Of a stretch of DNA of 64,000 nt, positions 1-64,000 are shown piece after piece; within the stretch, counting starts at the first letter, position 1, and each line of letters begins with the position of its first letter. This DNA is from a candidate division TA06 bacterium B3_TA06. GTDB lineage: Bacteria > Hydrothermota > Tepidihabitantia > B3-TA06. Location of the stretch: positions 1-64,000 of the forward strand of contig NJBO01000008.1 of NCBI GenBank assembly GCA_005223075.1, in the 5' to 3' direction. The notes below the pieces were generated by a model, which saw nothing but the letters and a program-made list of their open reading frames with translations, did no database searches and was not told the origin of the DNA. The translations under genes were made by a program, and so were the position numbers.

Positions 1-1
1 G

Positions 2-538
2 GACATCTTTTCTATTACGGGTCGCGGCACGGTGGTAACGGGTAAGGTGGAGCGCGGTAGGATTGTTCCTGGCGACGAGGTAGAGCTTATCGGCTTCGGT
101 ATGCACCGCAAGACTGTAGCTACCAGTTTGGAGATGTTTCGCAAGATATTGGACGAGGCTATAGCTGGAGACAACGTTGGTGTTCTTCTGCGCGGTATAG
201 ACAAGGACGAGGTGGCTCGCGGTATGGTGGTAGCGAAGCCGGGTTCGATAACGCCTCACACGAAGTTTGTCGGACAGGTGTACGTTTTAAAGAAGGAGGA
301 GGGCGGACGTCACAGTCCGTTCTTTGCCGGTTATCGTCCTCAGTTCTACATTCGTACTACGGACGTTACGGGTTCTGTTGCGCTTCCAGATGGAGTAGAG
401 ATGGTGATGCCTGGTGACAACGTAGAGTTGACGGTGGAGTTGATCTCCGACGTTGCATTGGAGGACGGTTCCCGGTTTGCGATCCGAGAGGGTGGTCGCA
501 CCGTAGGCGCCGGCGTAGTCACCAAGGTAGTGGAGTGA
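2..538 (+). CDS. tuf: Elongation factor Tu, 3' part (partial)
   Basis: C-terminal 178 residues of EF-Tu, the GTPase that delivers aminoacyl-tRNA to the ribosome; the GTPase domain lies off the left edge. The reading frame is open from base 2 and begins at the hinge into domain 2 ([16 protein letters not shown]), then runs through domains 2 and 3, including [12 protein letters not shown] and the terminal [15 protein letters not shown]. It is the first visible gene of a long superoperon, and its TGA overlaps the rpmG ATG by one base. Identity is certain; only the 5' end is missing. Confidence 0.98.
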
Positions 539-687
539 TGCGTGTAATCATAACACTTGCCTGTTCGGAGTGTAAGCGACGCAACTACACTACCACCAAG
601 AACAAGCGCAACACACAGGATCGTGTTACCCTAAAGAAATACTGCCGATTCTGCCGCAAGCATACAGAACACAAAGAAGTTAAGTAA
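538..687 (+). CDS. rpmG: 50S ribosomal protein L33
   Basis: A 49-residue basic protein starting on the ATG that overlaps the tuf stop (TGATG). It has the two CxxC pairs of the zinc-binding form of L33 (CSEC near residue 10, CRFC near residue 36) and the typical motif [11 protein letters not shown]. The order tuf-rpmG-tRNA-Trp-secE-nusG is common in bacteria and supports the call. The stop codon is one base before the tRNA gene. Confidence 0.95.
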
Positions 688-688
688 C

Positions 689-761
689 AGGCCTGTAGCT
701 CTAACGGCAGAGCACCGGACTCCAAATCCGGGTGTTGGGGGTTCGAATCCCTCCAGGCCTG
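689..761 (+). tRNA. tRNA-Trp (anticodon CCA)
   Basis: Folds as a complete cloverleaf. The 7-bp acceptor stem pairs 689-695 (AGGCCTG) with 754-760 (CAGGCCT), the D stem pairs GCTC with GAGC, and the anticodon stem CCGGA/TCCGG carries a 7-base loop with CCA at 722-724. The T arm is GGGGG-TTCGAAT-CCCTC and the discriminator base is G761. The 3' CCA is not encoded. It lies between rpmG and secE and must be processed out of the operon transcript. Confidence 0.97.
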
Positions 762-782
762 CTTGAACCAAGCGAGGAGCGA

Positions 783-977
783 GTGTTTGGTAAGCTTAGA
801 GATTTCTTCAAAGGTGTAATCAGCGAGATGAAGCGCGTCTCCTGGACATCACGCAAGGAGCTTATAGGCGCTACTGGAGCTGTTCTTATCCTGAGCACCA
901 TAATGGCGCTGTTTGTGTGGGGTATAGATACGGTATTTAAGACACTTCTAGCGCTTCTTTTGAAAGCGTTCTTATGA
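783..977 (+). CDS. secE: Preprotein translocase subunit SecE
   Basis: About 64 residues. A short amphipathic N-terminus (KLRDFFKGVISEMKRVSW) is followed by a single membrane segment (LIGATGAVLILSTIMALFVWG), the layout of minimal bacterial SecE in the SecYEG channel. The frame is open back into the tRNA, so the GTG at 783 was chosen; a GAGGAG lies only 3 nt upstream, so the exact start is uncertain. The last bases overlap the nusG ATG (ATGA). The position directly before nusG is diagnostic. Confidence 0.9.
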   Translation: MFGKLRDFFKGVISEMKRVSWTSRKELIGATGAVLILSTIMALFVWGIDTVFKTLLALLLKAFL

Positions 978-1498
978 AGTTTTTTGTCGTTCACACCTAC
1001 ACCGGGCACGAGGCCAAGGTGAAGAAGCTTCTTTCCAAGCTGATTGAACGCAGTGAGTTGGCGGATAAGTTCGGTCGGATCATAGTGCCTGTGGAGCGGG
1101 TGTGGCGCATTAAGAAGGGCAAGAAGAGTGTAGAGGAGAGACGTCTCTTTCCAGGACACATCCTTGTCGAGCTGGAGCCCACCGAGGAGACGTTTAAGCT
1201 GATCAACTCTACTCCTGGAGTGGTGAGACTCTTGGGTACCAAAAAGAGTCCCTCCGCCCTGTCAGAAGAAGAGACTGTGGCCGTTCTGGAGGAGATGAAC
1301 AAGGGGCAGGAGAAGATGACTGCAGAGGTGCCATTCTCGACCGGCGAGAGCGTCAAGATCACCTCAGGCCCATTTGCCGGTTTTATCGGGACGGTGGATG
1401 AGATCAACCCGGAGCGCGGGAAGGTGCGGGTGTTTGTGACGATCTTCGGGCGTTCGACGCCCATAGAACTTGATATTATCGAGGTGCAAACGATTTAG
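974..1498 (+). CDS. nusG: Transcription termination/antitermination protein NusG
   Basis: 174 residues. The N-terminal NGN domain begins KFFVVHTYTGHEAKV and includes FPGHILVEL and a STPGVVRLLG segment; the C-terminal KOW domain is seen in GESVKITSGPFAGFIGTV. NusG binds RNA polymerase, affects pausing and couples transcription to translation. It overlaps secE by 4 nt and is followed 19 nt later by rplK. No extra inserted domain is seen. Confidence 0.97.
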   Translation: MKFFVVHTYTGHEAKVKKLLSKLIERSELADKFGRIIVPVERVWRIKKGKKSVEERRLFPGHILVELEPTEETFKLINSTPGVVRLLGTKKSPSALSEEETVAVLEEMNKGQEKMTAEVPFSTGESVKITSGPFAGFIGTVDEINPERGKVRVFVTIFGRSTPIELDIIEVQTI

Positions 1499-1517
1499 CA
1501 CATGAAGGAGAAAGAAA

Positions 1518-1958
1518 GTGGCCAAGGCTAAAGGTAAACAGGTTATTGGACAGATCAAGCTGCACATCCCTGCGGGCCAGGCGACCCCTGCTCCTCCGGT
1601 AGGCCCCGCTTTGAGTCAGTGGCAGCTTAACATCCCGGAGTTCTGCAAGCAGTTTAACGCTGCTACCTCTAAGCTCTCTCCGGGATTGATCACGCCGGTA
1701 GTGATCACCGTCTACAAAGACAAGAGCTTCTCCTTCGTTACGAAGAGCCCGCCGGCGTCGGTCCTTTTGAAGCAGGCCTGTAAGATAGCCAAGGGATCAG
1801 GCACGCCTAACACCCTGAAGGTGGCTTCTATCAAAAGAAAACAGCTTATGGAGATCGTCCGCAAGAAGGCCGATGATCTCAATGCTGCATCCGAGGAGGC
1901 GGCTATAAGGATTATCGAAGGAACCGCCCGATCCATGGGCATCACGGTGGAGGATTGA
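1518..1958 (+). CDS. rplK: 50S ribosomal protein L11
   Basis: 146 residues starting at a GTG preceded by AAGGAGAAAG. It has the hallmark N-terminal proline-rich segment ([18 protein letters not shown]) and the C-terminal rRNA-binding domain ending in [14 protein letters not shown]11 binds 23S rRNA in the GTPase-associated region. Its stop overlaps the rplA ATG (TGATG), so the two are probably translationally coupled. Confidence 0.97.
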
Positions 1959-2671
1959 TGCAGCACGGTAAACGATTTCGCGATCTGGCAACGAGGATCG
2001 ACACAAGCCGTGTGTACCCGTTGGATGAGGCTTTGCCTTTGCTCAAGGAGACGGCAAGCGCCAAATTTGATGAGACCGTGGATATAGGCGTCAAGCTGGG
2101 CGTTGATCCGCGCAAGGCCGATCAGATGGTGCGTGGCACGGTCTCTTTGCCCAAAGGAACAGGTAGGGAAGTTAAGGTGCTGGTTTTCGCCAAGGGCGAG
2201 AAGGAACAGGAGGCAGCCGAAGCAGGAGCTGACTACATCGGCCTTGATGATCTTGCTGAAAAGATTCAAGGGGGATGGGTTGACTTTGATGTCGCGGTAG
2301 CTACGCCGGATGCGATGTCTGTAGTCGGAAGATTGGGTAAGCTCCTGGGTCCCAGAGGTCTTATGCCCTCTCCCAAAGCTGGAACCGTTACCTTTGACGT
2401 CGCTCAGGCGGTTAAGCAGATCAAGGGCGGGCGAGTGCAGTTCCGCACTGACCGGACAGGTAACGTCCACGCTGTGCTCGGCAAGATGAGTTTTTCAACC
2501 CAGGACATTAAAGCGAACCTGTTGGCGTTTATTTCCGAGCTTGCGAGACTGCGCCCCAAGACCTTCAAAGGGCAGTATATCCGCTCCATATATATGTCCG
2601 CCACGATGGGGCCGTCTATAAAGCTTGATCCAAAAGAAGTTACGGAGCTTGTACGCAAAGAGGAGTTGTAA
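1958..2671 (+). CDS. rplA: 50S ribosomal protein L1
   Basis: 237 residues. The ATG at 1958, overlapping the rplK stop, is preferred over the TTG one codon earlier. Typical L1 features are the start [12 protein letters not shown], the central [20 protein letters not shown] motif and the C-terminal [22 protein letters not shown]1 forms the mobile L1 stalk at the E-site and in many bacteria represses its own operon. It overlaps rplJ by one base. Confidence 0.97.
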
Positions 2672-3195
2672 TGATCAAGGCGGAGAAGAAAAAGCTGGTT
2701 GCCGAGCTCGTCCGGGAGTTCAGCAAGGTAGATAACTACTACTTTGCCGACTTTACCGGGATCAACGCCAACGATGTGACCCGCCTACGTAGCCAGCTGC
2801 GTGCTGAGAACGCCCGGATGAGGGTTGTCAAGAACCGCTTGCTGGTACGTGTCTTATCCGAGCTCGATATAAAGATCCCTGATCCAGCGGTTCTGCTTAG
2901 CTCTACCGCTGTGCTTTATTCCTTGGATGATGAGTTGGTTCCGGCACGCAAGGTTTCGGAGTTCGCCAGCAAGGATGTTCCCATAAGATTCAAGGGAGCG
3001 TTTCTTGAAGGACGTTTCTTTACGGTTGAGGAGGTAGAGCGTCTGGCAAAGATTCCATCACATGATGAGTTGCTTTCGCAACTCGTTGGCCTATTTGAAG
3101 GAGCAAAGAGTGCGCTGGTCAGTGTATTGCAGGCCAAGCTGCAGGAGTTAGTAGGAGTTTTGAGTTCGCTCAGAGCGCAAAAGGAGGTACAATGA
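2671..3195 (+). CDS. rplJ: 50S ribosomal protein L10
   Basis: 174 residues. The N-terminus has the L10 rRNA-binding features ([18 protein letters not shown], then [11 protein letters not shown]), and the C-terminal helix ([31 protein letters not shown]) is where L7/L12 dimers bind. Its ATG overlaps the rplA stop (TAATG) and its 3' end overlaps the rplL start by 4 nt. There is no long leader between rplA and rplJ, so L10-mediated autoregulation, if present, would act elsewhere. Confidence 0.96.
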
Positions 3196-3698
3196 GCGAA
3201 GAAGCCGTCAAGGCTAAGGAGACTAAAGAAGCTAAAAAGGCTAAAGTAACCAAGGAAGCCGCCACTGCGGTTGCAGAAAAGAAAGAGGAGAAGAAGGTAA
3301 AGAAGGTCAAGGCCGGCACAGTCAAGCTGGACAAGCTTGTTGATGAGATCGGTTCTCTTACCGTGCTTGAGCTCGCTGAGCTGGTGGAGACCTTGAAGGA
3401 GAGGTTTTCAATCCAGGCGGTTGCAGTTGCTCCCGCCGCTGCTGCGGGGGCTGCTGCTGGTGCTTCTGCCGAAGTTGTCGCTGAGAAGAATGAGTTTGAC
3501 ATTGTTCTTACCGATGTTGGCGGACAGAAGCTGCAGGTTCTAAAGGAGGTTCGTAGCGTCACCAGCCTCGGACTCAAGGAAGCCAAGGATCTTATCGACA
3601 ACCTCCCTGGAACCGTTAAGGAAGCCGCTGGCAAAGAGGAAGCCGAGGAGATCAAGAAGAAACTGGAGTCGGTTGGAGCCAAGGTAGAGCTGAAGTAG
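3192..3698 (+). CDS. rplL: 50S ribosomal protein L7/L12 with charged N-terminal extension
   Basis: 168 residues, against about 120-130 for most L7/L12. The canonical part begins near residue 45 ([20 protein letters not shown]), continues through an Ala-rich hinge and ends with the conserved factor-binding domain ([33 protein letters not shown]). The first 44 residues are almost only Lys, Glu, Ala, Thr and Val, a low-complexity charged tail. The ATG at 3192 overlaps the rplJ stop and follows AAAGGAGG, so the extension looks genuinely translated. Without it the protein would be of normal length. Confidence 0.95.
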
Positions 3699-3702
3699 GC
3701 TG

Positions 3703-6700
3703 ATGAAGTTCAAGGACTTCTCTAAGCTTCCGAGATACGGAACGGCCGAGGCGATGAAGAACATCCAGATAGGCTCTTTCGAGGAGTGTCTGCAGACCGA
3801 TGTTGTGCCCGAGAAGCGAAAACTCATAGGCCTGGAGGCCGCTTTCGACGAGGCCTTTCCTATAGAGGATATTCATAGTCATCTTCGGCTTGAATATCTG
3901 GGCTACGAAGTAGGACCTTCGCTTTATACGCCTGAGGAGGCGATTGAGCGAGGCGCCACCTACTCCAGACCTGTAAACGGTTTCTTCAGGCTGACCCGGT
4001 TCTTTGAACCCGAAGAAAAGGGGGCCGAGCCACGCCTAAAGGATGTAATCGGACAGAAGGTCTACATCTGTGACGTTCCCTACATCACCTCGGGCGGCAG
4101 CTTTATCATCCACGGGGTGGAGCGCGTGGTTATCAGCCAGTTGCAGCGCTCACCTGGTATCTACTTCTCATTGATGAAGGGCGCCTACTCCACGCTGATT
4201 GTTCCCGAACGCGGCGCCTGGTTCCAGATAGACGTTGGCAACAACAACGTCCTCACCGCGGTCTTTGAGCGAAGGCGCAAGGTGCCCCTTTTTACCTTCC
4301 TAAGGACTCTGGGGTATACCCCTGAGGATCTGGTAGACGAGTTCGTTCGCACGCGCGAGACAGCTCCCAAAGAGGGAGTTGTTTTGGCCGCCACGGTCAA
4401 GACCCCGGATGGGGTGACCCTGGCCGATCTCGGTGACGAGCTTACCGCCGAGCTGTGTGGATTCCTTAGGGAACGCCGGATCTCCAAGGTCAAGGTATTC
4501 GATGAGGACCGCTACGGTGTGCGTGTGCTTATTGATTCGATCCGTGCCGATAAGTCTACCTCGGAAGATGACGCCTTGCGGAGGATCTACTACAAGCTGC
4601 GTTCGGTGATGCCCTCAACGATCGATCTGGCCAAAAGACTTGTCTTCGGGATGCTTTTCGATCACCGCAGGTTCAGTTTGGGCAGGGTAGGCAGACACAA
4701 GCTTAACGCGAAACTCGGGTTTAAGAAAAGAAAGGATCTGATCCTGCGCAAGGACGAGATGCTTGCCATCTCAAAGAGACTTATCGAATTCGCCGAGCGC
4801 CGTCATCCCTCTGATGATATGGATCACCTCTCCAACCGTCGGGTTAAGGGTATAGGAGAGCAGCTTTACAACGTTTTCCGTCAATCGCTTCTGCAACTGG
4901 GACAGAACTCCAAGGAGCGCGCGAGCTTCATCGACGAGGAAAAGGCGACCCCGCTTGAACTTCTCAACTCTCCGGTCGTCTCCAACAGCGTTACGCGTTT
5001 CTTTACCACCGGCACTGTATCCCAGTTTATGGAACAGGTCAATCCGTTGGCAGAGCTTACGCATAAGCGTCGTCTGACAGCACTCGGCCCGGGTGGACTC
5101 ACCAAGGAGACAGCAGGTTTCGAGGTGCGCGACGTTCACTACTCCCACTTCGGCCGCATCTGTCCTATAGAGACCCCGGAAGGGCAGAACATCGGTCTCA
5201 TCACATCGCTTGCCTACTACAGTAAGATCGACGCTTACGGCTTTATCAAGACCCCTTACGTAAAGGTCGAGAACGGTCGTATAACCGGCAAGATTGATTA
5301 CCTGAACGCCGAAGCCGAAGAGGAGTTTAGCATCGCCCCCCCTGACGAGCTTGAGTTTGACTCCGAGCGCCGCATCAAGGGCAAGGAGGTCCCCGCACGC
5401 TTGAGGGGTGAGGTGGTGATGGTTCCGCCCGAAAAGATTGACTACGTGACCTTCTCTCCCAGACAGATATTCTCGCCCTCAACCTCTCTTATTCCATTCC
5501 TTGAGCACGACGACGGCGACCGGGCTCTCATGGGTTCAAATATGCAGCGTCAGGCCGTACCACTTATCCGGCCAGAGGCTCCTTATGTTATGACAGGCGT
5601 AGAGGAGACAGTTGCCCGAAAGGCGGAGTCGGTTGTTGCAACAGACGAACCCGGACGAGTGGCTTACGTGGATGCCAAGAGGATACTCCTCGAGACGAAG
5701 CAAGGCATCCGCGAGTACCGGTTGCGCAACTTCCAGAAATCCAATCAGTATACCTGTATCCACTACCGGCCGATTGTTAAACCTGGCGAGCGTGTAAAGC
5801 GTGGCCAGGTTATGGCCGACGGCCCTTCAACCTGCCAGGGGCATCTTTCACTGGGACGCAACATCCTGGTTGCTTTCATGCCTCTATGGGGTTATAACTA
5901 TGAGGATGCGATCGTCGTCTCAGAGCGGATTCTGGTGGAGGATGAGTTTACCTCCATCCAGGTTCTTGAGTACGAGGTCCAGGCCCGTGAGACCCGTCTT
6001 GGCCCGGAGGAGATTACTCGTGATATACCAGGGGCGTCAGAATCTGACCTGGTTGATCTTGATGAGTTCGGGATCGTTCGCATCGGGGCGGAGGTTAAAC
6101 CCGACGATATCCTTGCGGGCCGCATCACCCCTCGAGGAGACACAGAGCTTACCCCTGAGGAGCGTCTTCTTCGTGCGATCTTCGGAGAGAAGGCGACAAA
6201 CGTCCGCGATACCTCTCTGCGCGTGGAGCCCGGCGTCTTCGGCACGGTGATAGGGTGCAGGATCCTTACACGCAATACCCAGGATCCCCTGGCACGTCGT
6301 GTAATCGAGGAGCGCCGTCGCAGCGTTGAGAGGCGCTTCGACGACCGTCGTGAGCTACTACTTGCTCAGCGCGACACAGAACTGCGCCGCCTGCTTTCAG
6401 GCCAAAAACTTGCCGCTGCGGTTCTCAGTAAACGCGGTAAGGAGATACTTGCCAAGGGTGAGGTTCTTACAGATTCGCTTCTTGAGGATCTGCCTTTTGA
6501 CAAACTGAAGCTTGCAAAGATTCAACTTACCGATAAGAAGAAGACAGCCAAGCTCTCCGAACTACTACAGCGAACGGCAAAGGTTCTTTCCGAGCTGGAA
6601 GACGAGCTGCGTAGCCAGCTTGAAAACGCCTCAAGGGGCGATGATCTGCCGCACGGGGTGCTTAAATCGCTAAAGATCTACATCGCTCAGAAGCGAAACC

Positions 6701-7407
6701 TCTCGGTAGGTGACAAGCTTTCAGGTCGTCACGGTAACAAGGGTGTTGTCTCCAAGATCCTTCCGGTCGAGGACATGCCTTACCTGTCTGACGGCACGCC
6801 GGTTGACATGGTCCTTAACACCTTGAGTGTGCCCTCGCGTATGAACATCGGACAGATCCTTGAGACGATCCTGGGATACGCCGCTCACCGGTTGGGTTAC
6901 AACGCTGTCTGTCCGATCTTTGAGGGCGCCACGATTGAAGAGATCAAAGAAGAACTTCGTGAAGCCGGCCTGCCTTTGTCCGGTAAGGTGAGGTTGCGCG
7001 ACGGCCGCACCGGAGAGGAGTTCGACGGAGACGTCACCGTAGGCTACATGTATATGATGAAGCTCATTCACATGGTTGATGACAAGATTCACGCCCGTTC
7101 GACCGGAACCTACTCGCTTATCACCCAGCAGCCACTGGGCGGTAAGGCTCAGTTTGGCGGTCAGCGTTTCGGAGAGATGGAGGTCTGGGCGCTTGAGGCT
7201 TACGGTGCCGCTCATACCCTTCAGGAGATGTTAACCATTAAGTCCGACGACGTGGAAGGGCGCAACGCCTTGTATGAGGCGCTTATCAAGGGGCAAAACC
7301 CTCCGCCTCCAACGATGCCGGCAAGCTTTAACGTGCTTGTCAAGGAGCTTCGAGGGCTTGGGCTTAATCTAGTTCCACTAAAGGAGAAGAAGAATGCCTC
7401 CCGATAG
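3703..7407 (+). CDS. rpoB: DNA-directed RNA polymerase subunit beta
   Basis: 1,234 residues. Recognised by the rifampicin-pocket region (FMEQVNPLAELTHKRRLTAL then GPGGLTKETAGFEVRDVHYS), the CPIETPEGQNIGLI motif, the GYNYEDAIVVSE loop, the KLSGRHGNKGVVSKI segment and the C-terminal clamp region (GGKAQFGGQRFGEMEVWALE). Length is in the normal range. It starts 4 nt after rplL and overlaps the rpoC start by 14 nt. The rifampicin pocket carries several substitutions relative to E. coli; see findings. Confidence 0.98.
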   Translation: MKFKDFSKLPRYGTAEAMKNIQIGSFEECLQTDVVPEKRKLIGLEAAFDEAFPIEDIHSHLRLEYLGYEVGPSLYTPEEAIERGATYSRPVNGFFRLTRFFEPEEKGAEPRLKDVIGQKVYICDVPYITSGGSFIIHGVERVVISQLQRSPGIYFSLMKGAYSTLIVPERGAWFQIDVGNNNVLTAVFERRRKVPLFTFLRTLGYTPEDLVDEFVRTRETAPKEGVVLAATVKTPDGVTLADLGDELTAELCGFLRERRISKVKVFDEDRYGVRVLIDSIRADKSTSEDDALRRIYYKLRSVMPSTIDLAKRLVFGMLFDHRRFSLGRVGRHKLNAKLGFKKRKDLILRKDEMLAISKRLIEFAERRHPSDDMDHLSNRRVKGIGEQLYNVFRQSLLQLGQNSKERASFIDEEKATPLELLNSPVVSNSVTRFFTTGTVSQFMEQVNPLAELTHKRRLTALGPGGLTKETAGFEVRDVHYSHFGRICPIETPEGQNIGLITSLAYYSKIDAYGFIKTPYVKVENGRITGKIDYLNAEAEEEFSIAPPDELEFDSERRIKGKEVPARLRGEVVMVPPEKIDYVTFSPRQIFSPSTSLIPFLEHDDGDRALMGSNMQRQAVPLIRPEAPYVMTGVEETVARKAESVVATDEPGRVAYVDAKRILLETKQGIREYRLRNFQKSNQYTCIHYRPIVKPGERVKRGQVMADGPSTCQGHLSLGRNILVAFMPLWGYNYEDAIVVSERILVEDEFTSIQVLEYEVQARETRLGPEEITRDIPGASESDLVDLDEFGIVRIGAEVKPDDILAGRITPRGDTELTPEERLLRAIFGEKATNVRDTSLRVEPGVFGTVIGCRILTRNTQDPLARRVIEERRRSVERRFDDRRELLLAQRDTELRRLLSGQKLAAAVLSKRGKEILAKGEVLTDSLLEDLPFDKLKLAKIQLTDKKKTAKLSELLQRTAKVLSELEDELRSQLENASRGDDLPHGVLKSLKIYIAQKRNLSVGDKLSGRHGNKGVVSKILPVEDMPYLSDGTPVDMVLNTLSVPSRMNIGQILETILGYAAHRLGYNAVCPIFEGATIEEIKEELREAGLPLSGKVRLRDGRTGEEFDGDVTVGYMYMMKLIHMVDDKIHARSTGTYSLITQQPLGGKAQFGGQRFGEMEVWALEAYGAAHTLQEMLTIKSDDVEGRNALYEALIKGQNPPPPTMPASFNVLVKELRGLGLNLVPLKEKKNASR

Positions 7408-10400
7408 AGTTGAAGGTTGGGATTTTGATGCACTCAGGATTCAGATAGCCTCACCTGAGGACGTACGTAGCTGGTCCATGGGAGAGGTTACCAAGGCAGA
7501 GACCATCAACTACCGCACGCAGAAACCTGAGCGTGACGGGCTCTTCTGCGAGCGTATCTTCGGTCCTGTGAAGAACTACGAGTGCAGTTGCGGCAAGTAC
7601 AAGAAGGTTCGCTACAAGGGAATAGTCTGTGACCGTTGCGGCGTGGAGGTTACCACCTCGGCGGTGCGCCGTGAACGTATGGGACACATCGAGCTTGCCA
7701 TCCCGGTGGTGCATTCACTTTTCTACAAGGTGCCTCCTTCCAAGATAGGCAAGCTTCTGGACCTGTCCGCAGGCCAGATTGAAAGTATCGTCAACTACGA
7801 AGCCTACGTTGTGCTTGAGACAGGTTCATCAACTTACAAGAAGCTTTCCCTTATCTACGACGAGGACGAGTATCATGATGTGATATCGAGATATGAGGGT
7901 CTTAAGGCCGGCATGGGGACGGAGTCCCTTTTGGAGCTCCTCAGGGCGATAGACCTTGACGACCTCTCGGCAGAGCTGAAGTCGCGTATCAAGCACGAGG
8001 TCTCCAAACGCCGGGCGTTGCTTGATCGCCTCAAGATCGTAGAGGCGTTCCGCCAATCGGAGAACCGCGTGGAGTGGATGATCCTTGAGGTTATACCGGT
8101 TATCCCGCCTGATCTGCGTCCCCTGGTGGCGCTTGAGGGAGGTCGCTATGCAACCTCGGACATCAACGACCTCTATAAGCGTGTCGTCGTCCGCAACAAT
8201 CGCCTCAAGCATCTCATGTCCATAAAGACCCCGGATATCATCCTCAAGAACGAAAAGCGGATGCTTCAGGAGGCTCTAAACGCGCTCTTTGATAACGAGC
8301 ACCTTTCTCGTCCGGTCAGGGGACGCGGCAATAGGCCGCTCAAATCCTTGTCCGAAACCCTTAGGGGTAAGCAGGGACGATTCCGCCGCAACCTTCTCGG
8401 AAAACGAGTTGACTACTCCGGTCGTTCGGTGATCGTCGTAGATCCACATCTTAAGCTTTACGAGTGCTCACTGCCCAAGGAGATGGGTAAGGAGCTCTTC
8501 AAACCGATAGTCCTGCAGCGTCTTGAGGAGCGCAAGGTCGCCCAGTCCGATCGCAGCGCGAAGGAGCTATTCCGCATGGAGGCTCCTGAGATGTGGGAGG
8601 TTCTGGAGGAGATCGTTAAATCACATCCTGTGCTCCTTAACCGTGCACCTACCCTGCACCGTGTTTCGGTGCAGGCCTTCTATCCTCGGTTGTGGGAGAA
8701 CCGTGCTATCGGTATTCATCCTCTGGTCTGTCCACCCTTCAACGCCGACTTCGACGGTGATACTATGTCTGTCCACGTTCCCTTTACACCTGAGGCGATT
8801 CTTGAAAGTTCGGTGCTCCTCTTGGCGCCGAACAACATCCTCTCACCTGCGAACGGGAAACCGTTGATGGTGCCAGGACAGGACATGGTTCTTGGTATCT
8901 ACTACCTGACCAAACAGCATCCGGGTAAGGCCCGTGATCCCAGGCCCTTATACGACAGATTCGAGGAACTGCACCTCGCCTACGAGAACAAGACCATGGG
9001 TCTTTTTGATGAGATCGATTGGCTGCATAAGGGCAAGCGGGTCAAGACGACCGTTGGGCGTGTATTCCTTAATGAGGTTCTTCCAGAGGAGCTTCGTTTC
9101 GTCAACAAGGCTCTTAACAGAAGGGAGACGGTTAACCTGATTGATGCCTGCTTCAGGGGCTTCGGCTTCAGGTGCACCGCAGAACTTCTCGATTCCCTTA
9201 AGGAATTGGGGTTTGACTATGCTACTCGATCCGGTGCCTCGATAGGGATGGATGATCTGGTTGAGCCGCGTGTTAAGCAAAAGATCATCGGACAGGCCAT
9301 GAAGGAGGCCAAGCGGTATTATGACGCCTACGAAAAGGGTGTGATCACCGAACGGGAGAGGTACAACAATGTAGTAAACATGTGGGTCAATGCTTCGAGG
9401 GAGCTTCTAGATTACATGATGAATGATCTCACGGAGGACCAAGAGGGATTTAACCCCCTGTTTATGTTGATCGATTCCGATGCTCGTGGTTCCAAGGATC
9501 AGGCCAAGCAGCTTGCCGCGATGCGCGGTCTCATGTCTCGTCCTTCGCGTCGCCTTACCGGTGAAGAGGTGATCGAGCGTCCTATCATTAGTTCCTTCAA
9601 GAACGGCCTTACGGTTCTCGAGTACTTCCTCTCTACGCACGGTGCGCGTAAGGGTCTCACTGACACCGCCCTTAAGACCGCGGAGGCCGGTTACCTTACC
9701 CGTCGCCTTGTTGACGTCGCCCAGGATGTCATCGTTGCCATTGAGGACTGTGGGACGATTCTGGGTGAGGAAGTTGGTGCCCTGCGTGAAGGTGGAAAGG
9801 TGATGGAGGCGCTTTCTGAGCGTATCACAGGTAGGATAGCACTGCAGAGCGTTCAGAATCCTATCACCGGTGAAGCGATAGTCTACGCCGGCGAGGAGAT
9901 TACCGAAGAGAAGGCAGCCGAGATCGAACAGGTGGGCATAGAGAAGGTACGTGTCCGTTCGGTCCTTACCTGCGAGGCCGCCAGCGGGGTATGTGCTCAG
10001 TGTTACGGTCGCAATCCGGCGACCGGCAGGATGGTTGAGATAGGCGAGGCGGTTGGAATCATGGGTGCCCAGTCCATTGGCGAACCTGGCACCCAGCTTA
10101 CCCTTCGTACATTCCACTATGGCGGAGTTGCCCAGCGCGCGGCTGAGGAGACGAGTATGGAGGCCAAGTTCGACGGCAAGGTAGGGGTCGGGAAGCTGGA
10201 GACGGTCCAGCGCTCCGATGGTGCGGTGATCGTGATTGGCGAGGGGGGGACGATTGAACTTACCTCACAGAAACGCAAGGCGACGTTTGTTGTTCCTAAG
10301 GGTTCTTTGCTTCTACTCAAGGACGGTGAGGAGGTTGGCGAAGGAACCGTGCTCTTCGAATGGGAGCCTTACGTGATCTCAATTATCGCTCTCAACCCTG

Positions 10401-11425
10401 GTAAGGTCCGCTTCGTGGATATCATCCCCGGTGTTACCCTGCGTGAGGATGTGGTTGGCACCTCTGAGCGCAAACAGATGATTATCGTCGAGGACCGCGA
10501 GAAACGTCGTCACCCTCAGCTTAAGATCTGCGGTGCTAAAGGTAAGGTGTTGGGACGCTATGAGCTGCCGGCGGGTGCATATCTCCTTGTTGAAGACGGT
10601 GCCGAGATAGGCCCAGGAGAGATACTTGCCAAGTTCCAGCGAGAGATCGGCAAGACTACCGATATCACCGGGGGTCTGCCTCGAGTCTCAGAGCTATTCG
10701 AAGCCAAACACCCTAAGAACCCCGCGATTATTGCAGACATCGACGGAACTGTCCGTATAGATCCACCACAGGAGGGTGTGCGTCGTTTGCGTATACTATC
10801 AGAGTCAGGGACCGAGAAGGAATACAAGATCCCTTATGCCAAGTATCTTCTTGTTGAAGATACAGGCTACGTGAAGGCGGGAGAGAAGCTCTGTGAGGGG
10901 AACATAGATCCTCACGACATCCTGCGCGTAAAGGGACGCATGGCTGTGATGGAGTATCTGACCAACGAGATTCAGGAGGTTTACCGCATGCAGGGTGTAA
11001 GGATCAACGACAAGCATATAGCCCTTATTGTGCGGCAGATGCTTAGCAAGGTAAAGATAGACGATCCAGGAGACTCCACATTCGTGGAGGGAGAGATTAT
11101 CGAGAAGCAGCGTATCCAGGAGGTGAATGATAAGCTTCGCGCTGATGGGGTTGCTCCTGCGACCTTCCATCCCATCCTCCTGGGTATCACAAAAGCTTCT
11201 TTAACCACTAATAGTTTCTTTGCAGCCGCCTCGTTTCAGGAGACCACCAGGGTTCTCTCGATGGCTGCCGTGGAGGGCAAGGTAGATCACCTTACAGGTC
11301 TTAAGGAAAACGTGATCGTGGGCAAGCTGATCCCGGCCGGAACCGGGTTCCCGGGCTTTGTCCTTAAAGATGCAGAAGAAGAGATCATAGAGCAAAGAGA
11401 AATGCCAAAAACGGAGGCCGGATAG
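7394..11425 (+). CDS. rpoC: DNA-directed RNA polymerase subunit beta'
   Basis: 1,343 residues. The N-terminal zinc ribbon ([13 protein letters not shown], then CDRCG), the catalytic Mg-binding motif NADFDGD near residue 450, the bridge-helix/trigger-loop region ([15 protein letters not shown]) and the second zinc site ([15 protein letters not shown]) are all present. The C-terminus has [20 protein letters not shown]. It forms the catalytic core with RpoB. The chosen ATG lies inside the rpoB 3' end and is preceded by AAAGGAGAAGA. Only 2 nt separate it from rpsL. Confidence 0.98.
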
Positions 11426-11427
11426 AG

Positions 11428-11805
11428 ATGCCGACAGTTAATCAGTTGGTTCGTTACGGCCGAAAGATGCCTAAGAGGAGGTCCTCGACAGCCGCGCTTG
11501 AGGGCAATCCGCAGAAACGCGGTGTCTGCACGCGTGTCTACACCACCACACCTAAGAAGCCGAACTCGGCTCTCAGGAAGGTGTGTAAGGTGCGTTTAAC
11601 AACCGGCTACGAGGTAATTGCCTACATCCCTGGCGAGGGGCATAACCTTCAGGAACACTCGGTTGTTTTGATCCAGGGCGGTCGTGTTAAAGACCTGCCT
11701 GGTGTGCGCTACCGTGTGATTCGAGGGGTGTTGGATACCGCAGGCGTCGAAGGCCGAAAACAAGCTCGCTCACTGTACGGGGTGAAGCGACCCAAGAAGG
11801 CTTAA
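11428..11805 (+). CDS. rpsL: 30S ribosomal protein S12
   Basis: 125 residues. It has the universal S12 sequence around the decoding centre: [14 protein letters not shown] and [20 protein letters not shown], with the lysines whose replacement gives streptomycin resistance unchanged. It ends in the basic tail GVKRPKKA. It follows rpoC with 2 nt between and precedes rpsG by 9 nt, joining the rpo and str gene blocks. Confidence 0.98.
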
Positions 11806-11814
11806 GGAGGCTCT

Positions 11815-12285
11815 ATGGGCAGAAGACGTAGAGCCTCTGTGCGTGAGATCCAGCCGGATCCGCGCTACAACTCAACCCTTGTTGCCAAGTTCATCAACAG
11901 CCTTATGTGGGCTGGCAAGAAGACCGTTGCGCAGAAGATCTTCTACGAAGCGCTGGAGATTATGGAGCGCAAGACGAAGGAAGACGCCTACACGGTTTTT
12001 GAACGCGCGTTCAAAAACGTCAGGCCGGTGCTTGAGGTCAGGCCCCGTCGTGTAGGTGGCTCCACCTACCAGGTCCCGATGGAGGTAAGGTCTAAGCGCC
12101 GCCAATCCTTGGCTGTTAAGTGGATCATCCGCGCGGCTCGCTCAAGAAGTGAGTATCGCATGTCTGAAAGGCTGGCCAACGAGCTCTTGGATGCCTCCCG
12201 TAATCATGGTGCAGCATGCAAGAAGAAGGAGGAGACCCACAAGATGGCCGAGGCAAACCGTGCGTTCGCACACTTCCGATGGTAG
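11815..12285 (+). CDS. rpsG: 30S ribosomal protein S7
   Basis: 156 residues, the normal length. Typical motifs are [20 protein letters not shown] near the start and [14 protein letters not shown] in the middle; the C-terminus is [12 protein letters not shown]7 nucleates assembly of the 30S head. It follows AAGGAGGCTCT. In most bacteria fusA comes next; here the next gene is rplM, 14 nt later. Confidence 0.98.
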
Positions 12286-12299
12286 AGACTGGAGCAGGA

Positions 12300-12716
12300 A
12301 TGAGAAAAGAAACCCATAAATGGTGGCTGGTGGATGCCCGTGACCAGGTTCTGGGTCGTCTGGCAACGCGTATAGCCACGATCTTGATGGGCAAGAGCAA
12401 GCCGACCTACACGCCGCATGTGGATGCAGGCGACTTTGTAGTTGTCGTAAACGCGGACAAGGTTCGTCTGACAGGTAGGAAGGCTGAAAATAAGGTATAC
12501 TACCATCATAGTTTTTATCCCGGCGGCTTGAAGGAAGTCCCATTCAAGAGGATGCTTAAGCGTCACCCGGAGCGTGTGCTGTTCCTTGCGGTGAAGAACA
12601 TGCTGCCAAAGAATAAGCTTCGCGCTCGCAGGCTGGGGAGGCTTAAGATCTATGCATCGGCTTTGCACCCACACCAGGCGCAGAAGCCTGAGATGTTTGA
12701 GATTGGAGGTCGCTGA
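12300..12716 (+). CDS. rplM: 50S ribosomal protein L13
   Basis: 138 residues from the ATG at 12300, which follows GGAGCAGGA. The longer open frame upstream overlaps rpsG and lacks family similarity. Hallmarks are [35 protein letters not shown] and [10 protein letters not shown]. The TGA overlaps the rpsI ATG by one base. The pair rplM-rpsI is a conserved unit. Confidence 0.97.
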
Positions 12717-13102
12717 TGGCAACCGAGCACGCCGTCGGAACCCGCAAGCGTGCAACTGCTAAGATCTGGCTTACCCCAGGCGTAGGTAAATTCACGGCCA
12801 ACGGCAAGGGGCTTGAGGAGTACCTGAAACGTAAGGATCTTTCTCTTACGGCCATTCGTCCGCTTGAGGTAACAGATAGCCTCAAGAGATTTGACGTTCG
12901 CGTTCAGGTTAAAGGCGGGGGGACCTCTGCCCAGGCAGGTGCTATCAGTCTGGGGCTGGCCCGCGCGCTTGCCAAACATGAGCCGGATCTCCAGAGAACC
13001 TTGAAGCACGCCGGACTTCTTACGAGAGACCCTAGAGAGAAAGAACGTATGAAGTATGGTTTAGCTAAACGCAGAAAGAGTTTCCAATGGACAAAGCGAT
13101 GA
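12716..13102 (+). CDS. rpsI: 30S ribosomal protein S9
   Basis: 128 residues. It has GTRKRATAKIWLTPG near the start, the central VKGGGTSAQAGAISLGLARAL motif and the basic C-terminal tail ending in WTKR, whose last Arg reaches the P-site tRNA in this family. It overlaps rplM by 1 nt and rpsB by 4 nt. Confidence 0.97.
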   Translation: MATEHAVGTRKRATAKIWLTPGVGKFTANGKGLEEYLKRKDLSLTAIRPLEVTDSLKRFDVRVQVKGGGTSAQAGAISLGLARALAKHEPDLQRTLKHAGLLTRDPREKERMKYGLAKRRKSFQWTKR

Positions 13103-13857
13103 ATAAAGAGCAAGATAGGGCTGTGGGCGTTCCAGTTGTGTCCTTTGATCTCAAGAACTTGCTTGAGGCCGGTGTACATTTCGGTCACCGGGCCAGGCGC
13201 TGGAACCCGAAGTTCGAACGCTTCATCTACGGGAAGCGCAACGGTATTCACATTATCGACATCCGTCAGACCATTGAGCGTTTGCGGCTCGCTTACGAGG
13301 CGGTCGGTTCGATACTTGAGACTGGCGGCGATGCTATCTTCGTGGGAACCAAGCAGCAGGCACGCGAGATAATAACCGAAGAAGCCGGACGCTGCGGCAG
13401 TTACTTCGTGGTTGACCGTTGGGTTGGCGGGCTTCTCACTAACTTTGAGAACGTCTCTAAGCGTGTTCAGCGTTACGCAGAGCTTGATTCGATCATCACG
13501 GGTGAGCAGTTCAAGGAGCTTCCTGAGAAAGAACAGGTGCGACTCATGCGGCTTCACCGCAAGATGAGCAAGCTTTATAAAGGTGTCAGGAACATGGATT
13601 CCATACCTGGGTTGATGTTCGTTGTTGATCCGGTGAAGGAAGCCACCGCGGTAGCCGAGGTCAGGAGACTCAAGATACCGGTTATCGCCTTGATTGACAC
13701 CAACGGCGATCCGGATTCGGTGGACTACCCAATCCCTGGCAACGATGATGCTATGCGTTCGATCAAGCTTGTGACCTCGGTCGTTGCTGATGCGGTTATG
13801 CGTAGCAAGAAGGCTTTTGAGGCTGAGCTTGAGGAAGAAAGCGAGGATAAATCGTGA
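13099..13857 (+). CDS. rpsB: 30S ribosomal protein S2
   Basis: About 252 residues. Typical S2 motifs are LLEAGVHFGHRARRWNPKF, YGKRNGIHIIDIRQT, FVGTKQQAREI, the WVGGLLTNFENV segment and IDTNGDPDSVDYPIPGNDDA. The ATG at 13099, overlapping the rpsI stop (ATGA), was chosen by analogy with the neighbouring couplings; an in-frame ATG at 13087 would add four residues. The C-terminal tail is acidic. rpsB-tsf is the usual pair. Confidence 0.96.
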   Translation: MNKEQDRAVGVPVVSFDLKNLLEAGVHFGHRARRWNPKFERFIYGKRNGIHIIDIRQTIERLRLAYEAVGSILETGGDAIFVGTKQQAREIITEEAGRCGSYFVVDRWVGGLLTNFENVSKRVQRYAELDSIITGEQFKELPEKEQVRLMRLHRKMSKLYKGVRNMDSIPGLMFVVDPVKEATAVAEVRRLKIPVIALIDTNGDPDSVDYPIPGNDDAMRSIKLVTSVVADAVMRSKKAFEAELEEESEDKS

Positions 13858-14447
13858 GCGAGCTGGACGCGATAAAGGAACTGCGGGCGCGGACCGGCGC
13901 AGGGGTGCTTGATTGCAAAAAGGCGATCGCTGAATCTGAGGGTGACATCCAGCGGGCAATAGATGTACTTCGCAAGAAGGGCATTGCCAAGGCCGAATCC
14001 AAGGCGGGACGTGAAGCAAAGGAAGGGATTATTGAAGCCTACATCCATCCTGGTGCGAAACTCGGGGTTTTGCTTGAGCTCAACTGCGAGACGGATTTCG
14101 TGGCTCGCAACCAGGAGTTCAAGAACCTTGCTCATCACATCGCCATGCATATAGCCGCCTCTGACCCTGTCGCTGTATCACGCAAAGACGTTCCTGATGA
14201 GATTCTACAGCGGGAGCGTGAGATATACACCGAGCAGGCCAGGGCTTCAGGTAAGCCGGAACACGTTATAGAAAAGATCGTTGCGGGCCGCCTTGACAAA
14301 TACTACAAGGAGAGCTGCCTTCTCGAACAGCCGTTTGTCAAAGACCCGGATAAGGCGGTTAAGGACGTTATCACGGAGAAGATCGCCAAGATTGGCGAGA
14401 ACATCGTCGTTCAGAGGTTCCAGCGGTTCAAGATCGGAGAAGAGTGA
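13854..14447 (+). CDS. tsf: Elongation factor Ts, short form
   Basis: 197 residues starting at a GTG that overlaps the rpsB stop (GTGA). The N-terminal UBA-like part ELRARTGAGVLDCKKAI is diagnostic, followed by the core (LLELNCETDFVARNQEFKNL, the contact region for EF-Tu). The protein is much shorter than the roughly 280-residue proteobacterial form, because it has only one copy of the core repeat, as in Thermus and some thermophiles. It recycles EF-Tu-GDP. Confidence 0.96.
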   Translation: MSELDAIKELRARTGAGVLDCKKAIAESEGDIQRAIDVLRKKGIAKAESKAGREAKEGIIEAYIHPGAKLGVLLELNCETDFVARNQEFKNLAHHIAMHIAASDPVAVSRKDVPDEILQREREIYTEQARASGKPEHVIEKIVAGRLDKYYKESCLLEQPFVKDPDKAVKDVITEKIAKIGENIVVQRFQRFKIGEE

Positions 14448-14474
14448 GAATCAATAGATTAGAGTGACGTAAAG

Positions 14475-15197
14475 TTGAAGAAGATTAATAAAACGTCTCG
14501 AGATTTGAAGGATGAAGGTCTCCTCCTCAAGTTGAGCGGGGAGGTTTTTTCTCACGCCGAGGTTCTTGATGGGATAGTGGGTGAGATAGCGAATCTTGCC
14601 GGCCGGGTGAGGCTTGCAGTTCTCCTGGGCGGCGGTAACCACGTCCGCGGTGCGTGGTCGGGACTCAGCGGCGAGGCCCGCGTCTTTGCCGATCGCATGG
14701 GGATGATCGGGAGCCTTCTTAACGGTCTGCGGCTTGAGAGCATGCTGCGCGATGCAGGGATTTGTGCCGTTCACATGAGTGCTGTGTCTATAGCATGGGT
14801 CAGCCGTTACGACCCTGTAGGGGCACGGGATGCCTTCAACGATCGGAAGCTACTTATCTTTAGCGGCGGCACAGGCCTGCCTTACTTTTCCACCGACACC
14901 TCGGCTGTGCTGCGGGCGGTTGAGATCGGCGCGCACAGGGTGCTTAAGGGAACAAAGGTGAAGGGGGTTTACTCCGATGATCCGGAAAAGAATCAACAGG
15001 CTCGCTTCTTTAAAGAGCTCAGTTACGCAGAGGCACTCGCGCAGAATCTGGCGGTTATGGACCAGACCGCCTTCTCACTTGCGCGCGAGTACGATCTTAT
15101 TGTTCAGGTTTTTGATGTATTCTGCCCGGAGAACATCGGCCGTATTGTTCGCGGCCACCGGGTGGGAACAATTATCAAAAGAGGAGTTGGCGCATGA
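14475..15197 (+). CDS. pyrH: UMP kinase
   Basis: 240 residues, amino-acid-kinase fold. Motifs seen are LLKLSGEVF near the start, LLGGGNHVRG, ADRMGMIGSLLNGLRL and the C-terminal KGVYSDDPEKNQQARFFKELSY. It phosphorylates UMP to UDP in pyrimidine synthesis. The TTG at 14475 (preceded by AGAGTGA) gives the usual family length; a second TTG at 14505 is possible but lacks a ribosome site. pyrH-frr between tsf and uppS is a classic order. Confidence 0.93.
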   Translation: MKKINKTSRDLKDEGLLLKLSGEVFSHAEVLDGIVGEIANLAGRVRLAVLLGGGNHVRGAWSGLSGEARVFADRMGMIGSLLNGLRLESMLRDAGICAVHMSAVSIAWVSRYDPVGARDAFNDRKLLIFSGGTGLPYFSTDTSAVLRAVEIGAHRVLKGTKVKGVYSDDPEKNQQARFFKELSYAEALAQNLAVMDQTAFSLAREYDLIVQVFDVFCPENIGRIVRGHRVGTIIKRGVGA

Positions 15198-15748
15198 AGG
15201 AAATCCTTAAAGACAGTGAAGCAAAGATGAAGAAGACCGTCGAGTTACTGGCAGGCGAGTTTGCACGTATCCGCACCTCGCGTGCCAACCCTGCTTTGCT
15301 CGAGGGGATAAAAGTCAACTACTACGGGGTTCCTACACCCTTAAAGCAGATCGCCTCTATAGGAGTGCCCGATCCGCGCAGTCTGGTTATCCAGCCGTGG
15401 GACAAGAATGCGCTTGGCGCGATCGAGAAGGCGATACAAGCCTCTGACCTGGGTTTGACCCCGAACGTCGAGGCCAATCTTATCCGTATCTCTATACCTG
15501 CCCTTACCGAGGAGCGGCGCAAGGATCTGGTGAAACTTGTTTCTCGTCTTACCGAGGAGAGCCGGGTTTCGGTGCGTAACATCCGCAGGGAGGCGATCGA
15601 GCAGTTCAAGCGCAAGGAGAAGGACAGCGAGATCAGCGAGGATGATATGCACCGCGGCCAGAAACAGGTGCAGGAGCTTACCGATCGCTACGTCGAGGAG
15701 CTGGACGAGCTCTTCGCCAAGAAGGAGAAGGAGATCCTCGAACAGTAA
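15194..15748 (+). CDS. frr: Ribosome-recycling factor
   Basis: 184 residues, the standard length. Family motifs are ARIRTSRANPALLEGIKVNY, the GVPTPLKQIASI segment, the basic stretch LTEERRKDLVK and the C-terminal VQELTDRYVEELDELFAKKE coiled helix. It splits post-termination ribosomes together with EF-G. The ATG overlaps pyrH by 4 nt; 3 nt separate it from uppS. Confidence 0.97.
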   Translation: MKEILKDSEAKMKKTVELLAGEFARIRTSRANPALLEGIKVNYYGVPTPLKQIASIGVPDPRSLVIQPWDKNALGAIEKAIQASDLGLTPNVEANLIRISIPALTEERRKDLVKLVSRLTEESRVSVRNIRREAIEQFKRKEKDSEISEDDMHRGQKQVQELTDRYVEELDELFAKKEKEILEQ

Positions 15749-15751
15749 GAA

Positions 15752-16477
15752 GTGAGCGTTTCTATTCCCAAGGGCAGGCTGCCTCGTCACGTGGCGATCA
15801 TCATGGACGGCAACGGTCGCTGGGCACGGCGAAAGATGCTTCCGAGGGCGGCAGGTCACTATGAGGGGGTTAAGCGGGTTCGCGAGATTGTCCGGGCATG
15901 CGGTGAATTTGGTATCTCCTATCTCACACTATACACCTTCTCGGCCGAGAACTGGGATCGGCCCCAGAGCGAAGTTAAAGAGCTAATGAAGATGCTTGAA
16001 AGGCTTCTGCGCGGCGAGGTCGAGGAGCTTAACAAAAATAACGTTCGGTTCGAGGCGATTGGTCGGACAGAAGCTCTTCCCTCCAAGGTCCAGGAAGGCA
16101 TACGCAAGATGCACGAGCGGCTTTCAAGGAATACCGGATTGGTGCTTGTTCTGGGGCTTAACTACGGTGGACGTCAGGAGATTGTTGATATGGCTAAAAG
16201 GGCGGCTCAGGCGGCAGCGGAGGGGAAGTTGGATGTCGATTCCATTGATGAGGAAACCTTGGGTTCGTTTCAGTATCTCCCCTGGCTGCCCGATCCTGAT
16301 CTCTTGATTCGCACCGGAGCGGAGAAGCGGATCTCCAACTTCCTTCTCTGGCAGTCGGCCTACACCGAGCTTTACTTTACCGACGTGCTCTGGCCCAACT
16401 TCAAGCGAGAAGAGCTTGAGGCAGCCCTTGCCGACTACGTCGGTCGGGAGCGCCGCTTTGGCCGCGTCAAGGAGTAA
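15752..16477 (+). CDS. uppS: Undecaprenyl (polyprenyl) diphosphate synthase
   Basis: 241 residues from a GTG start. The cis-prenyltransferase signatures are clear: HVAIIMDGNGRWARR with the catalytic Asp, TLYTFSAENWDRP, and RTGAEKRISNFLLWQSAYTE near the C-terminus. It makes the C55 lipid carrier for peptidoglycan and other wall polymers. The 3' end overlaps cdsA, and uppS-cdsA is a widely conserved pair. Confidence 0.97.
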   Translation: MSVSIPKGRLPRHVAIIMDGNGRWARRKMLPRAAGHYEGVKRVREIVRACGEFGISYLTLYTFSAENWDRPQSEVKELMKMLERLLRGEVEELNKNNVRFEAIGRTEALPSKVQEGIRKMHERLSRNTGLVLVLGLNYGGRQEIVDMAKRAAQAAAEGKLDVDSIDEETLGSFQYLPWLPDPDLLIRTGAEKRISNFLLWQSAYTELYFTDVLWPNFKREELEAALADYVGRERRFGRVKE

Positions 16478-17279
16478 GATCTTCAAGGGGAGGTGGCTGG
16501 TATGGGTGGTGCTTATTCCCCTGACGCTCGCGGCTATGGCCGCACCAGTATGGATTGCAGCGATTTATGCCTTGCTGTGGATACTGGCTGCCTCCTTTGA
16601 GTTCCTTCGCCTATACATCAAACCCTTCCGGTTCTATCATCTTCTTTTTCTTATTGCCCCCATACTAATCTGGGCGTATACACTTTTCCTAACCCCTTTC
16701 TCGCTTGCGAGTCATCTTTTTGCAGCATTTGTAATTCAGGTATTACTCTGGCTCCTCTTCTTCCCCTCCAAGCCGGCGCTTATACTGCCTCTACTGATTT
16801 TGCCCCTGTATCTCGGCTTTGTGCCTGTCCACTTTGTTTTACTTAAACAGGAGGTCGTCAGGCAAGGCCTTAGTTACGCCTGGCTTGCGTTTCCGTTTGT
16901 AATGACTTGGGTTAACGACACAGCTGCGTACCTCTTGGGTTCTTGGCTGGGGCGCACACTTTTATGCCCGAAGATCTCGCCCCGCAAGACGGTAGAGGGT
17001 CTGATTTCAGGGATTGTTGTTACCGTAGGAGCCGGTGTTGGATATTCAGCGCTCTTTTTACCCGATCAGCCGTTATGGTGTGGAGTAATTCTTGCGCTTG
17101 CAGTGGCCCTGATAGGTGTTCTTGGCGACTTGCTTGAATCTGCAATCAAGCGTGAACGCGGGGTTAAGAATTCTTCTGAGATACTCGGCGGGCACGGCGG
17201 GTTCCTCGATCGGATAGACAGCCTCATGTTCGGCGTGGCTATCTACTACTACCTCTATCTCTTGATCTTGAGCCTATAA
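16458..17279 (+). CDS. cdsA: Phosphatidate cytidylyltransferase
   Basis: About 273 residues with at least seven hydrophobic segments. The C-terminal CdsA signature is present (SAIKRERGVKNSSEILGGHG followed by GFLDRIDSLMFG). It makes CDP-diacylglycerol for phospholipid synthesis in the membrane. The TTG at 16458 was chosen because GGGAG lies 7 nt upstream and the length matches the family; it overlaps uppS by 20 nt. Last gene of the superoperon; no clear terminator follows. Confidence 0.93.
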   Translation: MAASRSKIFKGRWLVWVVLIPLTLAAMAAPVWIAAIYALLWILAASFEFLRLYIKPFRFYHLLFLIAPILIWAYTLFLTPFSLASHLFAAFVIQVLLWLLFFPSKPALILPLLILPLYLGFVPVHFVLLKQEVVRQGLSYAWLAFPFVMTWVNDTAAYLLGSWLGRTLLCPKISPRKTVEGLISGIVVTVGAGVGYSALFLPDQPLWCGVILALAVALIGVLGDLLESAIKRERGVKNSSEILGGHGGFLDRIDSLMFGVAIYYYLYLLILSL

Positions 17280-17318
17280 GGCAGGCTACGTCTTCGGCAG
17301 AATGAAGGAATAAAATGC

Positions 17319-17347
17319 TTGACATCTTGTTAGAAGTTGTCTATACT
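17319..17347 (+). promoter_or_regulatory. Sigma-70-type promoter of the TIR gene
   Basis: TTGACA at 17319-17324 and TATACT at 17342-17347 are separated by 17 nt. Transcription would start near 17354, leaving a leader of about 135 nt before the TIR gene. This separates the gene from the essential superoperon upstream. Confidence 0.75.
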
Positions 17348-17450
17348 AAGATAGAGAAAGGCCAAGATGAGAGGCAGTTGTTGTATAGGACGACGTAGCA
17401 ATTCGCCACACTACCCAGATCCCCTTCGGCACTTCGCAAACACACAAGAC

Positions 17451-17468
17451 GTTATGTGAAATTCTGGG
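17451..17468. repeat. Left copy of an inverted repeat bracketing the TIR gene
   Basis: GTTATGTGAAATTCTGGG lies 22 nt before the TIR start codon. Its reverse complement matches about 16 of 19 positions of 18376-18394, which begins at the base after the TIR stop codon. Confidence 0.5.
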
Positions 17469-17490
17469 TTAAAAAGAAGGAGGATTAGCT

Positions 17491-18375
17491 TTGAATCAGA
17501 ATAAAATCGCAAAAATATTTATCAGTCATGGTCACAACGAACTGCTGAAACTGAAATTGAAAAATTTTATAGCCGAACGGTTAGGATTGTACCCAGTGAT
17601 ACTTGCTGAGCAACCTGATCTTGGATTGACTATAATAGAAAAACTTGAAAAATACGGCAAGGATTGTGATTTTGCCTTAATTATTCTTACGGCTGATGAT
17701 CAAACCGTTAATGGTGGTATTAGAGCTAGGCAGAATGTTATTCATGAATTAGGATTCTTTCATGGAATTCTTGGTAGAGATAAAGTCTTATTACTAAAGC
17801 AATTTAATGTAGAGTTGTTTGCAAATATATCGGGTCTCATTTATAAAGAATTCGAGGATGATAAAATAGAATCAATTTTTGAAGACATTCGATTTGCCAT
17901 TGAAACAGGCAGTGCACAGAGCAGAGGCGAATCTGTTCCAAAGAAAAAAACTGACGACAGTGAAGAATTTTCTTCGAAAATTTCGAAAAGTATTGATGTA
18001 GTGACTTATGAATGGCCGAAGATTGAACGTCGTAATCTATTGGACGAGATGAAAATGATCACTAAGGGACTTGCTGAAGACATGCAGGTTAAAAGAGTAA
18101 AGAAGTTTCTTGAGGATAAGAGAAAAGACTATGAAAAAAGGCTCAGCGAGGCTGAAGCCGAAGCTGAAAAATCAAAAGAGACATTTAAAGCGGATCCGGA
18201 TCATGGTGGTAAAATGGCAGCCATGATTCTTAGTATATCCACGACTATAGCGCCTAAGAGTACAATTGGATTCATCGACAAACTTTTAAATGAGATATCC
18301 TTTCTGGACTCTAACAATGTAAAGGCCCAAGACATTATAAACCGAATCATCGGACTTTTTGATGAAGAGCAGTAG
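17491..18375 (+). CDS. TIR-like domain protein (predicted nucleotide-binding/NADase) with C-terminal coiled coil
   Basis: 294 residues. The start is a TTG with AAGGAGGAT upstream. Residues 1-140 match the PF10137-type TIR-like domain: IFISHGHNELL near residue 9, ILAEQPDLGLTIIEKLEKY with the putative catalytic Glu50, LIILTADD, and RARQNVIHELGFFHGILGR. Such domains occur as effectors in anti-phage systems and typically degrade NAD. Residues 190-230 are a Lys/Glu-rich coiled coil; the last 60 residues are unrecognised. The gene is visibly AT-rich compared with the superoperon, has its own promoter and is bracketed by inverted repeats, so recent acquisition is likely. The defence role is inference. 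Confidence 0.8.
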   Translation: MNQNKIAKIFISHGHNELLKLKLKNFIAERLGLYPVILAEQPDLGLTIIEKLEKYGKDCDFALIILTADDQTVNGGIRARQNVIHELGFFHGILGRDKVLLLKQFNVELFANISGLIYKEFEDDKIESIFEDIRFAIETGSAQSRGESVPKKKTDDSEEFSSKISKSIDVVTYEWPKIERRNLLDEMKMITKGLAEDMQVKRVKKFLEDKRKDYEKRLSEAEAEAEKSKETFKADPDHGGKMAAMILSISTTIAPKSTIGFIDKLLNEISFLDSNNVKAQDIINRIIGLFDEEQ

Positions 18376-18394
18376 CCCAGAACTTCATAATAAC
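18376..18394. repeat. Right copy of the inverted repeat bracketing the TIR gene
   Basis: CCCAGAACTTCATAATAAC starts right after the TIR stop codon and is an imperfect reverse complement of 17451-17468. Confidence 0.5.
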
Positions 18395-18395
18395 A

Positions 18396-18455
18396 GCGGA
18401 TAAAAGGCTTCGCTACGCTTCGCCTAAATTACCTTCGGCAACTTCTTTTATCCGC
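18396..18455. repeat. Hairpin downstream of the TIR gene
   Basis: An 11-bp perfect stem pairs GCGGATAAAAG (18396-18406) with CTTTTATCCGC (18445-18455) around a 38-nt loop rich in CTTCG. It may end the TIR transcript, but no T-run follows the second arm. The remaining bases to 18515 hold a small GGTTGG/CCAACC hairpin and nothing else recognisable. Confidence 0.45.
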
Positions 18456-18515
18456 ATCCGGCTATCTGAAATAGCGGTTGGTTGTGTCTCCAACCCAAAC
18501 TAGAAGAAGGTCAGC

Positions 18516-19382
18516 ATGAGACGCGGTTGGTTGTATACTACAACACTGATCCTGCTTCTTGCTTGCCAGACCAGGGAGCGTACGGTTGAAGGATCGGTCC
18601 AGTCTCACTTCAGCTCACAGGATGGAATCGAGTGGGTCATCGAGCGCGAGATCGATGCGGCTGGTAAGCGAATCGACGCAGCGATCTATACCTTTACATC
18701 GCGCCCCCTTGCCCAGGCACTTGTGGATGCTCAGAAGCGTGGGGTGAGGGTACGCGTGATCCTTGATCCGTCGAACGCAGGGGGGAGCTACAGTAAGGCC
18801 ACTTATCTTCTTAATAACGGGATAGACGTCAGGGTTGAGCGAGGAGTTGGGTTGATGCATCACAAGTTTGCACTTGTGGACGATTCTATCATCATAACCG
18901 GCTCATTCAACTGGACGGCCTCGGCAGAGACAGATAATGACGAGAACGTGCTGCTCCTTATAGGATTTCCAGCAACATACAGGGCGTATTCACGTGAGTT
19001 CGAGCGTATCTGGCGGGATGCAAAGGTTTGGGAAGAAGGAGAAGGCGAGATCGTCGAGCTTTCTGCAACTGATACACGGGCGCTAAAGAAGAATGCTGGG
19101 GAGAAGGTTGCAGTCATCGGTAAGGTTCTGCGTGTCGGCTACTCGGAGCGTTCGAACACCTACTTCCTTAATTTCTCAGAGGGCAAGAATGGCTTGACCG
19201 TTGTTATCTTCTCCTCGGCGACAGTGAAGTTTGAAAGGCTGGGGATAGACATCACTTCCTACGAGGGGAGGCAAGTCGAGGTCATGGGCGAACTTATCGA
19301 CCATCCCGACTACGGTCTTGAGATCATCTGCGAGGAGCCATCCCAGATACGAGTCTTATCATCCAGGAAAAACTTCTTATAA
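18516..19382 (+). CDS. Phospholipase D-like lipoprotein with C-terminal OB-fold-like domain
   Basis: 288 residues. The N-terminus is a lipoprotein signal ending LILLLAC, so it should be anchored outside the cytoplasm. Residues 30-160 form a single PLD domain with the HxKxxxxD motif (His115, Lys117, Asp122) followed by GSFNWT; one HKD motif suggests a dimer, as in Nuc-type endonucleases. Residues 190-280 (VAVIGKVLRVGYSERSNTYF and later GELIDHPDYG) resemble an OB-fold nucleic-acid-binding domain. A surface nuclease is likely; phosphodiesterase activity on lipids is possible. Confidence 0.8.
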   Translation: MRRGWLYTTTLILLLACQTRERTVEGSVQSHFSSQDGIEWVIEREIDAAGKRIDAAIYTFTSRPLAQALVDAQKRGVRVRVILDPSNAGGSYSKATYLLNNGIDVRVERGVGLMHHKFALVDDSIIITGSFNWTASAETDNDENVLLLIGFPATYRAYSREFERIWRDAKVWEEGEGEIVELSATDTRALKKNAGEKVAVIGKVLRVGYSERSNTYFLNFSEGKNGLTVVIFSSATVKFERLGIDITSYEGRQVEVMGELIDHPDYGLEIICEEPSQIRVLSSRKNFL

Positions 19383-19455
19383 CTCGTCAGGTTTACATTG
19401 CACTCGTCACGATTTCCGGGGTCCCCGCGGCGACGCGTTAGCGGCGTCGTGGGGT

Positions 19456-19515
19456 AAAAAAAGGTGGTCAAAAGCTGGTCAAAAGCTACCCAAAAGGTGG
19501 ACAAAAGATGGACAA
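19456..19515. repeat. 11-bp phased A-tract array, copy 1
   Basis: A-tracts begin at 19459, 19470, 19481, 19492, 19503 and 19514, exactly 11 bp apart, within a degenerate unit of the form GGNCAAAAGCT. Phased A-tracts curve DNA. A longer relative lies at 58203-58330. Confidence 0.8.
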
Positions 19516-19636
19516 GAGCGCGACTGAGTCGCGATTGCTCCGCAAGCGTCGCCCTCCGGTGCAAAAGTCAAAATGCAAATTGTAAATTGAAAGGGTCAAG
19601 GGGTGACGCTCACAGCGATCGGCTCACAGCTGATTG

Positions 19637-19682
19637 TTCGGGGTCCCCGGGCGGCTGCGTAGCAGACGTCTGGGGTAAAAAA
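19637..19682. repeat. GGGGTCCCC hairpin (family 1)
   Basis: TTCGGGGTCCCC, a GC-rich imperfect stem, then TGGGGTAAAAAA. Same constant flanks as 19417-19460, 38141-38181, 38186-38226, 38301-38345 and 58331-58376, with a different stem in most copies. Confidence 0.7.
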
Positions 19683-19699
19683 GGCCCGTTTAATTATTC

Positions 19700-19758
19700 G
19701 GGCTGACCTGATACCCTATGGGATAAAAATATCCCAAGGGGCACACTGAGGTCAGCCC
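19700..19758. repeat. Nested hairpin: TACCC element inside a GGGCTGACCT palindrome
   Basis: Outer arms GGGCTGACCT (19700-19709) and AGGTCAGCCC (19749-19758) pair perfectly. Between them lies TACCCTATG-stem-CAAGGGGCA (19712-19743). Confidence 0.75.
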
Positions 19759-19950
19759 CTACGAACTACCGTCTAGTGTCGGGTGAAGCGAAGCGGACGT
19801 GCAGGCGGCGTCTGGGGTTTAAAAAAAGTTTAATTATTCGGGCTCTCAGCGACCGTAACCACACCCTGCCTGAGTGCTCACCGTAAATACGCGAGTTTAT
19901 TTCAAGGGTTACATACCACCCCACGCCGTTACGGCGTAACGCCGCGGTTT

Positions 19951-20031
19951 CCCCTCCCCCTTTGTCCCCCTACCCTATGGGATGCAGTAAAATTGGCATC
20001 CCAAGGGGCACGCTGTCCACCGGGGAGGGGG
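19951..20031. repeat. Nested hairpin: TACCC element inside a CCCCTCCCC palindrome
   Basis: CCCCTCCCC near 19951 pairs with GGGGAGGGG at 20022-20030. The TACCCTATG...CAAGGGGCA element (19971-20010, inner stem GGGATGC/GCATCCC) sits between. Confidence 0.65.
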
Positions 20032-20263
20032 AGATTACTGTTCGGGCGAACCTGAAATTTTGGCCTGGATTTAGAGTTCCTTGGATTTTTGTCTGGAATC
20101 TAAGTTCCGTAGGTTTTTGGCCAGGAATCGAAGACCCTGGAGGTTTACTCCCTTAACTAAAAACCTTGGGGGGGTCTCTATGCTGTCCTGCGGCTGGGCC
20201 TGGCAGGCTAAATGCGTACAAATAGGGCTATTACGAGATAGGTTTTAGGGGGTCAGCAAAAAC

Positions 20264-20291
20264 TTGACAAATTGCGGAAAGCGGCGAGAAT
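20264..20291 (+). promoter_or_regulatory. Promoter of the first exported-protein module
   Basis: TTGACA at 20264-20269 and a weak GAGAAT at 20286-20291, spacer 16. The surrounding 60 nt are nearly identical to the promoter region at 20985-21022. Confidence 0.6.
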
Positions 20292-20297
20292 AAAGGG

Positions 20298-20330
20298 ATG
20301 AAGGATTCAAACACAAAGGAGAAGACATGA
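20298..20330 (+). CDS. Upstream mini-ORF (10 codons), possibly leaderless
   Basis: An ATG 6 nt after the -10 opens MKDSNTKEKT, whose TGA overlaps the ATG of the next gene (ATGA). A near-identical start (MNDSNTQ) precedes the paralogous gene at 21069, which suggests a real translated leader used for coupling rather than chance. Too short to prove. Confidence 0.4.
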   Translation: MKDSNTKEKT

Positions 20331-20848
20331 ACAAGCGTTTGGCAATAGGGGTTTTGTTGGTGGTGTATGGTTTTTTGGGGGGGTGCGTTCGAGCTATATC
20401 TACAGAGGAGTTTAGGACTCTAGAGAAACAGGTCATTGGAACCCTTATCTTAGATGCTTGGGAAAATCTAGAGGATACTACAGGAGTGGTGACTTTCATG
20501 GAGGTAGTGGACGATACCAATGCAGTTGATAGTCTTGTAAAAGCAATTACGGAACAGACACTCTTTTCTCAAGGGTATTCCCTTACAGCCTTCTACGAAA
20601 AGGCTAAAGAGCTTGGTATTGATGCAACCAAGGAAATCATCAGTACAACAGAAGACGCACTGACTATAGTGGCGGGCCAATACGTGGCGGGGGCATTCGT
20701 GATAGGTTTGACAAATTTGGGTGCTCCCGAGGCTGAGCTAGACAGTATGTTAGAATTCCGTAAGTGGGCAATGGTGGATACCCTTTGCAGAAAGCGTGGA
20801 TATCTACCCCCTGATTATGAGGAAAGAATAAAGCAACATGGCCAATAA
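20327..20848 (+). CDS. Hypothetical lipoprotein
   Basis: 173 residues. The N-terminus has a signal peptide with lipobox LGGC near residue 20, so export and lipid anchoring are likely. The rest is mainly helical (for example LEKQVIGTLILDAWENLED), with no family I recognise and a short Ala/Gly-rich hydrophobic stretch (VAGQYVAGAFVIGLTNLGAP). The ATG follows AAAGGAGAAGAC and overlaps the mini-ORF stop. Its stop overlaps the ATG of the FWVWY ORF. It shares its promoter/leader with the gene at 21069 but not its protein sequence. Confidence 0.75.
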   Translation: MNKRLAIGVLLVVYGFLGGCVRAISTEEFRTLEKQVIGTLILDAWENLEDTTGVVTFMEVVDDTNAVDSLVKAITEQTLFSQGYSLTAFYEKAKELGIDATKEIISTTEDALTIVAGQYVAGAFVIGLTNLGAPEAELDSMLEFRKWAMVDTLCRKRGYLPPDYEERIKQHGQ

Positions 20849-20988
20849 TGAGGAGAACTAATTATCATTTTTGGGTCTGGTACGCCCTGGCGCGGCGTGA
20901 GGTACGTGCCCGGCAGGCACCGGGTATTCTCGACCGCCGCCCGGGTAGGCCGAAGAATCAGAGAGGCGTTGAGCTTCTGAAAACTTGA
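20848..20988 (+). CDS. Short FWVWY ORF (46 codons), probable truncated relative of the ORF at 22260
   Basis: Starts on an ATG overlapping the previous stop (TAATG). It begins MRRTNYHFWVWYALARREVR; the frame after the second exported gene (22260) begins MNLPFWVWYTLAHRI, so the two share a start and a position. This copy stops inside the -35 box of the next promoter. It is basic (Arg-rich) with no known domain. Probably a remnant or a small gene of a duplicated module. Confidence 0.45.
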   Translation: MRRTNYHFWVWYALARREVRARQAPGILDRRPGRPKNQRGVELLKT

Positions 20989-21012
20989 CAAATTGCGGAA
21001 AGCGGTGATAAT
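20985..21012 (+). promoter_or_regulatory. Promoter of the second exported-protein module
   Basis: TTGACA (20985-20990), 16-nt spacer, GATAAT (21007-21012). An ATG lies 7 nt downstream and opens the mini-ORF at 21020. Confidence 0.65.
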
Positions 21013-21019
21013 AAAGGGT

Positions 21020-21058
21020 ATGAACGACTCAAACACACAAAGTGCCCCTCAAGGGTAA
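21020..21058 (+). CDS. Upstream mini-ORF (12 codons), possibly leaderless
   Basis: MNDSNTQSAPQG, starting 7 nt after the -10 and ending 10 nt before the main ATG. It corresponds to the mini-ORF at 20298. Confidence 0.4.
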   Translation: MNDSNTQSAPQG

Positions 21059-21068
21059 AGGAGAAGAC

Positions 21069-22256
21069 ATGGGCAAGCGTTTGACGAAGGGGTTTTCGTT
21101 GGTGACGGTGGGGGCTTTAGGGTTGTTTGTTACGACCCTCTCTGCAGGCATAAGCGCACGAGCCACCCTAACCAACTGGCTGAATGCAACCTGCAGTAAA
21201 AATTGGGAGAAAGTCTATCAGTACGGCGTAACTTCAGGACCGGCTGGTGCTACCGGCTATACAATCCTCAAGGAGGACCCAGAACCGGCGATTGGGCGGA
21301 TGTGGGTTAGTAAAGACTGGGAGCGTCAATCGTTAGACAGCTTGCGCTCATGGCTCACTCAAGCAGATGCCGCAAGGGACACTGTCGAAAATGTAAATAT
21401 TGAAGCACTGGTGGCTATGGCATACGAAAAGCAATATCGGGAACGCTACGGGAACCTGCCCGATTCCTTGCTTGTGGTCACAAGGGTAGATGCCAACTTT
21501 TCTGATGAAGGCGTAGGGCTAGAAAAGGGAGATATCTTACTTACTTATGACGGGAGACCGGTATACTCTTCCCAGGTTTTCAAGGATGTTTCATGGGAAG
21601 CTACCCGAGAACGCATCAATCGAACCGAACTTGGAGAAGTTATCGCTTTTTTAAAGTCTCTCAAAAAGGACCCCCATCGAGGCATGGCTGAGCTGGTGAT
21701 CCTGCGGGCCGGAGATACGCTCAGCATCTGGTGTCCCAGAGAAGGCTATTGTATTGCCCCCACGTTATCATTAAAAGCAACTATCGAACCCCCCAACATC
21801 ATAGGTGCCGCCAGGATGCGTGCAAGGGAATATTATAGGAAATGCCAGATCTTCGGCGCGCAGATCTCCCTGATTAATCGTGCTTATAAATGCGTTGGCT
21901 CGCTGCCCCCGGCAAGATCGGGTCCTGACTTCCGGGCCAGCCTCCTCGGGATGAGGATGATTCTTGATAACGGCATGGAGTTTGCCCTTATCTCTCAGGG
22001 GCACCCCGATGTGGCGGCTGCAATGTTAGAGCCGGAAGATTTGGAGTGTATGGGGAAGGGTACATTGGTGATCAGGAACAAAACTTTTGATGTTGAGGCC
22101 CACGGCATATTCCAGAGTGGAGTATTTAAAGGACTGCCCTGGGCGTGGCATTACGACGTTTGGGTCGCCCGTTGTGACCGTGTGGTGAACGAGGAGACTA
22201 TCCCTGGTAAATGGTTGGTAATCGGAGCCATCGAATATGAGAGTTGGGAAGAGTAA
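21069..22256 (+). CDS. Exported protein with a PDZ-like segment
   Basis: 395 residues from the ATG at 21069, which follows AAAGGAGAAGAC; an in-frame ATG 27 nt earlier overlaps the mini-ORF and lacks a signal context. A signal peptide or N-terminal anchor (LVTVGALGLFVTTLSAG) is followed by a PDZ-like core near residues 150-175 (GVGLEKGDILLTYDGRPV). The rest has several Cys and Trp residues and no recognised catalytic motif. Role unknown; a periplasmic binding or scaffold function is possible. Confidence 0.7.
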   Translation: MGKRLTKGFSLVTVGALGLFVTTLSAGISARATLTNWLNATCSKNWEKVYQYGVTSGPAGATGYTILKEDPEPAIGRMWVSKDWERQSLDSLRSWLTQADAARDTVENVNIEALVAMAYEKQYRERYGNLPDSLLVVTRVDANFSDEGVGLEKGDILLTYDGRPVYSSQVFKDVSWEATRERINRTELGEVIAFLKSLKKDPHRGMAELVILRAGDTLSIWCPREGYCIAPTLSLKATIEPPNIIGAARMRAREYYRKCQIFGAQISLINRAYKCVGSLPPARSGPDFRASLLGMRMILDNGMEFALISQGHPDVAAAMLEPEDLECMGKGTLVIRNKTFDVEAHGIFQSGVFKGLPWAWHYDVWVARCDRVVNEETIPGKWLVIGAIEYESWEE

Positions 22257-22259
22257 TCC

Positions 22260-22913
22260 ATGAATCTTCCCTTTTGGGTGTGGTATACCTTGGCGCACCG
22301 GATACATGCAGGCCAACTATACCGCAGCGACCGAAGGGGGGCGTCCCGTAAAAACCTTCCACCTTACCGGTTCGGGGAGCGCATAACCCTTCCCCAAACC
22401 TACTGGGACGGCGGGGCCTGGGCTATGCCGCCGAAGTCAGTATCAAAAGACGACCCCGGCGGCGCCCGTTCCCGTCTTTACGTCTACTTCCAGGATCGCG
22501 GCTATGGTCGTTCTAAGCCTCTCTTTGTATCCCGGCACTGGTGTTCCCTCGCGGCGCAGGACTGAACTGGCGCTATGAGGCTCTGCGAGGCCGCTACGGG
22601 CTATCCCCGGACAACGCCCGGCTTGTGATCTCTATTGAGGACGGCAAGGACTACTCTGAGAACGCCTTAAAAGTTGCCAAGCACCGCGGAGCGGCAGATA
22701 ATAGAGGAGATCCTCTCTCGTCCGCCTGGAGAGTGTCAGGGGATGACCTGGGAGGAGTATAAAGCACTTAGAGAGATGTCCCCCCAGGCTCAGACGATCC
22801 GGATTCCCCGGACATTGAACTCTGTTTGGCCACCTGAACTTGTAACCTTTTTTAAGGGACGAAACCTGCTCGGCAAGACCTTTTCGATCCCTCACCGACC
22901 GCCTTCCAGATAG
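22260..22913 (+). pseudogene. Decayed FWVWY gene with two frameshifts
   Basis: Starts 3 nt after the preceding stop. Coding-like sequence passes through three segments: 22260-22565 (start FWVWYTLAHR, later LYVYFQDRGYGRSKPLF), then about 22560-22680 in another frame (NWRYEALRGRYGL and DNARLVISIEDGKDYSENAL), then back in the first frame to 22913 (AERQIIEEILSRPPGECQ and MTWEEYKALREM). Together this would be about 215 residues. No family is recognised. The arrangement looks like one gene broken by two indels, though assembly error cannot be excluded. Confidence 0.5.
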
Positions 22914-23054
22914 CTTTCCCTGTAACCTTTTTGAGGGTAAATGAAGCCTCCCTAGCTGCCTTCCTCATGTAACCTTTCCCCCCTTGACATCGCCCTCAAA
23001 TTGCATAATGTTCGTGCAGACCCAACTTTACTTTGGCATAGTCGCCGACAAATT

Positions 23055-25112
23055 CTAGTGAAGCTTCAGCACTATCGGTTCCTGGCTCAGCCGGGCCATG
23101 CCTTCCACAAGCTCCTTGTACTTCGGGTACTCCTGGGGCGGAATCCACGGCTTAAGCACCTGCAGGCTTTCTGAAAACTGCAGAACCCCGCGTCCGGGCT
23201 GCACAAACGTCGCGGCATAAGAATCATAGGAGTTGCTGATGGAGACATCCTGTGGGTAGTATATAAGCTCGGCACCTGGCGGCAGCTGCAGGCTGAGGTT
23301 CAGGATATCCGCGCTTCGTGTAACGCGATCTATCGGGTACGCTCGATCCCTTGCACCTACCCAGTAAGCGGAGTGTTCAACACCAGGCAGGTAGAGTATA
23401 AGGTACTCGCCCGCACGGGTAGCGTAATCAGGGATGCTGACGTTTAATGTGTAGGTAATGTTTTGGTTCAGAGGTGCTATCCCGCGGAACCGGAAGTCTT
23501 TAAGCCTGGCGTTTGGATGGATCTCTGCTGCCAGTTCTTCGGCCTCCTGTCTAAGCTCGGCAGGGGAGAGGGGTTTGAGATATCGCTTCCACCAGGCTGA
23601 GTTCTGGCCATTGAACTCGACGTCCACAGTGAGATCAAGTGAACCGTCTGCTCTTAGCTGGGCGAGGGTACTGGTGATTGTTGCCTCTTCGTTGGGGGTG
23701 CGCAGCGGCGTCTTCTTGAGCTTGCCTGAGGAAAGCGAAAGCCCCATCGCATCCTGGTCTGAGGTGGTACCGAAACCTACGTTTGAGTTTGGGTCGAGGT
23801 AGATTCGGTCCTCAAACAGGACAAGTGCCGTATTAAGCTGACCTAAGGTGGGGAAGGTGGGGACCACTCGCCCGCTTGAGCGATCGCGTATAAGTACAAG
23901 ATCTGCTTCCAGACCGGCTTCCCTCATAAGAACGCAAAGCAGCGCCGCCCGATCAAGGTTGTTCGCGAAACCTCGAACGAGCACCGTTTCTGCAAGGGTT
24001 GAAACGTAGGAATAGGAATCAAGTGAAGGGCCAGCGGGACGAATAGAGGCGGCAACGAACTCGTACAGGGCGCGGGCCTTTTCTTCCGATGCAGGGAGGC
24101 CTTGTGTGAGCGAATCAACGACCTGAGTAAGTCTTTCACCGGGCTGGATTGCCTTATCTGCATGCGCGCGTAGGGACCTTGCAATGGAGTGCCAATCCTT
24201 CTCCTCGGCGACGATGAAATGTGGCAGGTAATCTGCTGCCGGCGGGGTCATCTGCTCGAACCGTAGTGGTGGCTGGTTTTGTATGCGCCAGGTGAGTATC
24301 TCGCGGCCTTTCCTGGTTTCGCGTTCGGGCTTTTGTCCGCTCGACGCATAGACTGCAAGATGTCCGCCTTGGGGTTGCTCAACCCGGATGATCTCCATCA
24401 TCGTAGGTTGCCTATCCTCCAGTACTATCTCTTCACATATCGGGTGGATGCTGTCGGCTACGTTCTGGATGGTCGAGAACTGAAAATCAAGCACCGAACC
24501 GACCCTTGATTCAGGAACCGCTATTTGTAGCTGGGTAAGATTGCTATATTCAGCAGGAGCAGGATAGCGGCTTACCCTGTTGATTGCCGCCTCGGTTATG
24601 TGGTTTATCTCTCCATCAGGGCTGTAGCTGCGTGCAAAGTCTACCTTTGCATAGGCCCTATCCGCCAGATAACTCCAGGTATTGTTTGCGGCAGCACCTT
24701 TGCCTGACTCGGCGGATACGTAGCGTATCACCCTCATGCGTTTCTCAAAGGTTCCATCCTCATGCAGGATAAAATTATGCTCCACGTAGAGATTTACGTA
24801 CCGTACATCTATCTGAGGCGGGGTGAAGGTGGTAAGTATTTCTTTAAGGATTGAATCGTCGATGTCTTTTAAGGTTTTCCATTCCTCACCCTGTCTTGGC
24901 TGGGGAAGATCAAGTCCTCTTATCTCGGATTTGGCAAATGCAAGGGTGCCCTCTTCAGCCCTAAACCACAGGCTGTCTGCGGTTATACGTTCAAGTGCCC
25001 CTATCTTTTCTTCTCCGCTCAAGAGGTAGATCACGTCGTGGCTCGTGCGTACCGCTTGCCTGCATCCGGTGGTTGCAAGGATCAGGATAAGGAATGATAG
25101 AAGACGGTTCAC
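23055..25112 (-). CDS. DUF3857/transglutaminase-like lipoprotein lacking the catalytic Cys and His
   Basis: 685 residues. The signal ends in lipobox TTGC. The protein has the DUF3857 layout: an N-terminal beta domain, a central transglutaminase-like domain and a C-terminal beta domain (DUF3858-like). In the active-site position its paralogue has GDCTDKAILFATLL; this protein has GFANNLDRAALLCVLM, so Cys is replaced. The His position reads LNTALVLFEDRIYLD, keeping only the Asp. A binding or structural role is therefore likely. It overlaps the upstream gene by 4 nt (ATGA) and is the second gene of a two-gene operon. Confidence 0.85.
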   Translation of the reverse strand: MNRLLSFLILILATTGCRQAVRTSHDVIYLLSGEEKIGALERITADSLWFRAEEGTLAFAKSEIRGLDLPQPRQGEEWKTLKDIDDSILKEILTTFTPPQIDVRYVNLYVEHNFILHEDGTFEKRMRVIRYVSAESGKGAAANNTWSYLADRAYAKVDFARSYSPDGEINHITEAAINRVSRYPAPAEYSNLTQLQIAVPESRVGSVLDFQFSTIQNVADSIHPICEEIVLEDRQPTMMEIIRVEQPQGGHLAVYASSGQKPERETRKGREILTWRIQNQPPLRFEQMTPPAADYLPHFIVAEEKDWHSIARSLRAHADKAIQPGERLTQVVDSLTQGLPASEEKARALYEFVAASIRPAGPSLDSYSYVSTLAETVLVRGFANNLDRAALLCVLMREAGLEADLVLIRDRSSGRVVPTFPTLGQLNTALVLFEDRIYLDPNSNVGFGTTSDQDAMGLSLSSGKLKKTPLRTPNEEATITSTLAQLRADGSLDLTVDVEFNGQNSAWWKRYLKPLSPAELRQEAEELAAEIHPNARLKDFRFRGIAPLNQNITYTLNVSIPDYATRAGEYLILYLPGVEHSAYWVGARDRAYPIDRVTRSADILNLSLQLPPGAELIYYPQDVSISNSYDSYAATFVQPGRGVLQFSESLQVLKPWIPPQEYPKYKELVEGMARLSQEPIVLKLH

Positions 25113-27196
25113 TGGGCACCTCCATCTACGAGTATGAGTATGGGTTTTTTGTGGTAGCTGGTGATAGAGTTAAGTAGTCTTCGATAATCTCGATACCTAT
25201 CAGACTGGATGAGTCGTTCAGGACGGCTGAAGGTGTCTTCGAAATGGATTACGTTTCCTTCCTCCTGGATGTAGACCGCGTGATAGGAGACCTCAGACAT
25301 AGAAAGCGTTATATCCTCTGGCAGATAATCCACTTCCCAATCCTCGGGAAGCTTGAGGGTTACTTCGTGGAGAATACTCTCGCTCGTGTAGTAAGAAAGC
25401 GGGAAGTTTCGGCTCTCAAGCGCCACCTCGTCAAAGGTAAGCCTTTCACCTACCCCAGGCAGGTTTATGATAGCCAGAGGCCCGGCGAACTTAACATAGT
25501 CCTTGACCCTGTATGTCATCTTGAGGCTGAGCTGCTTGCCTATATCTTCAAGATTTTCGAACCCGTAGTCTATCAGCTCCGCGTCAGGTGATGTAGCTTT
25601 CACCATCTGCTCGAATCGTATGCGGCGGTCCTCCTCCCTTGAGAGGTAATTCCAGAAGTAGCGCAGGCCTGTCTCGTAATCGCCTTCATAGAAGCTCTGA
25701 TATTTCACGGTGAGCGTGCCTTCTGCGTCTATCTCCATATCGAGATGGTACTCCCTCAGCTCCTGACCGGGATCGGGAACCGGTATTTTCTCTACTTTTC
25801 TCTTCTGCGAATTTACCGTGTAGACCCCGTGGTCTGCGGCGTTGAACGAGGGGTAACGTGAGTATCCTCCGTTTGATGAACCGGTGGCATCGAGATAGAA
25901 ACTTGTGTCGGCAAGGAATACCTCGGTGATGCAATGGTTGCCGTAGTAGCCTGGCATCTCTGGGTCAAGCATTGATGCATCGTCGTTTGTGCCTACGTAG
26001 ACCGGGTCGGCGTCTATACCTGCGGCCCGCAAAAGGGTTGCAAAAAGGATGGCCTTGTCAGTGCAGTCGCCGAAGCCCTGCTCTAATGTAAACTGGGCAG
26101 GGTGACCTGAAACCCCGGATGATGCGGAACCCTTGATGGAGATATAGCGAATGTTTTGCTGGAGCCAGTGGTATATGGCGGCTGTCTTTTCGTGCTCGGT
26201 ATCGGCACCAGCGGTCAGGCTGTCGGCAAGGGCTTGAACCTTAGTGGTAATCTTCATGCGTTCGTTCTGGAAGGCCGCGTACCAGTCGTGTATGCCGTTC
26301 CAGTTTTCCTGATTCGTTACCTCTACGCGCGGCAGGAAATCCCCTGCCGGAGGTGCGTCAGGTTCAGGTACGTAGGGATCAACATTCTCCGCAACCCAGG
26401 TGTAGATCTTGCGGCTCTTCTTTACCTCTTGTCTAAAATCCATCATACCCCCAGGCGCGTTATAGACCTTCCATTTGATAAACTCGTCTTCGGGTACGTC
26501 AACGACAAGTCGGGAATAGATGAATGGCTCATCGCCCTGGAAGAAGTAACCTGCGTCGAAGAACTCCTTGTTCCAGGGGTTGAAACGGATGTTCTCGTAG
26601 GAGTACTCAACGATATCGTCTATCTGGACCTCGGGGAGAGTGAAGGTTACCCATTTACCCTTGCCGAAGAAGACGATACCTTCGCGCGGAGGGGTTTCGA
26701 TCTTTACGGTGGACGGATCAAGATCAACAACACGACCGTCCGGCTTTATAACTCGCGCAAAGTGAATCCTTACCTCGTTGTCTCCCTCTTTAAAGTAATG
26801 GCGGAATGTCGCCACACCCTTACGTGCCTCGGAGAGTACAACGTAAGCCATGTGATATGAGTAGTTTCTGGTTCCGTCATCGTGCAGGGTGTTGCGCCCG
26901 TCATCGATCAATAGTATCCCCTTGGTCTCTGGAAAGCGTTCTTTGGCTTTGTTAGCTTTTGCCAGAAGTTCCTGCACATCCTCGTCCGTGCGTACCGTTC
27001 CTGTTTCTTGTCCACCTTGCGTCTCGAAGACGATAGATTTTACCAGCGCTCGAGGGATGGTCTCTTGATCGGTTATGACGTTCGAACCGTCAAATTCAAG
27101 CGTTTCGGTTGCGGAACTCTGCCCGTCGTGGAGCTCAACCTTGGCTGCAAGTCCCAACCCCACAAGGGTTATCAAACTTATTACCAAACGTCTCAT
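25109..27196 (-). CDS. DUF3857/transglutaminase-like exported protein with intact triad
   Basis: 695 residues with a signal peptide (VISLITLVGLGLAA). DUF3857 domain at about 50-250. The transglutaminase-like domain near 300-420 carries Cys in GFGDCTDKAILF, His in GNHCITEVFL and Asp in FYLDATGSS. A C-terminal beta-rich domain follows. The substrate is unknown; family members often lie near surface or secretion genes in Bacteroidetes-like bacteria. The ATG follows TGGAGG and has a clear promoter upstream. Confidence 0.87.
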   Translation of the reverse strand: MRRLVISLITLVGLGLAAKVELHDGQSSATETLEFDGSNVITDQETIPRALVKSIVFETQGGQETGTVRTDEDVQELLAKANKAKERFPETKGILLIDDGRNTLHDDGTRNYSYHMAYVVLSEARKGVATFRHYFKEGDNEVRIHFARVIKPDGRVVDLDPSTVKIETPPREGIVFFGKGKWVTFTLPEVQIDDIVEYSYENIRFNPWNKEFFDAGYFFQGDEPFIYSRLVVDVPEDEFIKWKVYNAPGGMMDFRQEVKKSRKIYTWVAENVDPYVPEPDAPPAGDFLPRVEVTNQENWNGIHDWYAAFQNERMKITTKVQALADSLTAGADTEHEKTAAIYHWLQQNIRYISIKGSASSGVSGHPAQFTLEQGFGDCTDKAILFATLLRAAGIDADPVYVGTNDDASMLDPEMPGYYGNHCITEVFLADTSFYLDATGSSNGGYSRYPSFNAADHGVYTVNSQKRKVEKIPVPDPGQELREYHLDMEIDAEGTLTVKYQSFYEGDYETGLRYFWNYLSREEDRRIRFEQMVKATSPDAELIDYGFENLEDIGKQLSLKMTYRVKDYVKFAGPLAIINLPGVGERLTFDEVALESRNFPLSYYTSESILHEVTLKLPEDWEVDYLPEDITLSMSEVSYHAVYIQEEGNVIHFEDTFSRPERLIQSDRYRDYRRLLNSITSYHKKPILILVDGGAQ

Positions 27197-27221
27197 CTAT
27201 CCTCCAGGGATTCTAAGCTTA

Positions 27222-27249
27222 ATTCTAGGCCAAAGCGGAAGGGAGTCAA
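27222..27249 (-). promoter_or_regulatory. Promoter of the DUF3857 operon
   Basis: On the minus strand TTGACT (27249-27244), 16-nt spacer, TAGAAT (27227-27222), 25 nt before the ATG, with TGGAGG in between. Confidence 0.7.
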
Positions 27250-27318
27250 GCTCGCTTGGTCCGTGCGCCAAGAGATAGTTACCAGTGTTATGAGAGATTG
27301 AGGAGGGTATTAGAAAAA

Positions 27319-27371
27319 GCGGGGATCTCCTTTAGACTTACAAAAAGAGAATAACCAAGGAGATCCGCCGC
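27319..27371. repeat. Inverted repeat beside a transposase remnant
   Basis: GCGGGGATCTCCTT (27319-27332) and AAGGAGATCCGCCGC (27357-27371) are imperfect inverted copies 24 nt apart, just before the ORF at 27374. Confidence 0.5.
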
Positions 27372-27373
27372 TT

Positions 27374-27484
27374 ATGCAGATTAACTGCGAAGCAAGGCTT
27401 TTGATCATTGAACACTATCGAGCCTACAATGCTTTCGGGTCTTTTGAACAGACAAGAGTTCTACTTCGTCCGTCCTCGCAATGA
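27374..27484 (+). pseudogene. N-terminal remnant of a possible transposase
   Basis: 36 codons. LLIIEHYRAYNAFGSFEQTR resembles the N-terminal helix-turn-helix start of IS481/IS3-like transposases. The frame ends in CCTCGCAATGAC, the end of the GTCATTGCGAG repeat, so a repeat seems to have cut it. From 27485 to 27726 there is no gene, only a CCCCTCCC/GGGAGGGG hairpin near 27555. Confidence 0.35.
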
Positions 27485-27726
27485 CACCCCCACCCTATCC
27501 TCCGCCAGACGGTGGCACTTCGCCCCATCAAGTGGGTGATTGCATAAATCCACCCCTCCCTCGACGGGAGGGGGTAGGGGGAGGGTGAAGAAGCCCCAAA
27601 TCACATTGACACATCCCCTCCCCTGCGTATCCTATGATCAAAAACAAACCTTCCTCTCTCCTGTCGTCGCGACCGACCGAAGGGAGGGTGGCGATCTCAT
27701 ATGCGGCAGTATCGGGGTTCAATCCC

Positions 27727-27754
27727 TTGACATTGGGGAGTTCCTTCCTACAAT
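27727..27754 (+). promoter_or_regulatory. Promoter of the 82-residue Cys-rich protein gene
   Basis: TTGACA (27727-27732), 16 nt, TACAAT (27749-27754). The leader to the ATG at 27852 is about 90 nt; I recognise no riboswitch in it. Confidence 0.65.
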
Positions 27755-27851
27755 CTATATGGGGTAAAGGTAGCGGAGCCCATCTAAAGAACGGGTAAAT
27801 ACGTTGAGCATTAATTAGGCATAGGTAACTAAAATGTTAAGGAGGTAAAGC

Positions 27852-28100
27852 ATGAATGTAGGAACGCGATCCCGATGCAAGCATGTATATTTGCATGTGG
27901 ATAGAAGGTTCCATACACGAGGCCAAGGGAGGGGCCTTATACCGGTTTGGAGATGTTTCCTGAAGAAGACGAATCCGAAAGGCGTTTGCGGGGAGCTTAC
28001 GAAATTGGGTATTGAGACCAGTTGCCATCCAGAGGAATGTCCTTTGGCTACCAAGCACATGCCTTGGGATAAGTGCCCTTTCTACACCCCTTTGTTTTAG
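27852..28100 (+). CDS. Small Cys/His-rich protein of unknown function
   Basis: 82 residues, basic in its first half (RSRCKHVYLHVDRRFHTRG). The second half contains CGELTKLGIETSCHPEEC and DKCPFY: six Cys in all plus several His, suggesting a metal or Fe-S site. The ATG follows TAAGGAGGTAAAGC, a promoter lies upstream and a strong terminator 20 nt downstream, so this is a real single-gene unit despite its size. The opposite-strand frames here are shadows. Not recognised as a known family. Confidence 0.7.
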   Translation: MNVGTRSRCKHVYLHVDRRFHTRGQGRGLIPVWRCFLKKTNPKGVCGELTKLGIETSCHPEECPLATKHMPWDKCPFYTPLF

Positions 28101-28119
28101 GGAGTCGCTTGACCAGGGG

Positions 28120-28145
28120 AGGCACCTTTGGGTGCCTCTTTTTTT
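28120..28145 (+). terminator. Rho-independent terminator
   Basis: Stem AGGCACC/GGTGCCT with loop TTTG, then C and seven T. It ends the 82-residue gene transcript. Confidence 0.9.
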
Positions 28146-28202
28146 ATCGAGTTACCTTGGCACCGAAATAGTCCTTACCAGCCGATGATCTGTCTTCTTG
28201 CC

Positions 28203-28243
28203 TTGACAGGGGTGGCCTTTTGCCTATAATGAGCATATGCTCA
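28203..28243 (+). promoter_or_regulatory. Promoter with palindromic operator
   Basis: TTGACA (28203-28208), 16 nt, TATAAT (28225-28230). TGAGCATATGCTCA at 28230-28243 is a perfect 14-bp palindrome covering the expected transcription start, so a dimeric repressor could block initiation. DUF134, encoded next, is the obvious candidate (inference). Confidence 0.75.
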
Positions 28244-28258
28244 AAACTGAGGTGAAGA

Positions 28259-28627
28259 ATGCCCCGACCGCGTAAATACCGGATGATCCAAAGCGAGTTC
28301 GGGATCAGTTTCTTCGGCCCGAAGGGTATTCCCATGCACGAGCTGGAGATGACTGCTCTCAGTCACGAGGAGGTTGAGGCCTTGAGGCTTACCGATCTGG
28401 AAGGGCTTTATCAAGAAGAAGCGGCGCAGGAGATGGGGGTTTCACGCCCTACTTTCGGCAGGACTTTGATTTCTGCCCGCAGGAAGCTGGCGGATGCGCT
28501 GATCAATGGAAAAGGGCTTCAGGTGGCAGGCGGGAGTTACATGATCGCCGGGCATCCGGTTATTTGTCGTCACTGGCATAGGCGAGGAAGACACGGCTGG
28601 AGGGGTGGAAGAGGAGAGAGGAGTTAG
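28259..28627 (+). CDS. DUF134 family DNA-binding protein
   Basis: 122 residues. The N-terminus MPRPRKYRMI and the helix-turn-helix (LEGLYQEEAAQEMGVSRPTF, GRTLISARRKLADALI) are typical of DUF134, a sigma-factor region 4-like DNA-binding family. The C-terminus is rich in His, Arg and Gly (HWHRRGRHGWRGGRG), possibly metal-sensing. DUF134 commonly heads clusters of MinD-type ATPases and NifX-like proteins, as here. SD GAGGTGAAG. The stop is directly followed by the next ATG. Confidence 0.9.
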   Translation: MPRPRKYRMIQSEFGISFFGPKGIPMHELEMTALSHEEVEALRLTDLEGLYQEEAAQEMGVSRPTFGRTLISARRKLADALINGKGLQVAGGSYMIAGHPVICRHWHRRGRHGWRGGRGERS

Positions 28628-30436
28628 ATGATTATTGCGATCGCATCGGGTAAAGGCGGAACCGGCAAGACCCTGGTTGCAACCAATCTTGCTGCAGTCA
28701 TCCCCGGGGCCACGTATGCCGACTGCGACGCGGAAGAGCCTAACGGACATCTCTTCCTTGCACCGCGGATCGATAAAAAAGAAGACGTTTTCATCAAGAC
28801 TCCTCTGATAGATCAAGATCGCTGCACCGGTTGCGGAGAGTGCGCTCGTCAGTGTCAGTTCAACGCCCTTGCCGTGGTCAAAGGTAAGGTGCTTTTTTTC
28901 AGCGAGTTATGCCACGCGTGCGGGGTGTGTTCTGCGGTCTGTCCTGAAGGGGCAATTAAGGAGAGGCCTCACGTTCTTGGCAAGGTTCGCACCGGCACGT
29001 TCTCAGACAATAAAAGTTTCGTTGACGGTTCCCTTGCCATAGGTCAGCTTCGCAGTGCCGAGGTAATTAAGCAGGTTGTGGATACGGTCAAGGACTCCGA
29101 GTTCGTTATCCTTGATGCCCCGCCTGGAACGTCCTGTTCTGCGGTTGCCGCTGTGAGCAAGGCGGATGCGTGTCTTCTGGTAACCGAGCCCACGCCCTTT
29201 GGACTGCACGATCTCAGGCTTGCCCGCGACATGCTTACTCGCCTGCGCGTGCCTTGCGCCGTTCTCATCAATCGTGCAGATATCGGCGATGAGGAGGTCG
29301 AACGCTACTGTAAGGATCAGGGTATCCCTGTCCTTGCTTGTATCCCCTTTGACCGCCGGATTGCCGCTTTCTATGCCGAGGGCAAGTTAATTGTTGACGA
29401 GCAGGCGAAGTGGCGGGATATCTTTTCCAACCTGGCTCGCAAACTGAGTGATATTGAGAACTACTCGCTTCCGGATTTCGTTGAGTCGGAGGAGAAGGTT
29501 TTGGATCAGGCTTCTGTCTCCTCTGAATCTGCGGCAAGGGTATCTGCGCTTTCTTCATTTCCGGTTCTTTCAGGCAAGGGCGGGACCGGAAAGACCATGC
29601 TTACCGCTTGCCTTACCGCTGCGTGGCAAAATAAGGTGGCGGCTGACGCCGACGTAGATGCGGCAAATCTCGGTATTCTGTTGGAAGGCGAGATCACCGA
29701 AGAGATGCCCTTTTCCTCGGGTCTCCAGGCTGAAATCGATTCCCAGCTTTGCACCGGTTGCGGCACATGCGTCGACGCCTGTCATTTTTCCGCTATCGAG
29801 ATAAAGGAAGGTGAAGCTTACGTACAGGAACTTTTCTGTGAGGGCTGTGGTTTGTGTCAGATTGTCTGTCCTGCCGAGCCGAACGCGGTTACATTGCGGA
29901 GACCGCGCTCAGGTGGGATAACCATCAAGGAGACCCCTTACGGTGATGTGGTAAGTGCGGAGCTTTTCCCGGGTGCCGAAGCATCAGGCCGGCTGGTAAC
30001 CCAGGTTCGCAAGATCGCTGAGCGTATCTCGACCCGGAACGGCGCAGGGAATATCCTCATAGACGGTTCTCCAGGCATCGGATGCCCGGTCAATGCAGCC
30101 CTTACCGGCACGCACGGCGTTCTGCTGGTAGCCGAGCCGAGTATCTCCAGCCTGCACGACCTCAAACGGATACTCAAGCTGCTTGACTTCTTTTCACTGA
30201 AGCGCTGGGTGGTTATCAATAAATACGACTTGTCTCTAAAACTTACCGGGGAGATCGAGGGGTTCTGCACGGATCAAAACGTGCCTGTCCTGGGTCGTAT
30301 CCCGTTTGATCGAACCATTACCGAAAGCATTACCCGGGCTCAGATTCCGTCCATGGATTCCTGCTGCAACCAGGCTGGGCTCCTGCGAGAGATAACAGGA
30401 AGGGTGTTAGCCGAGTTTGAAAAGGAGAAAAGATGA
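28628..30436 (+). CDS. Fused double MinD/Mrp-type ATPase with ferredoxin insertions
   Basis: 602 residues made of two homologous halves. Each has a P-loop (SGKGGTGKT near residues 8 and 314), an inserted two-cluster 4Fe-4S ferredoxin (CTGCGECARQC with CGVCSAVC in the first; CTGCGTCVDAC with CEGCGLCQIVC in the second) and a MinD-like core (LDAPPGTSC; IDGSPGIGC). These are usually two adjacent genes of about 290 residues; here they are joined by a roughly 20-residue linker. Relatives act in Fe-S or metal cluster transfer and are linked to orange-protein (ORP) and NifX-like clusters. It overlaps the next gene by 4 nt. Confidence 0.9.
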   Translation: MIIAIASGKGGTGKTLVATNLAAVIPGATYADCDAEEPNGHLFLAPRIDKKEDVFIKTPLIDQDRCTGCGECARQCQFNALAVVKGKVLFFSELCHACGVCSAVCPEGAIKERPHVLGKVRTGTFSDNKSFVDGSLAIGQLRSAEVIKQVVDTVKDSEFVILDAPPGTSCSAVAAVSKADACLLVTEPTPFGLHDLRLARDMLTRLRVPCAVLINRADIGDEEVERYCKDQGIPVLACIPFDRRIAAFYAEGKLIVDEQAKWRDIFSNLARKLSDIENYSLPDFVESEEKVLDQASVSSESAARVSALSSFPVLSGKGGTGKTMLTACLTAAWQNKVAADADVDAANLGILLEGEITEEMPFSSGLQAEIDSQLCTGCGTCVDACHFSAIEIKEGEAYVQELFCEGCGLCQIVCPAEPNAVTLRRPRSGGITIKETPYGDVVSAELFPGAEASGRLVTQVRKIAERISTRNGAGNILIDGSPGIGCPVNAALTGTHGVLLVAEPSISSLHDLKRILKLLDFFSLKRWVVINKYDLSLKLTGEIEGFCTDQNVPVLGRIPFDRTITESITRAQIPSMDSCCNQAGLLREITGRVLAEFEKEKR

Positions 30437-30639
30437 ACAGACAAGGAATGGGACAAGGTATGGGTGGAGGCAGAGGTCAAGGTCAGGGGCGAGGAATGGG
30501 TAGAGGCGGAGGTAGGAGGGTAGGCCCGGGCGGGGAATGCGTTTGTCCGCAGTGCGGTGCAAAGATTCCTCACCAGAGAGGTACCCCTTGTTTTGAACAC
30601 ACCTGCCCCAAGTGCAAATCAAAGATGATAAGAGGATAA
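30433..30639 (+). CDS. Small Gly-rich zinc-ribbon protein
   Basis: 68 residues. The first half is almost all Gly, Arg, Met and Gln (GMGQGMGGGRGQGQGRG); the second is a zinc-ribbon-like segment with CVCPQCG, CFEHTC and PKCK. Such proteins are found beside MinD-ferredoxin ATPases and NifX-like proteins. The start follows AAAAGGAGAAAAG and overlaps the ATPase stop. Function unknown. Confidence 0.75.
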   Translation: MNRQGMGQGMGGGRGQGQGRGMGRGGGRRVGPGGECVCPQCGAKIPHQRGTPCFEHTCPKCKSKMIRG

Positions 30640-30673
30640 TGAAAACTTCAAAAAAACAAAGAAAGGAGACAAC

Positions 30674-31021
30674 ATGCCAGGCGGAGACAGAACAGGACCG
30701 CTGGGTCTAGGACCCATGACCGGCAGAGCAGTCGGTTTTTGCGCCGGGTATCCGGTTCCAGGGTACATGAACCCGTGGGGCGGACGCGGCTGGGGCCGAG
30801 GATTTGGTCGTGGCTGGGGTAGAGGTTTCGGCCGCGGCTGGGCGTATCCCGGCTACGGAGTTGCTCCAGTAACCCAACCTGCTCCGTATTATCCCCCACC
30901 AAGCCTTCCGGCGGCAGACGAGCTGAAGATGCTTCACGATCAACTCAAGTATGCTGAAGAGGATCTTAAGGCTATGCGTGAACGCATCGCAGAGCTTGAG
31001 AAGGAAAAACCGGTCAAATAA
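30674..31021 (+). CDS. DUF5320 family protein
   Basis: 115 residues. The start MPGGDRTGPLGLGPMTGRA is typical of DUF5320. A Trp/Gly/Arg repeat (GRGFGRGWGRGFGRGW) and a Pro/Tyr-rich linker follow, then a C-terminal coiled coil (ELKMLHDQLKYAEEDLKAMR). SD AAAGGAGACAAC. Typically next to MinD-ferredoxin ATPases and NifX-like proteins. Function unknown. Confidence 0.85.
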   Translation: MPGGDRTGPLGLGPMTGRAVGFCAGYPVPGYMNPWGGRGWGRGFGRGWGRGFGRGWAYPGYGVAPVTQPAPYYPPPSLPAADELKMLHDQLKYAEEDLKAMRERIAELEKEKPVK

Positions 31022-31026
31022 ACACA

Positions 31027-31064
31027 AAGGGGGAGGTTGATACCTCCCCCTTAGAGCTTATAAT
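31027..31064 (+). promoter_or_regulatory. Hairpin overlapping the promoter of the NifU-like gene
   Basis: AAGGGGGAGGT/ACCTCCCCCTT (31027-31037 and 31042-31052) is a perfect 11-bp stem with a TGAT loop, a likely end for the upstream transcript. The -35 (TTGATA, 31037-31042) falls in the loop; 16 nt later comes TATAAT (31059-31064), 6 nt before the next ATG. Confidence 0.7.
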
Positions 31065-31070
31065 CTAACC

Positions 31071-31493
31071 ATGACGGATGAGCAAACCGGCGCCGAGGTC
31101 TGGAAAAGACTTTTTGGAAAAGGCTCTGATACCTTTCTCGACCACGCCTGGGAGCCGCAAAACGTGGGCGAGGTGGAGAACGCGGACGTATCGGTAAGTT
31201 ATACCGGGCCCTGCGGCGATACCATTTGCGTTTCGCTTCGTGAGCAGAACGGCAGGATTCACGAGATTCGTTTCCTGACCGACGGGTGCGAGGCGACCCT
31301 GGCGTGTAGCAGTGCTATGACCGTTCTTGCCTGGGGCAAGAGTTTAGCGGAGGCAGTCGGAATTACCGCCTCCTCGATCAAGAGTTTCCTGGGCGGTCTT
31401 CCCAAGGAGCACGAGCACTGTGCAGCGCTTGCCGCTGCCGTACTTCATCAGGCGCTGGTCGAGTTGATTCGCAAGATGCGAAAAGAGGAATAA
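31071..31493 (+). CDS. NifU-like Fe-S cluster scaffold protein
   Basis: 140 residues. NifU/IscU N-terminal domain: HAWEPQNVGEVENADVSVS, GPCGDTICV (first Cys), FLTDGCEATLACSSAMTVLA (second Cys) and EHEHCAAL (third Cys), the three ligands of the scaffold. It probably assembles or delivers Fe-S clusters for the nearby ATPases. The ATG sits 6 nt after the -10, so the mRNA should be leaderless. Its stop overlaps the FmdB-like ATG (TAATG). Confidence 0.88.
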   Translation: MTDEQTGAEVWKRLFGKGSDTFLDHAWEPQNVGEVENADVSVSYTGPCGDTICVSLREQNGRIHEIRFLTDGCEATLACSSAMTVLAWGKSLAEAVGITASSIKSFLGGLPKEHEHCAALAAAVLHQALVELIRKMRKEE

Positions 31494-31717
31494 TGCCTAC
31501 CTATGTTTATAGATGTCCACAATGCGGGAAGGCCTTTGAGCGGTTCCATGCAATGAGCGAAGACCCCGAAGTGCTGTGCCCGAAGTGCGGAGTCAAAGCC
31601 AAACGGAAGATATCAGGCGGTGCAGGGTTTATTGTGAAGGGGAGTTTGAATGAAGGAGGTTGCTGCGGCAAGGATAATCCTTGCCAATCTCCAAAGCGCT
31701 GCTGTGAAAATCCATAA
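31493..31717 (+). CDS. FmdB-family zinc-ribbon protein
   Basis: 74 residues. MPTYVYRCPQCGKAFERF and CPKCGVKAKRKISGGAGF match the FmdB putative regulatory protein family. It ends with an extra Cys-rich tail (GGCCGKDNPCQSPKRCCENP), giving further metal ligands. Coupled to the NifU-like gene by a 1-nt overlap. Function unproven. Confidence 0.88.
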   Translation: MPTYVYRCPQCGKAFERFHAMSEDPEVLCPKCGVKAKRKISGGAGFIVKGSLNEGGCCGKDNPCQSPKRCCENP

Positions 31718-31735
31718 ATTAAGAAGGAGGAATTG

Positions 31736-32086
31736 ATGAAGATAGCGGTTTCTGCAAGTGGTAAGACGTTGGAAGATCAGGTTGATGTGCGGTTCGGTCG
31801 CGCGCCTTACTTTCTAATCATCAACGGAGATCAGGTTGAGGTAGTTGCCAATCCAAACCTTTCCGCAGGTGGAGGTGTTGGTGTGCAGACTTCTCAGATG
31901 CTTGCCGATCGGGGAGTAGAGGCGGTTATTGCCGGGAACTTCGGCCCGAAGGCTTACCAGGTTCTACAAGCCGCTGGAATCAAGGCCTATTCGGTAGAGG
32001 GCAAGAAGGTTAAAGAGGCGATTGAACTGCTAAAGGAAGACAAGCTTCAGCCGATACAGGCCGCGAACAAGGCCTCTCATTGGTGA
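31736..32086 (+). CDS. NifX/NifB-type dinitrogenase iron-molybdenum cofactor family protein
   Basis: 116 residues. The start KIAVSASGKTLEDQVDVRFG and the segment MLADRGVEAVIAGNFGPKAY are typical of this family, which includes orange protein and NifX; they bind metal clusters. No nif structural genes are in the window, so a role in nitrogen fixation is not implied. ATG chosen over the TTG one codon earlier; SD AAGGAGG. Followed by a paralogue 28 nt later. Confidence 0.88.
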   Translation: MKIAVSASGKTLEDQVDVRFGRAPYFLIINGDQVEVVANPNLSAGGGVGVQTSQMLADRGVEAVIAGNFGPKAYQVLQAAGIKAYSVEGKKVKEAIELLKEDKLQPIQAANKASHW

Positions 32087-32114
32087 GTTTGCTCTACAGT
32101 AAAGGAGAAGAGAT

Positions 32115-32480
32115 ATGAAGATAGCGGTTCCTACCGATGATGGTAAGACCATATCTCAACATTTTGGCAGGGCGCGCAGCTTTGCCATATTCGAGGTTGA
32201 GTCGGGAGAGATTACCTCTAAACAGTTGATCGAAAGCAATACCCCGCATTCTGGGTCTCATTCAGGTCAAGGACATGGTGCTGGTGGGTGGTTTATGCCG
32301 GCTTTGCAAGGATGCGAAGTTATCATTGCTACGAGCATGGGCAGACGTGCGATTTCTTACTTCGAAGAGGCAGGTATCAAACCGGTGTTTACCGATCTTA
32401 CTGACGCCGAGGAAGCGGTAAAGGCCTACTCGGCGGGTACACTCAAATCACTCGGTCGTCCTGATTGCAGACCTCGCTGA
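32115..32480 (+). CDS. NifX/NifB-type cofactor family protein, second copy
   Basis: 121 residues, paralogous to the preceding gene (KIAVPTDDGKTISQHFGRAR; FMPALQGCEVIIATSMGRRA). It has a His/Gly/Ser-rich loop near residue 60 (HSGSHSGQGHGAGGW) that could bind metal. SD AAAGGAGAAGAG. Last gene of the cluster. Confidence 0.88.
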   Translation: MKIAVPTDDGKTISQHFGRARSFAIFEVESGEITSKQLIESNTPHSGSHSGQGHGAGGWFMPALQGCEVIIATSMGRRAISYFEEAGIKPVFTDLTDAEEAVKAYSAGTLKSLGRPDCRPR

Positions 32481-32559
32481 TCTGTATTCTACGGCGTTTC
32501 TGTGTAATGCAGAGTTGACTCCGAAACCAGATTGAAAGGCCGGCGGCGATTTTTCGTGC

Positions 32560-32588
32560 TTGACTTTGTAAGGAAGACTCGGTAATAT
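32560..32588 (+). promoter_or_regulatory. Promoter of mtaD (leaderless)
   Basis: TTGACT (32560-32565), 17 nt, TAATAT (32583-32588), then exactly 6 nt to the ATG. Confidence 0.75.
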
Positions 32589-32594
32589 CTATAG

Positions 32595-33917
32595 ATGGTT
32601 GACGCGGATCGCTTTCTCCTGACCGCCCGATACGTGGTTTCGATGGACAAAACGGCTACTGTCTATTCCCCGGGTTACGTGTCTGTTGAGGAAGGCAAGA
32701 TAAAGTCCGTTGGTTCCTTGGAAGGTCTTCAAGGAACAGAAGAACGCATTGACTACGGCAATGCCGCCATAATCCCCGGTCTTATCAACTCCCACACCCA
32801 CGCGGCCATGACGCTTCTGCGAGGCGTGGCCGACGATCTTCCTCTGGATGATTGGTTAGAGGGCCACATCTGGCCGCTGGAGGCAAAGTTTCTCTCCCCT
32901 GAATTCATCCGTGCAGGAACCCGTCTCGCCGCAATCGAGATGCTTAAAGGAGGCACCACGCTGTTTGCCGATATGTATTTTTTTGAAGATGAAGTTGCGG
33001 CTGCTGCCAGGGACGTCGGTATCCGTGTGCTTATCGGTGAAGGGATACTTGCCTTCCCTACCGTGTCTGCAAAGAAGCCTGGCAAGGTCTTTGATCACAT
33101 CCGCAGACAGGTCGAGAAGTACCGCGATGACAAACTTGTTCGCGTTCACATTGCGGCTCATTCCACCTATGCCACCTCAGAAGATCAACTTGGTAAATGT
33201 GTAGAGTTGTCTGAGGAATTGAATCTACCCATCAAGATTCACTGCGCCGAATCCCGAAAAGAAGTTCAAGAATCGATAGAAAAGCATGGTAGATCCCAGG
33301 TCGCCTATCTCAATGATTTGGGTTTGCTGGATACTCAAATAAGACTTGTTCACATGGTGTGGCCCCAGGATGGAGACTGGGATCTGTTAAAGCGAGACAA
33401 CGTTTCTGTTGTTTCCTGTCCACAATCCAATCTCAAACTTGGTGCCGGTATTCCACCTATTGCTCGCTATCTCGACGAAGGAATCCGCATATCCCTCGGA
33501 ACAGACGGTGCCGCCTCGAACAACAATCTGGATATGTGGGAAGAGCTGAGGCTTGCCGCCTTCTTGGTGAAAGGCACCAGCCTTGATCCTACAAAACTCC
33601 CGGCCAGACAAGCCTTGCGAATGGTGACCATAGACGCGGCCCGCATCTGGGGGATGGACGAGGGGTTAGGGTCATTGGAACCTGGAAAGAAGGCTGACTT
33701 GATAGTCGTGGACCTCTCAAACCCCCACACCACACCTACCTACGATATCTACTCGACCCTGGTCTATGCCGCCGGAGCAGCGGACGTGCGGGATGTCTTT
33801 GTCGCCGGTCGTCGGGTAGTTAAGAAGGCCAAAATTACCACCCTTGATGAGGAGTCCGTTCTGGGCGAGGCACGCGATTGGGCAGAGCGAATCACGCAAG
33901 AGCGAAGGAATGTCTAG
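32595..33917 (+). CDS. mtaD: 5-methylthioadenosine/S-adenosylhomocysteine deaminase (amidohydrolase)
   Basis: 440 residues. Metal and substrate motifs of the MtaD/SsnA amidohydrolases are present: PGLINSHTHAAMTLLRGVAD (HxH), HIAAHSTYATS, IKIHCAES, LVHMVWP, SCPQSNLKLG and LGTDGAASNNNLDMWEELR. It deaminates methylthioadenosine, S-adenosylhomocysteine or related purines. No Shine-Dalgarno sequence precedes the ATG, which is where transcription should start. The stop is within the next gene's first codons. Confidence 0.9.
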   Translation: MVDADRFLLTARYVVSMDKTATVYSPGYVSVEEGKIKSVGSLEGLQGTEERIDYGNAAIIPGLINSHTHAAMTLLRGVADDLPLDDWLEGHIWPLEAKFLSPEFIRAGTRLAAIEMLKGGTTLFADMYFFEDEVAAAARDVGIRVLIGEGILAFPTVSAKKPGKVFDHIRRQVEKYRDDKLVRVHIAAHSTYATSEDQLGKCVELSEELNLPIKIHCAESRKEVQESIEKHGRSQVAYLNDLGLLDTQIRLVHMVWPQDGDWDLLKRDNVSVVSCPQSNLKLGAGIPPIARYLDEGIRISLGTDGAASNNNLDMWEELRLAAFLVKGTSLDPTKLPARQALRMVTIDAARIWGMDEGLGSLEPGKKADLIVVDLSNPHTTPTYDIYSTLVYAAGAADVRDVFVAGRRVVKKAKITTLDEESVLGEARDWAERITQERRNV

Positions 33918-34896
33918 CCCCAAGGTGCTTGTGACCGGAGCTTCAGGATTCCTGGGCTCACATATATGTGAGGCGGCACACGAAGAGGGTCACGAGATCC
34001 ACGCCCTTATCCGCGAGACAAGTTCACGCCAGTGGTTGAATCAGGATGAAATTCATATCCACGTTGCGGATCTTGGTGACCGTGAAGCGATGATCCTTCT
34101 CCTCAAGGATATGGACTACGTGATTCACAACGCAGGTGTGCTTGCTACGGTTGCACGCGATGCAGCCGAGTGTCAGAGGGTTAACGTTGATATCACACGG
34201 GTGCTTGCAGAGGAATCAATAAGGGCCGGAATCAAGAGGCTTGTCTACGTCTCCAGTCTTGCCGCAGGTGGACCGGGCAAAGGACCCCAGGCACGAACCG
34301 AAGAAGATCCTGATAACCCTGTCTCCGACTACGGACGCAGCAAGAAAGCTGCGGAAGGGATGCTTTACGAGCTTCGCGATAGGCTTTCGGTGGTCATCCT
34401 GCGTTACGGCATGATCTATGGTCCGCGCGGGCATAACACCCTTGGATTTTTTAAGGCGTTGCAGGGAAACCTTGTTCCACTGATGGGGTTAAAACCTCTA
34501 TACAGCTCTGTGATCTACGTCAGAGATGCGGCATGTGCGGCTGTCAGTGCCCTTTCTGCGAATGTTTCCTCCGGCTCAGTCTACCAGATCACAGACGGCA
34601 ATTCTTATACTATTGAGGAGCTCTGCGATTCTATTGAAGAGGCTTTGGGTAAGAAGAAGAGGGCAAAGCGGATCAAGATTCCTTTCTGGCTGATTATGCT
34701 CAATGCATGGTACAGGCACGACGTTCGTGGGCTTAGGGGGATCTCTCCTGATCAGGTGCGGAACTTCAAGGCGCGCTACTGGTATGCATCGCCTGAGAAG
34801 GCGGTTCGAGAGCTCGGCTGGAAGCCTGAGATGAATTTAAGCAAAGGCCTGGCCGAGACCGTCGAATGCTACCAGGAATACGGATGGTTACAGTAA
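33910..34896 (+). CDS. NAD-dependent epimerase/dehydratase (extended SDR), copy 1
   Basis: 328 residues from the ATG at 33910, after GAAGGA and overlapping mtaD. Rossmann motif VLVTGASGFLGSH, HNAGVL, and catalytic Tyr-Lys in DYGRSKKAAEG, then ILRYGMIYGPRG. It belongs to the dihydroflavonol-reductase/sterol-dehydrogenase-like branch of extended SDRs. First of four intact paralogues in 5.5 kb. Substrate unknown. Confidence 0.85.
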   Translation: MSSPKVLVTGASGFLGSHICEAAHEEGHEIHALIRETSSRQWLNQDEIHIHVADLGDREAMILLLKDMDYVIHNAGVLATVARDAAECQRVNVDITRVLAEESIRAGIKRLVYVSSLAAGGPGKGPQARTEEDPDNPVSDYGRSKKAAEGMLYELRDRLSVVILRYGMIYGPRGHNTLGFFKALQGNLVPLMGLKPLYSSVIYVRDAACAAVSALSANVSSGSVYQITDGNSYTIEELCDSIEEALGKKKRAKRIKIPFWLIMLNAWYRHDVRGLRGISPDQVRNFKARYWYASPEKAVRELGWKPEMNLSKGLAETVECYQEYGWLQ

Positions 34897-34971
34897 GGCA
34901 TTGAGAGGCTCTTGATTCTTCATCTGTAACCCAGAGGTGGCGTAGCTGTTAAGGCCTTTGAGGATAAGGGC

Positions 34972-34999
34972 TTGACAGTATCCGGGATCGGGTTATTCT
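34972..34999 (+). promoter_or_regulatory. Promoter of the VOC gene
   Basis: TTGACA (34972-34977), 16 nt, TATTCT (34994-34999), 31 nt before the GTG start. Confidence 0.7.
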
Positions 35000-35030
35000 T
35001 TAAAGCTGAGAGAAGGGGACAGGTAAATTT

Positions 35031-36128
35031 GTGACTCAGGTTCCGGGTAGAACTGGAAAAGGAGCCGATTTGATTAATGTACTTCAACACGTAGGGATTG
35101 CGGTGTCTGACCGTGATCGTTCATGGGCCTTCTACCGCAGGCTAGGCTTCGACGTTCCCATGACCTTGGACCAGAGCTATATCACGAGGCTTAAGCCTTT
35201 GACCGGCGGGGACTACGAGCGAAAGGTGGTTCTGGCCGGCAACCTTATGGGTGGAGCAACTATTGAGATATTTCAGTTTACTTCCACCGAGCCTGTTTCC
35301 TACTCCAAGGACTGGCAGTGGGGCGATCCGGGCATTACTGCTATGGCGTTAAAGGTTCCGGACCTCGCCAAGGCACTTGAGCTGTTAGAAGAAACACCTG
35401 ATATGCTCGTTGCCGGTCCCGCGCCCTGGTCTGCCAATCCGGCCTGGAAAGCAGCACTCCTCAAGGATCCTGACGGCTTACTCATCTACCTGGTCGAGAT
35501 TCCTGGTATGAACTACTCCCTGCGCCGCAGCACCGATTACGTGGGGGGAATTGTTTTTGCCAGCATCGCGGTGAGCGATATGGAGCGTTCCCTCGATTTC
35601 TACCGCCAGGTGCTCGACTATACCGATGTGGTTTACGACTGGAATGGTACTGACCCCATGCTTTCGGCGATCCCTGGAGGTGAACGTCCTCAGCGTCGGG
35701 TTATGCTTTCGGATCCCAGACCTTCCACCTCGTTCTTTAGCTTTTATCTTGATCGTGGGATGATCGAATTGGTCGAAGTCGAAGGCAGTAAGTCGCCGCA
35801 TATCTTTCACGGCCGCCGCTGGGGTGATATCGGTAAGACCGAGATATGCTTCGATGTTTATGATATCCGCTCAACTTTTGAGGAACTTGTGCGACGTGGG
35901 GCCGAGCCGGTTATTGAACCCAACCTCGAGGATCGCGATCTGGGACTTGGTGTCTCAGCACTCTTCGGTTACCTGGCCGACCCGGATGGAACCTTGATAG
36001 AGCTTTCCGAACCGACCAGATTGAGGCTTACCAGGAAGATCAGCCTGGATCTGCGCAAGCGTAAGCCTGGCAAAGCCTTCCCGGCCTGGCTTATGAAGCT
36101 TTCCCGCTTCAACCGCTACAAGGAGTAA
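35031..36128 (+). CDS. VOC (glyoxalase/bleomycin-resistance-like) protein with two modules
   Basis: 365 residues, GTG start. The first module begins VLQHVGIAVSDRDRSWAFYR and the second IVFASIAVSDMERSLDFYRQ; each ends in LKDPDGLLIYLVEIPG or LADPDGTLIELSEP. Metal-binding His/Glu positions are plausible in both. Could be a dioxygenase or isomerase; the substrate is not clear. It interrupts the epimerase array, so it may act in the same pathway. Confidence 0.82.
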   Translation: MTQVPGRTGKGADLINVLQHVGIAVSDRDRSWAFYRRLGFDVPMTLDQSYITRLKPLTGGDYERKVVLAGNLMGGATIEIFQFTSTEPVSYSKDWQWGDPGITAMALKVPDLAKALELLEETPDMLVAGPAPWSANPAWKAALLKDPDGLLIYLVEIPGMNYSLRRSTDYVGGIVFASIAVSDMERSLDFYRQVLDYTDVVYDWNGTDPMLSAIPGGERPQRRVMLSDPRPSTSFFSFYLDRGMIELVEVEGSKSPHIFHGRRWGDIGKTEICFDVYDIRSTFEELVRRGAEPVIEPNLEDRDLGLGVSALFGYLADPDGTLIELSEPTRLRLTRKISLDLRKRKPGKAFPAWLMKLSRFNRYKE

Positions 36129-36194
36129 GCGAACCTTAGGCATGTCTTGCAGTTTTGATCCCAGGTTAGATTTCGATTTCTTGGCAGGAAAGCC

Positions 36195-37166
36195 ATGACT
36201 AAGAAGATTCTCATAACCGGTGCATCCGGTTTCCTCGGCTCACACGTCTGCGAAGCAGCGCACGATGCAGGGTATGAAGTCCACGCACTCATACGCTCTA
36301 CAAGTTCAAGGCAGTGGCTTAAGCATCACTGGCTAAATATCCACGTTGTCAATCTGGATGAGCTTACCGGCCTTTCGGGGGTGCTTAAAGGGATGTATGC
36401 AGTGATCCATAACGCCGGTGCTCTGCCCGGATCAACGCGGGAGGAGTTGATCCGGGTTAACGTGGACGCTACCAGGATCGTGGCACAGGAGGCAGTCAAC
36501 GCCGGGGTGCGTCGGTTCGTTTTCGCCTCCAGCCGTTCTGCAGGTGGGGCTAACCTGGGGAGTTTCCTTAAGACCGAGGATGAGCCCGACGGTCCAACTT
36601 GGGGCTATGGGGGGAGCAAGAAACGGGCAGAGGAAGTCCTGCGTTCTTTCCGCGAGAAGATGGATATCGTCAGCATGCGATACGTCACCATCTACGGCCC
36701 GCGGAACAGACACCTCCTGCGGCTCTTTAAGATGCTTTCGGGTTCGGTTGTTCCCATTATGGGGTTCAGGCCAATCTACATGCCTATGGTGTACGTAATC
36801 AATGCGGCGAGTGCAGCGGTTGCAGCACTTAAAGCTCAGGTGAAGTCCGGCGTGTTCTACTACATCTCAGACGGGGTGGAGTACACGATCGATACCCTGT
36901 ATGACTTCATCAGCGATGCGTTGGGCAAAAGAGGGATGCGTGTGCGGGTGCCACTTTGGGTTGCATCTTCGGCAGCTTGGTGGATGAACCGGATCATGAA
37001 GAAGGGAACCGGTTTCTCGCCCGACGTAATAAAGGAACGGCGTTCACGCTACCGGTTGGTATCCTGTGAACGTGCAAGAAGGGAATTGGGCTGGAGACCG
37101 ACCGTGATGCCAAAAGAGGGGTTTGCCGAGACGGTGGCGTGGTACCGAAAACAGGGGTGGTTGTGA
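36195..37166 (+). CDS. NAD-dependent epimerase/dehydratase (extended SDR), copy 2
   Basis: 323 residues. ILITGASGFLGSHVCEAAHD, NAGALPG, catalytic WGYGGSKKRAEE and YVTIYGPRN. SD GGCAGGAAAG. The first 185 nt are almost identical to copy 3, while the rest is clearly diverged. It overlaps copy 3 by 4 nt (GTGA). Confidence 0.86.
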   Translation: MTKKILITGASGFLGSHVCEAAHDAGYEVHALIRSTSSRQWLKHHWLNIHVVNLDELTGLSGVLKGMYAVIHNAGALPGSTREELIRVNVDATRIVAQEAVNAGVRRFVFASSRSAGGANLGSFLKTEDEPDGPTWGYGGSKKRAEEVLRSFREKMDIVSMRYVTIYGPRNRHLLRLFKMLSGSVVPIMGFRPIYMPMVYVINAASAAVAALKAQVKSGVFYYISDGVEYTIDTLYDFISDALGKRGMRVRVPLWVASSAAWWMNRIMKKGTGFSPDVIKERRSRYRLVSCERARRELGWRPTVMPKEGFAETVAWYRKQGWL

Positions 37167-38140
37167 GTAAACAAAAGAAGGTTCTCGTCACCGGTGCATC
37201 CGGTTTCCTCGGCTCACACGTCTGCGAAGCAGCGCACGAGGAAGGGTATGAAGTCCACGCACTCATACGCTCTACAAGTTCAAGGCGGTGGCTTAAGCAT
37301 CACTGGCTGAATATCCACGTTGCCAATCTGGATGAGCTTACCGGCCTTTCGGGGGTGCTTAAAGGGATGGACGTGGTGATTCACAACGCAGGTGCGACGT
37401 CAGGTTACAGCAAGGAAACCCTTCAAAAGGTCAACGTAGAAGGAACAAAAGCCATTGTGGAGGAGTCAATCAAGGCCGGGGTAAAGCGATTTGTCTACGT
37501 ATCGAGTCAGGCAGCAGGCGGACCAAGCAAAGGAACATATCCGAAGACCGAGGATGATCCCGACTGCCCCATCTCCACCTACGGCTTTAGCAAGAAGACC
37601 GCAGAAGAGATACTTTTAGGGCTTCGCGATAGGATCCAGATAGTGATTCTTCGCTATCCGGTTATCTACGGACCGCGTGGAGAAGAGATGTTACCCATCT
37701 TCAAGATACTTTCCGGGCCTTTCCAGCCGGTGATGGGGTTCAAGCCCCTCTATACATCCATGATCTATGTAACCGATGCGGCTCAGGCTGCGGTTGCGGC
37801 ACTGCAGGCGAAGGTCGCTTCCGGCTCGATCTACTACATCGCCGACGGAGTTGACTACACCCTTGAGTATCTCTACGATTTGATCGGTGAGGCTCTGGGG
37901 AAGAAGGGGTTGCGTATCAAGCTGCCCCTCTGGATAGTAAGTATTGCCGCCTGGTGGGTTCATGATGTGCGCAAAAAGAGGCCTTCATTTAACCGCGAGG
38001 AAGTGCGGGAGTTTAAGGCTCGCTTCTGGCTTGCCTCCTCTGAGAAGGCCATGCGCGAACTTGGTTGGAAACCCCAGGTTTTGCCTCAGGAAGGATTTGC
38101 CAAGACGATACGATGGTATCGTTACAAAAGGTGGCTATAA
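37163..38140 (+). CDS. NAD-dependent epimerase/dehydratase (extended SDR), copy 3
   Basis: 325 residues from the GTG at 37163; the longer open frame overlaps copy 2. Motifs are KVLVTGASGFLGSH, NAGATSG, catalytic TYGFSKKTAEE and YPVIYGPRG. Its TAA is followed directly by a hairpin repeat (38141). See copy 2 for the shared 5' segment. Confidence 0.86.
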   Translation: MSKQKKVLVTGASGFLGSHVCEAAHEEGYEVHALIRSTSSRRWLKHHWLNIHVANLDELTGLSGVLKGMDVVIHNAGATSGYSKETLQKVNVEGTKAIVEESIKAGVKRFVYVSSQAAGGPSKGTYPKTEDDPDCPISTYGFSKKTAEEILLGLRDRIQIVILRYPVIYGPRGEEMLPIFKILSGPFQPVMGFKPLYTSMIYVTDAAQAAVAALQAKVASGSIYYIADGVDYTLEYLYDLIGEALGKKGLRIKLPLWIVSIAAWWVHDVRKKRPSFNREEVREFKARFWLASSEKAMRELGWKPQVLPQEGFAKTIRWYRYKRWL

Positions 38141-38226
38141 TTTACCCCATAAAGTTACGAAGTAACTTTATGGGGACCCCGGGCATACACCCCACACGTA
38201 CGCTCCGCGTCCGTGCGGGGACCCCG
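38141..38226. repeat. Two tandem ACCCC hairpins (family 1)
   Basis: First: TTTACCCC, with 38145-38158 pairing perfectly (14 bp) with 38162-38175 around loop GAA, then GGGGACCCCG. Second: 38190-38203 pairs 12 of 14 positions with 38207-38220 around loop TCC, then ACCCCGAAG. Flanks are the same; stem sequences are unrelated beyond the CCCC/GGGG end. Confidence 0.85.
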
Positions 38227-38252
38227 AAGAGCGAGAAAGTTGTTTAAGGTTA

Positions 38253-38300
38253 ATGGCTGAAGTAAAAAAGATTCTACTCACAGGCGCGTCCGGATTTCTT
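38253..38300 (+). pseudogene. 5' stub of a fifth SDR epimerase gene
   Basis: Sixteen codons, MAEVKKILLTGASGFL, match the start of the neighbouring epimerases, then the sequence switches abruptly to hairpin 38301-38345. The frame runs on through the hairpin to a stop at about 38380 without epimerase similarity. A gene truncated by, or deleted up to, a hairpin element. Confidence 0.8.
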
Positions 38301-38345
38301 TTACCCCGCAACGCTACTTTGTACCGTTGCGGGGACCCCGAAAAA
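38301..38345. repeat. ACCCC hairpin (family 1) at the break of the SDR stub
   Basis: TTACCCC with perfect 10-bp stem CCCCGCAACG (38304-38313) / CGTTGCGGGG (38325-38334), then ACCCCGAAAAA. Confidence 0.85.
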
Positions 38346-38377
38346 GGACAGTTCGATCAGGTTAGGTTGTGGGTGTT

Positions 38378-39334
38378 ATGAAAAAGGTTCTGGTAACCGG
38401 TGCATCTGGATTTCTTGGTTCGCACATATCCGAGGCGGCGCACCAGGCAGGATACGAGGTTCACGCCCTGATCCGAGAAACCAGTCCGCGGCGATGGCTT
38501 GATCATCCCTGGCTTGTGATTCATACCGCAGATCTCTACGATCGGGACGCCATGGCTTGTATCCTTTCAAGGATGGACGGTGTGATCCACTGTGCAGAAA
38601 CCCTGTGGGGTGATTACTACAGGGTAAACACCCAGGCTACACGGGTAATTGCCGAGGAGTCGGTTAAAGTCGGGATCAAGCGTTTTGTCTACATCTCAAG
38701 CCTGGCCGCAGGAGGTCCGGGCAAGGGGCCTTATTCCAAGGATGGGGGAGAACCGGATAGTCCTATCTCTCCATACGGGCACAGCAAGAAAGCCGCCGAG
38801 GAGATACTCGATGGGATGCTTGATCAGCTCCATGTCGTGATCCTGCGCTATCCCATGATCTACGGGCCGCGCGACATCCAAGCATTGCGCCTCTTTAAGA
38901 ACCTTAAAAGCCCGATTAGCGTAAAGGTAGGGTTCAAACCCATTTATATCTCCGCTATCTACGTGAAGGATGCGGCGCGTGCCGCGGTTCGCACCCTTAG
39001 TGCTGATGTGGCTTCCGGTTCGGTCTACGACATCTCAGACGGGGTCAACTATACCTTTGATGATCTCTACGATGTTGTCGGTGATGCTCTGGGCAGAAGG
39101 AGTTTGCGTATTCCGTTGCCCTTCTTTTTAGTGGTTTTTGGTGCCTGGCTGGTGCACGATGTCTTCAGGGAGAAGACGGCCTTCAACCCTGATCAGATAG
39201 GTATGTTCAGAAGCCCATACTGGCTTGTATCGCCGGAGCGCGCTATTCGCGAACTCGGCTGGGAACCCCAGGTATCTATCTATGAGGGAGTTAGGCGGAC
39301 AATTCACTGGTATAAAAAGAAAGGCTGGTTGTGA
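38378..39334 (+). CDS. NAD-dependent epimerase/dehydratase (extended SDR), copy 4
   Basis: 318 residues from the ATG at 38378; a GTG three codons earlier is possible. KVLVTGASGFLGSHISEAAH, catalytic PYGHSKKAAEE and YPMIYGPRD. Like the others it carries a C-terminal hydrophobic patch (LPFFLVVFGAWLVHDVF), which suggests membrane association. It overlaps the next gene by 4 nt. Confidence 0.86.
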   Translation: MKKVLVTGASGFLGSHISEAAHQAGYEVHALIRETSPRRWLDHPWLVIHTADLYDRDAMACILSRMDGVIHCAETLWGDYYRVNTQATRVIAEESVKVGIKRFVYISSLAAGGPGKGPYSKDGGEPDSPISPYGHSKKAAEEILDGMLDQLHVVILRYPMIYGPRDIQALRLFKNLKSPISVKVGFKPIYISAIYVKDAARAAVRTLSADVASGSVYDISDGVNYTFDDLYDVVGDALGRRSLRIPLPFFLVVFGAWLVHDVFREKTAFNPDQIGMFRSPYWLVSPERAIRELGWEPQVSIYEGVRRTIHWYKKKGWL

Positions 39335-39606
39335 AATCTAAGAAACTTTTACAGGAACTTGAGCTGGTGGCCGAGAAGCTCGGCATACAGACGGTCTACG
39401 ATACCTTTCAGGGTAGGGGAGGGGGCTGTCGGGTTATCGAGGACCGTTACATCGTGATCAACAGCCGTCTGGCTGATGAGATAAAGGCTGAGCTCTTCCT
39501 TAAGGCGCTTTCCGAGCTTCCCATAGACGAGATATACATAAAGCCTGAGATCCGCGAGTTGCTTGAGGAAGCGCGGAAATCCAGACCACAAACCGAGTCA
39601 ATGTAG
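39331..39606 (+). CDS. Conserved hypothetical protein (91 residues)
   Basis: GTG start overlapping the epimerase stop (GTGA), so translationally coupled. It contains GIQTVYDTFQGRGGGCRVIE and DRYIVINSRLADEIKAEL, a mixed alpha/beta small protein. I do not know its family. Its stop codon TAG belongs to the palindromic repeat that begins GTAGGGGCACGGCA at 39603. Confidence 0.7.
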   Translation: MKSKKLLQELELVAEKLGIQTVYDTFQGRGGGCRVIEDRYIVINSRLADEIKAELFLKALSELPIDEIYIKPEIRELLEEARKSRPQTESM

Positions 39607-39695
39607 GGGCACGGCATACCCTATGAGATGCCAAGCATCTCAAGGGGCAGGCTCTGCCGTGCCCCTACAACAGGCGAACCTGAAGGTTCGCGCTA
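39603..39695. repeat. Nested hairpin repeats between convergent genes
   Basis: GTAGGGGCACGGCA (39603-39616) pairs perfectly over 14 bp with 39655-39668; inside is a TACCC element (39617-39649, inner stem GAGATGC/GCATCTC). Next comes GCGAACCTGAAGGTTCGC and CTAC. The whole intergenic space is repeat, and both flanking genes take their stop codon from it. Confidence 0.85.
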
Positions 39696-41210
39696 CTTTT
39701 GGGAGGGCGTCGCCTCTTTTTCCTCAGACCCTCTTGTATGCTTGGTGAGGAACTTAAACGTCCAGGGGTTGAACCAGATGAAGAGTATGACCGCCAGATA
39801 ACCTATGATTAAAAGCAGGGTGATCCAATAATAGTTGGGGTTGCCCAGCTCGTATCCGGTGGCAGGCAAGCTGGCCATGGCGATCAATGGAATCCCCATT
39901 AGCAACCCTATCCCCGAACCGTAGATGGCGTCAGAGGCGGCAGAGGTTCTAAACTGCGGATCCACCCCGCGCAGCAACGCCATGCCGGTGGCGAGTGTTC
40001 CTGTGTGAGTTCCGAAGAAGGTGACGAAGTGTTCAACAAAGGTCTTTGGCCATACCCTTCGCACGAAGAACCAGATGTAGCCTATTGTGACGACCCCGCC
40101 GATGGTTGTCACTATAAGTATCGGCACGATGTAAGGGCCGAGCACCCGCACGTTTATGGCGGCGATGGAGGCGGCGATCATGAAGTCAATCGCCGTGCCC
40201 CCGATGTGCTGCAGGAGGTAGTTGTTGGTCCCCTTACCACCTTTCACCCATCCTTTATCCTCCATCTTGCGTACAAATTTGCCCACGAGGGTGCCGATAA
40301 GCGCGCCGAACCCGAAGTGGAATCCCCAGAAGAGCTTTAACATATTGGCACTGAGTTTGCCGGGAACCAGTGTATTCAACAACCATGTGAGTCCCTCCAG
40401 GCCTAAGAGAAGGACAATATAGATTCCGCCAATCAGCATGAGTTGGGTGGTAGCCTTGTCGATTGAGCGCGCCATGCCGGAGTAGTCGCGCTCCTTCTCG
40501 ATGAGGAAGTGGGCTCCTGGTTGGGGTGGTGGTGGTTTGCCAAAGCCGGGTTCTGGTTCGCCGCGACGTCTGCGCCTGCGAATCAGGATGTTCATGAGCG
40601 GCACGCCCACTATACATGCCCAAAGGAAGCCTATGGTTGAAAAGCTTAATCCCACCGATGCTCCGTTCGGGAAAGCGGAGGTGGCGGTGCCGGGAACCAT
40701 GATATCCGACCATAACTTGCCCATCTGGCTGGCTAAACCGGGGCCCTGGCCAAATCCGAAGGGCAAAAGGAACCCAAACGACGGGAAGAGATCAGGGAAG
40801 ATGGTAAGCATGAGGATCAGCGTAACAGCAAGGCCGATGAATCCCTGGATGGCGTAGGAGGCCACCATGTAGAATCCACCGGAGACCGCTGAGCGGGTCC
40901 TGCCTTTTCCTTCGCTGCTCTTGAGTGCGAGCGCTATGAATGCTATTCCCATTAGATGATAGATTAACGTCAGAAGGGTTCCGGATTGAAGGGGGGTTAT
41001 GACTTCCGTGAAATCTCCGTGGATGCGGGTTATCTTAGGTAGTATGTTAAGTACACTGGGGCCGACGATAAGTCCAATGAATCCGGCGATGATGGCGTCG
41101 GGGATGCGAAACTTGCGGATGAACGATACGAACCGTCTTATAACCACCGCGATAAGAAGAAATACGCCCAGAAGGGCCAGATCAACGATCAAACTCCAGG
41201 GTTCAAGCAT
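39693..41210 (-). CDS. GltS-like (ESS family) sodium/glutamate symporter, copy 1
   Basis: 505 residues with about 12 membrane segments. The C-terminal half has features of the sodium/glutamate symporter family: VLGPYIVPILIVTTIGGVV, FFGTHTGTLATGMALLRGVD and SAASDAIYGSGIGLLMGIPL. The central cytosolic loop is charged and proline-rich. Substrate not provable from sequence. It lies 62 nt downstream of a paralogue. Confidence 0.8.
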   Translation of the reverse strand: MLEPWSLIVDLALLGVFLLIAVVIRRFVSFIRKFRIPDAIIAGFIGLIVGPSVLNILPKITRIHGDFTEVITPLQSGTLLTLIYHLMGIAFIALALKSSEGKGRTRSAVSGGFYMVASYAIQGFIGLAVTLILMLTIFPDLFPSFGFLLPFGFGQGPGLASQMGKLWSDIMVPGTATSAFPNGASVGLSFSTIGFLWACIVGVPLMNILIRRRRRRGEPEPGFGKPPPPQPGAHFLIEKERDYSGMARSIDKATTQLMLIGGIYIVLLLGLEGLTWLLNTLVPGKLSANMLKLFWGFHFGFGALIGTLVGKFVRKMEDKGWVKGGKGTNNYLLQHIGGTAIDFMIAASIAAINVRVLGPYIVPILIVTTIGGVVTIGYIWFFVRRVWPKTFVEHFVTFFGTHTGTLATGMALLRGVDPQFRTSAASDAIYGSGIGLLMGIPLIAMASLPATGYELGNPNYYWITLLLIIGYLAVILFIWFNPWTFKFLTKHTRGSEEKEATPSQK

Positions 41211-41272
41211 CCGAATCCTCCTTTGTTTGCCTTTAACCTCTTCCCATCGGTGTGTTTCATTTCTTTAAAATT

Positions 41273-42736
41273 CTATAAGCTCCTTATGCCTTCCGAACTT
41301 ACTTCTTCATCTCTTATCGAGTACTTCGTGAGGAAGCGGAAGACCGGCGGGAGAAACCAGATCACGAGTGTTAGCGCGAGATACCCCAGAACCGCCACCA
41401 GGGTAATCCAGTAAAGGTTGGGGTTGCCGGTCTCGAACCCCTCAATGGGCAGGGTGGCGATAAAGATCAATGGGAATACCAAAGGCAACGCCAATGCCGA
41501 ACCGTACACTATGTCTGATGCGGCTCGGGTCCGAAAGTAGGGATCGGCCCCGCGAAGAAGCGCCATACCCGTTGCAATCGTCCCGGTTTGCTCCCCGAAG
41601 AACGCAACAAAGTGTTCCACATAGGTCTTGGGCCAGACCTTCCGGACGACGAACCATGTATACAGGGTCACTGAAAGTCCGCCGGCAGTGGTTATGATAA
41701 GGATGGGTACGATGAACTCGCCCAGAACCCTTACGTCTATGGCTGCAATAGATGCGACGATCATGAAGTCAATCGCCGCTCCCCCTATGTTCTGAAGCAG
41801 GCGATTGTCGGCGATGGGGGTTTTAAAGATCCTTTTGTCCTCTAACTTGTGGATTAGCTTGCCAAGTAAAGTCGCGATGATAGCACCGAAGACGAAATGT
41901 ATCGACCAGAATATCCCCACTATGGTTTGCATTATCCCAATCTCACCTACCAGGGTGTAAAGTAGGAAGGTCAGTCCCTTAAGGGACAGAAAAACCAGGA
42001 TGTAGACGACACCTATCAACACAAGTTGAGTTGTAGCCCTTTCTACCAATCGTCCCGATCCGCCTTCTTCTCGCTTCTCTTTAAGGACTACCGGCATGGG
42101 TTTGGCCTCAAGACCTGGAGCCGGTTCCCCTCTGCGGGACCTGCGTCTTATTAAGAGATTCATCAAAGGCACACCGACAAAACATGCCCACAGGAAACCG
42201 ATTGTGGAGAAGCTGAATCCTACCGATGCCGCGGCGTTAACGCTGGGGAAGGCTTTTATACCTGCCGGAGAGATCTTATTAGCCCATTTAACCGCCATCT
42301 CTCCTGCCATGGGTCCCTGGGCGAACCCGAATGGAAGAAGCAGGCCGAAGGCCGGAAAGAGGTCTGGATAAACGGTTTTTATAAGCACAAGCGTAATACC
42401 AAGTCCGACCGCTCCCTGCACACAGTAGGAGACCACATTGAACAGTCCGGCGGAGAACGCTGTGCGTCCTCGTCCCTGGCGGGTATCTCTCTTTAAGGAT
42501 AAGGCGATGAATCCTATCGCGAGAAGATGGTATACCAGCGTGGTCAACCGGCCGGTGTCGAAGGGAACGAGTCCCAGGATACCCGGCCCGGCGATCAAAG
42601 CCAGCACCCCGGCCAGGATTGCATCAGGGATGCGAAAACGCGAGAAGCGGGGTATAGCGCGGCGGATGACCATTGCTATAAAGAGAAATATCGCAAGGTA
42701 GGCTATCTGAAGCATCATATCCCAGGGCTGGCTCAT
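41273..42736 (-). CDS. GltS-like (ESS family) sodium/glutamate symporter, copy 2
   Basis: 487 residues, paralogous to the downstream gene over the whole length (FFGEQTGTIATGMALLRGAD; RAASDIVYGSALALPL). Its ATG overlaps the acyltransferase stop by 4 nt, so these three minus-strand genes probably form one operon. Tandem duplication with clear divergence suggests different substrates. Confidence 0.8.
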   Translation of the reverse strand: MSQPWDMMLQIAYLAIFLFIAMVIRRAIPRFSRFRIPDAILAGVLALIAGPGILGLVPFDTGRLTTLVYHLLAIGFIALSLKRDTRQGRGRTAFSAGLFNVVSYCVQGAVGLGITLVLIKTVYPDLFPAFGLLLPFGFAQGPMAGEMAVKWANKISPAGIKAFPSVNAAASVGFSFSTIGFLWACFVGVPLMNLLIRRRSRRGEPAPGLEAKPMPVVLKEKREEGGSGRLVERATTQLVLIGVVYILVFLSLKGLTFLLYTLVGEIGIMQTIVGIFWSIHFVFGAIIATLLGKLIHKLEDKRIFKTPIADNRLLQNIGGAAIDFMIVASIAAIDVRVLGEFIVPILIITTAGGLSVTLYTWFVVRKVWPKTYVEHFVAFFGEQTGTIATGMALLRGADPYFRTRAASDIVYGSALALPLVFPLIFIATLPIEGFETGNPNLYWITLVAVLGYLALTLVIWFLPPVFRFLTKYSIRDEEVSSEGIRSL

Positions 42737-43986
42737 CTCAGGTCTCCTTTGCTCTTACTTTTATCCAGCTCCTGGGTCAAAAAGTGCCAGAAGTATGCCG
42801 ACTGGCCGAAGAACGTGAAACGATACGCCATGTCTTCGCCGAAGAACTCGAACTTGTGATTCCAGGTGATACCCGGTCCCCTAAGCTCGTTAAGTGAAGC
42901 ATCAAAGAGGACCTTGCCGTCCTTGCTTCGAACAAACACCATCCTGAAGTCGGGAGTGAGGGTTGCAATACCATCTCCTTTGAGTTCGAAGTCGCGATCC
43001 CTTCCGGTCTCGGTGGGGACAGACCACATCATGGCCGGAAGCGAGACCAGAGGGTTTCTACCCTGCTTTTTGCGATCTGCAAGCATCGGTATGGTCTGGG
43101 CATCATTCCAGCGCGTCCAGTCTATGTAGCGCTTGAAGTTACGTGCTCCGACTGCGAGCGGTTCGCCTACTTTGTTGAGTTGGAAGGTCCCGTTCCCAAC
43201 AAACCTCCAGCGGGCACCACAGGCGGTGCAGAAAAGATGCTTGCCTTTCGATTCAAGCACAAAGAATCTCTTGCAGTGTGGGCAGAGCCATAAGCGAAGC
43301 TCGAGGTGTTCTGCCACAGTGGGACTCGTGAAGATATGTTTTATGACCTCGGGATCCTCCAGTTCGCTGTAGAAGAGCTTTTCTTCTATCCTTCGTTTGA
43401 TTTCCCTTTCATCCTCAGGGACCTCATCCGGGTTCTCAAACAGATAGCTGAAATCAAATATCACCCTGCCTCGGCGCGGCCAGTTTGACCACCGAGGCCA
43501 GGCAAGGTAGGAGCCGCGCTGCCTGACACAGATCGCCGGTATCTTCAGCTTCTTTATAAGGCGTGGAATCGTGTCGCCCAAAGGCAGGGTTTGCCCGTCC
43601 CAGTTGCGTTTGCCCTCAGGGAAAACCCCGATTATCTCTCCACGCTTGACCGCCCTTAACAATATGCGCATGGTAACCGAGTCCGGGATGTTTTTTGTCT
43701 TGGGGATGCCTTTCACCCATCCAAGCAAGGTGCGGCTGATCTTGTATCGGAAGTACTCATCAGTAACAACGTAGCGTATGGGACGGTTGATGGAGTCTGC
43801 GATCATGAATGGATCAACCGTGTTTGTGTGGTTAGCCAACAAAAACGCAGGCTGTCCCCGAGGAGGAAAACCCCTCTTGCCTTCGCTTTGTATGTGGAAG
43901 AAAAAACGCAGGGGCGGTCCCAAAAAAATCTTGGCCCACCACCAGAAGATATCCCTCCACAGAAAGGAGAGCTTCTCACCGAGCAT
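42733..43986 (-). CDS. PlsC-type acyltransferase with C-terminal zinc ribbon
   Basis: About 417 residues from the ATG at 43986; a TTG six codons earlier is less likely. Acyltransferase motifs: LLANHTNTVDPF (HxxxxD), VFPEGKRNWDGQ and PAICVRQRG. Residues 230-260 are a zinc ribbon (CPHCKRFF, CTACGARW), and a beta-rich domain follows. Probably acylates lysophosphatidate or a related lipid; the extra C-terminal domains are unusual for plain PlsC. Confidence 0.82.
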   Translation of the reverse strand: MLGEKLSFLWRDIFWWWAKIFLGPPLRFFFHIQSEGKRGFPPRGQPAFLLANHTNTVDPFMIADSINRPIRYVVTDEYFRYKISRTLLGWVKGIPKTKNIPDSVTMRILLRAVKRGEIIGVFPEGKRNWDGQTLPLGDTIPRLIKKLKIPAICVRQRGSYLAWPRWSNWPRRGRVIFDFSYLFENPDEVPEDEREIKRRIEEKLFYSELEDPEVIKHIFTSPTVAEHLELRLWLCPHCKRFFVLESKGKHLFCTACGARWRFVGNGTFQLNKVGEPLAVGARNFKRYIDWTRWNDAQTIPMLADRKKQGRNPLVSLPAMMWSVPTETGRDRDFELKGDGIATLTPDFRMVFVRSKDGKVLFDASLNELRGPGITWNHKFEFFGEDMAYRFTFFGQSAYFWHFLTQELDKSKSKGDLR

Positions 43987-44196
43987 AGTATTAAGCAAAC
44001 ACAAAATTCGCCAAAAGTCAAGAGGAGGGGGCAGAGATTATTTATTGGGATAAAATATTAATCCAATTTACTATCAGCAGGGCAATCTATTACGTCCGAG
44101 AAAAGGTAGGGAACGTCCGCAGGCATTCCTTATTGTTAATCAGATGGCTTTAGCTATACGTTATACGTGTTCGTTCCTTAAGTTATGGGTTTCGGT

Positions 44197-44865
44197 TTAC
44201 TGAATTCTGCCGTGCTTGTCATACTTAATCGTGTGGAAGCCTTCGTCTTCCGAGTAGCATTTAACGTAAACGTAGCCGGAGGCGTCCACCCTTACATGTG
44301 GCCCCGTATCATATTTGCCCGAGTCGTAAGCCTTTTTCCAGAGCAGCTTACCTTTCGAGTTGTACTTGATTGTGAGAATGTCGGAGGCGGTTTCCTCTCC
44401 CCGGTAACCCGTGAGACCCGTGATGTAGACGTTGCCTAGTTCGTCCACCGTTATGTCCTGGGCAATATCCATGGAACCATTGTCGTAGAAGCTGTTCCAT
44501 AAGACGTTGCCTTCCGGGTCATACTTGATCGTCCGGTAGTCGTTATCGCGTCCATTAAAGGAGTAGCATGTCACATAGGTGTTGCCCGCCTCATCCGTTG
44601 TTTGGGCATAGATCACGTCCTCGGCGTAATCGCCTTCATAGGTCTTCTCCACCACAATGCCCTCTTTATCAATCTTGAGCGTTTGGATGGCGCCATCAGG
44701 CCATTCTCCCAGGTATCCCGTAATATATGCGCAACCCTTCTCTACTTTTATGACAGTGGGTCTGCCAAAGACCACGACCTGTTTTTCCCCGCTTTCCAGG
44801 GTTCTTGTGATAGTTGTGGCAAACGCAAGGCTTGCCATAAACACCACCACGAGCGCTTTTTTCAT
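44197..44865 (-). CDS. Exported SBBP beta-propeller repeat protein
   Basis: 222 residues with signal peptide (KKALVVVFMASLAFA). Four or so SBBP-like repeats such as DEAGNTYVTCYSFNGRDNDY and DELGNVYITGLTGYRGEE, each near 45 residues. Too few blades for a full propeller alone, and it lacks the sorting domain of its relative at 48965. Start supported by AAGGAGGA and a good promoter. From 44005 to 44196 downstream there is no gene. Confidence 0.8.
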   Translation of the reverse strand: MKKALVVVFMASLAFATTITRTLESGEKQVVVFGRPTVIKVEKGCAYITGYLGEWPDGAIQTLKIDKEGIVVEKTYEGDYAEDVIYAQTTDEAGNTYVTCYSFNGRDNDYRTIKYDPEGNVLWNSFYDNGSMDIAQDITVDELGNVYITGLTGYRGEETASDILTIKYNSKGKLLWKKAYDSGKYDTGPHVRVDASGYVYVKCYSEDEGFHTIKYDKHGRIQ

Positions 44866-44924
44866 GGTTTTCCTCCTTGACTGGTTTGCAGTTGCTCCGA
44901 CGAGCGACTTTCAATCTTATAGAG

Positions 44925-44952
44925 ATTATAAGGGAGTTTCAAGGAGTGTCAA
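44925..44952 (-). promoter_or_regulatory. Promoter of the minus-strand SBBP gene
   Basis: Minus-strand TTGACA (44952-44947), 16 nt, TATAAT (44930-44925). Its -35 is only 9 nt from the -35 of the divergent panC promoter. Confidence 0.8.
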
Positions 44953-44961
44953 TAGTTAAAG

Positions 44962-44989
44962 TTGACAATGCTTTGTTGCTGCTTAACAT
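44962..44989 (+). promoter_or_regulatory. Promoter of panC (leaderless)
   Basis: TTGACA (44962-44967), 16 nt, TAACAT (44984-44989), then 7 nt to the ATG at 44997. Confidence 0.75.
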
Positions 44990-44996
44990 AGCGATT

Positions 44997-45842
44997 ATGG
45001 AGATCATCCGCACTATCCGCGAGATGCAGATGTTTGCAGATGAGGCAAGGGGACGGAGCAAGATCATCGGTCTTGTTCCCACCATGGGGTATCTGCATGA
45101 GGGGCATCTTTCTCTTGTCCGCAGAGCGAGAGAAGAAAGCGACGTGGTGGTGGTAAGCATCTTTGTTAACCCTGCTCAGTTCGGGCCAGGTGAGGATTTA
45201 TCCAGCTACCCCAGGGATTTTGATAGCGACCGGATGCTTCTTCAAAAGGAGCGGGTTGACGTGATTTTCGCCCCTTCTGTGGCGCAGATGTACCCTGAGC
45301 CCAGCCTTACCTACGTTTACGTTCACCTGCTTACCGAGACCCTGTGCGGCGCTGATCGTCCCGGTCACCTTGACGGGGTCTCGTTGGTAGTTGCCAAGCT
45401 TTTCAACATCTGCAAACCTCACAAGGCTTACTTCGGGGCCAAGGATTTTCAACAGCAGCTGGTGATCCGCAGGATGGTGGCTGACCTCAACTTCGATATC
45501 CAGATCATCACCTGTCCCATCGTTCGAGAGCCGGACGGCCTTGCCATGAGTTCCCGTAACACATACCTATCATCTGATGCACGCCGAAGGGCGCTTGTCT
45601 TAAACCACTCACTTGAAGAAGCGGAGCGGATGGTTAAGGCAGGGGAGAGGAACGTGGAAACTATCCTTGGAAAGATGAGGGAGATGATTGAGGCAAAGAA
45701 TCCAGACCGAATTGACTACGTATCAGCGGTGGATCCTAACACCCTAGAACCTATCCAGGAGATCAAATGCCCGGTTTTGTTTGCTCTGGCAGCTAAGTTC
45801 GGCAAGTCGCGGCTCATAGACAACCGGTTGGTCGAGCCTTAA
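44997..45842 (+). CDS. panC: Pantothenate synthetase
   Basis: 281 residues. The ATG at 44997 was chosen although the frame is open further upstream, because the promoter ends 7 nt before it and family members begin with IIRTIREMQ. Motifs: GLVPTMGYLHEGHLSLVRRA, VSIFVNPAQFGPGEDLSSYP, HLDGVSLVVAKLFNI, AYFGAKDFQQ and REPDGLAMSSRN. It joins pantoate and beta-alanine for coenzyme A. panB/panD are not in the window. Confidence 0.95.
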   Translation: MEIIRTIREMQMFADEARGRSKIIGLVPTMGYLHEGHLSLVRRAREESDVVVVSIFVNPAQFGPGEDLSSYPRDFDSDRMLLQKERVDVIFAPSVAQMYPEPSLTYVYVHLLTETLCGADRPGHLDGVSLVVAKLFNICKPHKAYFGAKDFQQQLVIRRMVADLNFDIQIITCPIVREPDGLAMSSRNTYLSSDARRRALVLNHSLEEAERMVKAGERNVETILGKMREMIEAKNPDRIDYVSAVDPNTLEPIQEIKCPVLFALAAKFGKSRLIDNRLVEP

Positions 45843-45849
45843 TCCATAG

Positions 45850-46752
45850 ATGAAGCGGGAAGAACTTCTCAAGCCTGAGACCCTGGCAAGGCTTCGAGGC
45901 CTGGATCTTAAGGCACGACTTGTAGTGGAAGGCTTTTTGGAAGGTCTGCACCGCTCGCCATACAAGGGATTTTCTGTCGAGTTCTCCGAGTACCGCCCGT
46001 ATATCCCAGGCGACGAACCTCGTCGCATCGACTGGAAGGTTTATGCCAAGCGAGACCGCTTCTACGTGAAGGAGTATCAGGAAGAGACCAACCTTCGCGC
46101 CATGCTTTTAGTGGACTCCTCAGGCTCGATGGCTTACCGTTCAGGAAGTGTTACGAGTGCGCTTTCCAAACTGGATTACGCCACCACACTCGCCGCAGCA
46201 CTTGCCTATCTTCTGATCAAGCAGAAGGACGCGGTGGGTCTTGCCACCTTCGATACCCGGATCAGGTCCTACATCCCGCCTCGCTCGTCGCGTAACTACC
46301 TGCAGCTGCTCCTGGCAAGGCTTGAGAACCTGACAGCAGGCGGGGAAACGAACCTTGCGGAAAGCCTTCACAGCCTGGCCGAACGATTGCGCAAGCGAGG
46401 TCTGGTGATACTCTTCTCAGATCTCTTCGACGATCCGGACCGGGTGCTCTTCGCTTTGCGCCACTTTCGTCATCGCAAGCACGAAGTTATTCTCTTTCAT
46501 ATTCTTGACCCCATGGAGGAGAGCTTTGATTTCTCATCACCCACGAGGCTTGTTGATATGGAGACGCGTAAGGAGGCAAGCCTTGATCCCCGTCTTGTTC
46601 GTGCAGAGTATCGCAAGGCGCTTGAAGATTACCGGTTCCGCCTGCGAAGCACATGCTCGGAACATCACATAGACTACAATCCGATCCTTACCGATCAGAG
46701 CTTTGAGCACGCCTTGTTTCGTTACCTTGAGAAGCGCCGCAGACTAAGATGA
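45850..46752 (+). CDS. DUF58 domain protein (von Willebrand-like)
   Basis: 300 residues. Typical DUF58 block EYRPYIPGDEPRRIDWKVYA and the MIDAS-like MLLVDSSGSMAYRSG, then TFDTRIRSYIPPRSSR. DUF58 proteins usually act with MoxR ATPases and Bat proteins; a BatA-like gene follows, separated by a repeat. No MoxR gene is visible. It starts 7 nt after panC and may share its transcript. Confidence 0.88.
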   Translation: MKREELLKPETLARLRGLDLKARLVVEGFLEGLHRSPYKGFSVEFSEYRPYIPGDEPRRIDWKVYAKRDRFYVKEYQEETNLRAMLLVDSSGSMAYRSGSVTSALSKLDYATTLAAALAYLLIKQKDAVGLATFDTRIRSYIPPRSSRNYLQLLLARLENLTAGGETNLAESLHSLAERLRKRGLVILFSDLFDDPDRVLFALRHFRHRKHEVILFHILDPMEESFDFSSPTRLVDMETRKEASLDPRLVRAEYRKALEDYRFRLRSTCSEHHIDYNPILTDQSFEHALFRYLEKRRRLR

Positions 46753-46796
46753 TGACTGCTGGTAATCATCCGGTTCTTCTTTGTGACCGAAGCTAC

Positions 46797-46843
46797 GTAG
46801 TGCGAACCCTTAGGTTCGCCGCGAGGCTAAAGCCTCGCACTAC
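46797..46843. repeat. GTAG...CTAC double hairpin
   Basis: GTAGTGCGAACCC-TTAGGTTCGC then GCGAGGCTAAAGCCTCGCACTAC: two small hairpins inside outer arms GTAGTGCGA/TCGCACTAC. Same family as 58957-59004 and 61125-61210; half of it is at 39673-39696. It fills much of the gap between the DUF58 and BatA-like genes. Confidence 0.75.
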
Positions 46844-46897
46844 ATGTTTATTTCCTCCCACTTGGTGGAGAACGCGTAGCGCGAAGGGAGCATTTTT

Positions 46898-48745
46898 ATG
46901 ATCAGCTTTGCCAACCCCTGGTATTTGTTACTTATGCCTCTGGCGTCAGGGCCGTTGGTTCTTCATCTACTCAGTCGCCGGAAGATGAAACGTACCGAGT
47001 TCAGCTCGCTTTTCTTCCTGCGAAAGCTTCGTGAGCGCCGTTTCCGCTGGCTCAAGCTTCGCGACGTTCTCCTCCTCATACTTCGCACCTTGTTCCTGAT
47101 GTTCCTGGTTCTTGCCCTGGCCGGACCCATATGGAAAGGCCGTTTCCCCTTGGGTAAGGTGAGGGCAGATGTAGTCGTTATCCTCGATGACTCCTACTCA
47201 ACCACGGCGCGTTTTGGCGATCTGAAAGCAACCGCCTCTCGGCTTCTTGACGAACTCTCGCTTGGCAGCCGAGTTGCGTTGCTTTCTCCATCCGGCTCTT
47301 TATGGGACACCGTATGGGGTGAACCTGAATCCGCTGCCGAAAGGATACAAGCCCTTGCATCTTCCCAGAGCGGGCGCGATCTTCAGGCTGCATGGCTAAA
47401 GGCCTTAAAGCTTTTAGATAAGAGCCGTGCGTCTACGCGGCGCGTGGCATTAATCTCCGACGGACAGGAGCACGCGCTCGGTTTCCTGGAAAACCAACGT
47501 ATCCCTTCAGACGTCGAGGTGTTCTGTTTTATAGACGAGGCAAGTTTTCCAGCCAATACCTCCATCCTTGATGTTGAGCTTTATCCTGGTTTCCCGCTGC
47601 CGGGCGAAGAACGGTTCTTGCGTATTCGATTAGGGCGTTCGGGAAAGAAGGTTGAGAAAACCCTCTCGCTCTGGGTGGACGAACGGATGGTTGAGGAGCG
47701 CAGGATAAGATTGTCCGAGGGCCGGAAGGAGATTGAGTTCAGGCTTCCACAGGCAGCTCAGGAGGTAAGGGTAGCTCTTGATCCGGACTCGATTCCTGCA
47801 GACGATCAGCGGTTTGTTCTCGCATCCGGCGGCAGGCGTTTGCGCATAAGTCTTGTGGGGGATGCGGGTTCGGATTTCCTTGAGCTTGCCTTAAGGGTCG
47901 GAGGCGACCTGGAGGTGCAAAGAGTTCGACCTGCCGGCGCTGCTCGACTCTCTTCTTCCTCTTACGATGTTCTCATCTGGGACGGTGCCACTTCGTGTCC
48001 TTTCCAGGCCCGCACCGCCGCTTCCCAGGGCTTAGCGGTTCTCATCCTGCTTGACGGCGACGTGGAAGATGTCGCGGGCGCATTTAACTCCCTGGGCGTC
48101 TCATCTGGAGAAGGCTTTGAGATCCTTGGACCATCCTCACTCTTCGCGGATCTCGAGGAGCAAGACCGCCGCCAGATGCGGATTAAGCGTTATGCGCGGC
48201 TCGAGCCCACAGGGGCCAAGGTTATACTCCCATTGAGCGGCGGTGATCCCCTGATGCTGGCCGATACCTCACAGGATATCTACTACCTTGCCACGCGGTT
48301 CACAGCCCAGCATACAGAGCTTGTTTACCGTGCGCTCTTTCCGGCTATCTTACAGCGGATAGTTACCTACGTGGCAGGGGAGAAATCGCAGCGAGAACGT
48401 TTTATCGGCGATACCCTGCGCGTGAGGGTCCAAAAAGGTGAACCGCTTTTTGTGGAAACGCCCCGGTTGCATTACGAGATTACCCCAAGACAATCGGATG
48501 GGGGCTATGTAGTGGAGTTTAGCCATACCTCTGATGGTGGTTTCTACAGGATCGGCGCGGAGGGCTTCGTTGTTAATCCTGATCCTGCGGAGGCATCTGT
48601 TGCAAAGATAACCACTCCCGATCTCCAAAAACGCGGGGTCAAGGTCTATCCATTGGGTGCATCAGTTCCGCGCAAGCTGTGGTTCTGGTTCCTCATTCTT
48701 GCCGCAGCGTGCCTGGCAGCGGAGTTTTTGTTCATCTTTCTGTAG
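46898..48745 (+). CDS. BatA-like membrane protein with von Willebrand domain
   Basis: 615 residues. The N-terminal BatA region is recognisable (NPWYLLLMPLASGPLVLHLL, SRRKMKRTEFSSLFFLRKL), with two N-terminal membrane segments, a vWA domain with MIDAS DDSYST near residue 92, a beta-rich middle and a final membrane helix (LWFWFLILAAACLAAEF). It probably pairs with the DUF58 protein at the envelope. Function in this family is poorly known. Confidence 0.85.
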   Translation: MISFANPWYLLLMPLASGPLVLHLLSRRKMKRTEFSSLFFLRKLRERRFRWLKLRDVLLLILRTLFLMFLVLALAGPIWKGRFPLGKVRADVVVILDDSYSTTARFGDLKATASRLLDELSLGSRVALLSPSGSLWDTVWGEPESAAERIQALASSQSGRDLQAAWLKALKLLDKSRASTRRVALISDGQEHALGFLENQRIPSDVEVFCFIDEASFPANTSILDVELYPGFPLPGEERFLRIRLGRSGKKVEKTLSLWVDERMVEERRIRLSEGRKEIEFRLPQAAQEVRVALDPDSIPADDQRFVLASGGRRLRISLVGDAGSDFLELALRVGGDLEVQRVRPAGAARLSSSSYDVLIWDGATSCPFQARTAASQGLAVLILLDGDVEDVAGAFNSLGVSSGEGFEILGPSSLFADLEEQDRRQMRIKRYARLEPTGAKVILPLSGGDPLMLADTSQDIYYLATRFTAQHTELVYRALFPAILQRIVTYVAGEKSQRERFIGDTLRVRVQKGEPLFVETPRLHYEITPRQSDGGYVVEFSHTSDGGFYRIGAEGFVVNPDPAEASVAKITTPDLQKRGVKVYPLGASVPRKLWFWFLILAAACLAAEFLFIFL

Positions 48746-48964
48746 AAATCACGTGGGAACAGACTCAGCGGGTACTCGCCGGGTGCTATAATCCATTAAT
48801 TTTTATCCGCAGATTTGAACTCTGGTAGGGTTCTCCTTCGGAGTCGCAGATGACACAGATTAAGGGCTTATACCATGAGCCGTAAACCGTAAGTCCCCTC
48901 TTGACAAGGGTTTTTTTGAGGGTAGAGTGTAATTGGTAAAAATCACACAGTCAAGGAGGTCGTA

Positions 48965-50503
48965 ATGAAGCGTGTGTTCGTATTAACAATCAGCGTGCTG
49001 CTGGTTAGCGCGGTTGGTTTAACCGCCCAGGTTGTCGAAGAATGGGTAGCTCGCTACGACGGACAGGCAAACGGCCTTGATATTGCCAAAGCCTTGGCAA
49101 TAGACGATGAAGACAACGTGTACGTTACAGGCTACAGCGACGGTTCAGGAACTAACTCTGACTATGCGACCGTAAAGTACAACTCCTCAGGCGTCGAGCA
49201 ATGGGCAGCTCGCTACGACGGCCCGGCAAGCTTTCAAGATGGAGGCCGAGCCATGGCAATAGACGGTGCAGGCAACGTCTACGTTACAGGCATGAGCTGG
49301 GGTTCAGGAACCTCCGATGACTATGCGACCGTCAAGTACGGCTCCACAGGTGTCCAGCAATGGGTAGCCCGATACGACGGTCCGGGAAACGTTAGTGATG
49401 GAGCCACTGCCATAGCAATAGACGGTGAAGGCAACACCTACGTTACAGGCGCCAGCGGCGATGACTATGCGACCGTAAAGTACAACTCTTCAGGCGTCGA
49501 GCAATGGGTAGCCCGGTACGACGGTCCAGGGGACGATGAAGATTATGCTACCGCCATGGCAATAGACGATGCAGGCAACGTCTACGTCACAGGCTGGAGC
49601 TTGGGTTCAGAAGTCGACAATGACTATGCGACCGTAAAGTATAATTCCTCAGGGGTCGAGGAATGGGCAGCCCGGTACGACGGCCCGGCAGGCGGTGACG
49701 ATTTAGCTTTTGCCATGGGGGTTGATGGTTCAGGCAACGTCTACGCGACAGGCACCAGCTCCGGTGACTATGCGACTGTAAAGTATAATTCCTCAGGGGT
49801 CGAGCAATGGGCAGCCCGGTACGACGGCCCGGCAAGCGGTAACGATTTAGCTTTTGCCATGGCAGTTGACGGTTCAGGCAACGTCTACGCGGCAGGCACC
49901 AGCTCCGGTGACTATGCGACTGTAAAGTATAATTCCTCAGGGGTCGAGCAATGGGCAGCCCGATACGACGGACCGGCAAGCGGTGGAGGAGTCTATGCCA
50001 TAGCTGTTGATGGTACAGGCAGCGTCTACGTTACAGGCTACAGCGAGGGTTCAGGAACCTCTACTGACTATGCGACCGTAAAGTATAACTCCTCAGGGGT
50101 CGAGGAATGGGTAGCCCGGTACGACGGCCCGGCAAGCGGTAATGATGAAGCCTTTGCTCTGGCGCTTGACGGTACAGGCAACGTCTACGTAACAGGCTTG
50201 AGCGAAGGTTCAGGAACCAACTGGGACTATGCTACCGTAAAGTATAGCCAGGGGTCAGGTGTGGCGGAAGCTCCGGAATCCTCCCCCATACTGGTTTCTA
50301 CCTCTCTCAACCGATTGTCCTACGAACTCTCAGGCAGCGCTTCGCTTACCCTGTACTCTGCCGATGGGCGAAAGGTGCTTGAAGAAATGGTGGAAGGCCA
50401 AGGTATCTGGGAAGCGCCAGCATCGTTAGCCCAGGGCGTCTATTTCGTACGTTTAGAAGCGGGTTCCTTCAACGCTACAAAAAAGCTGATTCTTCACAGA
50501 TAA
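48965..50503 (+). CDS. SBBP beta-propeller protein with C-terminal T9SS-type sorting domain
   Basis: 512 residues. Signal peptide (VLTISVLLVSAVGLTAQ), then eight repeats of about 48-52 residues built on DYATVKYNSSGVEQW and GNVYVTGYS; eight blades fit a closed propeller. The last 75 residues (SLTLYSADGRKVLEEM, GVYFVRLEAGSF, KKLILHR) look like a Por-type sorting domain, so export and surface attachment are expected. Repeats 5-7 are nearly identical at DNA level. SD AAGGAGG. The 219 nt upstream hold no other gene. Confidence 0.9.
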   Translation: MKRVFVLTISVLLVSAVGLTAQVVEEWVARYDGQANGLDIAKALAIDDEDNVYVTGYSDGSGTNSDYATVKYNSSGVEQWAARYDGPASFQDGGRAMAIDGAGNVYVTGMSWGSGTSDDYATVKYGSTGVQQWVARYDGPGNVSDGATAIAIDGEGNTYVTGASGDDYATVKYNSSGVEQWVARYDGPGDDEDYATAMAIDDAGNVYVTGWSLGSEVDNDYATVKYNSSGVEEWAARYDGPAGGDDLAFAMGVDGSGNVYATGTSSGDYATVKYNSSGVEQWAARYDGPASGNDLAFAMAVDGSGNVYAAGTSSGDYATVKYNSSGVEQWAARYDGPASGGGVYAIAVDGTGSVYVTGYSEGSGTSTDYATVKYNSSGVEEWVARYDGPASGNDEAFALALDGTGNVYVTGLSEGSGTNWDYATVKYSQGSGVAEAPESSPILVSTSLNRLSYELSGSASLTLYSADGRKVLEEMVEGQGIWEAPASLAQGVYFVRLEAGSFNATKKLILHR

Positions 50504-50519
50504 CCACCAGCCGCCTGCC

Positions 50520-50624
50520 GTAGGCTGTGAGCCGTTAGCCGTGGGCTGTAAGTCGTCAGCTGTGTGCGGTCAGCGCCAGGCGGTAAGCTGTGAGCGGTAG
50601 GCGGTGAGCGGATGGCGGGGGGCG
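50520..50624. repeat. Degenerate heptamer tandem repeat (15 units)
   Basis: From 50520 every 7 bases repeat the pattern GTNNGCN (for example GTAGGCT, GTGAGCC, GTTAGCC, GTAAGCT, GTGAGCG) in strict register for about 15 units. It ends just before the mgtE promoter. A few similar heptamers occur near 48873-48892. Confidence 0.85.
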
Positions 50625-50632
50625 GGTGCACG

Positions 50633-50660
50633 TTGACAATCATGTTTACAAAAGTATGAT
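50633..50660 (+). promoter_or_regulatory. Promoter of mgtE (leaderless)
   Basis: TTGACA (50633-50638), 16 nt, TATGAT (50655-50660), exactly 6 nt before the ATG. Confidence 0.75.
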
Positions 50661-50666
50661 TCGTGC

Positions 50667-52013
50667 ATGGATGCGGATTTTCTCGACCGCGTAGAAGACC
50701 TGCTTGAGCAGGGCAAGACCGCCGAGCTCAAGGAGATTCTTGAGAGAATACCTGCTCGACATCTGGCTCGTGTGCTTGAGCGTCTGGACCGTGACGATCT
50801 TATAGCGCTCTTCCGTTTGATAGACACCGACAAGGCAGCTGACGTTATCCTGGAACTCGATGACGCTACCCTTGACGTGGTTCTGAGCGAGCTTGAAAAC
50901 GAGCGTATCTCCAAGCTTGTAGAGGAGCTGGATTCCGACGACGCGGCCGATATCGTTGCCGAGATGTCTGCAGAGGACCGCGCCGCGGTCATTGCAAGGC
51001 TTCCTGCCGATGACCGCCGGGACCTTGGCGAGCTCCTTCACTTCCCCCCAGACACCGCGGGCGGTCGTATGACAGTGGATTTCCTTCACACCTATACCAA
51101 CGATACCGTGCAGCAGGTTACCAAACGCCTTCGGCGCAAGGGGCCTGATCCTCATTACTCAAGCCTTCTCTTCGTAACCGACCGCAAGGGTCACTTTGAA
51201 GGGGCGTTGGAGATAGATAAGCTTCTCTTCCATTCCCCACGCGCCAAGATTCGCGATCTCGCAGTGCCTTATCCTGTGAAGGCGTTTCTTCTTGAGGATC
51301 AGGAGAGCGTGGCCCGTAAGGCGGAGAAGGCTGAGGTGCCCATCGTTCCTGTTGTGGACGAGCAGGATAAACTCAGAGGCATAATAACCATCGAGGACAT
51401 CATCGACGTGATCCGGGAAGAGACCACCGAGGACATCTACCGTTCAGGCGGTGTAGGCGCTGAGACATCGCTTTTTGAATCGCCGGTGCGCTCGGCTGGC
51501 AGGCGTCTGCCCTGGCTTCTGGTTAATCTCGGCACTGCATTCGTGGCGGCAAGCGTGATAGGCCTATTCCAGAATACAATCAGATCCCTGGTGGCGGTTA
51601 CCATCTTTCTTCCTATAGTTGCCGGACTGGGAGGAAACGCAGGTTCACAGACCGTGGTGATGGTGATTCGCAGCTTGGCTTTGGGAGAGATTACTTCCTC
51701 CGACGCCTGGCGACTGCTGCGGCGTCAGCTCTTAACCTGTTTTCTTTTGGGCCTTGGCGCCGGGATTCTTGTGGGTGTGGGTGCACTTATCTTTCGACTC
51801 CCGATAATCCTTGCGCCGCTGGTGTTTCTTGCGCTCGTAATCAACATCATCATCGGCGGCATAGTAGGGACCCTTGTGCCTATGATACTGCGCAGGTTGA
51901 AGTTTGATCCGTCTCTTGCATCCAGTATCTTTCTTACAGCTACTACCGATACCCTGGGGTTTCTTGTACTTCTTGGTCTTGCCACGCTGGCTCTTCAATA
52001 CTTCCCTGCCTGA
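50667..52013 (+). CDS. mgtE: Magnesium transporter MgtE
   Basis: 448 residues. N-terminal acidic MgtE_N superhelix (ELDSDDAADIVAEMSAEDR), two CBS domains near 135-255 (VPIVPVVDEQDKLRGIITIE), and a five-helix membrane domain with the pore motif PIVAGLGGNAGSQTVVMVIR. A Mg-gated Mg channel. No Shine-Dalgarno; predicted leaderless. Its stop overlaps the recO ATG (TGATG). Confidence 0.96.
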   Translation: MDADFLDRVEDLLEQGKTAELKEILERIPARHLARVLERLDRDDLIALFRLIDTDKAADVILELDDATLDVVLSELENERISKLVEELDSDDAADIVAEMSAEDRAAVIARLPADDRRDLGELLHFPPDTAGGRMTVDFLHTYTNDTVQQVTKRLRRKGPDPHYSSLLFVTDRKGHFEGALEIDKLLFHSPRAKIRDLAVPYPVKAFLLEDQESVARKAEKAEVPIVPVVDEQDKLRGIITIEDIIDVIREETTEDIYRSGGVGAETSLFESPVRSAGRRLPWLLVNLGTAFVAASVIGLFQNTIRSLVAVTIFLPIVAGLGGNAGSQTVVMVIRSLALGEITSSDAWRLLRRQLLTCFLLGLGAGILVGVGALIFRLPIILAPLVFLALVINIIIGGIVGTLVPMILRRLKFDPSLASSIFLTATTDTLGFLVLLGLATLALQYFPA

Positions 52014-52744
52014 TGTCTGCCCTTGTCCGTTCCGAAGGTCTTGTGTTGCGGACCCGTGCTTTCCGCGAGTCTTCCAAGATTGCCACCGTTCTCACCCGCC
52101 GTACCGGTCGCGTTGATCTCCTGGCACGAGGAGCACGTAAGCCAGGATCGCGCTTCGGCGCTGGGCTTGAGATAGGCACGGAGGGGGAATTTATTTACTA
52201 CGAACGGGAGAACAAGAGCTTGTGGACACTTTCATCTGCGGACATCCTTCGCTCACACCAGAGCTTAAGGGAGAATCCTGAAACGCTTACCCTGCTTGCC
52301 CGGATAATGAAACTTTTAGCCCATCTTTCTCAGCCTGGTCAGAGTAATCCTGGACTCTACAATCTCACGCTTGCAGTGCTTAACGCTCTGGAGACAAGCA
52401 AAGCCCCAGATGCGCTTCACGACCTTTTCGTCTGGCGAGCTACTGCACTTAGCGGTTATCCGCCTCGAATAGATGAAGTCTGCCTTGTATGTGGCAAATC
52501 CGAGGCGATTAATTTCTCTGTTTCTCAAGGAGGTTTCGTCTGCTCCGAACATTCCCAGGGTGAGAAGAACGTATTTCGTCTTAATATTCAAGAGCGCGAT
52601 ATTCTTGTTCGCTTGAGTGATGCTCCGGTTGGCGAGATTAAGGGAAAGCTTTCCTCGACCCTGTCAAGACTTATCCGACAATACGCCAGCTACCACCTGC
52701 ACGCCGACGAACGCCTCATCCCGCCCGTAACACCCCATCCGTAA
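52013..52744 (+). CDS. recO: DNA repair protein RecO
   Basis: 243 residues. The N-terminal OB-fold (VRSEGLVLRTRAFRESSKIA, then GRVDLLARGARKPGS) and a zinc site (CLVCGKS, then GGFVCSEH) are typical. RecO loads RecA on gapped DNA with RecR. Coupled to mgtE by a 1-nt overlap. No terminator is evident after it. Confidence 0.93.
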   Translation: MSALVRSEGLVLRTRAFRESSKIATVLTRRTGRVDLLARGARKPGSRFGAGLEIGTEGEFIYYERENKSLWTLSSADILRSHQSLRENPETLTLLARIMKLLAHLSQPGQSNPGLYNLTLAVLNALETSKAPDALHDLFVWRATALSGYPPRIDEVCLVCGKSEAINFSVSQGGFVCSEHSQGEKNVFRLNIQERDILVRLSDAPVGEIKGKLSSTLSRLIRQYASYHLHADERLIPPVTPHP

Positions 52745-52808
52745 CACACCACCCCTGGACATCCTCGCAACGATACATCCTAATATGTGAACGACGAGAA
52801 ATATCGCG

Positions 52809-53642
52809 CTATTCTGTGATCGGCAATATCCAGAAGTTAAAGTCAGCGGGATAGTCGGAATCCGCCAGCGCATCCTTACGGATTATCCCGACTACCAGCG
52901 GTGAATCGCCCAGCGTCACTTCGGTTTCCCAGCGGTCATCCCAATGCTCGGCTTCGTTCACTATAGGAACAAACCTTACCGCTTCGCTTCCTATGGCAAA
53001 CGAGACCAAAAGTGTTGTGTCGGCTACCGTTCTCAGATTAAGGGAGAGCTTTGTCCCTGATACAACCTTTGGGAATTCCTCCAGAGTGATGAGCGAGTCT
53101 GAGGATTCGATTATCGTGTTAAGTTCACCACCTTTAATCCCCACCGAGAAGATCCTGGTGGTGTTGGTGTCCGAGCGCTCCCCGGTGATGGAGTAGCCTA
53201 CCATCTCCCAGTCGCCGTTGTCTGCAAACTGCGCCCACTGGATACGTTCGCTTGAGAGTTCCTTCCCTGCTGCATACTCGGTGCCGTCTTCTCTGCTTAT
53301 GAGGTTATAGTTCAGTGTGCCTTTGTATCTTCTTATAACTGCCACAAGCGCCGAGTCGCCGACGGTAACGATGGTGTCGCCTTTGATCTTCTCATTGAAG
53401 TAGATGGCAAGGCTCTCGGACTCAAAGGTTGTGTTTAGCTTGATCCCGGTCACTATCCATAGGCTGTCAACCATAATCGAATCTGCCTCAGGTATCGCTA
53501 GATCAAGAGATAGTTCGATTGGGGTCAGCCGCTCGATTTCCGATTCCACTATCTCTTTGATACGTTCTTCTGCGGCCTGCTGGTCAAATGGATTGCAGGC
53601 CAGCATCACCAGAAGGGGTAGGATCGAAAGATATCTGCGCAT
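52809..53642 (-). CDS. Hypothetical lipoprotein
   Basis: 277 residues. Lipoprotein signal LSILPLLVMLAC. Mature part is beta-rich with no family recognised (for example GDTIVTVGDSALVAVIRRYK and TLLVSFAIGSEAVRFVPIV). The ATG is 5 nt from the -10, so the message is probably leaderless. Single-gene unit. Confidence 0.75.
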   Translation of the reverse strand: MRRYLSILPLLVMLACNPFDQQAAEERIKEIVESEIERLTPIELSLDLAIPEADSIMVDSLWIVTGIKLNTTFESESLAIYFNEKIKGDTIVTVGDSALVAVIRRYKGTLNYNLISREDGTEYAAGKELSSERIQWAQFADNGDWEMVGYSITGERSDTNTTRIFSVGIKGGELNTIIESSDSLITLEEFPKVVSGTKLSLNLRTVADTTLLVSFAIGSEAVRFVPIVNEAEHWDDRWETEVTLGDSPLVVGIIRKDALADSDYPADFNFWILPITE

Positions 53643-53647
53643 GTCCT

Positions 53648-53675
53648 ATCTTACGCGGATTCGGAAAGAGGTCAA
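53648..53675 (-). promoter_or_regulatory. Promoter of the 52809-53642 lipoprotein gene (leaderless)
   Basis: Minus-strand TTGACC (53675-53670), 16 nt, TAAGAT (53653-53648), 5 nt before the ATG. Confidence 0.7.
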
Positions 53676-53739
53676 TCCTTTAAATGCTTCTTTTTCAGAA
53701 TCCTCCTTTCCGCCTGACGGCGGAAAGATCGGAGAACCT

Positions 53740-53802
53740 GTAGGGGCGACGCAGAGCCTGCCCCTTGAGATGCTTGACATCTCATAGGGTATGCCTCGCC
53801 CC
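53740..53802. repeat. Nested hairpin: TACCC element (inverted) inside a GTAGGGGC palindrome
   Basis: GTAGGGGCGACGCA (53740-53753) pairs 10 of 11 positions with TGCCTCGCCCC (53792-53802). Inside lies TGCCCCTTG-stem-CATAGGGTA (53759-53791). A separate hairpin CTTTCCGCC/GGCGGAAAG is at 53706-53728. Confidence 0.8.
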
Positions 53803-53821
53803 GAAAGTGTATCAGGTTGTA

Positions 53822-55732
53822 TCACTTCTCGTATCTTCCGCCCAGGTGCTTGGCCAAAAACTTCTCAGCTGCTGCATAGAACTCGAGTCGGTTATCTTCC
53901 TTCATGAAGCCGTGTCCCTCATCCTCGAACAGCATGTATTCGTAGTCAATCCCTTTTTCTTCCATGGCGGCCACTATCTGATTGGACTCCGACTGCTTGA
54001 CTCGCGGGTCGTTGGCTCCCTGGGCAATCAGCATGGGGATGCGGATGCTGTCCACCCGCGACAGGGGGGAACGTTCCCACAAAAGGGCAGAGTCCTTGAC
54101 AGGATGTCCGATCCTGCGGTACATCAACTCCTGGTACAGCTTCCAGTAGGGTGGTGCGGCTTCAAGATCGGTTATCAGATTGGAAGGCCCGAACATGTCC
54201 ACCGCGCAGGCAAAAAGATCAGGGGTGAAGGTCGCCCCTACCAGGGCGGCGTATCCGCCGTACGAGCCGCCGTATATGGCGATCCGCTCAGGATCTGCAT
54301 AACCTTTATCAATAGCCCAGTTGACGGCATCAACCAGATCGTAATGCATCTTGCGACCCCACTCCTTGTTTCCGGCATTAAGGAATTCTTTGCCGTAACC
54401 ATTCGATCCCCGATAGTTTACTTGCAGGCAGATGTAGCCCCTATTGGCCAGCCACTGTGCCCCTGGGGCGTATCCCCAGTAATCACGCACCCATGGTCCG
54501 CCGTGAACTTTGAGAACCATAGGTAGGTTTTTACGCTCCAGACCTGGTGGAAAGGTTATATATCCATGGATGGTCAGGGAATCACGGGCGGTAAATGTAA
54601 TGGGTTCCATTTTTGCCAGGGTATATTCAGCAAGTTCAGGCCGGTTGGAAAACAGGAACCTGGCCTCCTTGGTTTCCCGGTCGTAAAGGTAGTAGGGGAT
54701 GGGGCCGTCGTCCTTGTTGAATGAGATAAGCCATTTATTATAATCCTGGGTCCAGTCGGCTAACCCGGCCTCACCGTCCTCGAGTTGGTTGATTATCTCG
54801 AAATCCGCTTTCACCTCCTCGTCGAAGAACACCCGTTCCCGCTTGTCCTTTAAAAAAGAGACTCCTAGCACCTCGCCTGTTTCAGGGTGAAACATCGCTG
54901 GACCTACATCATACTGGGGATCCTCGGCGATCACCTCGATCTCACCGGTATTGATACCGAGTTTAACCAAGCGGGTGGCGTTGGCGTTACGTGAGTCCTC
55001 CAGGTAGATATGATTTCCGTCCGGTGTGAACGACAATGGATAGCTTGACCAGGTATCCTCAAATTCCCAGGATAAAACCGTACGCCAATCCGACTTCTCG
55101 TCGTCCCTGACAAGAAGATCGTACTCACCTTCCTGATTTACGGCAAGAGCACCGCGCAGTTTGAAATCCCAGTCGGCAACCCACATCAGGATGTTGCCCG
55201 GATTCTCGGCGACCGGCTTGATCTTGCCGTTCCTCAAATCAAGAAGGTAGACATCGAATATCTGGGGGTTACGCTTGTTCATAGAGATGAACCACTTCTT
55301 GGGATGCTTATCGTCGAAAGCTACTACATTTACCCTTACGTTCTCGAACGGTGTATAGTCGGTGACCTTTCCCGATTTCAGGTTCACTCCGTAAAGGTGG
55401 TAATTCTCGTTGCCTTCCTGATCCTGGAGGTAAAGGATTCGCTTGGAATCCGCTGTCCATTCGTAGAAGATTATTCCTCTGGTGGTATCGAAGGTTACCT
55501 GTCTGTCTTTTTCTTCTCCGATGGCCTTAACCCATACGTTCATAATACCTTCATTTGAAGCGACGTAAGATAGTTTTTTCCCGTCAGGGGAAATCTCGAC
55601 CATAGCCCTTTCCGGATTGCCGAACAGTATGTCTCTTGGGATGAGCTCGGGCAGCTCGGCGTAGCCAGGTATTGCGCCCGCTGTCAATGCCAAAACCAGC
55701 AGGGAAAGAACTGAAACGCGCAAGGATTTCAT
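53822..55732 (-). CDS. Exported S9-family (prolyl oligopeptidase-like) peptidase
   Basis: 636 residues from the ATG at 55732, which follows AAAGGAGGAAAC and opens a signal peptide (LRVSVLSLLVLALTAGAIPG); the open frame continues upstream but without coding character. The N-terminal propeller is followed by an alpha/beta hydrolase with Ser in IYGGSYGGYAAL, Asp in IAQGANDPRV and His in FEDEGHGF. Probably cleaves peptides outside the cytoplasm. Confidence 0.92.
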   Translation of the reverse strand: MKSLRVSVLSLLVLALTAGAIPGYAELPELIPRDILFGNPERAMVEISPDGKKLSYVASNEGIMNVWVKAIGEEKDRQVTFDTTRGIIFYEWTADSKRILYLQDQEGNENYHLYGVNLKSGKVTDYTPFENVRVNVVAFDDKHPKKWFISMNKRNPQIFDVYLLDLRNGKIKPVAENPGNILMWVADWDFKLRGALAVNQEGEYDLLVRDDEKSDWRTVLSWEFEDTWSSYPLSFTPDGNHIYLEDSRNANATRLVKLGINTGEIEVIAEDPQYDVGPAMFHPETGEVLGVSFLKDKRERVFFDEEVKADFEIINQLEDGEAGLADWTQDYNKWLISFNKDDGPIPYYLYDRETKEARFLFSNRPELAEYTLAKMEPITFTARDSLTIHGYITFPPGLERKNLPMVLKVHGGPWVRDYWGYAPGAQWLANRGYICLQVNYRGSNGYGKEFLNAGNKEWGRKMHYDLVDAVNWAIDKGYADPERIAIYGGSYGGYAALVGATFTPDLFACAVDMFGPSNLITDLEAAPPYWKLYQELMYRRIGHPVKDSALLWERSPLSRVDSIRIPMLIAQGANDPRVKQSESNQIVAAMEEKGIDYEYMLFEDEGHGFMKEDNRLEFYAAAEKFLAKHLGGRYEK

Positions 55733-55748
55733 GTTTCCTCCTTTGTTA

Positions 55749-55776
55749 ATAGTAAGAGTAACAGAAGCTTTGTCAA
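55749..55776 (-). promoter_or_regulatory. Promoter of the S9 peptidase gene
   Basis: Minus-strand TTGACA (55776-55771), 16 nt, TACTAT (55754-55749). Confidence 0.7.
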
Positions 55777-55801
55777 CAAGAGGCAGTTGTTCTCTTAAAT
55801 C

Positions 55802-55829
55802 TTGACAACACCGCAGGCCAAGGTATAAT
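55802..55829 (+). promoter_or_regulatory. Promoter of rnfEAB (leaderless)
   Basis: TTGACA (55802-55807), 16 nt, TATAAT (55824-55829), 7 nt before the rnfE ATG; divergent from the peptidase promoter. Confidence 0.8.
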
Positions 55830-55836
55830 CCGCGCA

Positions 55837-56514
55837 ATGAGCTCTGACTCCGGAAATCTTGACCTCACCCAAAAAGAAATCAAGGAGCCGCTGTTGTCAC
55901 CCAAGCCCAAGGGTGAGTCCAACTGGCAGATATTCTCCAAAGGCATAATCCTTGAGAACCCGGTTTTGATCCTCATGCTGGGATTGTGTCCGGTGCTTGC
56001 CACCTCGACTACCGCGCGCGATGCCGCCGGAATGTCCGCCGCGGTGCTCTTTGTACTCCTTATGTCGAACATCGTGGTTTCGGCGCTTCGAAAAATCATC
56101 CCCAACGAGATCCGCATTCCGGTATTTATCGTAATTATCGCTACCTTCGTTACCATTGCCGACTACGTCTTGCAGGCTTACACCCCTGACCTTTACAGTG
56201 TGCTGGGTATTTTCGTTCCCCTCATCGTGGTTAACTGTATCATCCTCGGCCGGGCCGAGGGGTTCGCCTACCATAACGGTGTGGGGAGATCTATTCTGGA
56301 CGGCCTGGGCAAGGCTATAGGCTTTGCCTTAGCGATTATCCTCATGGGTTCTATCCGCGAGATTATCGGTAAGGGTACCTGGTTCGGTATGTCTGTCTCA
56401 CCCTCCTGGTTTCGCTCCAACGCGGTGCTCTTCTTCGGGTTACCTCCCGGTGCATTCCTGGTGATCGGGCTTCTTAAGGCCTGTATAAACAAGATATTCA
56501 AGAGAGAGGGGTAG
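55837..56514 (+). CDS. rnfE: Rnf electron transport complex subunit E
   Basis: 225 residues, about six membrane segments. It carries the RnfD/E family signature region (IILENPVLILMLGLCPVLAT, LGIFVPLIVVNCIILGRAE, SIREIIGKGTWFG). A 30-residue hydrophilic N-terminus precedes it. Part of the membrane ferredoxin:NAD oxidoreductase that pumps Na or H. The first gene here; rnfC, rnfD and rnfG are not upstream. Confidence 0.94.
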   Translation: MSSDSGNLDLTQKEIKEPLLSPKPKGESNWQIFSKGIILENPVLILMLGLCPVLATSTTARDAAGMSAAVLFVLLMSNIVVSALRKIIPNEIRIPVFIVIIATFVTIADYVLQAYTPDLYSVLGIFVPLIVVNCIILGRAEGFAYHNGVGRSILDGLGKAIGFALAIILMGSIREIIGKGTWFGMSVSPSWFRSNAVLFFGLPPGAFLVIGLLKACINKIFKREG

Positions 56515-56515
56515 G

Positions 56516-57136
56516 ATGAATACTCCACTTCTTGCTATCCTATTCGGCGCGATATTCGTGAACAACATCGTGCTCATGCGTTTCCTGGGGCTTTGTCCAT
56601 TCTTCGGGGTTTCAACGCGCCTCTCCACCGCCATCGGGATGAGCAGCGCGGTGCTTTTTGTTATGACCTTTGCGACGTGGATCACCTGGGGCGTTTACCA
56701 TCTGGTGCTTGTCCCGGGTTCGGTGATCCTGGGCGGCATACTCCCCCAAGGTCTTGTCTTCCTGCGCACGGTGAGCTTCATCCTTGTGATCGCGTCGCTC
56801 GTTCAGCTGGTTGAGATGTTTCTCAAAAAATTCGTTCCGGTGCTCTATTCGGCTCTGGGAATATATCTTCCTTTAATCACTACCAACTGCGCGATCCTGG
56901 GAGTTGCTTTCCTTGTTATCGACAACAAATTCGGCTTCCTTCAGGGTACGATCTTTGCCATCGGCACGGCCCTTGGGTTTGGTCTGGTCATGGTTCTGTT
57001 TGCAGCCATCCGTGAACGTCTGGAGCTGGCGCCCATCTCAAAGTCATTCCGAGGCTATCCTATAGCGTTCATTGCCGCTGCACTTGTTTCAATCGCCTTC
57101 TTCGGCTTTGTCAACATGTTCGGGATCTCGCCTTGA
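56516..57136 (+). CDS. rnfA: Rnf electron transport complex subunit A
   Basis: 206 residues, six membrane segments. Family motifs NNIVLMRFLGLCPFFGVS and LGIYLPLITTNCAILGVAF, with the paired Cys that hold an intramembrane iron-sulfur site with RnfE. It begins 1 nt after rnfE; the TGA overlaps the rnfB ATG. Confidence 0.95.
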   Translation: MNTPLLAILFGAIFVNNIVLMRFLGLCPFFGVSTRLSTAIGMSSAVLFVMTFATWITWGVYHLVLVPGSVILGGILPQGLVFLRTVSFILVIASLVQLVEMFLKKFVPVLYSALGIYLPLITTNCAILGVAFLVIDNKFGFLQGTIFAIGTALGFGLVMVLFAAIRERLELAPISKSFRGYPIAFIAAALVSIAFFGFVNMFGISP

Positions 57137-58143
57137 TGGGTACGATAGTTCTTGTTGCCCTGGCTTCTCTGGGAGGATTGGGATTAATCCTGGTGGCGAT
57201 ACTTGTTTTTGCCCACCGTAAGCTTGGGGTTAAGCCGAATCCTTTGGAGGAAAGCATCCGTGCGATTCTTCCCGCTGCCAACTGCGGTGCATGCGGTTAT
57301 CCGGGCTGCGAGGCGTTTGCCGCTGCCATTGCCAAGGGAGATGCCCCGGCTGATGCCTGTCCTGTGGGCGGACCATCCCTTGCAGAACAGATCGGTGAGA
57401 TAATGGGCGTGGAGGTGGTGGGTGGCGAGCACAAGGTGGCGTTTCTCTTATGTCAGTGCGGAAATGACATCGTGGCAGAGTCAGCCGACTACCAGGGCAT
57501 CCGCACCTGCCGTGCAGCTAACCTGATCACCGGCGGAACCAAGGCCTGCCAATACGGGTGTCTGGGATACGGCGACTGTGAGGAAGTCTGTCCCTTTGAC
57601 GCCATCCACATGGGATCTAACGGCTTGCCTATAGTTGACCGCTCCAAATGCACGGGCTGCGGCATCTGCGTGCAGGTTTGTCCGAAGGACGTGCTGAGGC
57701 TCATACCGATCTCAAAAGAGGTCTACCTTGCTTGTAACTCGTTTGAGCGGGGCAAGGCGGTGCGCGACGTGTGTAAAAAAGGCTGCCACGCCTGCTCGAT
57801 CTGCGTGAAGATGTGCCCCTATGACGCGCTCCAGATGGTTGATAACCTGCCGAAGATGGATCTTGATAAGTGCACCGACTGCGGCATCTGTTATGCCAAG
57901 TGCCCGGTAAAGAGCTGCTTCGTGGACTTTGCCGCCCCGCGTCCCAAGGCAGAGATAGAGATTTCGAGATGCGAGGGTAATCACAAGTGCTTTGAAGCCT
58001 GCAAGTTCAAGGCGATCGAGGGCGAGGAAGGCGAGATTCACACGATTATTGAAGAGAAGTGCGTGGGCTGCGGCGAGTGCGTAAAGGCCTGTCCTACCGG
58101 TGCTTGCACACAGCTGGCAAAGGTAAAAGCCCCGGTTGCATAA
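57136..58143 (+). CDS. rnfB: Rnf electron transport complex subunit B, ferredoxin-rich form
   Basis: 335 residues. N-terminal membrane anchor (ALASLGGLGLILVAILVF), the Fe-S domain NCGACGYPGCEAFAAA, and then at least five 4Fe-4S motifs (for example CTGCGICVQVC, CHACSICVKMC, CTDCGICYAKC, CVGCGECVKAC). It accepts electrons from reduced ferredoxin. Longer than the short proteobacterial form. ATG at 57136 preferred over the TTG one codon earlier. Confidence 0.95.
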   Translation: MGTIVLVALASLGGLGLILVAILVFAHRKLGVKPNPLEESIRAILPAANCGACGYPGCEAFAAAIAKGDAPADACPVGGPSLAEQIGEIMGVEVVGGEHKVAFLLCQCGNDIVAESADYQGIRTCRAANLITGGTKACQYGCLGYGDCEEVCPFDAIHMGSNGLPIVDRSKCTGCGICVQVCPKDVLRLIPISKEVYLACNSFERGKAVRDVCKKGCHACSICVKMCPYDALQMVDNLPKMDLDKCTDCGICYAKCPVKSCFVDFAAPRPKAEIEISRCEGNHKCFEACKFKAIEGEEGEIHTIIEEKCVGCGECVKACPTGACTQLAKVKAPVA

Positions 58144-58202
58144 TACAATCACCCCTTAAAAGAGCGCTTGAACCCTGTCTGCTGAGGCAATTTCGTGGGC
58201 TG

Positions 58203-58330
58203 AAAAAGCTGGTCAAAAGTTGGACAAAAGCTCCCCAAAAGATGGACAAAAGCTGGACACGCTCTTGAAGATTATCTTGGAAAAAAGCTGGTCAAAAGAT
58301 AGACTAAAGTTGGCCAAAAATTGGACAAAA
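58203..58330. repeat. 11-bp phased A-tract array, copy 2
   Basis: A-tracts start at about 58204, 58215, 58226, 58237 and 58248, then at 58283, 58294, 58305, 58316 and 58327, all 11 bp apart within each group. Units follow GNTGGNCAAAA. Confidence 0.8.
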
Positions 58331-58376
58331 TTCGGGGTCCCCGGACGGATGCGAAGCAGACGTCTGGGGTGAAAAA
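58331..58376. repeat. GGGGTCCCC hairpin (family 1)
   Basis: TTCGGGGTCCCC, imperfect stem, CTGGGGTGAAAAA; closest to 19637-19682 (both contain AGCAGACGTCTGGGGT). Confidence 0.7.
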
Positions 58377-58630
58377 GTTGGACAGGAACGCGACTGAGTC
58401 GCAATATCAAATTGCAAAATGCAAATTTTAAAATGCAAAATGTAAAAGAGTTAGCTCAGACTTGCAGCAGAGAGCTGAGCGAATGTCTGGGGTGAAGAGT
58501 TGGGTTAATAGGTGACGAATCTATCCGGCCGCTCTTGGCTGGATACCGATGAACAGACAGGAGGCGCAGGGACCGACGTATGCAGCCAAGGCTGCAAGCT
58601 ACGCTTCAGGTAGGCCCGGTTTCATTATAT

Positions 58631-58731
58631 GTCATTGCGAGCCTCAAAGAGGCGAAGCAATCCCAAAAATATCTTATCGAATATAGGGAAGAGGTATGAG
58701 ATTGCTTCGTCGCTTCGCTCCTCGCAATGAC
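58631..58731. repeat. GTCATTGCGAG palindromic element, copy 1
   Basis: Ends GTCATTGCGAG and CTCGCAATGAC, with inner arms GAAGCAATC and GATTGCTTCG. Further copies at 60010-60130, 60763-60899 and 60954-61098; half a copy ends at 27485. Confidence 0.85.
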
Positions 58732-58956
58732 AAGGCCGGATAATCACCAATAGAGTGTAGCGCGGATTCTGTAGTCCGCGGGATGGTTCCAACAGTATGG
58801 AGTGCAATGACCGTGTCATTGCAGCAACAACCCTCACCTTTAATTCTTCTCGCAGACGTAGGGGCCGGGCATTAAACCGGCCCGAATAATTCACCGTGCG
58901 GGCCGACCTAAAGGTCGGCCCCTACGACTCCTCGCAATGACGATAGGGGACGGCAT

Positions 58957-59004
58957 GTAGTGCGAACCTTCAGGTTCGCAAGCGAGGCTGAAGCCTCGCG
59001 CTAC
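58957..59004. repeat. GTAG...CTAC double hairpin overlapping a stop codon
   Basis: GTAGTGCGAACCTTCAGGTT then CGCAAGCGAGGCTGAAGCCT and CGCGCTAC. The last CTA (59001-59003) is the stop codon (TAG on the minus strand) of the TIR/NDT-like gene. Confidence 0.8.
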
Positions 59005-59843
59005 TCTTCTTCAAATACAAGCTCTTCAAGGTAAGGTTGCGCGAGTGGATCTATGCCCCAATAAATCTTGTCAGATTGCCCTGGCCCTATTTCCGTAGCT
59101 ACCCGCACAATTATTCGTTCATCTTCTAGAACTTCCCTATAAATATTATAAAAGTCGACCTGAGTAAAATCTATCGGTTGAGCTAAGTTTGTTCTATAGC
59201 TATAGAACCACGACCACAATTTGCCTGTGTGTTTCCACTTTTTCGCTAATAGTAGAAATCTTAAAAGCGTTTTTTGATTGGGGCTTAGTCTTTCATAAAT
59301 GGAGCGCCAGTATTTCCTTTGTTCTCTTTCAGAGGCTGTATCAACTATGACATTCTCAATGAAAGGAGGCACTTCCTTTTCCAGTTTCTTCATGAGTTCA
59401 CTCCTATTTCCATGTTCGATAACGAGCTGATCGGAAAGATCAAATGCTATGTCTTTTAAGGTCTTCTTCTGTGCCTTGAGAATATTCCTACTGGCCATGT
59501 ATAGATTCCGTTTTCCCATACCCATCATCATTCCAGCTTCGAGATATACATTTAGGTTTTCTGGAGTTAATATCACTAATCCGAAATCCGAAGCTTGTGC
59601 AAGACGACATATTTTACAGATTTTGATTCCTAATCCAACTTCTTCGCGAGCGTCAAATACGTGGTAGGTTGGTGATTGGAAGAATCTTTTTATTGTATCT
59701 ACAAGGTAATCATCTTGCTCAGAAAATTGGTACATCAGAAAGGCCGTGTATTTCTCTGCTCTTTCAAGTTGCTCTTTCTCAGTTTCAAGTAGATTACAAC
59801 GACGAGGGTAGTTTTTCGGACACCTCAGATTGAATGTTGCCAT
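59001..59843 (-). CDS. TIR/NDT-like nucleotide-binding-fold protein with C-terminal helical domain
   Basis: 280 residues, AT-rich. Residues 30-150 resemble the TIR-like or nucleoside-deoxyribosyltransferase-like fold: FDAREEVGLGIKICKICRLA, SDFGLVILTPENLNVYLEAG with Glu102 and MMGMGKRNLYM, the pattern seen in predicted nucleotide-processing effectors. The C-terminal 110 residues (LSPNQKTLLRFLLLAKKWKH) may be a winged helix. No enzyme activity can be assigned. Promoter sequence shared with the HEPN gene at 62179. A defence role is inference. Confidence 0.65.
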   Translation of the reverse strand: MATFNLRCPKNYPRRCNLLETEKEQLERAEKYTAFLMYQFSEQDDYLVDTIKRFFQSPTYHVFDAREEVGLGIKICKICRLAQASDFGLVILTPENLNVYLEAGMMMGMGKRNLYMASRNILKAQKKTLKDIAFDLSDQLVIEHGNRSELMKKLEKEVPPFIENVIVDTASEREQRKYWRSIYERLSPNQKTLLRFLLLAKKWKHTGKLWSWFYSYRTNLAQPIDFTQVDFYNIYREVLEDERIIVRVATEIGPGQSDKIYWGIDPLAQPYLEELVFEEE

Positions 59844-59864
59844 CTCAAACTCCTCTTTTCCTCA

Positions 59865-59892
59865 AGCATACCAACACCGCTTGCTTTGTCAA
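59865..59892 (-). promoter_or_regulatory. Promoter of the TIR/NDT-like gene
   Basis: Minus-strand TTGACA (59892-59887), 16 nt, TATGCT (59870-59865), with GTTGGTATGCTTG also present at the HEPN promoter. Confidence 0.75.
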
Positions 59893-59912
59893 GTGCTTTT
59901 ATTCTTCGCTTG

Positions 59913-60130
59913 TGGAGTGCAATGACCGTGTCATTGCAGCAACAACCCTCACCTTTAATTCTTCTTGCAGGCGTAGGGGCCGACCTTTAGGTCGGCCCGT
60001 TTCATTGTTGTCATTGCGAGGAACGTTCGGCTCCGAAGGAGACGCGTGACGAAGCAATCTCGTTGCACTAACCTAGTATTCATAGAAAAGAGCTATGAGA
60101 TTGCTTCGCCTCTTTGAGGCTCGCAATGAC
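59913..60130. repeat. Repeat cluster upstream of hicAB
   Basis: 59913-59999 nearly duplicates 58798-58884 (both contain GTGCAATGACCGTGTCATTG and end in a GGGGCCG hairpin). 60010-60130 is a full GTCATTGCGAG element. From 60131 to 60233 nothing else is recognised. Confidence 0.8.
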
Positions 60131-60233
60131 GAAAGGAGAGACCTCGTAGGGCCGTTAATGTGGCGCTGACTCTCCAGTCTGCGCGATTATTTTACAGAAC
60201 AGTCTATTCTACATTCCGTCAGCGCGGAAACCC

Positions 60234-60261
60234 TTGACATGCGTTATCCCCCATGTATAGT
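60234..60261 (+). promoter_or_regulatory. Promoter of hicAB (leaderless)
   Basis: TTGACA (60234-60239), 16 nt, TATAGT (60256-60261), 6 nt before the TTG start at 60268. It fixes the start, because the ATG at 60253 is upstream of the expected transcript. Confidence 0.75.
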
Positions 60262-60267
60262 TCTCTA

Positions 60268-60468
60268 TTGAAGGTTCATGAGGTTATAAAGATGATAGAG
60301 GCCGACGGCTGGTATCTGGTTGCAACGAAAGGCAGCCATCGACAGTATAAACATCCTACCAAGCGTGGACGGGTGACCATTGCGGGTCATCCCAATCATG
60401 ATCTAGCCGCAGGTACTCTAGATAGTGTCCTCAAGCAGGCACAGTTAAAGAAAAAGGAAAGGAGGTAG
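60268..60468 (+). CDS. hicA: HicA-family mRNA interferase toxin
   Basis: 66 residues from the TTG at 60268. The sequence KVHEVIKMIEADGWYLVATK, GSHRQYKHPTKRGRVTI and LAAGTLDSVLKQAQL matches HicA, with the catalytic His in GSH. Toxins of this family cut mRNA and are held inactive by HicB, encoded 2 nt downstream. The longer ORF from 60253 would begin before the -10 ends. Confidence 0.93.
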   Translation: MKVHEVIKMIEADGWYLVATKGSHRQYKHPTKRGRVTIAGHPNHDLAAGTLDSVLKQAQLKKKERR

Positions 60469-60470
60469 GC

Positions 60471-60683
60471 ATGCACCGTTTCCTTATTGTTATCGAAAAG
60501 GCTGAGGGTAACTACTCGGCGTATTCGCCTGACTTGCCAGGTTGTGTGGCAACCGGCCAGACTCGTGAGGAGCTTGAGCATAACATGTATGAGGCAATAG
60601 AGCTTCACATCCAGGGGCTTCAAGAGGATAATCTGCCGGTTCCCGAACCCCACGCAGTTGCAGAGTACATTGTAATCAAGTAA
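60471..60683 (+). CDS. hicB: HicB-family antitoxin
   Basis: 70 residues. The partially degraded RNase H-like fold of HicB is clear (VIEKAEGNYSAYSPDLPGCV, ATGQTREELEHNMYEAIELH). Short form without a C-terminal DNA-binding domain, so autoregulation is uncertain. SD AGGAGG. Followed by a terminator. Confidence 0.93.
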   Translation: MHRFLIVIEKAEGNYSAYSPDLPGCVATGQTREELEHNMYEAIELHIQGLQEDNLPVPEPHAVAEYIVIK

Positions 60684-60703
60684 GTAACTCCCGAAAGAAA
60701 TTG

Positions 60704-60732
60704 AAGCCGCCGCAAGGCGGCTTTTACCTTTT
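60704..60732 (+). terminator. Terminator of hicAB
   Basis: AAGCCGCC (60704-60711), GCAA loop, GGCGGCTT (60716-60723), then TT and a further T-run. Confidence 0.85.
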
Positions 60733-60762
60733 TTCGTCGCAAGGGCGGTGTTTCTTTTCTCC

Positions 60763-61210
60763 GTCATTGCGAGCAAGCCCACGGCTTGCGAAGCAATCTC
60801 TAAACATTTAGATAACCCCCAAGCCTTTTTGCATCCTGGAATGGGATTATTCGCTACGCTCACCCTTCGGAGCTTCGTTGCTTCGTTCCTCGCAACGACA
60901 AAGGGGGAATCAACGTAGGGGCCGACCTTCAGGTCGGCCAGTTTTCATTACCCGTCATTGCGAGGAACGTTCGGCTCCGAAGGAGACGCGTGACGAAGCT
61001 CCGAAGGGCGACGGTAACGGAGCAATCTCATTGCACTAACCTAGTATTCATAGAAAAGAGCTATGAGATTGCTTCGCCTCTTCGAGGCTCGCAATGACGA
61101 TGGGGGAGACGTTGAATAAAACATGTAGTGCGAGGTTCAGTGTGCCCCTTGAGCGCTTTAGGCGCTCATTGGGTATTAGACTCGCTAGCGAACCTAAAGG
61201 TTCGCGCTAC
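60763..61210. repeat. Repeat cluster between hicB and the HEPN gene
   Basis: Two GTCATTGCGAG elements (60763-60899, 60954-61098), a GGGGCCGACC/GGTCGGCC hairpin near 60917-60940, and a GTAG...CTAC repeat (61125-61210) into whose first half a TACCC element (61143-61175) is inserted. 60954-61098 is nearly identical to 60010-60130 apart from an extra 24-nt piece near 61006. Confidence 0.85.
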
Positions 61211-61211
61211 C

Positions 61212-61371
61212 TTACGGGTTATACTCTCCCAAATCCAGCTTTCTAAGGAATTCGTTACGATATGCAACAGGTTTTAGAGCTAGGGCATTTCGAGTAACTT
61301 CGCTTTCTATGAATTGTTGAAGAACGCGGAAAACATACGTGCGTGTCAATTTGAATGTAGGGTTTGGATTT
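61212..61371 (-). other. 3' continuation of the HEPN gene in another frame
   Basis: In the neighbouring minus-strand frame the sequence runs from the A6 run at 61369-61374 to a TAA at 61212-61214 and reads NPNPTFKLTRTYVFRVLQQF, IESEVTRNALALKPVAYRNE, FLRKLDLGEYNP, a natural C-terminus of about 50 residues. One extra A in the run would join it to the upstream ORF. Confidence 0.7.
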
Positions 61372-62179
61372 TTTCGTAGCTTACATCGCTACCATGAACG
61401 AGCGCTGATCTGGCTCTATAACAGTCACCAATATTCTTATAGATGGTATTCTTCTCCTCAAAATCCTTTTCCAAGAAACTGGAAACTCTTACTCTGAGTT
61501 TATGGCTCACTTCTTCATTGCTGATATTAAAAAGGCTTTCCAGCACAGAAAAGAGAAGCAACAATGCTATTTCACTTAAATCCTCAAATAAAGCACGTTC
61601 GAAAAGTCTGATGGCTGTAGAAAACCTTTTTGATGATTGAACTGTTTTTTCAAATTCTGGTAGAAGTATTGATATGTTCTCTACTTCATTTATGCTTGGG
61701 ATGAGTTTCATAAACTCATCAGGTTCCAGGCCGTAATCTTCGTATAAAGGGATGTCAATTTTTTTTACTACCCATGGTGTCATTTCTGGTTCTTCAGTAA
61801 CGATTATGTGCGAAGGGAAAAGGTTGATGCGATGCTTGATTATTCCAAGAATAGGGAGTGACATTGGAAATTCGTGTGATTCTGCTCGTAACATAAACAT
61901 TTTTTTAAGTGGGTCTTCTTTGGAATCGGATTCGAGTGATTCCCAGTCATAAGTATATGCTATACATTGGCTAGAACGTTTAAACGTATCTTTCTCCCAA
62001 TAACTTAGAGGTAAGAAAAGGTGGGGTATAGCGGAATCTCGAATTAATTGAGGTGTTTGGATGATTTTGAGATTTTCGTTGAAAACGAATTCTCCCTTGA
62101 ATGCTGTATCTTTTGGCAATAACTCAGGCGAGAAGACAACCGGAAATTTTAGTAAGCCATAAAGGGTTTTCTTAGCCAC
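61346..62179 (-). CDS. HEPN-domain protein (ApeA-like), frameshifted near its 3' end
   Basis: 277 residues as read, about 321 if the frameshift is corrected. GTG start with AAGGAG upstream. Residues 1-180 are a beta-rich domain with no family certain; residues 190-265 are helical and carry the HEPN motif RSALVH (Arg257, His262) preceded by LLLLFSVLESLFNISNEEVS. HEPN proteins of this type act as RNases in anti-phage defence (ApeA). AT-rich, isolated among repeats. Promoter shared with the TIR/NDT-like gene at 59843. Confidence 0.7.
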   Translation of the reverse strand: MAKKTLYGLLKFPVVFSPELLPKDTAFKGEFVFNENLKIIQTPQLIRDSAIPHLFLPLSYWEKDTFKRSSQCIAYTYDWESLESDSKEDPLKKMFMLRAESHEFPMSLPILGIIKHRINLFPSHIIVTEEPEMTPWVVKKIDIPLYEDYGLEPDEFMKLIPSINEVENISILLPEFEKTVQSSKRFSTAIRLFERALFEDLSEIALLLLFSVLESLFNISNEEVSHKLRVRVSSFLEKDFEEKNTIYKNIGDCYRARSALVHGSDVSYEKIQTLHSN

Positions 62180-62201
62180 TCAATTTCTCCTTATTCCCCC
62201 A

Positions 62202-62229
62202 AGCATACCAACGCAGGCTGGGTTGTCAA
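62202..62229 (-). promoter_or_regulatory. Promoter of the HEPN gene
   Basis: Minus-strand TTGACA (62229-62224), 16 nt, TATGCT (62207-62202); matches the promoter at 59865-59892 over the GTTGGTATGCTTG core. Confidence 0.75.
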
Positions 62230-62326
62230 GTAATGCTTAAGCTTGACTTATCCGATTTCACCCGTGCCAACTCCTAAAGACTTGCAAAACGCGGAATTTT
62301 CAATATCCTCTACAGATGGAGGAAAG

Positions 62327-62806
62327 ATGTCAGAACCCGTAACCGATAAAGGGCGCAAAACCGGCGGGGGCACAAAGGCTCTTATCGGCGTATTGGCGCT
62401 TTTGATAGGCGTTATCGCCGGTGCAGCTGGATTCTATCTTATCGCCCTTACCCCGAGGGCGAATCTTGCCGAGCAGATCGAAGCCAAGACCCAAGAGATC
62501 GAAAGCTTTCAGGCGCAGCTTGATTCACTTAAGGGAACGATAGAGCAGACGAGCAAACTTTCCCCTGAGCACGAGGCGATCCTTACGGCACTTCTTGATC
62601 CGGAGATTGCCGATGAAGTGGTAACCCTTGGTAAAGAGGTGGGCGGCAAGTGGCAGGTGAATTCGGTTGACGACGTCTACTTCCTGGGCGGCGAGCTTGT
62701 GTTTGTGCGGATCGACGACGGTCATATCCCTGCTGCGGTGTTGTTGCGCATCCCGGATCACAAGAATCCCAGGAACTGGCGTATGTTGTGGGGCGATTAC
62801 GACTGA
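62327..62806 (+). CDS. Membrane-anchored coiled-coil protein
   Basis: About 159 residues from the ATG at 62327 after GGAGGAAAG; the open frame starts 84 nt earlier without a ribosome site. One membrane helix (ALIGVLALLIGVIAGAAGFY), a coiled coil (QIEAKTQEIESFQAQLDSLK), and a small soluble domain ending NWRMLWGDYD. Family not recognised. Confidence 0.7.
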   Translation: MSEPVTDKGRKTGGGTKALIGVLALLIGVIAGAAGFYLIALTPRANLAEQIEAKTQEIESFQAQLDSLKGTIEQTSKLSPEHEAILTALLDPEIADEVVTLGKEVGGKWQVNSVDDVYFLGGELVFVRIDDGHIPAAVLLRIPDHKNPRNWRMLWGDYD

Positions 62807-62847
62807 CCCGTAACACCGTAACACACCGCCTTTAGGAAGATTAGCTA

Positions 62848-63195
62848 ATGTCAGGAAAAGGTAGGGTCAGTCGCGGTGGGAAGGGAGATAAGGGAGTTAC
62901 GGGTGTTACGGGAGGGGGGCGTTTCATAGGGGAGAGGATCGAGGTCGTTACTTCGGAAGAAGAACCTGCTCCCCTCAGTTTTATCTGGCGAGGCAAGAAG
63001 TATCAGATCGCTGAGATAATTCGAAGCTGGCACGATCACGGGTTCTCGCCTGCGGCACCTGCCAAACGCTCATGGCTCCTGCGTCGTCACCGCAACGTTT
63101 ACGTAGTCCAGACCAGCTCAGGTGAGCGGTTCGAGATATACCTTGACCGGGGGGCAGGTAGAAGGGATTGGTATCTATACCGGCAGATAAAATAA
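62848..63195 (+). CDS. DUF6504-like small protein
   Basis: 115 residues. A Gly/Lys-rich start (SGKGRVSRGGKGDKG), then FIWRGKKYQIAEIIRSWHDH and VYVVQTSSGERFEIYLDR, the pattern of DUF6504. Shares the region with the gene 41 nt upstream. Function unknown. A small CGCCC/GGGCG hairpin near 63202 lies between it and the convergent gene. Confidence 0.6.
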   Translation: MSGKGRVSRGGKGDKGVTGVTGGGRFIGERIEVVTSEEEPAPLSFIWRGKKYQIAEIIRSWHDHGFSPAAPAKRSWLLRRHRNVYVVQTSSGERFEIYLDRGAGRRDWYLYRQIK

Positions 63196-63240
63196 GAAGC
63201 GCCCCGAAGGGCGACTCATAATCCTTGAATCTCTCACAAC

Positions 63241-63999
63241 TTACCGGATCAGCACGACCTTGCGGGAGACGGTTCCGGTTGAGTATTCGAGACGCACGAA
63301 GTAAAGACCCGCCGGGAGTTCCTTAAGCTCCAGGCATCCTGCCTTTGAAACTTCTTCTGTCACAATGCGCCTGCCGACTACGTCGAATACTGAAAGGCGC
63401 CCGGTTTCACCCAGAGCTACGGTATAGTACACCGTATTGCCCTCTACTCGAAGCTCGCAGGAGCTCTCAGGGAGCTCTGCCACTGCCGGGGCATCATCGT
63501 AGGTTACACGCACTTCATAAAGGAAGGAGGAGTAGTCAGGGTCGCTCGTAGAAAGGATGGTTTTGTACTGCAGGTAGCGGGTATCTTGATCTACCACAGA
63601 GTCCAGAGAGAAGATTGTGGTATCGTCCAGGAGCTGACACGTGCTCCAATCCGGCCACTCGTCAATCGAGTTGCTCGTGCGTACCTTGAAGGCTATGTTG
63701 GTGCCTTCAGGGGTTTCTTCATCCCACTCGATGGCTTCCCACTTGACCGCAGCCCCTGCATCGAAGATACAGGAGGTAAGTTCGCCTTGCTCTGCGAAGC
63801 TGTCGAACAGCTCCCACCAGTCGATGCTTGTCCCTGGACTGTGAGTGGAGGTAATCAGGTCCAAGAGCCCGTTCCCACTTATATCGCCGATTTGTAGATC
63901 GCAGGAATAGTGATAACGATCTACGTATTTATAATAAGTAAAGTTCTGGTTGCCGTCGTTTTCGTACCAGCCAAGCTCTCCGATTCCTCCGTTCCAGAA
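63241..63999 (-). CDS. FG-GAP/VCBS-type exported protein with T9SS sorting domain, 3' part (partial)
   Basis: The minus-strand frame is open from the right edge; only the last 252 residues are visible. It starts with an FG-GAP-like segment (GELGWYENDGNQNF, IGDISGNGLLDLITST), then a beta domain (FKVRTSNSIDEWPDWSTCQL), and ends with a Por-type sorting domain (GRLSVFDVVGRRIV, LPAGLYFVRLEYST, SRKVVLIR). Surface or secreted protein. Confidence 0.88.
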   Translation of the reverse strand, partial: FWNGGIGELGWYENDGNQNFTYYKYVDRYHYSCDLQIGDISGNGLLDLITSTHSPGTSIDWWELFDSFAEQGELTSCIFDAGAAVKWEAIEWDEETPEGTNIAFKVRTSNSIDEWPDWSTCQLLDDTTIFSLDSVVDQDTRYLQYKTILSTSDPDYSSFLYEVRVTYDDAPAVAELPESSCELRVEGNTVYYTVALGETGRLSVFDVVGRRIVTEEVSKAGCLELKELPAGLYFVRLEYSTGTVSRKVVLIR

Positions 64000-64000
64000 A

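Follow-up and report, generated by a model that had tools for sequence, protein, structure and literature searches.

The closest described counterparts of the mobile hairpin analyzed here are the GTAG REPs and their RAYT/TnpA-REP enzymes (PMC3733652, PMC6006769, PMC8266576), which share with it a hairpin of 20 to 50 nt in dozens of intergenic copies, an unpaired tag at one foot, a bulged stem, subfamilies that vary in the stem, and the presence of Y1 genes in the genome. TnpA-REP recognizes the folded REP in a strand-specific manner that depends on the tag, bulge or loop, and cleaves at CT and, in the case of one enzyme, at CA (PMC8266576). The CGTC REPs also resemble the present element in being hairpin repeats without a dedicated transposase, and in H. 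neapolitanus they lie inside palindromes (PMC3733652). REPs within palindromes have been reported in three species; those of A. variabilis and T. roseum form, like the element, a short hairpin family inside a second palindrome, and the target palindromes of T. roseum are present in hundreds of copies (PMC3733652). Miniature mobile palindromic DNA is further represented by the REPINs, which are RAYT-linked and for which excision has been reported (PMC3116915), and certain insertion sequences likewise use REPs as preferred landing sites (PMC1525189).

Copies in the window, structure and distribution

The window, which is the whole 64,000-nucleotide stretch of DNA that was analyzed, had been proposed in a first-pass annotation to hold five copies of a mobile palindrome that targets hairpin loops. 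All five were present, three on the plus strand and two on the minus strand, and had been located correctly, but each is in fact 5 nt longer than had been thought, the 3' tail belonging to the element. The copies, their hosts and the insert-free REPs nearby are as follows.

19712..19748, plus strand: copy 1, 37 bp, inner stem GGGATA AAAA TATCCC, tail CACTG (from sequence and free fold)
19700..19762, minus strand: host REP of copy 1, GGGCTGACCTGA + element + AGGTCAGCCCCTAC, GTAG tag on the minus strand (simple TGACCTGAAGGTCAGCCCCTAC REPs occur elsewhere in the genome)
19971..20015, plus strand: copy 2, 45 bp type, tail CGCTG (from sequence)
19950..20034, no strand assigned: C-rich host repeat of copy 2, ..CCCTTTGTCCCCC + element + TCCACCGGGGAGGGGG, junction spanned by a hairpin
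39617..39654, plus strand: copy 3, 38 bp, tail GGCTC (from sequence and free fold)
39603..39668, no strand assigned: double-foot palindrome around copy 3, GTAGGGGCACGGCA + element + TGCCGTGCCCCTAC
53754..53791, minus strand: copy 4, 38 bp, tail GGCTC (from sequence)
53740..53802, no strand assigned: palindrome around copy 4, GTAGGGGCGACGCA ... TGCCTCGCCCC
61138..61175, minus strand: copy 5, 38 bp, TACCCAATG variant, tail CACTG (from sequence)
61125..61187, no strand assigned: host of copy 5, imperfect REP, GTAGTGCGAGGTT / TTAGACTCGC
58904..58925, plus strand: simple GTAG REP, insert-free, the empty form of the copy 1-type target
59973..59994, minus strand: simple GTAG REP without insert
60915..60936, minus strand: simple GTAG REP without insert (CGACCTGA / AGGTCGG)

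All window copies are intergenic, and an Rfam search of the window returned a single match, a tRNA, leaving the element unmatched. The hosts of copies 1, 3, 4 and 5 are GTAG-tagged palindromes from families with simple copies elsewhere, that of copy 5 being imperfect, while copy 2 occupies an abundant C-rich hairpin repeat; the enclosing inverted repeats formerly described as unrelated are present, but they belong to repeat families and are not one-offs. The window also carries intergenic tandem 11-bp repeats, AAAAGNTGGNC, near shared TTCGGGGTCCCCG segments (19459-19535 and 58193-58337; also in the flanks of loci L038 and L169), and, at 48965-50503, a 512-amino-acid open reading frame of beta-propeller (SBBP) repeats with a DNA periodicity of 144 to 159 bp.

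The element measures 37 to 45 bp and consists of TACCCTATG, a variable compensated stem, CAAGGGGCA and a 5-nt tail, which directly follows GGGGCA and reads CRCTG in the majority of copies, with GRYYC in most of the remainder. TACCC, ATG and CAAGGGGCA are invariant in the aligned copies, while the stem between them changes freely with its pairing kept: 93 double-changed cells were counted, compared with 33.6 in shuffles, and 96.5% of positions pair, compared with 26 to 61% when the partners are slid. The conserved A-A mismatch formerly read in the flanks is replaced, on free folding, by a single bulged A between CCCT and the variable stem, i.e., CCCT(A)TG../..CAAGGG. Mismatches within the variable stem, as read on the top strand, are A-C in 14 cases and G-T in 2 (two-sided p ~0.004, for related sequences that are not fully independent). 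Because a top-strand A-C corresponds to G-T on the opposite strand, folding seems to involve the strand that carries the tag at its 5' end; on this strand the tag reads CAGYG or GRRYC and stands unpaired on one side of the hairpin. Two neighboring copies, L014 and L016 (contig C2, about 232-235 kb), have identical stems and an inverted 3-base loop (GCA / TGC).

Collection of all genomic copies, a check that the first-pass annotation had suggested, confirmed the family. Using a strict pattern (TACCCNATG, 8 to 38 bases, CAAGGGGCA), 61 exact copies were found in the 2.41-Mb genome containing the window, compared with ~0.009 expected by chance genome-wide and none for the same pattern read backwards. 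Exact copies number 25 to 56 in each of four genomes of the same genus and 4 and 3 in two of the same family, and the pattern was absent from the 34 other genomes searched, which comprised order- and class-level relatives. Matches in other phyla were set aside, being isolated and, among the matches listed, not forming the hairpin. With a covariance model, nine genomes arranged by kinship yielded 74, 53, 88, 56, 29, 4, 5, 0 and 0 copies, respectively, at most 150 candidates being scored in each. The hosts of this hairpin are a group of uncultured WOR-3 (Stahlbacteria) bacteria, in which it occupies dozens of sites per genome.

Filled and empty sites

Empty versions of the outer palindromes, which the first-pass annotation had proposed to seek in relatives, were found, and they bear out its suggestion of a mobile palindrome. 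At locus L035, this genome carries GGCGGGCCGACCTAA, a 38-bp insert and AGGTCGGCCCCTACGA, the insert sitting at the exact center of a GTAG-type REP; with flanks alignable in both cases, genome G001 retains the same REP minus the 38 bp, and genome G003 retains an empty REP, GGCGGGCCGACCTGA / AGGTCGGCCCCTACGA, in which CTGA replaces CTAA. The empty REP is thus kept in two relatives, and L035 is read as a gain because a loss would require independent losses in G001 and G003. The reverse arrangement was found at a second orthologous locus, where G001 holds exactly 38 bp between TTGACGGGA and GGGGGTAGG and this genome is empty, with closely matching flanks. By parsimony, both loci would represent gains into pre-existing sites, precise loss also being conceivable. 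Paralogous empty sites were identified in an IS30 transposase gene and elsewhere, and neither these nor the two orthologous loci display a target-site duplication, as is characteristic of IS200/IS605-type (Y1) insertion. The insertions are single 38-bp units, as opposed to the two inverted REPs that move together in a REPIN, and on these alignments the element moves as one unit and inserts precisely.

Its boundaries are set independently by copies lying within copies, of the form TACCCTATAGGA-element-TGCAGTAAAG, which place the ends at TACCC and at the tail. The self-nested copies at a position common to this genome (ATAGGA / TGCA) and G002 (ATGAGA / TGCA), whose boundaries agree, are as follows.

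L020, 1600-1644: self-nested copy
L117, minus strand, 4992-5037: self-nested copy
L113: self-nested copy

When exactly the element is removed from copies that lie in REPs, standard REPs such as GGGCCGACCTGAAGGTCGGCCCCTAC are regained, and 46 simple REPs of matching subfamilies are present in this genome. As regards the window copies, the site of copy 3 is filled in G004 and, in G003, partly deleted between GGGGCA repeats; G001 shows an intact empty palindrome there, which is not taken as proof because the right flank alone is homologous. The intergenic flanks of copies 4 and 5 could not be aligned in the relatives. Outside the window copies, adjacent repeats are rearranged at the first copy of locus L141 and at L127. 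At L282 (G000, contig C9, about 63.7 kb), a truncated element runs straight into the sequence of a GTAG-type REP, which may have inserted into it.

These sites bear on two other explanations. The enclosing REP and the inner hairpin might travel as a single long REP whose loop is structured, moved by the REP's own transposase, and such a reading would account for the linkage of inner and outer types (see below) and for three copies that share an identical inner and a near-identical outer sequence; REP families with long self-complementary loops are, moreover, known (PMC3733652). As only the 38 bp differ between relatives at two loci, it is refuted as the sole route, and the same inner hairpin also occurs in unrelated outer contexts and outside palindromes; we consider this reading unlikely. 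The compensatory stem changes and the intergenic position of the window copies could alternatively denote a structured RNA or terminator that is kept by selection and is not mobile. This is contradicted by the exact empty and filled pairs, and insertions in transposase genes, copies within copies, occurrence in both orientations and the lack of an Rfam match also speak against it; any folded RNA would, furthermore, have to come from the other strand because top-strand mismatches are almost all A-C. We regard such a function as scarcely credible.

Target preference

A junction was counted as lying in a hairpin where it falls within a perfect inverted repeat of at least 6 bp made up by the joined flanks, by direct inverted-repeat count; the folding energy of the joined flanks was dropped as the sole palindrome test owing to its insensitivity. 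By this measure, hairpins hold 64% of the 58 copies counted in this genome (28 of 46 nonredundant sites, or 61%), compared with 6% of 1,500 noncoding and 4% of 1,500 arbitrary window positions. This represents a 10-fold enrichment relative to the noncoding positions of the window, and the equal rate outside palindromes that the first-pass annotation had named as its refutation was not seen in this genome. A C-rich intergenic repeat, CACCCTCCCCCTACCCCCTCCCGTCAAGGGAGGGGG, which is abundant (e.g., at L008, L030 and L141), is the element's commonest host here. Junctions in this genome fall in the 5' arm in 25 cases, in the loop in 12 and in the 3' arm in none, while controls are roughly symmetric; the loops formerly named as the target are therefore entered, but so are hairpin arms. 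GTAG feet lie downstream only in 33 copies and upstream only in 6 across all genomes, the respective counts in this genome being 12 and 0.

The bias is no absolute rule. The hairpin fraction of sampled copies in G000 (this genome) to G004 is 64, 80, 14, 67 and 38%, respectively; many copies of G002 lie at TCTG / TGGT in a nonpalindromic repeat, with differing unique flanks, and some copies interrupt or enter transposase genes. The bias is strong in most genomes but not in all, and the "always nested" placement is a property of the sample, holding for the five window copies and not for the family. With ~64% of copies in hairpins, yet others in transposase genes and in the nonpalindromic sites of G002, the hairpin is a REP-like miniature mobile element whose bias for hairpin repeats is strong and nonexclusive.

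The first two bases past the junction are TG, TC or AG at 74 of 92 nonredundant sites, compared with a background of ~20%, and on the tag strand CA, GA or CT immediately precedes the tag, with no longer motif. Inner stem type is tied to host repeat type (mutual information 2.10, compared with 1.10 when shuffled; p ~2e-4), which may signify either that composites are copied as units after a first insertion or that subfamilies differ in target. Recombination between copies also seems to occur; one junction in G001 has the left flank type of window copy 1 on one side and, on the other, the right flank of window copy 2.

Much of this could reflect a short sequence preference alone, with the hairpin location a by-product of abundant, dispensable repeats and of amplification inside mobile repeats. 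The 14% of sampled G002 copies in inverted repeats, with many at TCTG / TGGT, the transposase genes entered, the strong dinucleotide preference and the stem-host linkage are all consistent with this, and we hold it to be a serious contender, if somewhat short of an even chance. It is opposed by the 10-fold enrichment and the empty 3' arm class in this genome, and by the two clean orthologous loci at which the hairpin predated the insertion.

Candidate enzyme and relation to known systems

Four genes of this genome (L064, L071, L074 and L078) score above the NCBIfam cutoff for REP-associated tyrosine transposase, so that the Y1 or HUH transposase the first-pass annotation anticipated is represented, but for no gene is the element the nearest bracketing repeat. 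Each adjoins its own tagged REPs of other kinds (GTAG or GGAG), including host-type REPs; L074 has an element copy on both sides, with GTAG REPs nearer. G001 likewise carries several such transposases (L065, L073, L075 and L077), flanked by differing hairpins with GTAG- or GGAG-like tags. A scan of the Y1 loci L064 to L080 with model R1 placed the element near L064, L074 and L075 only; where read, the nearest bracketing repeats were other tagged hairpins, and among the Y1 genes of the eight genomes examined none had the element in that position. Assignment of a cognate transposase by proximity was accordingly ruled out. A larger autonomous form ending in TACCC.. / ..GGGGCA was also sought, and the TACCCTATGR half-sites proved to be decayed or truncated copies or chance matches, none of them gene bearing.

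Because no transposase gene has the element as its own nearest repeat, we infer the enzyme, and mobilization by an HUH/Y1 REP-associated transposase is the likeliest route. Junction asymmetry and wobble bias would be compatible with a folded single strand, and the CA, GA and CT preceding the tag agree loosely with the published TnpA-REP cleavage sites; the top-strand sequence before the junction lacks the conservation expected of a classical IS200/IS605 left cleavage site. A non-Y1 enzyme (e.g., IS110-type or a serine recombinase), or an enzyme that these genomes have lost or whose gene went unassembled in them, would fit the failure to find a cognate Y1 gene, the CGTC REPs that are likewise reported without one (PMC3733652) and the IS elements that insert into REPs (PMC1525189). 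The duplication-free insertion, strand asymmetry, and tag and bulged hairpin match described Y1 enzymes and REPs (PMC8266576), and we deem the non-Y1 alternative rather doubtful.

We favor, as probable, a REP-like miniature element that moves as a single strand by means of a trans-acting Y1 enzyme and lands in repeats. Its unit is one hairpin, with a conserved lower stem, one bulged base, a variable paired upper stem and an unpaired 5-nt tag. Insertion is precise, strand asymmetric and duplication free, with TG, TC or AG preferred as the top-strand dinucleotide directly after it. Movement is presumed to proceed on single-stranded DNA, where an HUH/Y1 REP-associated tyrosine transposase, acting in trans, would bind the folded strand that carries the tag. 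Landing in another repeat, in its loop or 5' arm, may be tolerated, and some composites may then be copied onward. More tentatively, the element may represent a third REP tag class, neither GTAG nor CGTC, whose complex recognizes a folded hairpin target; hairpins of other REP families would then be favored landing sites, and composites would arise by design and not by tolerance.

For the spread of REP-type palindromes, the base-exact empty and filled pairs and the target dinucleotide constitute a natural insertion record; the 38-mer and its REP target are, furthermore, defined substrates for probing hairpin-into-hairpin insertion by Y1 enzymes. A structural basis of the hairpin preference, if borne out, would mean that miniature DNA elements have a distinct way of choosing their targets.

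With GTAG REPs the element shares a short palindrome (20 to 50 nt) in many intergenic copies, but it lacks both the unpaired GTAG (or GTGG/GYRG) tag at the 5' foot, having CAGYG or GRRYC instead, and the bracketing of a cognate RAYT gene. Unlike GTAG REPs, it lands inside GTAG REPs, brackets no gene as nearest repeat, and shows exact singlet insertions with empty sites. It differs from CGTC REPs in tag, stem and loop, carrying no unpaired CGTC/TGTC/CCTC tag, and membership of either class fails because of its tag. The A. variabilis and T. roseum REPs have one fixed outer consensus, and orthologous empty sites are not described for them (PMC3733652), whereas the hosts here include several REP families, the element itself and nonpalindromic sites. 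REPINs move as doublets, and no loss of singlets was seen in them (PMC3116915), whereas here singlets move; the REP-targeting insertion sequences are complete, with a transposase gene (PMC1525189), whereas the element spans 37 to 45 bp and codes for nothing. What it adds to these known systems is its tag, the variety of its hosts, its self-nesting and its base-exact orthologous empty sites.

Follow-up and report, generated by a model that had tools for sequence, protein, structure and literature searches.

The duplicated module in this stretch of DNA is very probably the terL-side end of a decayed Mu-like prophage of Stahlbacteria/WOR-3, in which a cargo slot lies between two viral genes and two genes, A and B, are tandem morons. 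The window analysed here is the whole stretch of 64,000 nt (G000:C8:1-64000), taken from a 2.41-Mb genome in 42 contigs (G000). Its order is gene A, a scar, promoter 2, gene B, a broken FWVWY gene and the phage end (Table 1), and together with its relatives it displays a phage gene order, a chimeric scar, a phage end and swapped cargo in a sibling genome.

Table 1. Features of the module, in positions of the window.
Feature	Position	Strand	Description
Promoter P1	20264-20291	+	TTGACA, 16-nt spacer, GAGAAT; homologous to P2
Mini-ORF 1	20298-20330	+	MKDSNTKEKT; begins 7 nt after the -10 element; possible leaderless uORF; stop overlaps the gene A start (ATGA)
Gene A	20327-20848	+	173 aa; predicted lipoprotein (LGGC-type signal, by eye); candidate moron 1
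FWVWY-1 (scar)	20844-20988	+	FWVWY 5' end (to about 20897) joined to terL 3' end (about 20896-20980); 46-codon ORF ends at 20988
Promoter P2	20985-21012	+	TTGACA, 16-nt spacer, GATAAT; directly 3' of the terL end, as in phage G147
Mini-ORF 2	21020-21058	+	MNDSNTQSAPQG; begins 8 nt after the -10 element
Gene B	21069-22256	+	395 aa; predicted exported, Sec-type signal (by eye), weak PDZ likeness; candidate moron 2
FWVWY-2	22260-22913	+	broken full-length FWVWY gene; frame changes and 3 in-frame stops against intact relatives
terL-side phage end	22914-23050	+	inner repeat 23001-23014; outer repeat 23034-23050, ending ...CGACA

Promoter repeat, exported proteins and mini-ORFs

Each of the two candidate morons is preceded by its own promoter. 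P1 and P2 are identical at 53 of 58 nt, and their likeness extends past the Shine-Dalgarno site over roughly the first 60 nt of the coding sequence (72% over 75 nt), that is, into the signal-peptide codons. A search of the whole genome with copy 2, as the first-pass annotation had proposed, recovered copy 1 at an E-value of 9e-20, while the next match reached only 0.003 over 27 nt; the repeat is far beyond chance and nothing comparable occurs elsewhere in this genome. The two promoters, mini-ORFs, exported proteins and FWVWY starts of that annotation were all confirmed in place. The module that it delimited at 20256-22913 is likewise real, but ends with the phage end at 23050 rather than at 22913. 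A known RNA element was rejected as a reading of the module, none having been found. In the window, 11-nt tandem repeats (AAAAGCTGGAC-like) occur at 19459-19519 and again at 58204-58330, and similar ones lie upstream of the module in genome G001. A CAP12/Pycsar-type TIR gene (17491-18375; PADLOC PDC-S35) adjoins cdsA; it is absent at that place in G001, where a metallophosphatase-like gene lies nearby instead.

Gene A had a strong match in only one of the 65 genomes searched, G001, where it is 99% identical; matches at E-values of 0.02-0.1 were treated as chance. A relative of gene B (61%) was found in genome G002, and its dN/dS was 0.35. The PDZ signal of gene B is weak and below the cut-off, the HTRA1 PDZ domain being matched in PDB by sequence at an E-value of 0.025, and its structure model was useless (pLDDT 32.5). 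We read both genes as putative morons, i.e. lysogenic-conversion cargo, that were probably stacked through an illegitimate join; most likely they would be surface proteins altering the envelope of the lysogen, for example so as to exclude other phages.

The mini-ORFs did not prove to be a conserved part of the module, as the first-pass annotation had supposed. Among five homologous promoter copies, the ATG is present in three (window P1, window P2 and G001 P1), is replaced by ATA in G002 and has no counterpart in G001 P2. When 12 slot promoters were compared by eye, an ATG mini-ORF was seen near the expected transcript start in four (window P1 and P2, G001 P1 and G003:C53), three of which are copies of one promoter; GTG stands at that place in G006 and G007, the FWAWY gene itself starts there in G001:C65, and no mini-ORF start was seen at G001 P2, G002:C155, G147, G002:C237 or G003:C101. 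Coupling at ATGA overlaps has been established elsewhere, according to the part of PMC6728339 used here. RTGA overlap coupling was not enriched in our counts (3/15 versus 9/74, P 0.33), and for this reason, together with the start missing in two of the five copies, the mini-ORF was rejected as a conserved core.

Promoters of the TTGACA/TATAAT type numbered 265 in 914 kb of the genome (window included), as against 15 for the reversed control motif. ATG codons 6-9 nt after the -10 element were enriched (75 versus 19.9 expected), both for ORFs of at least 50 codons (58 versus 11.6) and for ORFs of at most 25 codons (14 versus 6.4, P 0.006). Given this enrichment, leaderless genes seem to be common in this Stahlbacteria lineage, and a small class of mini-ORFs may exist. 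The mini-ORFs of the module would fit such a lineage, their position making a leaderless uORF plausible, though optional and unproven. They resemble mycobacterial leaderless small ORFs, as described in the portion of PMC4633059 considered, in starting at the expected transcript start, in being short and, for one of them, in overlapping the next start as ATGA; they differ in lacking enriched coupling and in not being conserved at the locus. A further mini-ORF of the leaderless type (MLKTEVKNAPTA, 28203-28262) overlaps the start of the gene at 28259 and is the same in G001.

The FWVWY gene at the terL end of a Mu-like phage

The exact FWVWY motif occurs only twice in the 2.4-Mb genome, once behind each of genes A and B. 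FWVWY-2, which starts 3 nt after the gene B stop, is decayed, as the first-pass annotation had said, with three in-frame stops when aligned to intact relatives. Such intact homologues, for which that annotation had advised a search, were found: they are basic proteins (pI 9.7-11.2) of about 216-237 residues under purifying selection (dN/dS 0.23-0.28). The family gave no usable match in Pfam, NCBIfam, PHROGs or PDB (best PDB match by sequence at an E-value of 0.22), and its structure model was poor (mean pLDDT 53.9). With the 101-aa ORF as query against 61 relatives, strong matches (E <1e-20) came from four genomes (G000, G001, G003 and G007), and the same four were recovered at 0.001 or better when the FWVWY alignment was searched against 147 genomes of the phylum. 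A scan of genome contigs gave four loci, all of Stahlbacteria or WOR-3, and a scan of IMG/VR gave one. Matches at E-values of 0.01-0.4 were treated as chance, except for the shorter fragments of G001 (C1 and C65), which were kept because FWVWY is readable in their context.

The single IMG/VR locus is G147 (IMGVR_UViG_3300031586_000008; 41,849 bp), which encodes Portal_Mu, Phage_Mu_F (MuF), DUF2586, a tape measure protein, an rve-type (DDE-type) transposase and an AAA ATPase. By its transposase, AAA ATPase, Mu-type portal and MuF, G147 is a Mu-like transposable phage, and its two ends are inverted TG...CA repeats. One end reads small gene, terL (large terminase), TTGACA promoter, 13-codon ORF, FWVWF and phage end, so that terL and FWVWF are separated by the 13-codon ORF only. 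The idea that FWVWY is an insertion unit in itself was rejected, as its place next to terL in the phage is fixed. A second phage contig, G148, has the portal, transposase, ATPase, sheath and tail genes in common with G147; it breaks off before terL, and FWVWY was not found in it. TerL relatives occur in 9 of 61 genomes, namely G000-G007 and the more distant G021.

This phage also explains the first FWVWY ORF, whose start sits in the gene A stop (TAATG, 20848). Positions 20844-20897 match the beginning of the FWVWF gene in the phage, and positions 20896-20985 the last terL codons and stop (77%, 90 nt); in the terL frame, the window reads RYVPGRHRVFSTAARVGRRIREALSF plus stop and the phage RYVSGKHRLFATATRVGRRIREAFLS plus stop. 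An independent TerL search of 61 genomes also matched this site (E 6e-6), together with a twin in G001. The two parental alignments overlap by 2 bp, so that the join looks illegitimate rather than homologous, and P2 follows directly after the scar, just as a promoter follows terL in the phage. An FWVWY ORF thus does start directly behind each exported protein, as the first-pass annotation had it, but the first one is a chimera with terL and is more degraded than the second.

On the other side of gene B, FWVWY-2 is followed by a phage end. Outer and inner TATG repeats are common to 12 of 13 aligned phage ends, and the thirteenth, G001:C65, shows both on inspection elsewhere. The outer repeat TTGCATAGTCGCCGACA (at most one mismatch) is found at the FWVWY ends of the window, G001:C65, G003:C101 and G007:C119 and also at the tail-side ends in G000:C6, G001:C54 and G004:C33; of the five viral contigs that carried the end motif, three (L110-L112) were treated as chance, having no other likeness. 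Likeness to the host sequence of the siblings resumes at 23062, and in G003 and G004 the neighbouring host gene has no phage end behind it. A single phage end is left in the window, so that no target duplication is readable.

Several features of related phages were noted in passing. Exported proteins lie at phage ends in L071:4420-5109, L053:9564-10196 and L086:15225-15812, and the one carried by G147 closes with a stretch that resembles Por_Secre_tail, a T9SS sorting domain (E 0.001, below the cut-off), as though phage proteins took the surface-sorting route of the host. In five genomes from two genera (G000:C4:29272-30687, G001:C21, G003:C53, G004:C124 and G005:C27), a large host gene, apparently the same one each time, has a Mu-like terL beside it, which would be an old and perhaps retained prophage end; G000:C4 keeps only a lysis-like gene, a small gene and terL. 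In G007, a tail gene of one Mu-like phage (L053:8270-8773) is cut at the end motif of another, through either insertion of a prophage into a prophage or rearrangement.

Cargo slots in related genomes

In genome G001, gene A is followed by the scar and promoter seen in the window (98% over 182 nt). A 314-aa TPR/DUF4352-like gene then stands where gene B would be, with a truncated FWAWY behind it. At its tail-side end, phage G148 carries a lipoprotein gene that this second gene resembles (44% over 107 aa; E 2e-25); no close relative of the second gene was found in IMG/VR. Gene B, or the other gene in G001, is inserted between a terL end and an FWVWY gene that are adjacent in a related phage, as a moron would be. 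The claim of the first-pass annotation that one control region is carried before different exported proteins is borne out by G001, where the same promoter and an FWVWY-type ORF flank a different second gene. Its modular system is right as far as the swapped exported genes go; what the annotation did not recognize is that the modules are slots for cargo, located at the terL end of a Mu-like prophage.

Other slots are filled differently. G002 has the relative of gene B with an FWIWY remnant directly after it, and G007 an exported protein before FWVWF. In G001:C65 the order is terL 3' end, PLD gene, FWVWY fragment, ABC-3C operon, intact FWAWY and phage end, the operon being defence-like (CTD10 and DUF2326; PADLOC PDC-M68A/B). 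A DNA methylase fragment precedes a broken FWIWY in G003:C101, a contig with two FWVWY plus end units in the same direction. G005:C19 shows terL, a D12 methylase and the phage end, FWVWY being missing at that terL end, and in G003:C53, G006:C29 and G002:C237 terL is followed by a TTGACA promoter and genes without assigned function.

Origin of the tandem and its meaning

The related phage has the order terL, promoter, slot, FWVWY gene and phage end, and the slot would carry morons with their own sigma-70-type promoter, expressible in the lysogen, which here are putative envelope or exported proteins. A join with a homology of a few bases at most, between the 5' end of the FWVWY gene that followed A and the 3' end of the terL before B, would have given rise to the tandem and left FWVWY-1 as the scar. 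The remaining prophage would then have been lost, while the promoter-driven cargo stayed. We infer this order of events, the expression of the morons in the lysogen and a benefit to the host.

The prophage reading is favoured by the position of the FWVWY gene in G147, with terL on one side and the phage end on the other, by the chimeric scar, which G001 shares, by the phage-end motif, by the varied cargo of the terL-end slots and by the purifying selection on FWVWY. Counting against it are the slot of G147, with its 13-codon ORF only, genes A and B without a match in IMG/VR, and the window, in which no other compared phage protein (including transposase, AAA ATPase, portal and MuF) was matched, leaving an end remnant only. 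Also on that side are the absence of FWVWY from INPHARED and at G005:C19; the lack of any terminator-like site on the plus strand from gene A or B to the FWVWY ORF that follows, where the immediate start of FWVWY at the stop codon leaves room for a terminator only after FWVWY; and the 5-mers flanking the two ends of G147, which differ (by eye) in the way expected of packaged DNA with mixed host flanks. The same scar, without stacking inside one phage, would result from two adjacent prophages with one moron each, if a deletion had begun within the FWVWY gene of the first prophage and reached into the terL of the second. This route, in favour of which the paired units of G003:C101 speak, deserves serious consideration while falling short of probable; nothing speaks directly against it, and the sequence reads the same for either route.

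A regulatory cassette of the host, a mobile control unit composed of promoter, leaderless mini-ORF and signal-peptide start that is fused to one exported protein or another and co-transcribed with FWVWY, would account for a likeness that reaches into the signal-peptide codons and would suit a genome with common leaderless starts. It is nevertheless very unlikely, for the flanks are phage sequence, promoter and FWVWY occur at no other place in the genome, and the mini-ORF is neither constant nor enriched in overlap coupling. Different genes between the same flanks in siblings might also recall an integron-like array of gene cassettes, with FWVWY marking the recombination site. This we regard as hardly credible: no inverted repeats of at least 16 nt, as an attC-like site should have, were found in 20150-23100, and FWVWY is an entire coding gene on which purifying selection acts and whose place in the phage is fixed.

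Accessory genes at phage ends are known, as the right end of phage Mu carries mom and com. The slots described here are similar in holding non-structural accessory genes at a phage end, among them DNA methylases in some; FWVWY itself matched neither Mom nor Com in any library searched. Morons and plastic regions have also been described for Pseudomonas Mu-like phages, and the acquisition of their variable genes is called mysterious in the portion of that account drawn on here (PMC4378225). Accessory genes lie there, as here, between two conserved phage genes, vary among relatives and are in part thought to serve the lysogen. In contrast to the Pseudomonas phages, most of whose plastic regions are placed in the left arm in the same portion, our slot lies between terL and the phage end, and it has exported and defence-like genes, an FWVWY neighbour and a scar that shows the join of two. 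A literature search on Stahlbacteria and prophages returned no paper on that point.

Under the prophage reading, it is conceivable, if rather unlikely, that the terL-end slot is a growing cargo platform, to which the transposable phages of this phylum add exported-protein or defence genes serially, leaving FWVWY scars, and that the FWVWY protein, which is basic and has intact copies beside the phage end, acts there or in end reactions. As a warning for annotation, a regulatory module found in duplicate can turn out to be the remnant of a prophage. For the phages themselves, the preserved junction shows one route of moron entry, in which the two genes that flank the slot are joined illegitimately, and the contents of this slot differ among the sibling genomes. 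The combination of terL end, FWVWY and end motif provides a handle for finding the cargo and defence genes of transposable phages in the phylum.

Follow-up and report, generated by a model that had tools for sequence, protein, structure and literature searches.

The segment at 38,141–38,345 of the window (the whole 64,000-nt stretch analysed here, from contig NJBO01000008.1 of candidate division TA06 bacterium B3_TA06) carries three hairpins with constant ends and different inner stems, and raises the question of what these hairpins are and how their stems come to differ. An earlier note on this DNA had listed six copies in the window with the shared ends TTTTACCCC and GGGGACCCCG. All six are present as covariance-model matches, with positions off by only 1–3 nt (Table 1), and the common ends around differing inner stems are real: the exact pattern TTTTACCCC-N10–40-GGGGACCCC occurs at 17 sites in the B3_TA06 genome, versus none for the reversed pattern.

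Table 1. GGGGT hairpins and the broken gene start in the window; bit scores are those of the covariance model.
Feature	Coordinates	Strand	Stem or basis	Score (bits)
GGGGT element 1	38139..38183	-	stem ATAAAGTTACTTCGTAACTTTAT	50.3
GGGGT element 2	38184..38228	-	stem GCACGGACGCGGAGCGTACGTGT	60.1
GGGGT element 3	38298..38342	-	stem GCAACGGTACAAAGTAGCGTTGC	57.4
GGGGT hairpin	19415..19460	+	24-nt centre	53.4
GGGGT hairpin	19637..19681	+	stem GGGCGGCTGCGTAGCAGACGTCT	65.9
GGGGT hairpin	58331..58375	+	stem GGACGGATGCGAAGCAGACGTCT	66.3
Truncated epimerase gene start, MAEVKKILLTGASGFL	38253..38299	+	sequence; alignment with G003	

Element 1 lies immediately 3' of the stop codon of an epimerase ORF (nt 37,139–38,140), and elements 1 and 2 are arranged head-to-tail at a spacing of exactly 45 bp. 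An epimerase gene start (Table 1) is broken exactly at element 3, both in the window and in genome G004, and is intact in G003. Tandem epimerase paralogues are present in the window with different-stem hairpins between them, and 11-bp repeat arrays like GCTGGTCAAAA / GGTGGACAAAA adjoin several hairpins (window nt 19,460–19,530 and 58,200–58,330; L002, L003 and L005).

Read on one strand (minus at 38,141–38,345, plus at the other three window sites), the unit is 5'-TTC GGGG T CCCC-N23-GGGG T(A/G)AAAA-3' and spans 45 nt, as sequence conservation extends from -3 to +6 around a 36-nt core with nearly no signal outside. The centre is 23 nt long in 108 of 128 copies and nearly free in sequence, with 104 different stems among these 108. 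The stem has 14 pairs, consisting of a C4:G4 base and 10 variable pairs around a 3-nt loop, and the favoured tip of the centre is RCGAAGY. All 60 aligned copies, which had been gathered with GGGGTCCCC fixed, carry the GGGG(T) tag. A few hairpins (G000:C1:66202 and similar) have a loop longer by 19–21 bases, giving a centre of 42–44 nt and not 23.

A covariance-model search, proposed as a check in the earlier note, was run with a model built from the 60 copies without selection for inner pairing, and returned at least 150 GGGGT hairpins with covarying stems in the B3_TA06 genome (150 of 1165 candidates were scored). Within 810 kb there are 78 distinct copies (84 matches minus 6 opposite-strand duplicates), or about one per 10 kb, which extrapolates to some 230 genome-wide. 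The seven other genomes in this family all have the two-end pattern, and 53 more distant relatives lack it; the relatives with the pattern are labelled candidate division WOR-3 / Stahlbacteria. Matching ends with N23 were also detected in gut Clostridia and in one Cloacimonadota and one Caldisericota MAG, and the hairpins are patchily spread across phyla. The rabbit gut Clostridia MAGs (L021–L065) include three genomes with about 95–154 or more copies each, where the hairpin often sits within the loop of a TGTCATTCCGAGC...GAGGAATCCCC repeat. Viral contigs gave no exact matches to the hairpin pattern. On larger stretches, 95 of 117 copies are intergenic, while mechanically called ORFs cover 88% of the sequence. 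Hairpins also occur in frame inside long ORFs (L170:12993, which is also present in G003, G000:C9:77135 and G000:C1:236105), and these recall the Rickettsia palindromic elements. Hairpin orientation showed no link to GC skew, which is weak in this genome.

Pairing in further copies is well above chance, the opposite of the outcome that the earlier note had named as refuting. In 61 copies gathered with a search pattern that set no inner-pairing requirement, the inner stem has 8.0 of 10 Watson–Crick pairs, against 4.45 ± 0.19 for arms exchanged among copies. Covariation scores 0.510, compared with 0.194 for shuffled and 0.05–0.12 for slid partners. A compensated A-T to C-G change separates the hairpin at C3:144735 from its counterpart in genome G001, and among pairs of stems differing at two places, both differences fall within one base pair in six of 16 cases (all G-C to A-T), which is few but supportive. 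Structure is selected and, as the mismatches indicate, so is folding of the single strand.

On the named strand, mismatches in the sample from this genome are G.T in 100 cases versus A.C in 9, and G.A in 64 versus C.T in 4. This sample was drawn with a mild pairing score under which G.T ranks as paired, which favours G.T, and the first stem pair is G.T in most copies; without the first pair, the counts are still 35 G.T versus 9 A.C. Among the 61 copies gathered without a pairing score, wobble-type mismatches are likewise nearly all of one strand (A.C on the printed strand, with one G.T). The rabbit-gut Clostridia, whose stems are different and were collected with no pairing score, gave 57 G.T versus 5 A.C, and pair 8 is T.G in 32 of 35 copies. 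Binomial probabilities are 1e-20 (G.T) and 6e-15 (G.A) for the first sample and 3e-12 (G.T) for the Clostridia, but the cells are not independent and the values are indicative only. The G.A mismatches are concentrated at stem pairs 6–7. As for the imperfect stems described in the earlier note, many of the imperfections seen on the plus strand are A.C, which are G.T wobbles when read on the strand of the hairpin, G.A being the other frequent mismatch. Of 91 copies, 77 fold more stably as the named strand than as its complement and four less stably, and most of the folding energy (DNA parameters) is lost once arms are swapped, from -12.7 to -5.4 kcal/mol. A double-stranded protein site would not give strand-biased mismatches, whereas a folded single strand would; since the G.T and G.A deviations fall largely on one strand, it is a single strand that folds.

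The origin of stem diversity was assessed in 22 orthologous stem comparisons, hand-collected from alignments. Over 23 positions, 18 comparisons show 0–3 differences and four show 9–15, with nothing in the range between; the mean difference of unrelated stems is 11.4. The wholly replaced stems are those at C3:55893, C18:21502, C14:12602 and C14:13549. At C3:55893, the flanks are 96 and 98% identical to those of G001 up to the hairpin, and the stems are GCGACTTTGTGAGCAAAGTCGT vs GCGAAGCTACGCAGTAGATTCGT. The stem at C18:21502 differs from its G001 orthologue and is identical to that of C3:44349, where the flanks differ, so that one stem occurs at unrelated loci. Short-read chimeras would be unlikely to fake such replacements, as the ends in common do not reach the length of an assembly word. 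Orthologous stems are unchanged or replaced whole, and site diversity therefore does not come from stepwise regeneration of palindromes. Of the two mechanisms offered in the earlier note, selection on structure thus stands, given the covariation and the compensated change, and regeneration does not. Near-identical stem pairs are in excess over a random-stem null, which means that stems are not independent draws and that copying therefore occurs.

Whole units are also gained and lost. The array at 38,141–38,345 has four hairpins in G004, three in the window and two in G003, and the shared stems are identical or nearly so among the three, amid genes that are about 77% identical. Element 1 has the same stem in G003 and one loop change in G004; element 2 is identical in G004 and absent from G003, where a different stem follows element 1; and element 3 is identical in G004, with G003 having an intact gene at that place. 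The family is thus old enough to be common to species with 77%-identical genes, and conservation of orthologous stems in such a setting could also mean a host function. Elsewhere, one unit is found versus two at an orthologous site (L050 vs C2:134720), and the unit at C3:14294 is missing from G001 by deletion, as judged from the outgroup G003. Indels between orthologous sites measure 36, 45, 46 and 48 nt, and such varying boundaries are what slippage deletion would give. Head-to-tail neighbours 44–46 bp apart with different stems are found in the B3_TA06 family, and 45-bp tandems occur in Clostridia. None of the orthologous comparisons captured a clean new insertion for which the polarity was known and the target site defined.

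We consider it probable that GGGGT hairpins are REP-like, non-autonomous 45-nt mobile elements recognised as folded single strands. Among the three roles considered in the earlier note (termination, RNA processing and transposition), mobility fits best, with whole units gained or lost and stems replaced. The active form would be the folded strand, of '-' orientation at 38,141–38,345, 5'-TTC-GGGG-T-[CCCC-10 nt arm-3-nt loop-10 nt arm-GGGG]-T(A/G)AAAA, probably acting as DNA and not as RNA. An enzyme supplied in trans and working on single-stranded DNA may read the unpaired GGGGT tag and the invariant C4:G4 base, together with the G.T favoured as first pair, the tip RCGAAGY and the mid-stem purine mismatches. 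Such an enzyme would ignore the stem sequence, and the stem could therefore drift as long as pairing is kept. An enzyme presumably moves the hairpins, probably with a copying step. New copies would arrive as whole hairpin units, often head-to-tail next to an older copy, and units would be lost via deletions bounded by short direct repeats such as ACCCC and AAAAAC. Gain followed by loss would swap one stem for another within unchanged flanks, in which case stem replacement would probably reflect insertion plus deletion and not gene conversion. No autonomous form, in which these complementary arms would enclose a gene, was found within 4 kb in the sequence stretches fetched.

The strongest alternative, though rather less likely, is that recombination exchanges the stems (through gene conversion, or short single strands annealing at the constant ends and loop) without any transposition, with palindromes being kept because both arms travel together. 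Whole-stem replacement within unchanged flanks speaks for this, as does a chimera joining the arms of two hairpins, found at C3:148897 in G001. Stems are replaced in like manner in an unrelated second family (GATCTTTT...AAAAGGAGC), an observation for which no family-specific transposase would account. An exchange process of a general kind is therefore a serious competitor of such a transposase, and the likeness hints that hairpins may be exchanged by one common process and not moved by a single transposase. The shared ends of GGGGT hairpins are, however, merely about 9–13 nt, and recombination explains neither the spread to new sites nor the strict 45-bp tandems with different stems.

The second family has the form TGCGATCTTTT-stem-AAAAGGAGCA, with 52 of 55 stems distinct and covarying; its stems are 90% paired versus 46.5 ± 2.7% with arms swapped. 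Its stems are swapped between orthologues, the palindrome often lies just upstream of the GGGGT hairpin, and examples in the G000 stretches are L162 near 14,830, L170 near 13,620 and L149 near 4550. A third palindrome type, ACCCTAT-variable stem-AAGGGGCAC, has a stem that differs by place and is found at nt 19,700–19,745 of the window, in the flanks of L018 and at L016.

It is unlikely that the hairpins are classical REPs moved by a RAYT (a Y1 HUH transposase), for which the cognate gene would be L017 (G000:C2:240523). GTAG REPs, the substrates of RAYT/TnpA-REP enzymes, are short, abundant, mostly intergenic imperfect palindromes that are strand-specific and have stem irregularities (PMC3733652, PMC8266576), and the enzymes work in a strand-specific manner on hairpins that have a 5' tetranucleotide and a mismatched stem (PMC8266576). 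GGGGT hairpins share the unpaired 5' G-rich tag at the foot, the strand specificity and the irregular stems. L017 itself lies between two hairpins of the same orientation, one about 345 nt upstream of the gene and the other about 200 nt downstream, and this bracketing is suggestive but confounded by a GTAG REP of its own. Canonical GTAG REPs are found about 70–150 nt from L016, L017, L018 and L071 (four of the five Y1 loci examined), whereas the nearest GGGGT hairpin is about 1.4–1.5 kb from L016 and L019 and more than 4 kb from L018. The stems of the GTAG REPs near these four RAYT-like Y1 genes differ, an example being GTAGGGGCCGACCTTTAGGTCGGCCC. The tag of the GGGGT element is GGGG(T) and not GTAG or GTGG, and no GTAG-tagged form appears among the matches listed from the covariance-model search of the B3_TA06 genome. 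The Y1_Tnp profile was searched in the B3_TA06 family and in nine other genomes, and RAYT-type Y1 genes are present in most of the hairpin-carrying genomes searched. The profile did not detect one in G004, in the Clostridia genome G061 (at least 154 hairpin copies) or in several further hairpin-carrying Clostridia; MAGs are incomplete, so these absences weigh little. GGGGT hairpins also depart from GTAG REPs in that stems are almost all unique to one copy, where a REP sequence recurs in many, in that neighbours stand head-to-tail at 45 bp and are not inverted, and in that no RAYT demonstrably has them as its flanking REP.

More improbable still is a structurally selected RNA element of the cell (acting in mRNA stability, as an RNase site or as a small RNA). 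The wobbles tolerated on one strand and the stems kept at most orthologous sites amid diverged genes are consistent with one, but orientation in tandem gene pairs is unbiased (26 vs 19, P = 0.37), and of the 117 copies, 22 lie between divergent genes (24 lie between convergent genes). Rfam returned no family for the hairpin, whether at the gathering score or with E-values as high as 1, and occurrence across phyla is patchy, so the RNA-processing role proposed earlier finds no support in orientation or Rfam. That the hairpins are intrinsic transcription terminators, as also suggested, is scarcely credible: the stem is GC-rich, stable and between genes, but there is no T run 3' of it on either strand (flanks TAAAA and ACCCCG), terminator-like sites at the hairpins number zero, fewer than in shuffles, and about a quarter of the intergenic copies are between divergent genes.

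Comparison with known systems places GGGGT hairpins near REPs. Like these (20–40 bp palindromes, high copy number, extragenic), they have a 36-nt core, many copies and a mostly intergenic location, but their nearest regular neighbours, head-to-tail at 44–46 bp, are unlike the inverted doublets of REPINs and BIMEs. CGTC-tagged REPs are palindromes found in several phyla with no dedicated transposase (PMC3733652). GGGGT palindromes are likewise tagged, present in several phyla and without a dedicated transposase found; however, CGTC REPs have a CGTC (TGTC/CCTC) tag and an 8–9 bp stem, compared with a GGGG tag and 14 pairs here, and CGTC dimers are mostly head-to-head, with head-to-tail negligible. 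The ends of IS200/IS605 and integron attC sites are recognised as folded single strands by shape and a few bases (PMC8266576 and general knowledge). Unlike in IS200/IS605, no transposon body is seen between the GGGGT arms in the stretches fetched, and attC core sites (RYYYAAC/GTTRRRY) were not seen by eye in the hairpins. The terminal inverted repeats of TIRYT genes, which are linked to Y1 transposases, have the consensus GGGGWSAS (PMC3733652) and also start with GGGG, but GGGGTCCC does not fit it, as an A is needed at position 7; in the stretches fetched, GGGGT ends were not found as terminal repeats of a gene. No earlier description of GGGGTCCCC or GGGGACCCC as a bacterial repeat was present among the matches listed, in a search largely without subscription papers.

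The GGGGT family works like a REP, but it carries the tag of neither described superfamily, and no dedicated transposase was found for it in the genomes searched. Tentatively, it may constitute a further, third superfamily among tagged palindromes, occurring in four phyla or more and spread by machinery that acts on single strands and reads only shape and tag, so that stem cassettes would be interchangeable and whole stems swapped at fixed sites. With its constant ends, fixed length and nearly free stem, the family separates pairing from sequence and bears on how REPs spread and why their stem is free to change but has to stay paired. Because stems at orthologous sites turn over in an all-or-none way, they allow mutation, exchange and new insertion of palindromes to be told apart directly, and the strand bias of G.T and G.A mismatches is a simple statistic to tell the functional strand of a palindromic repeat.
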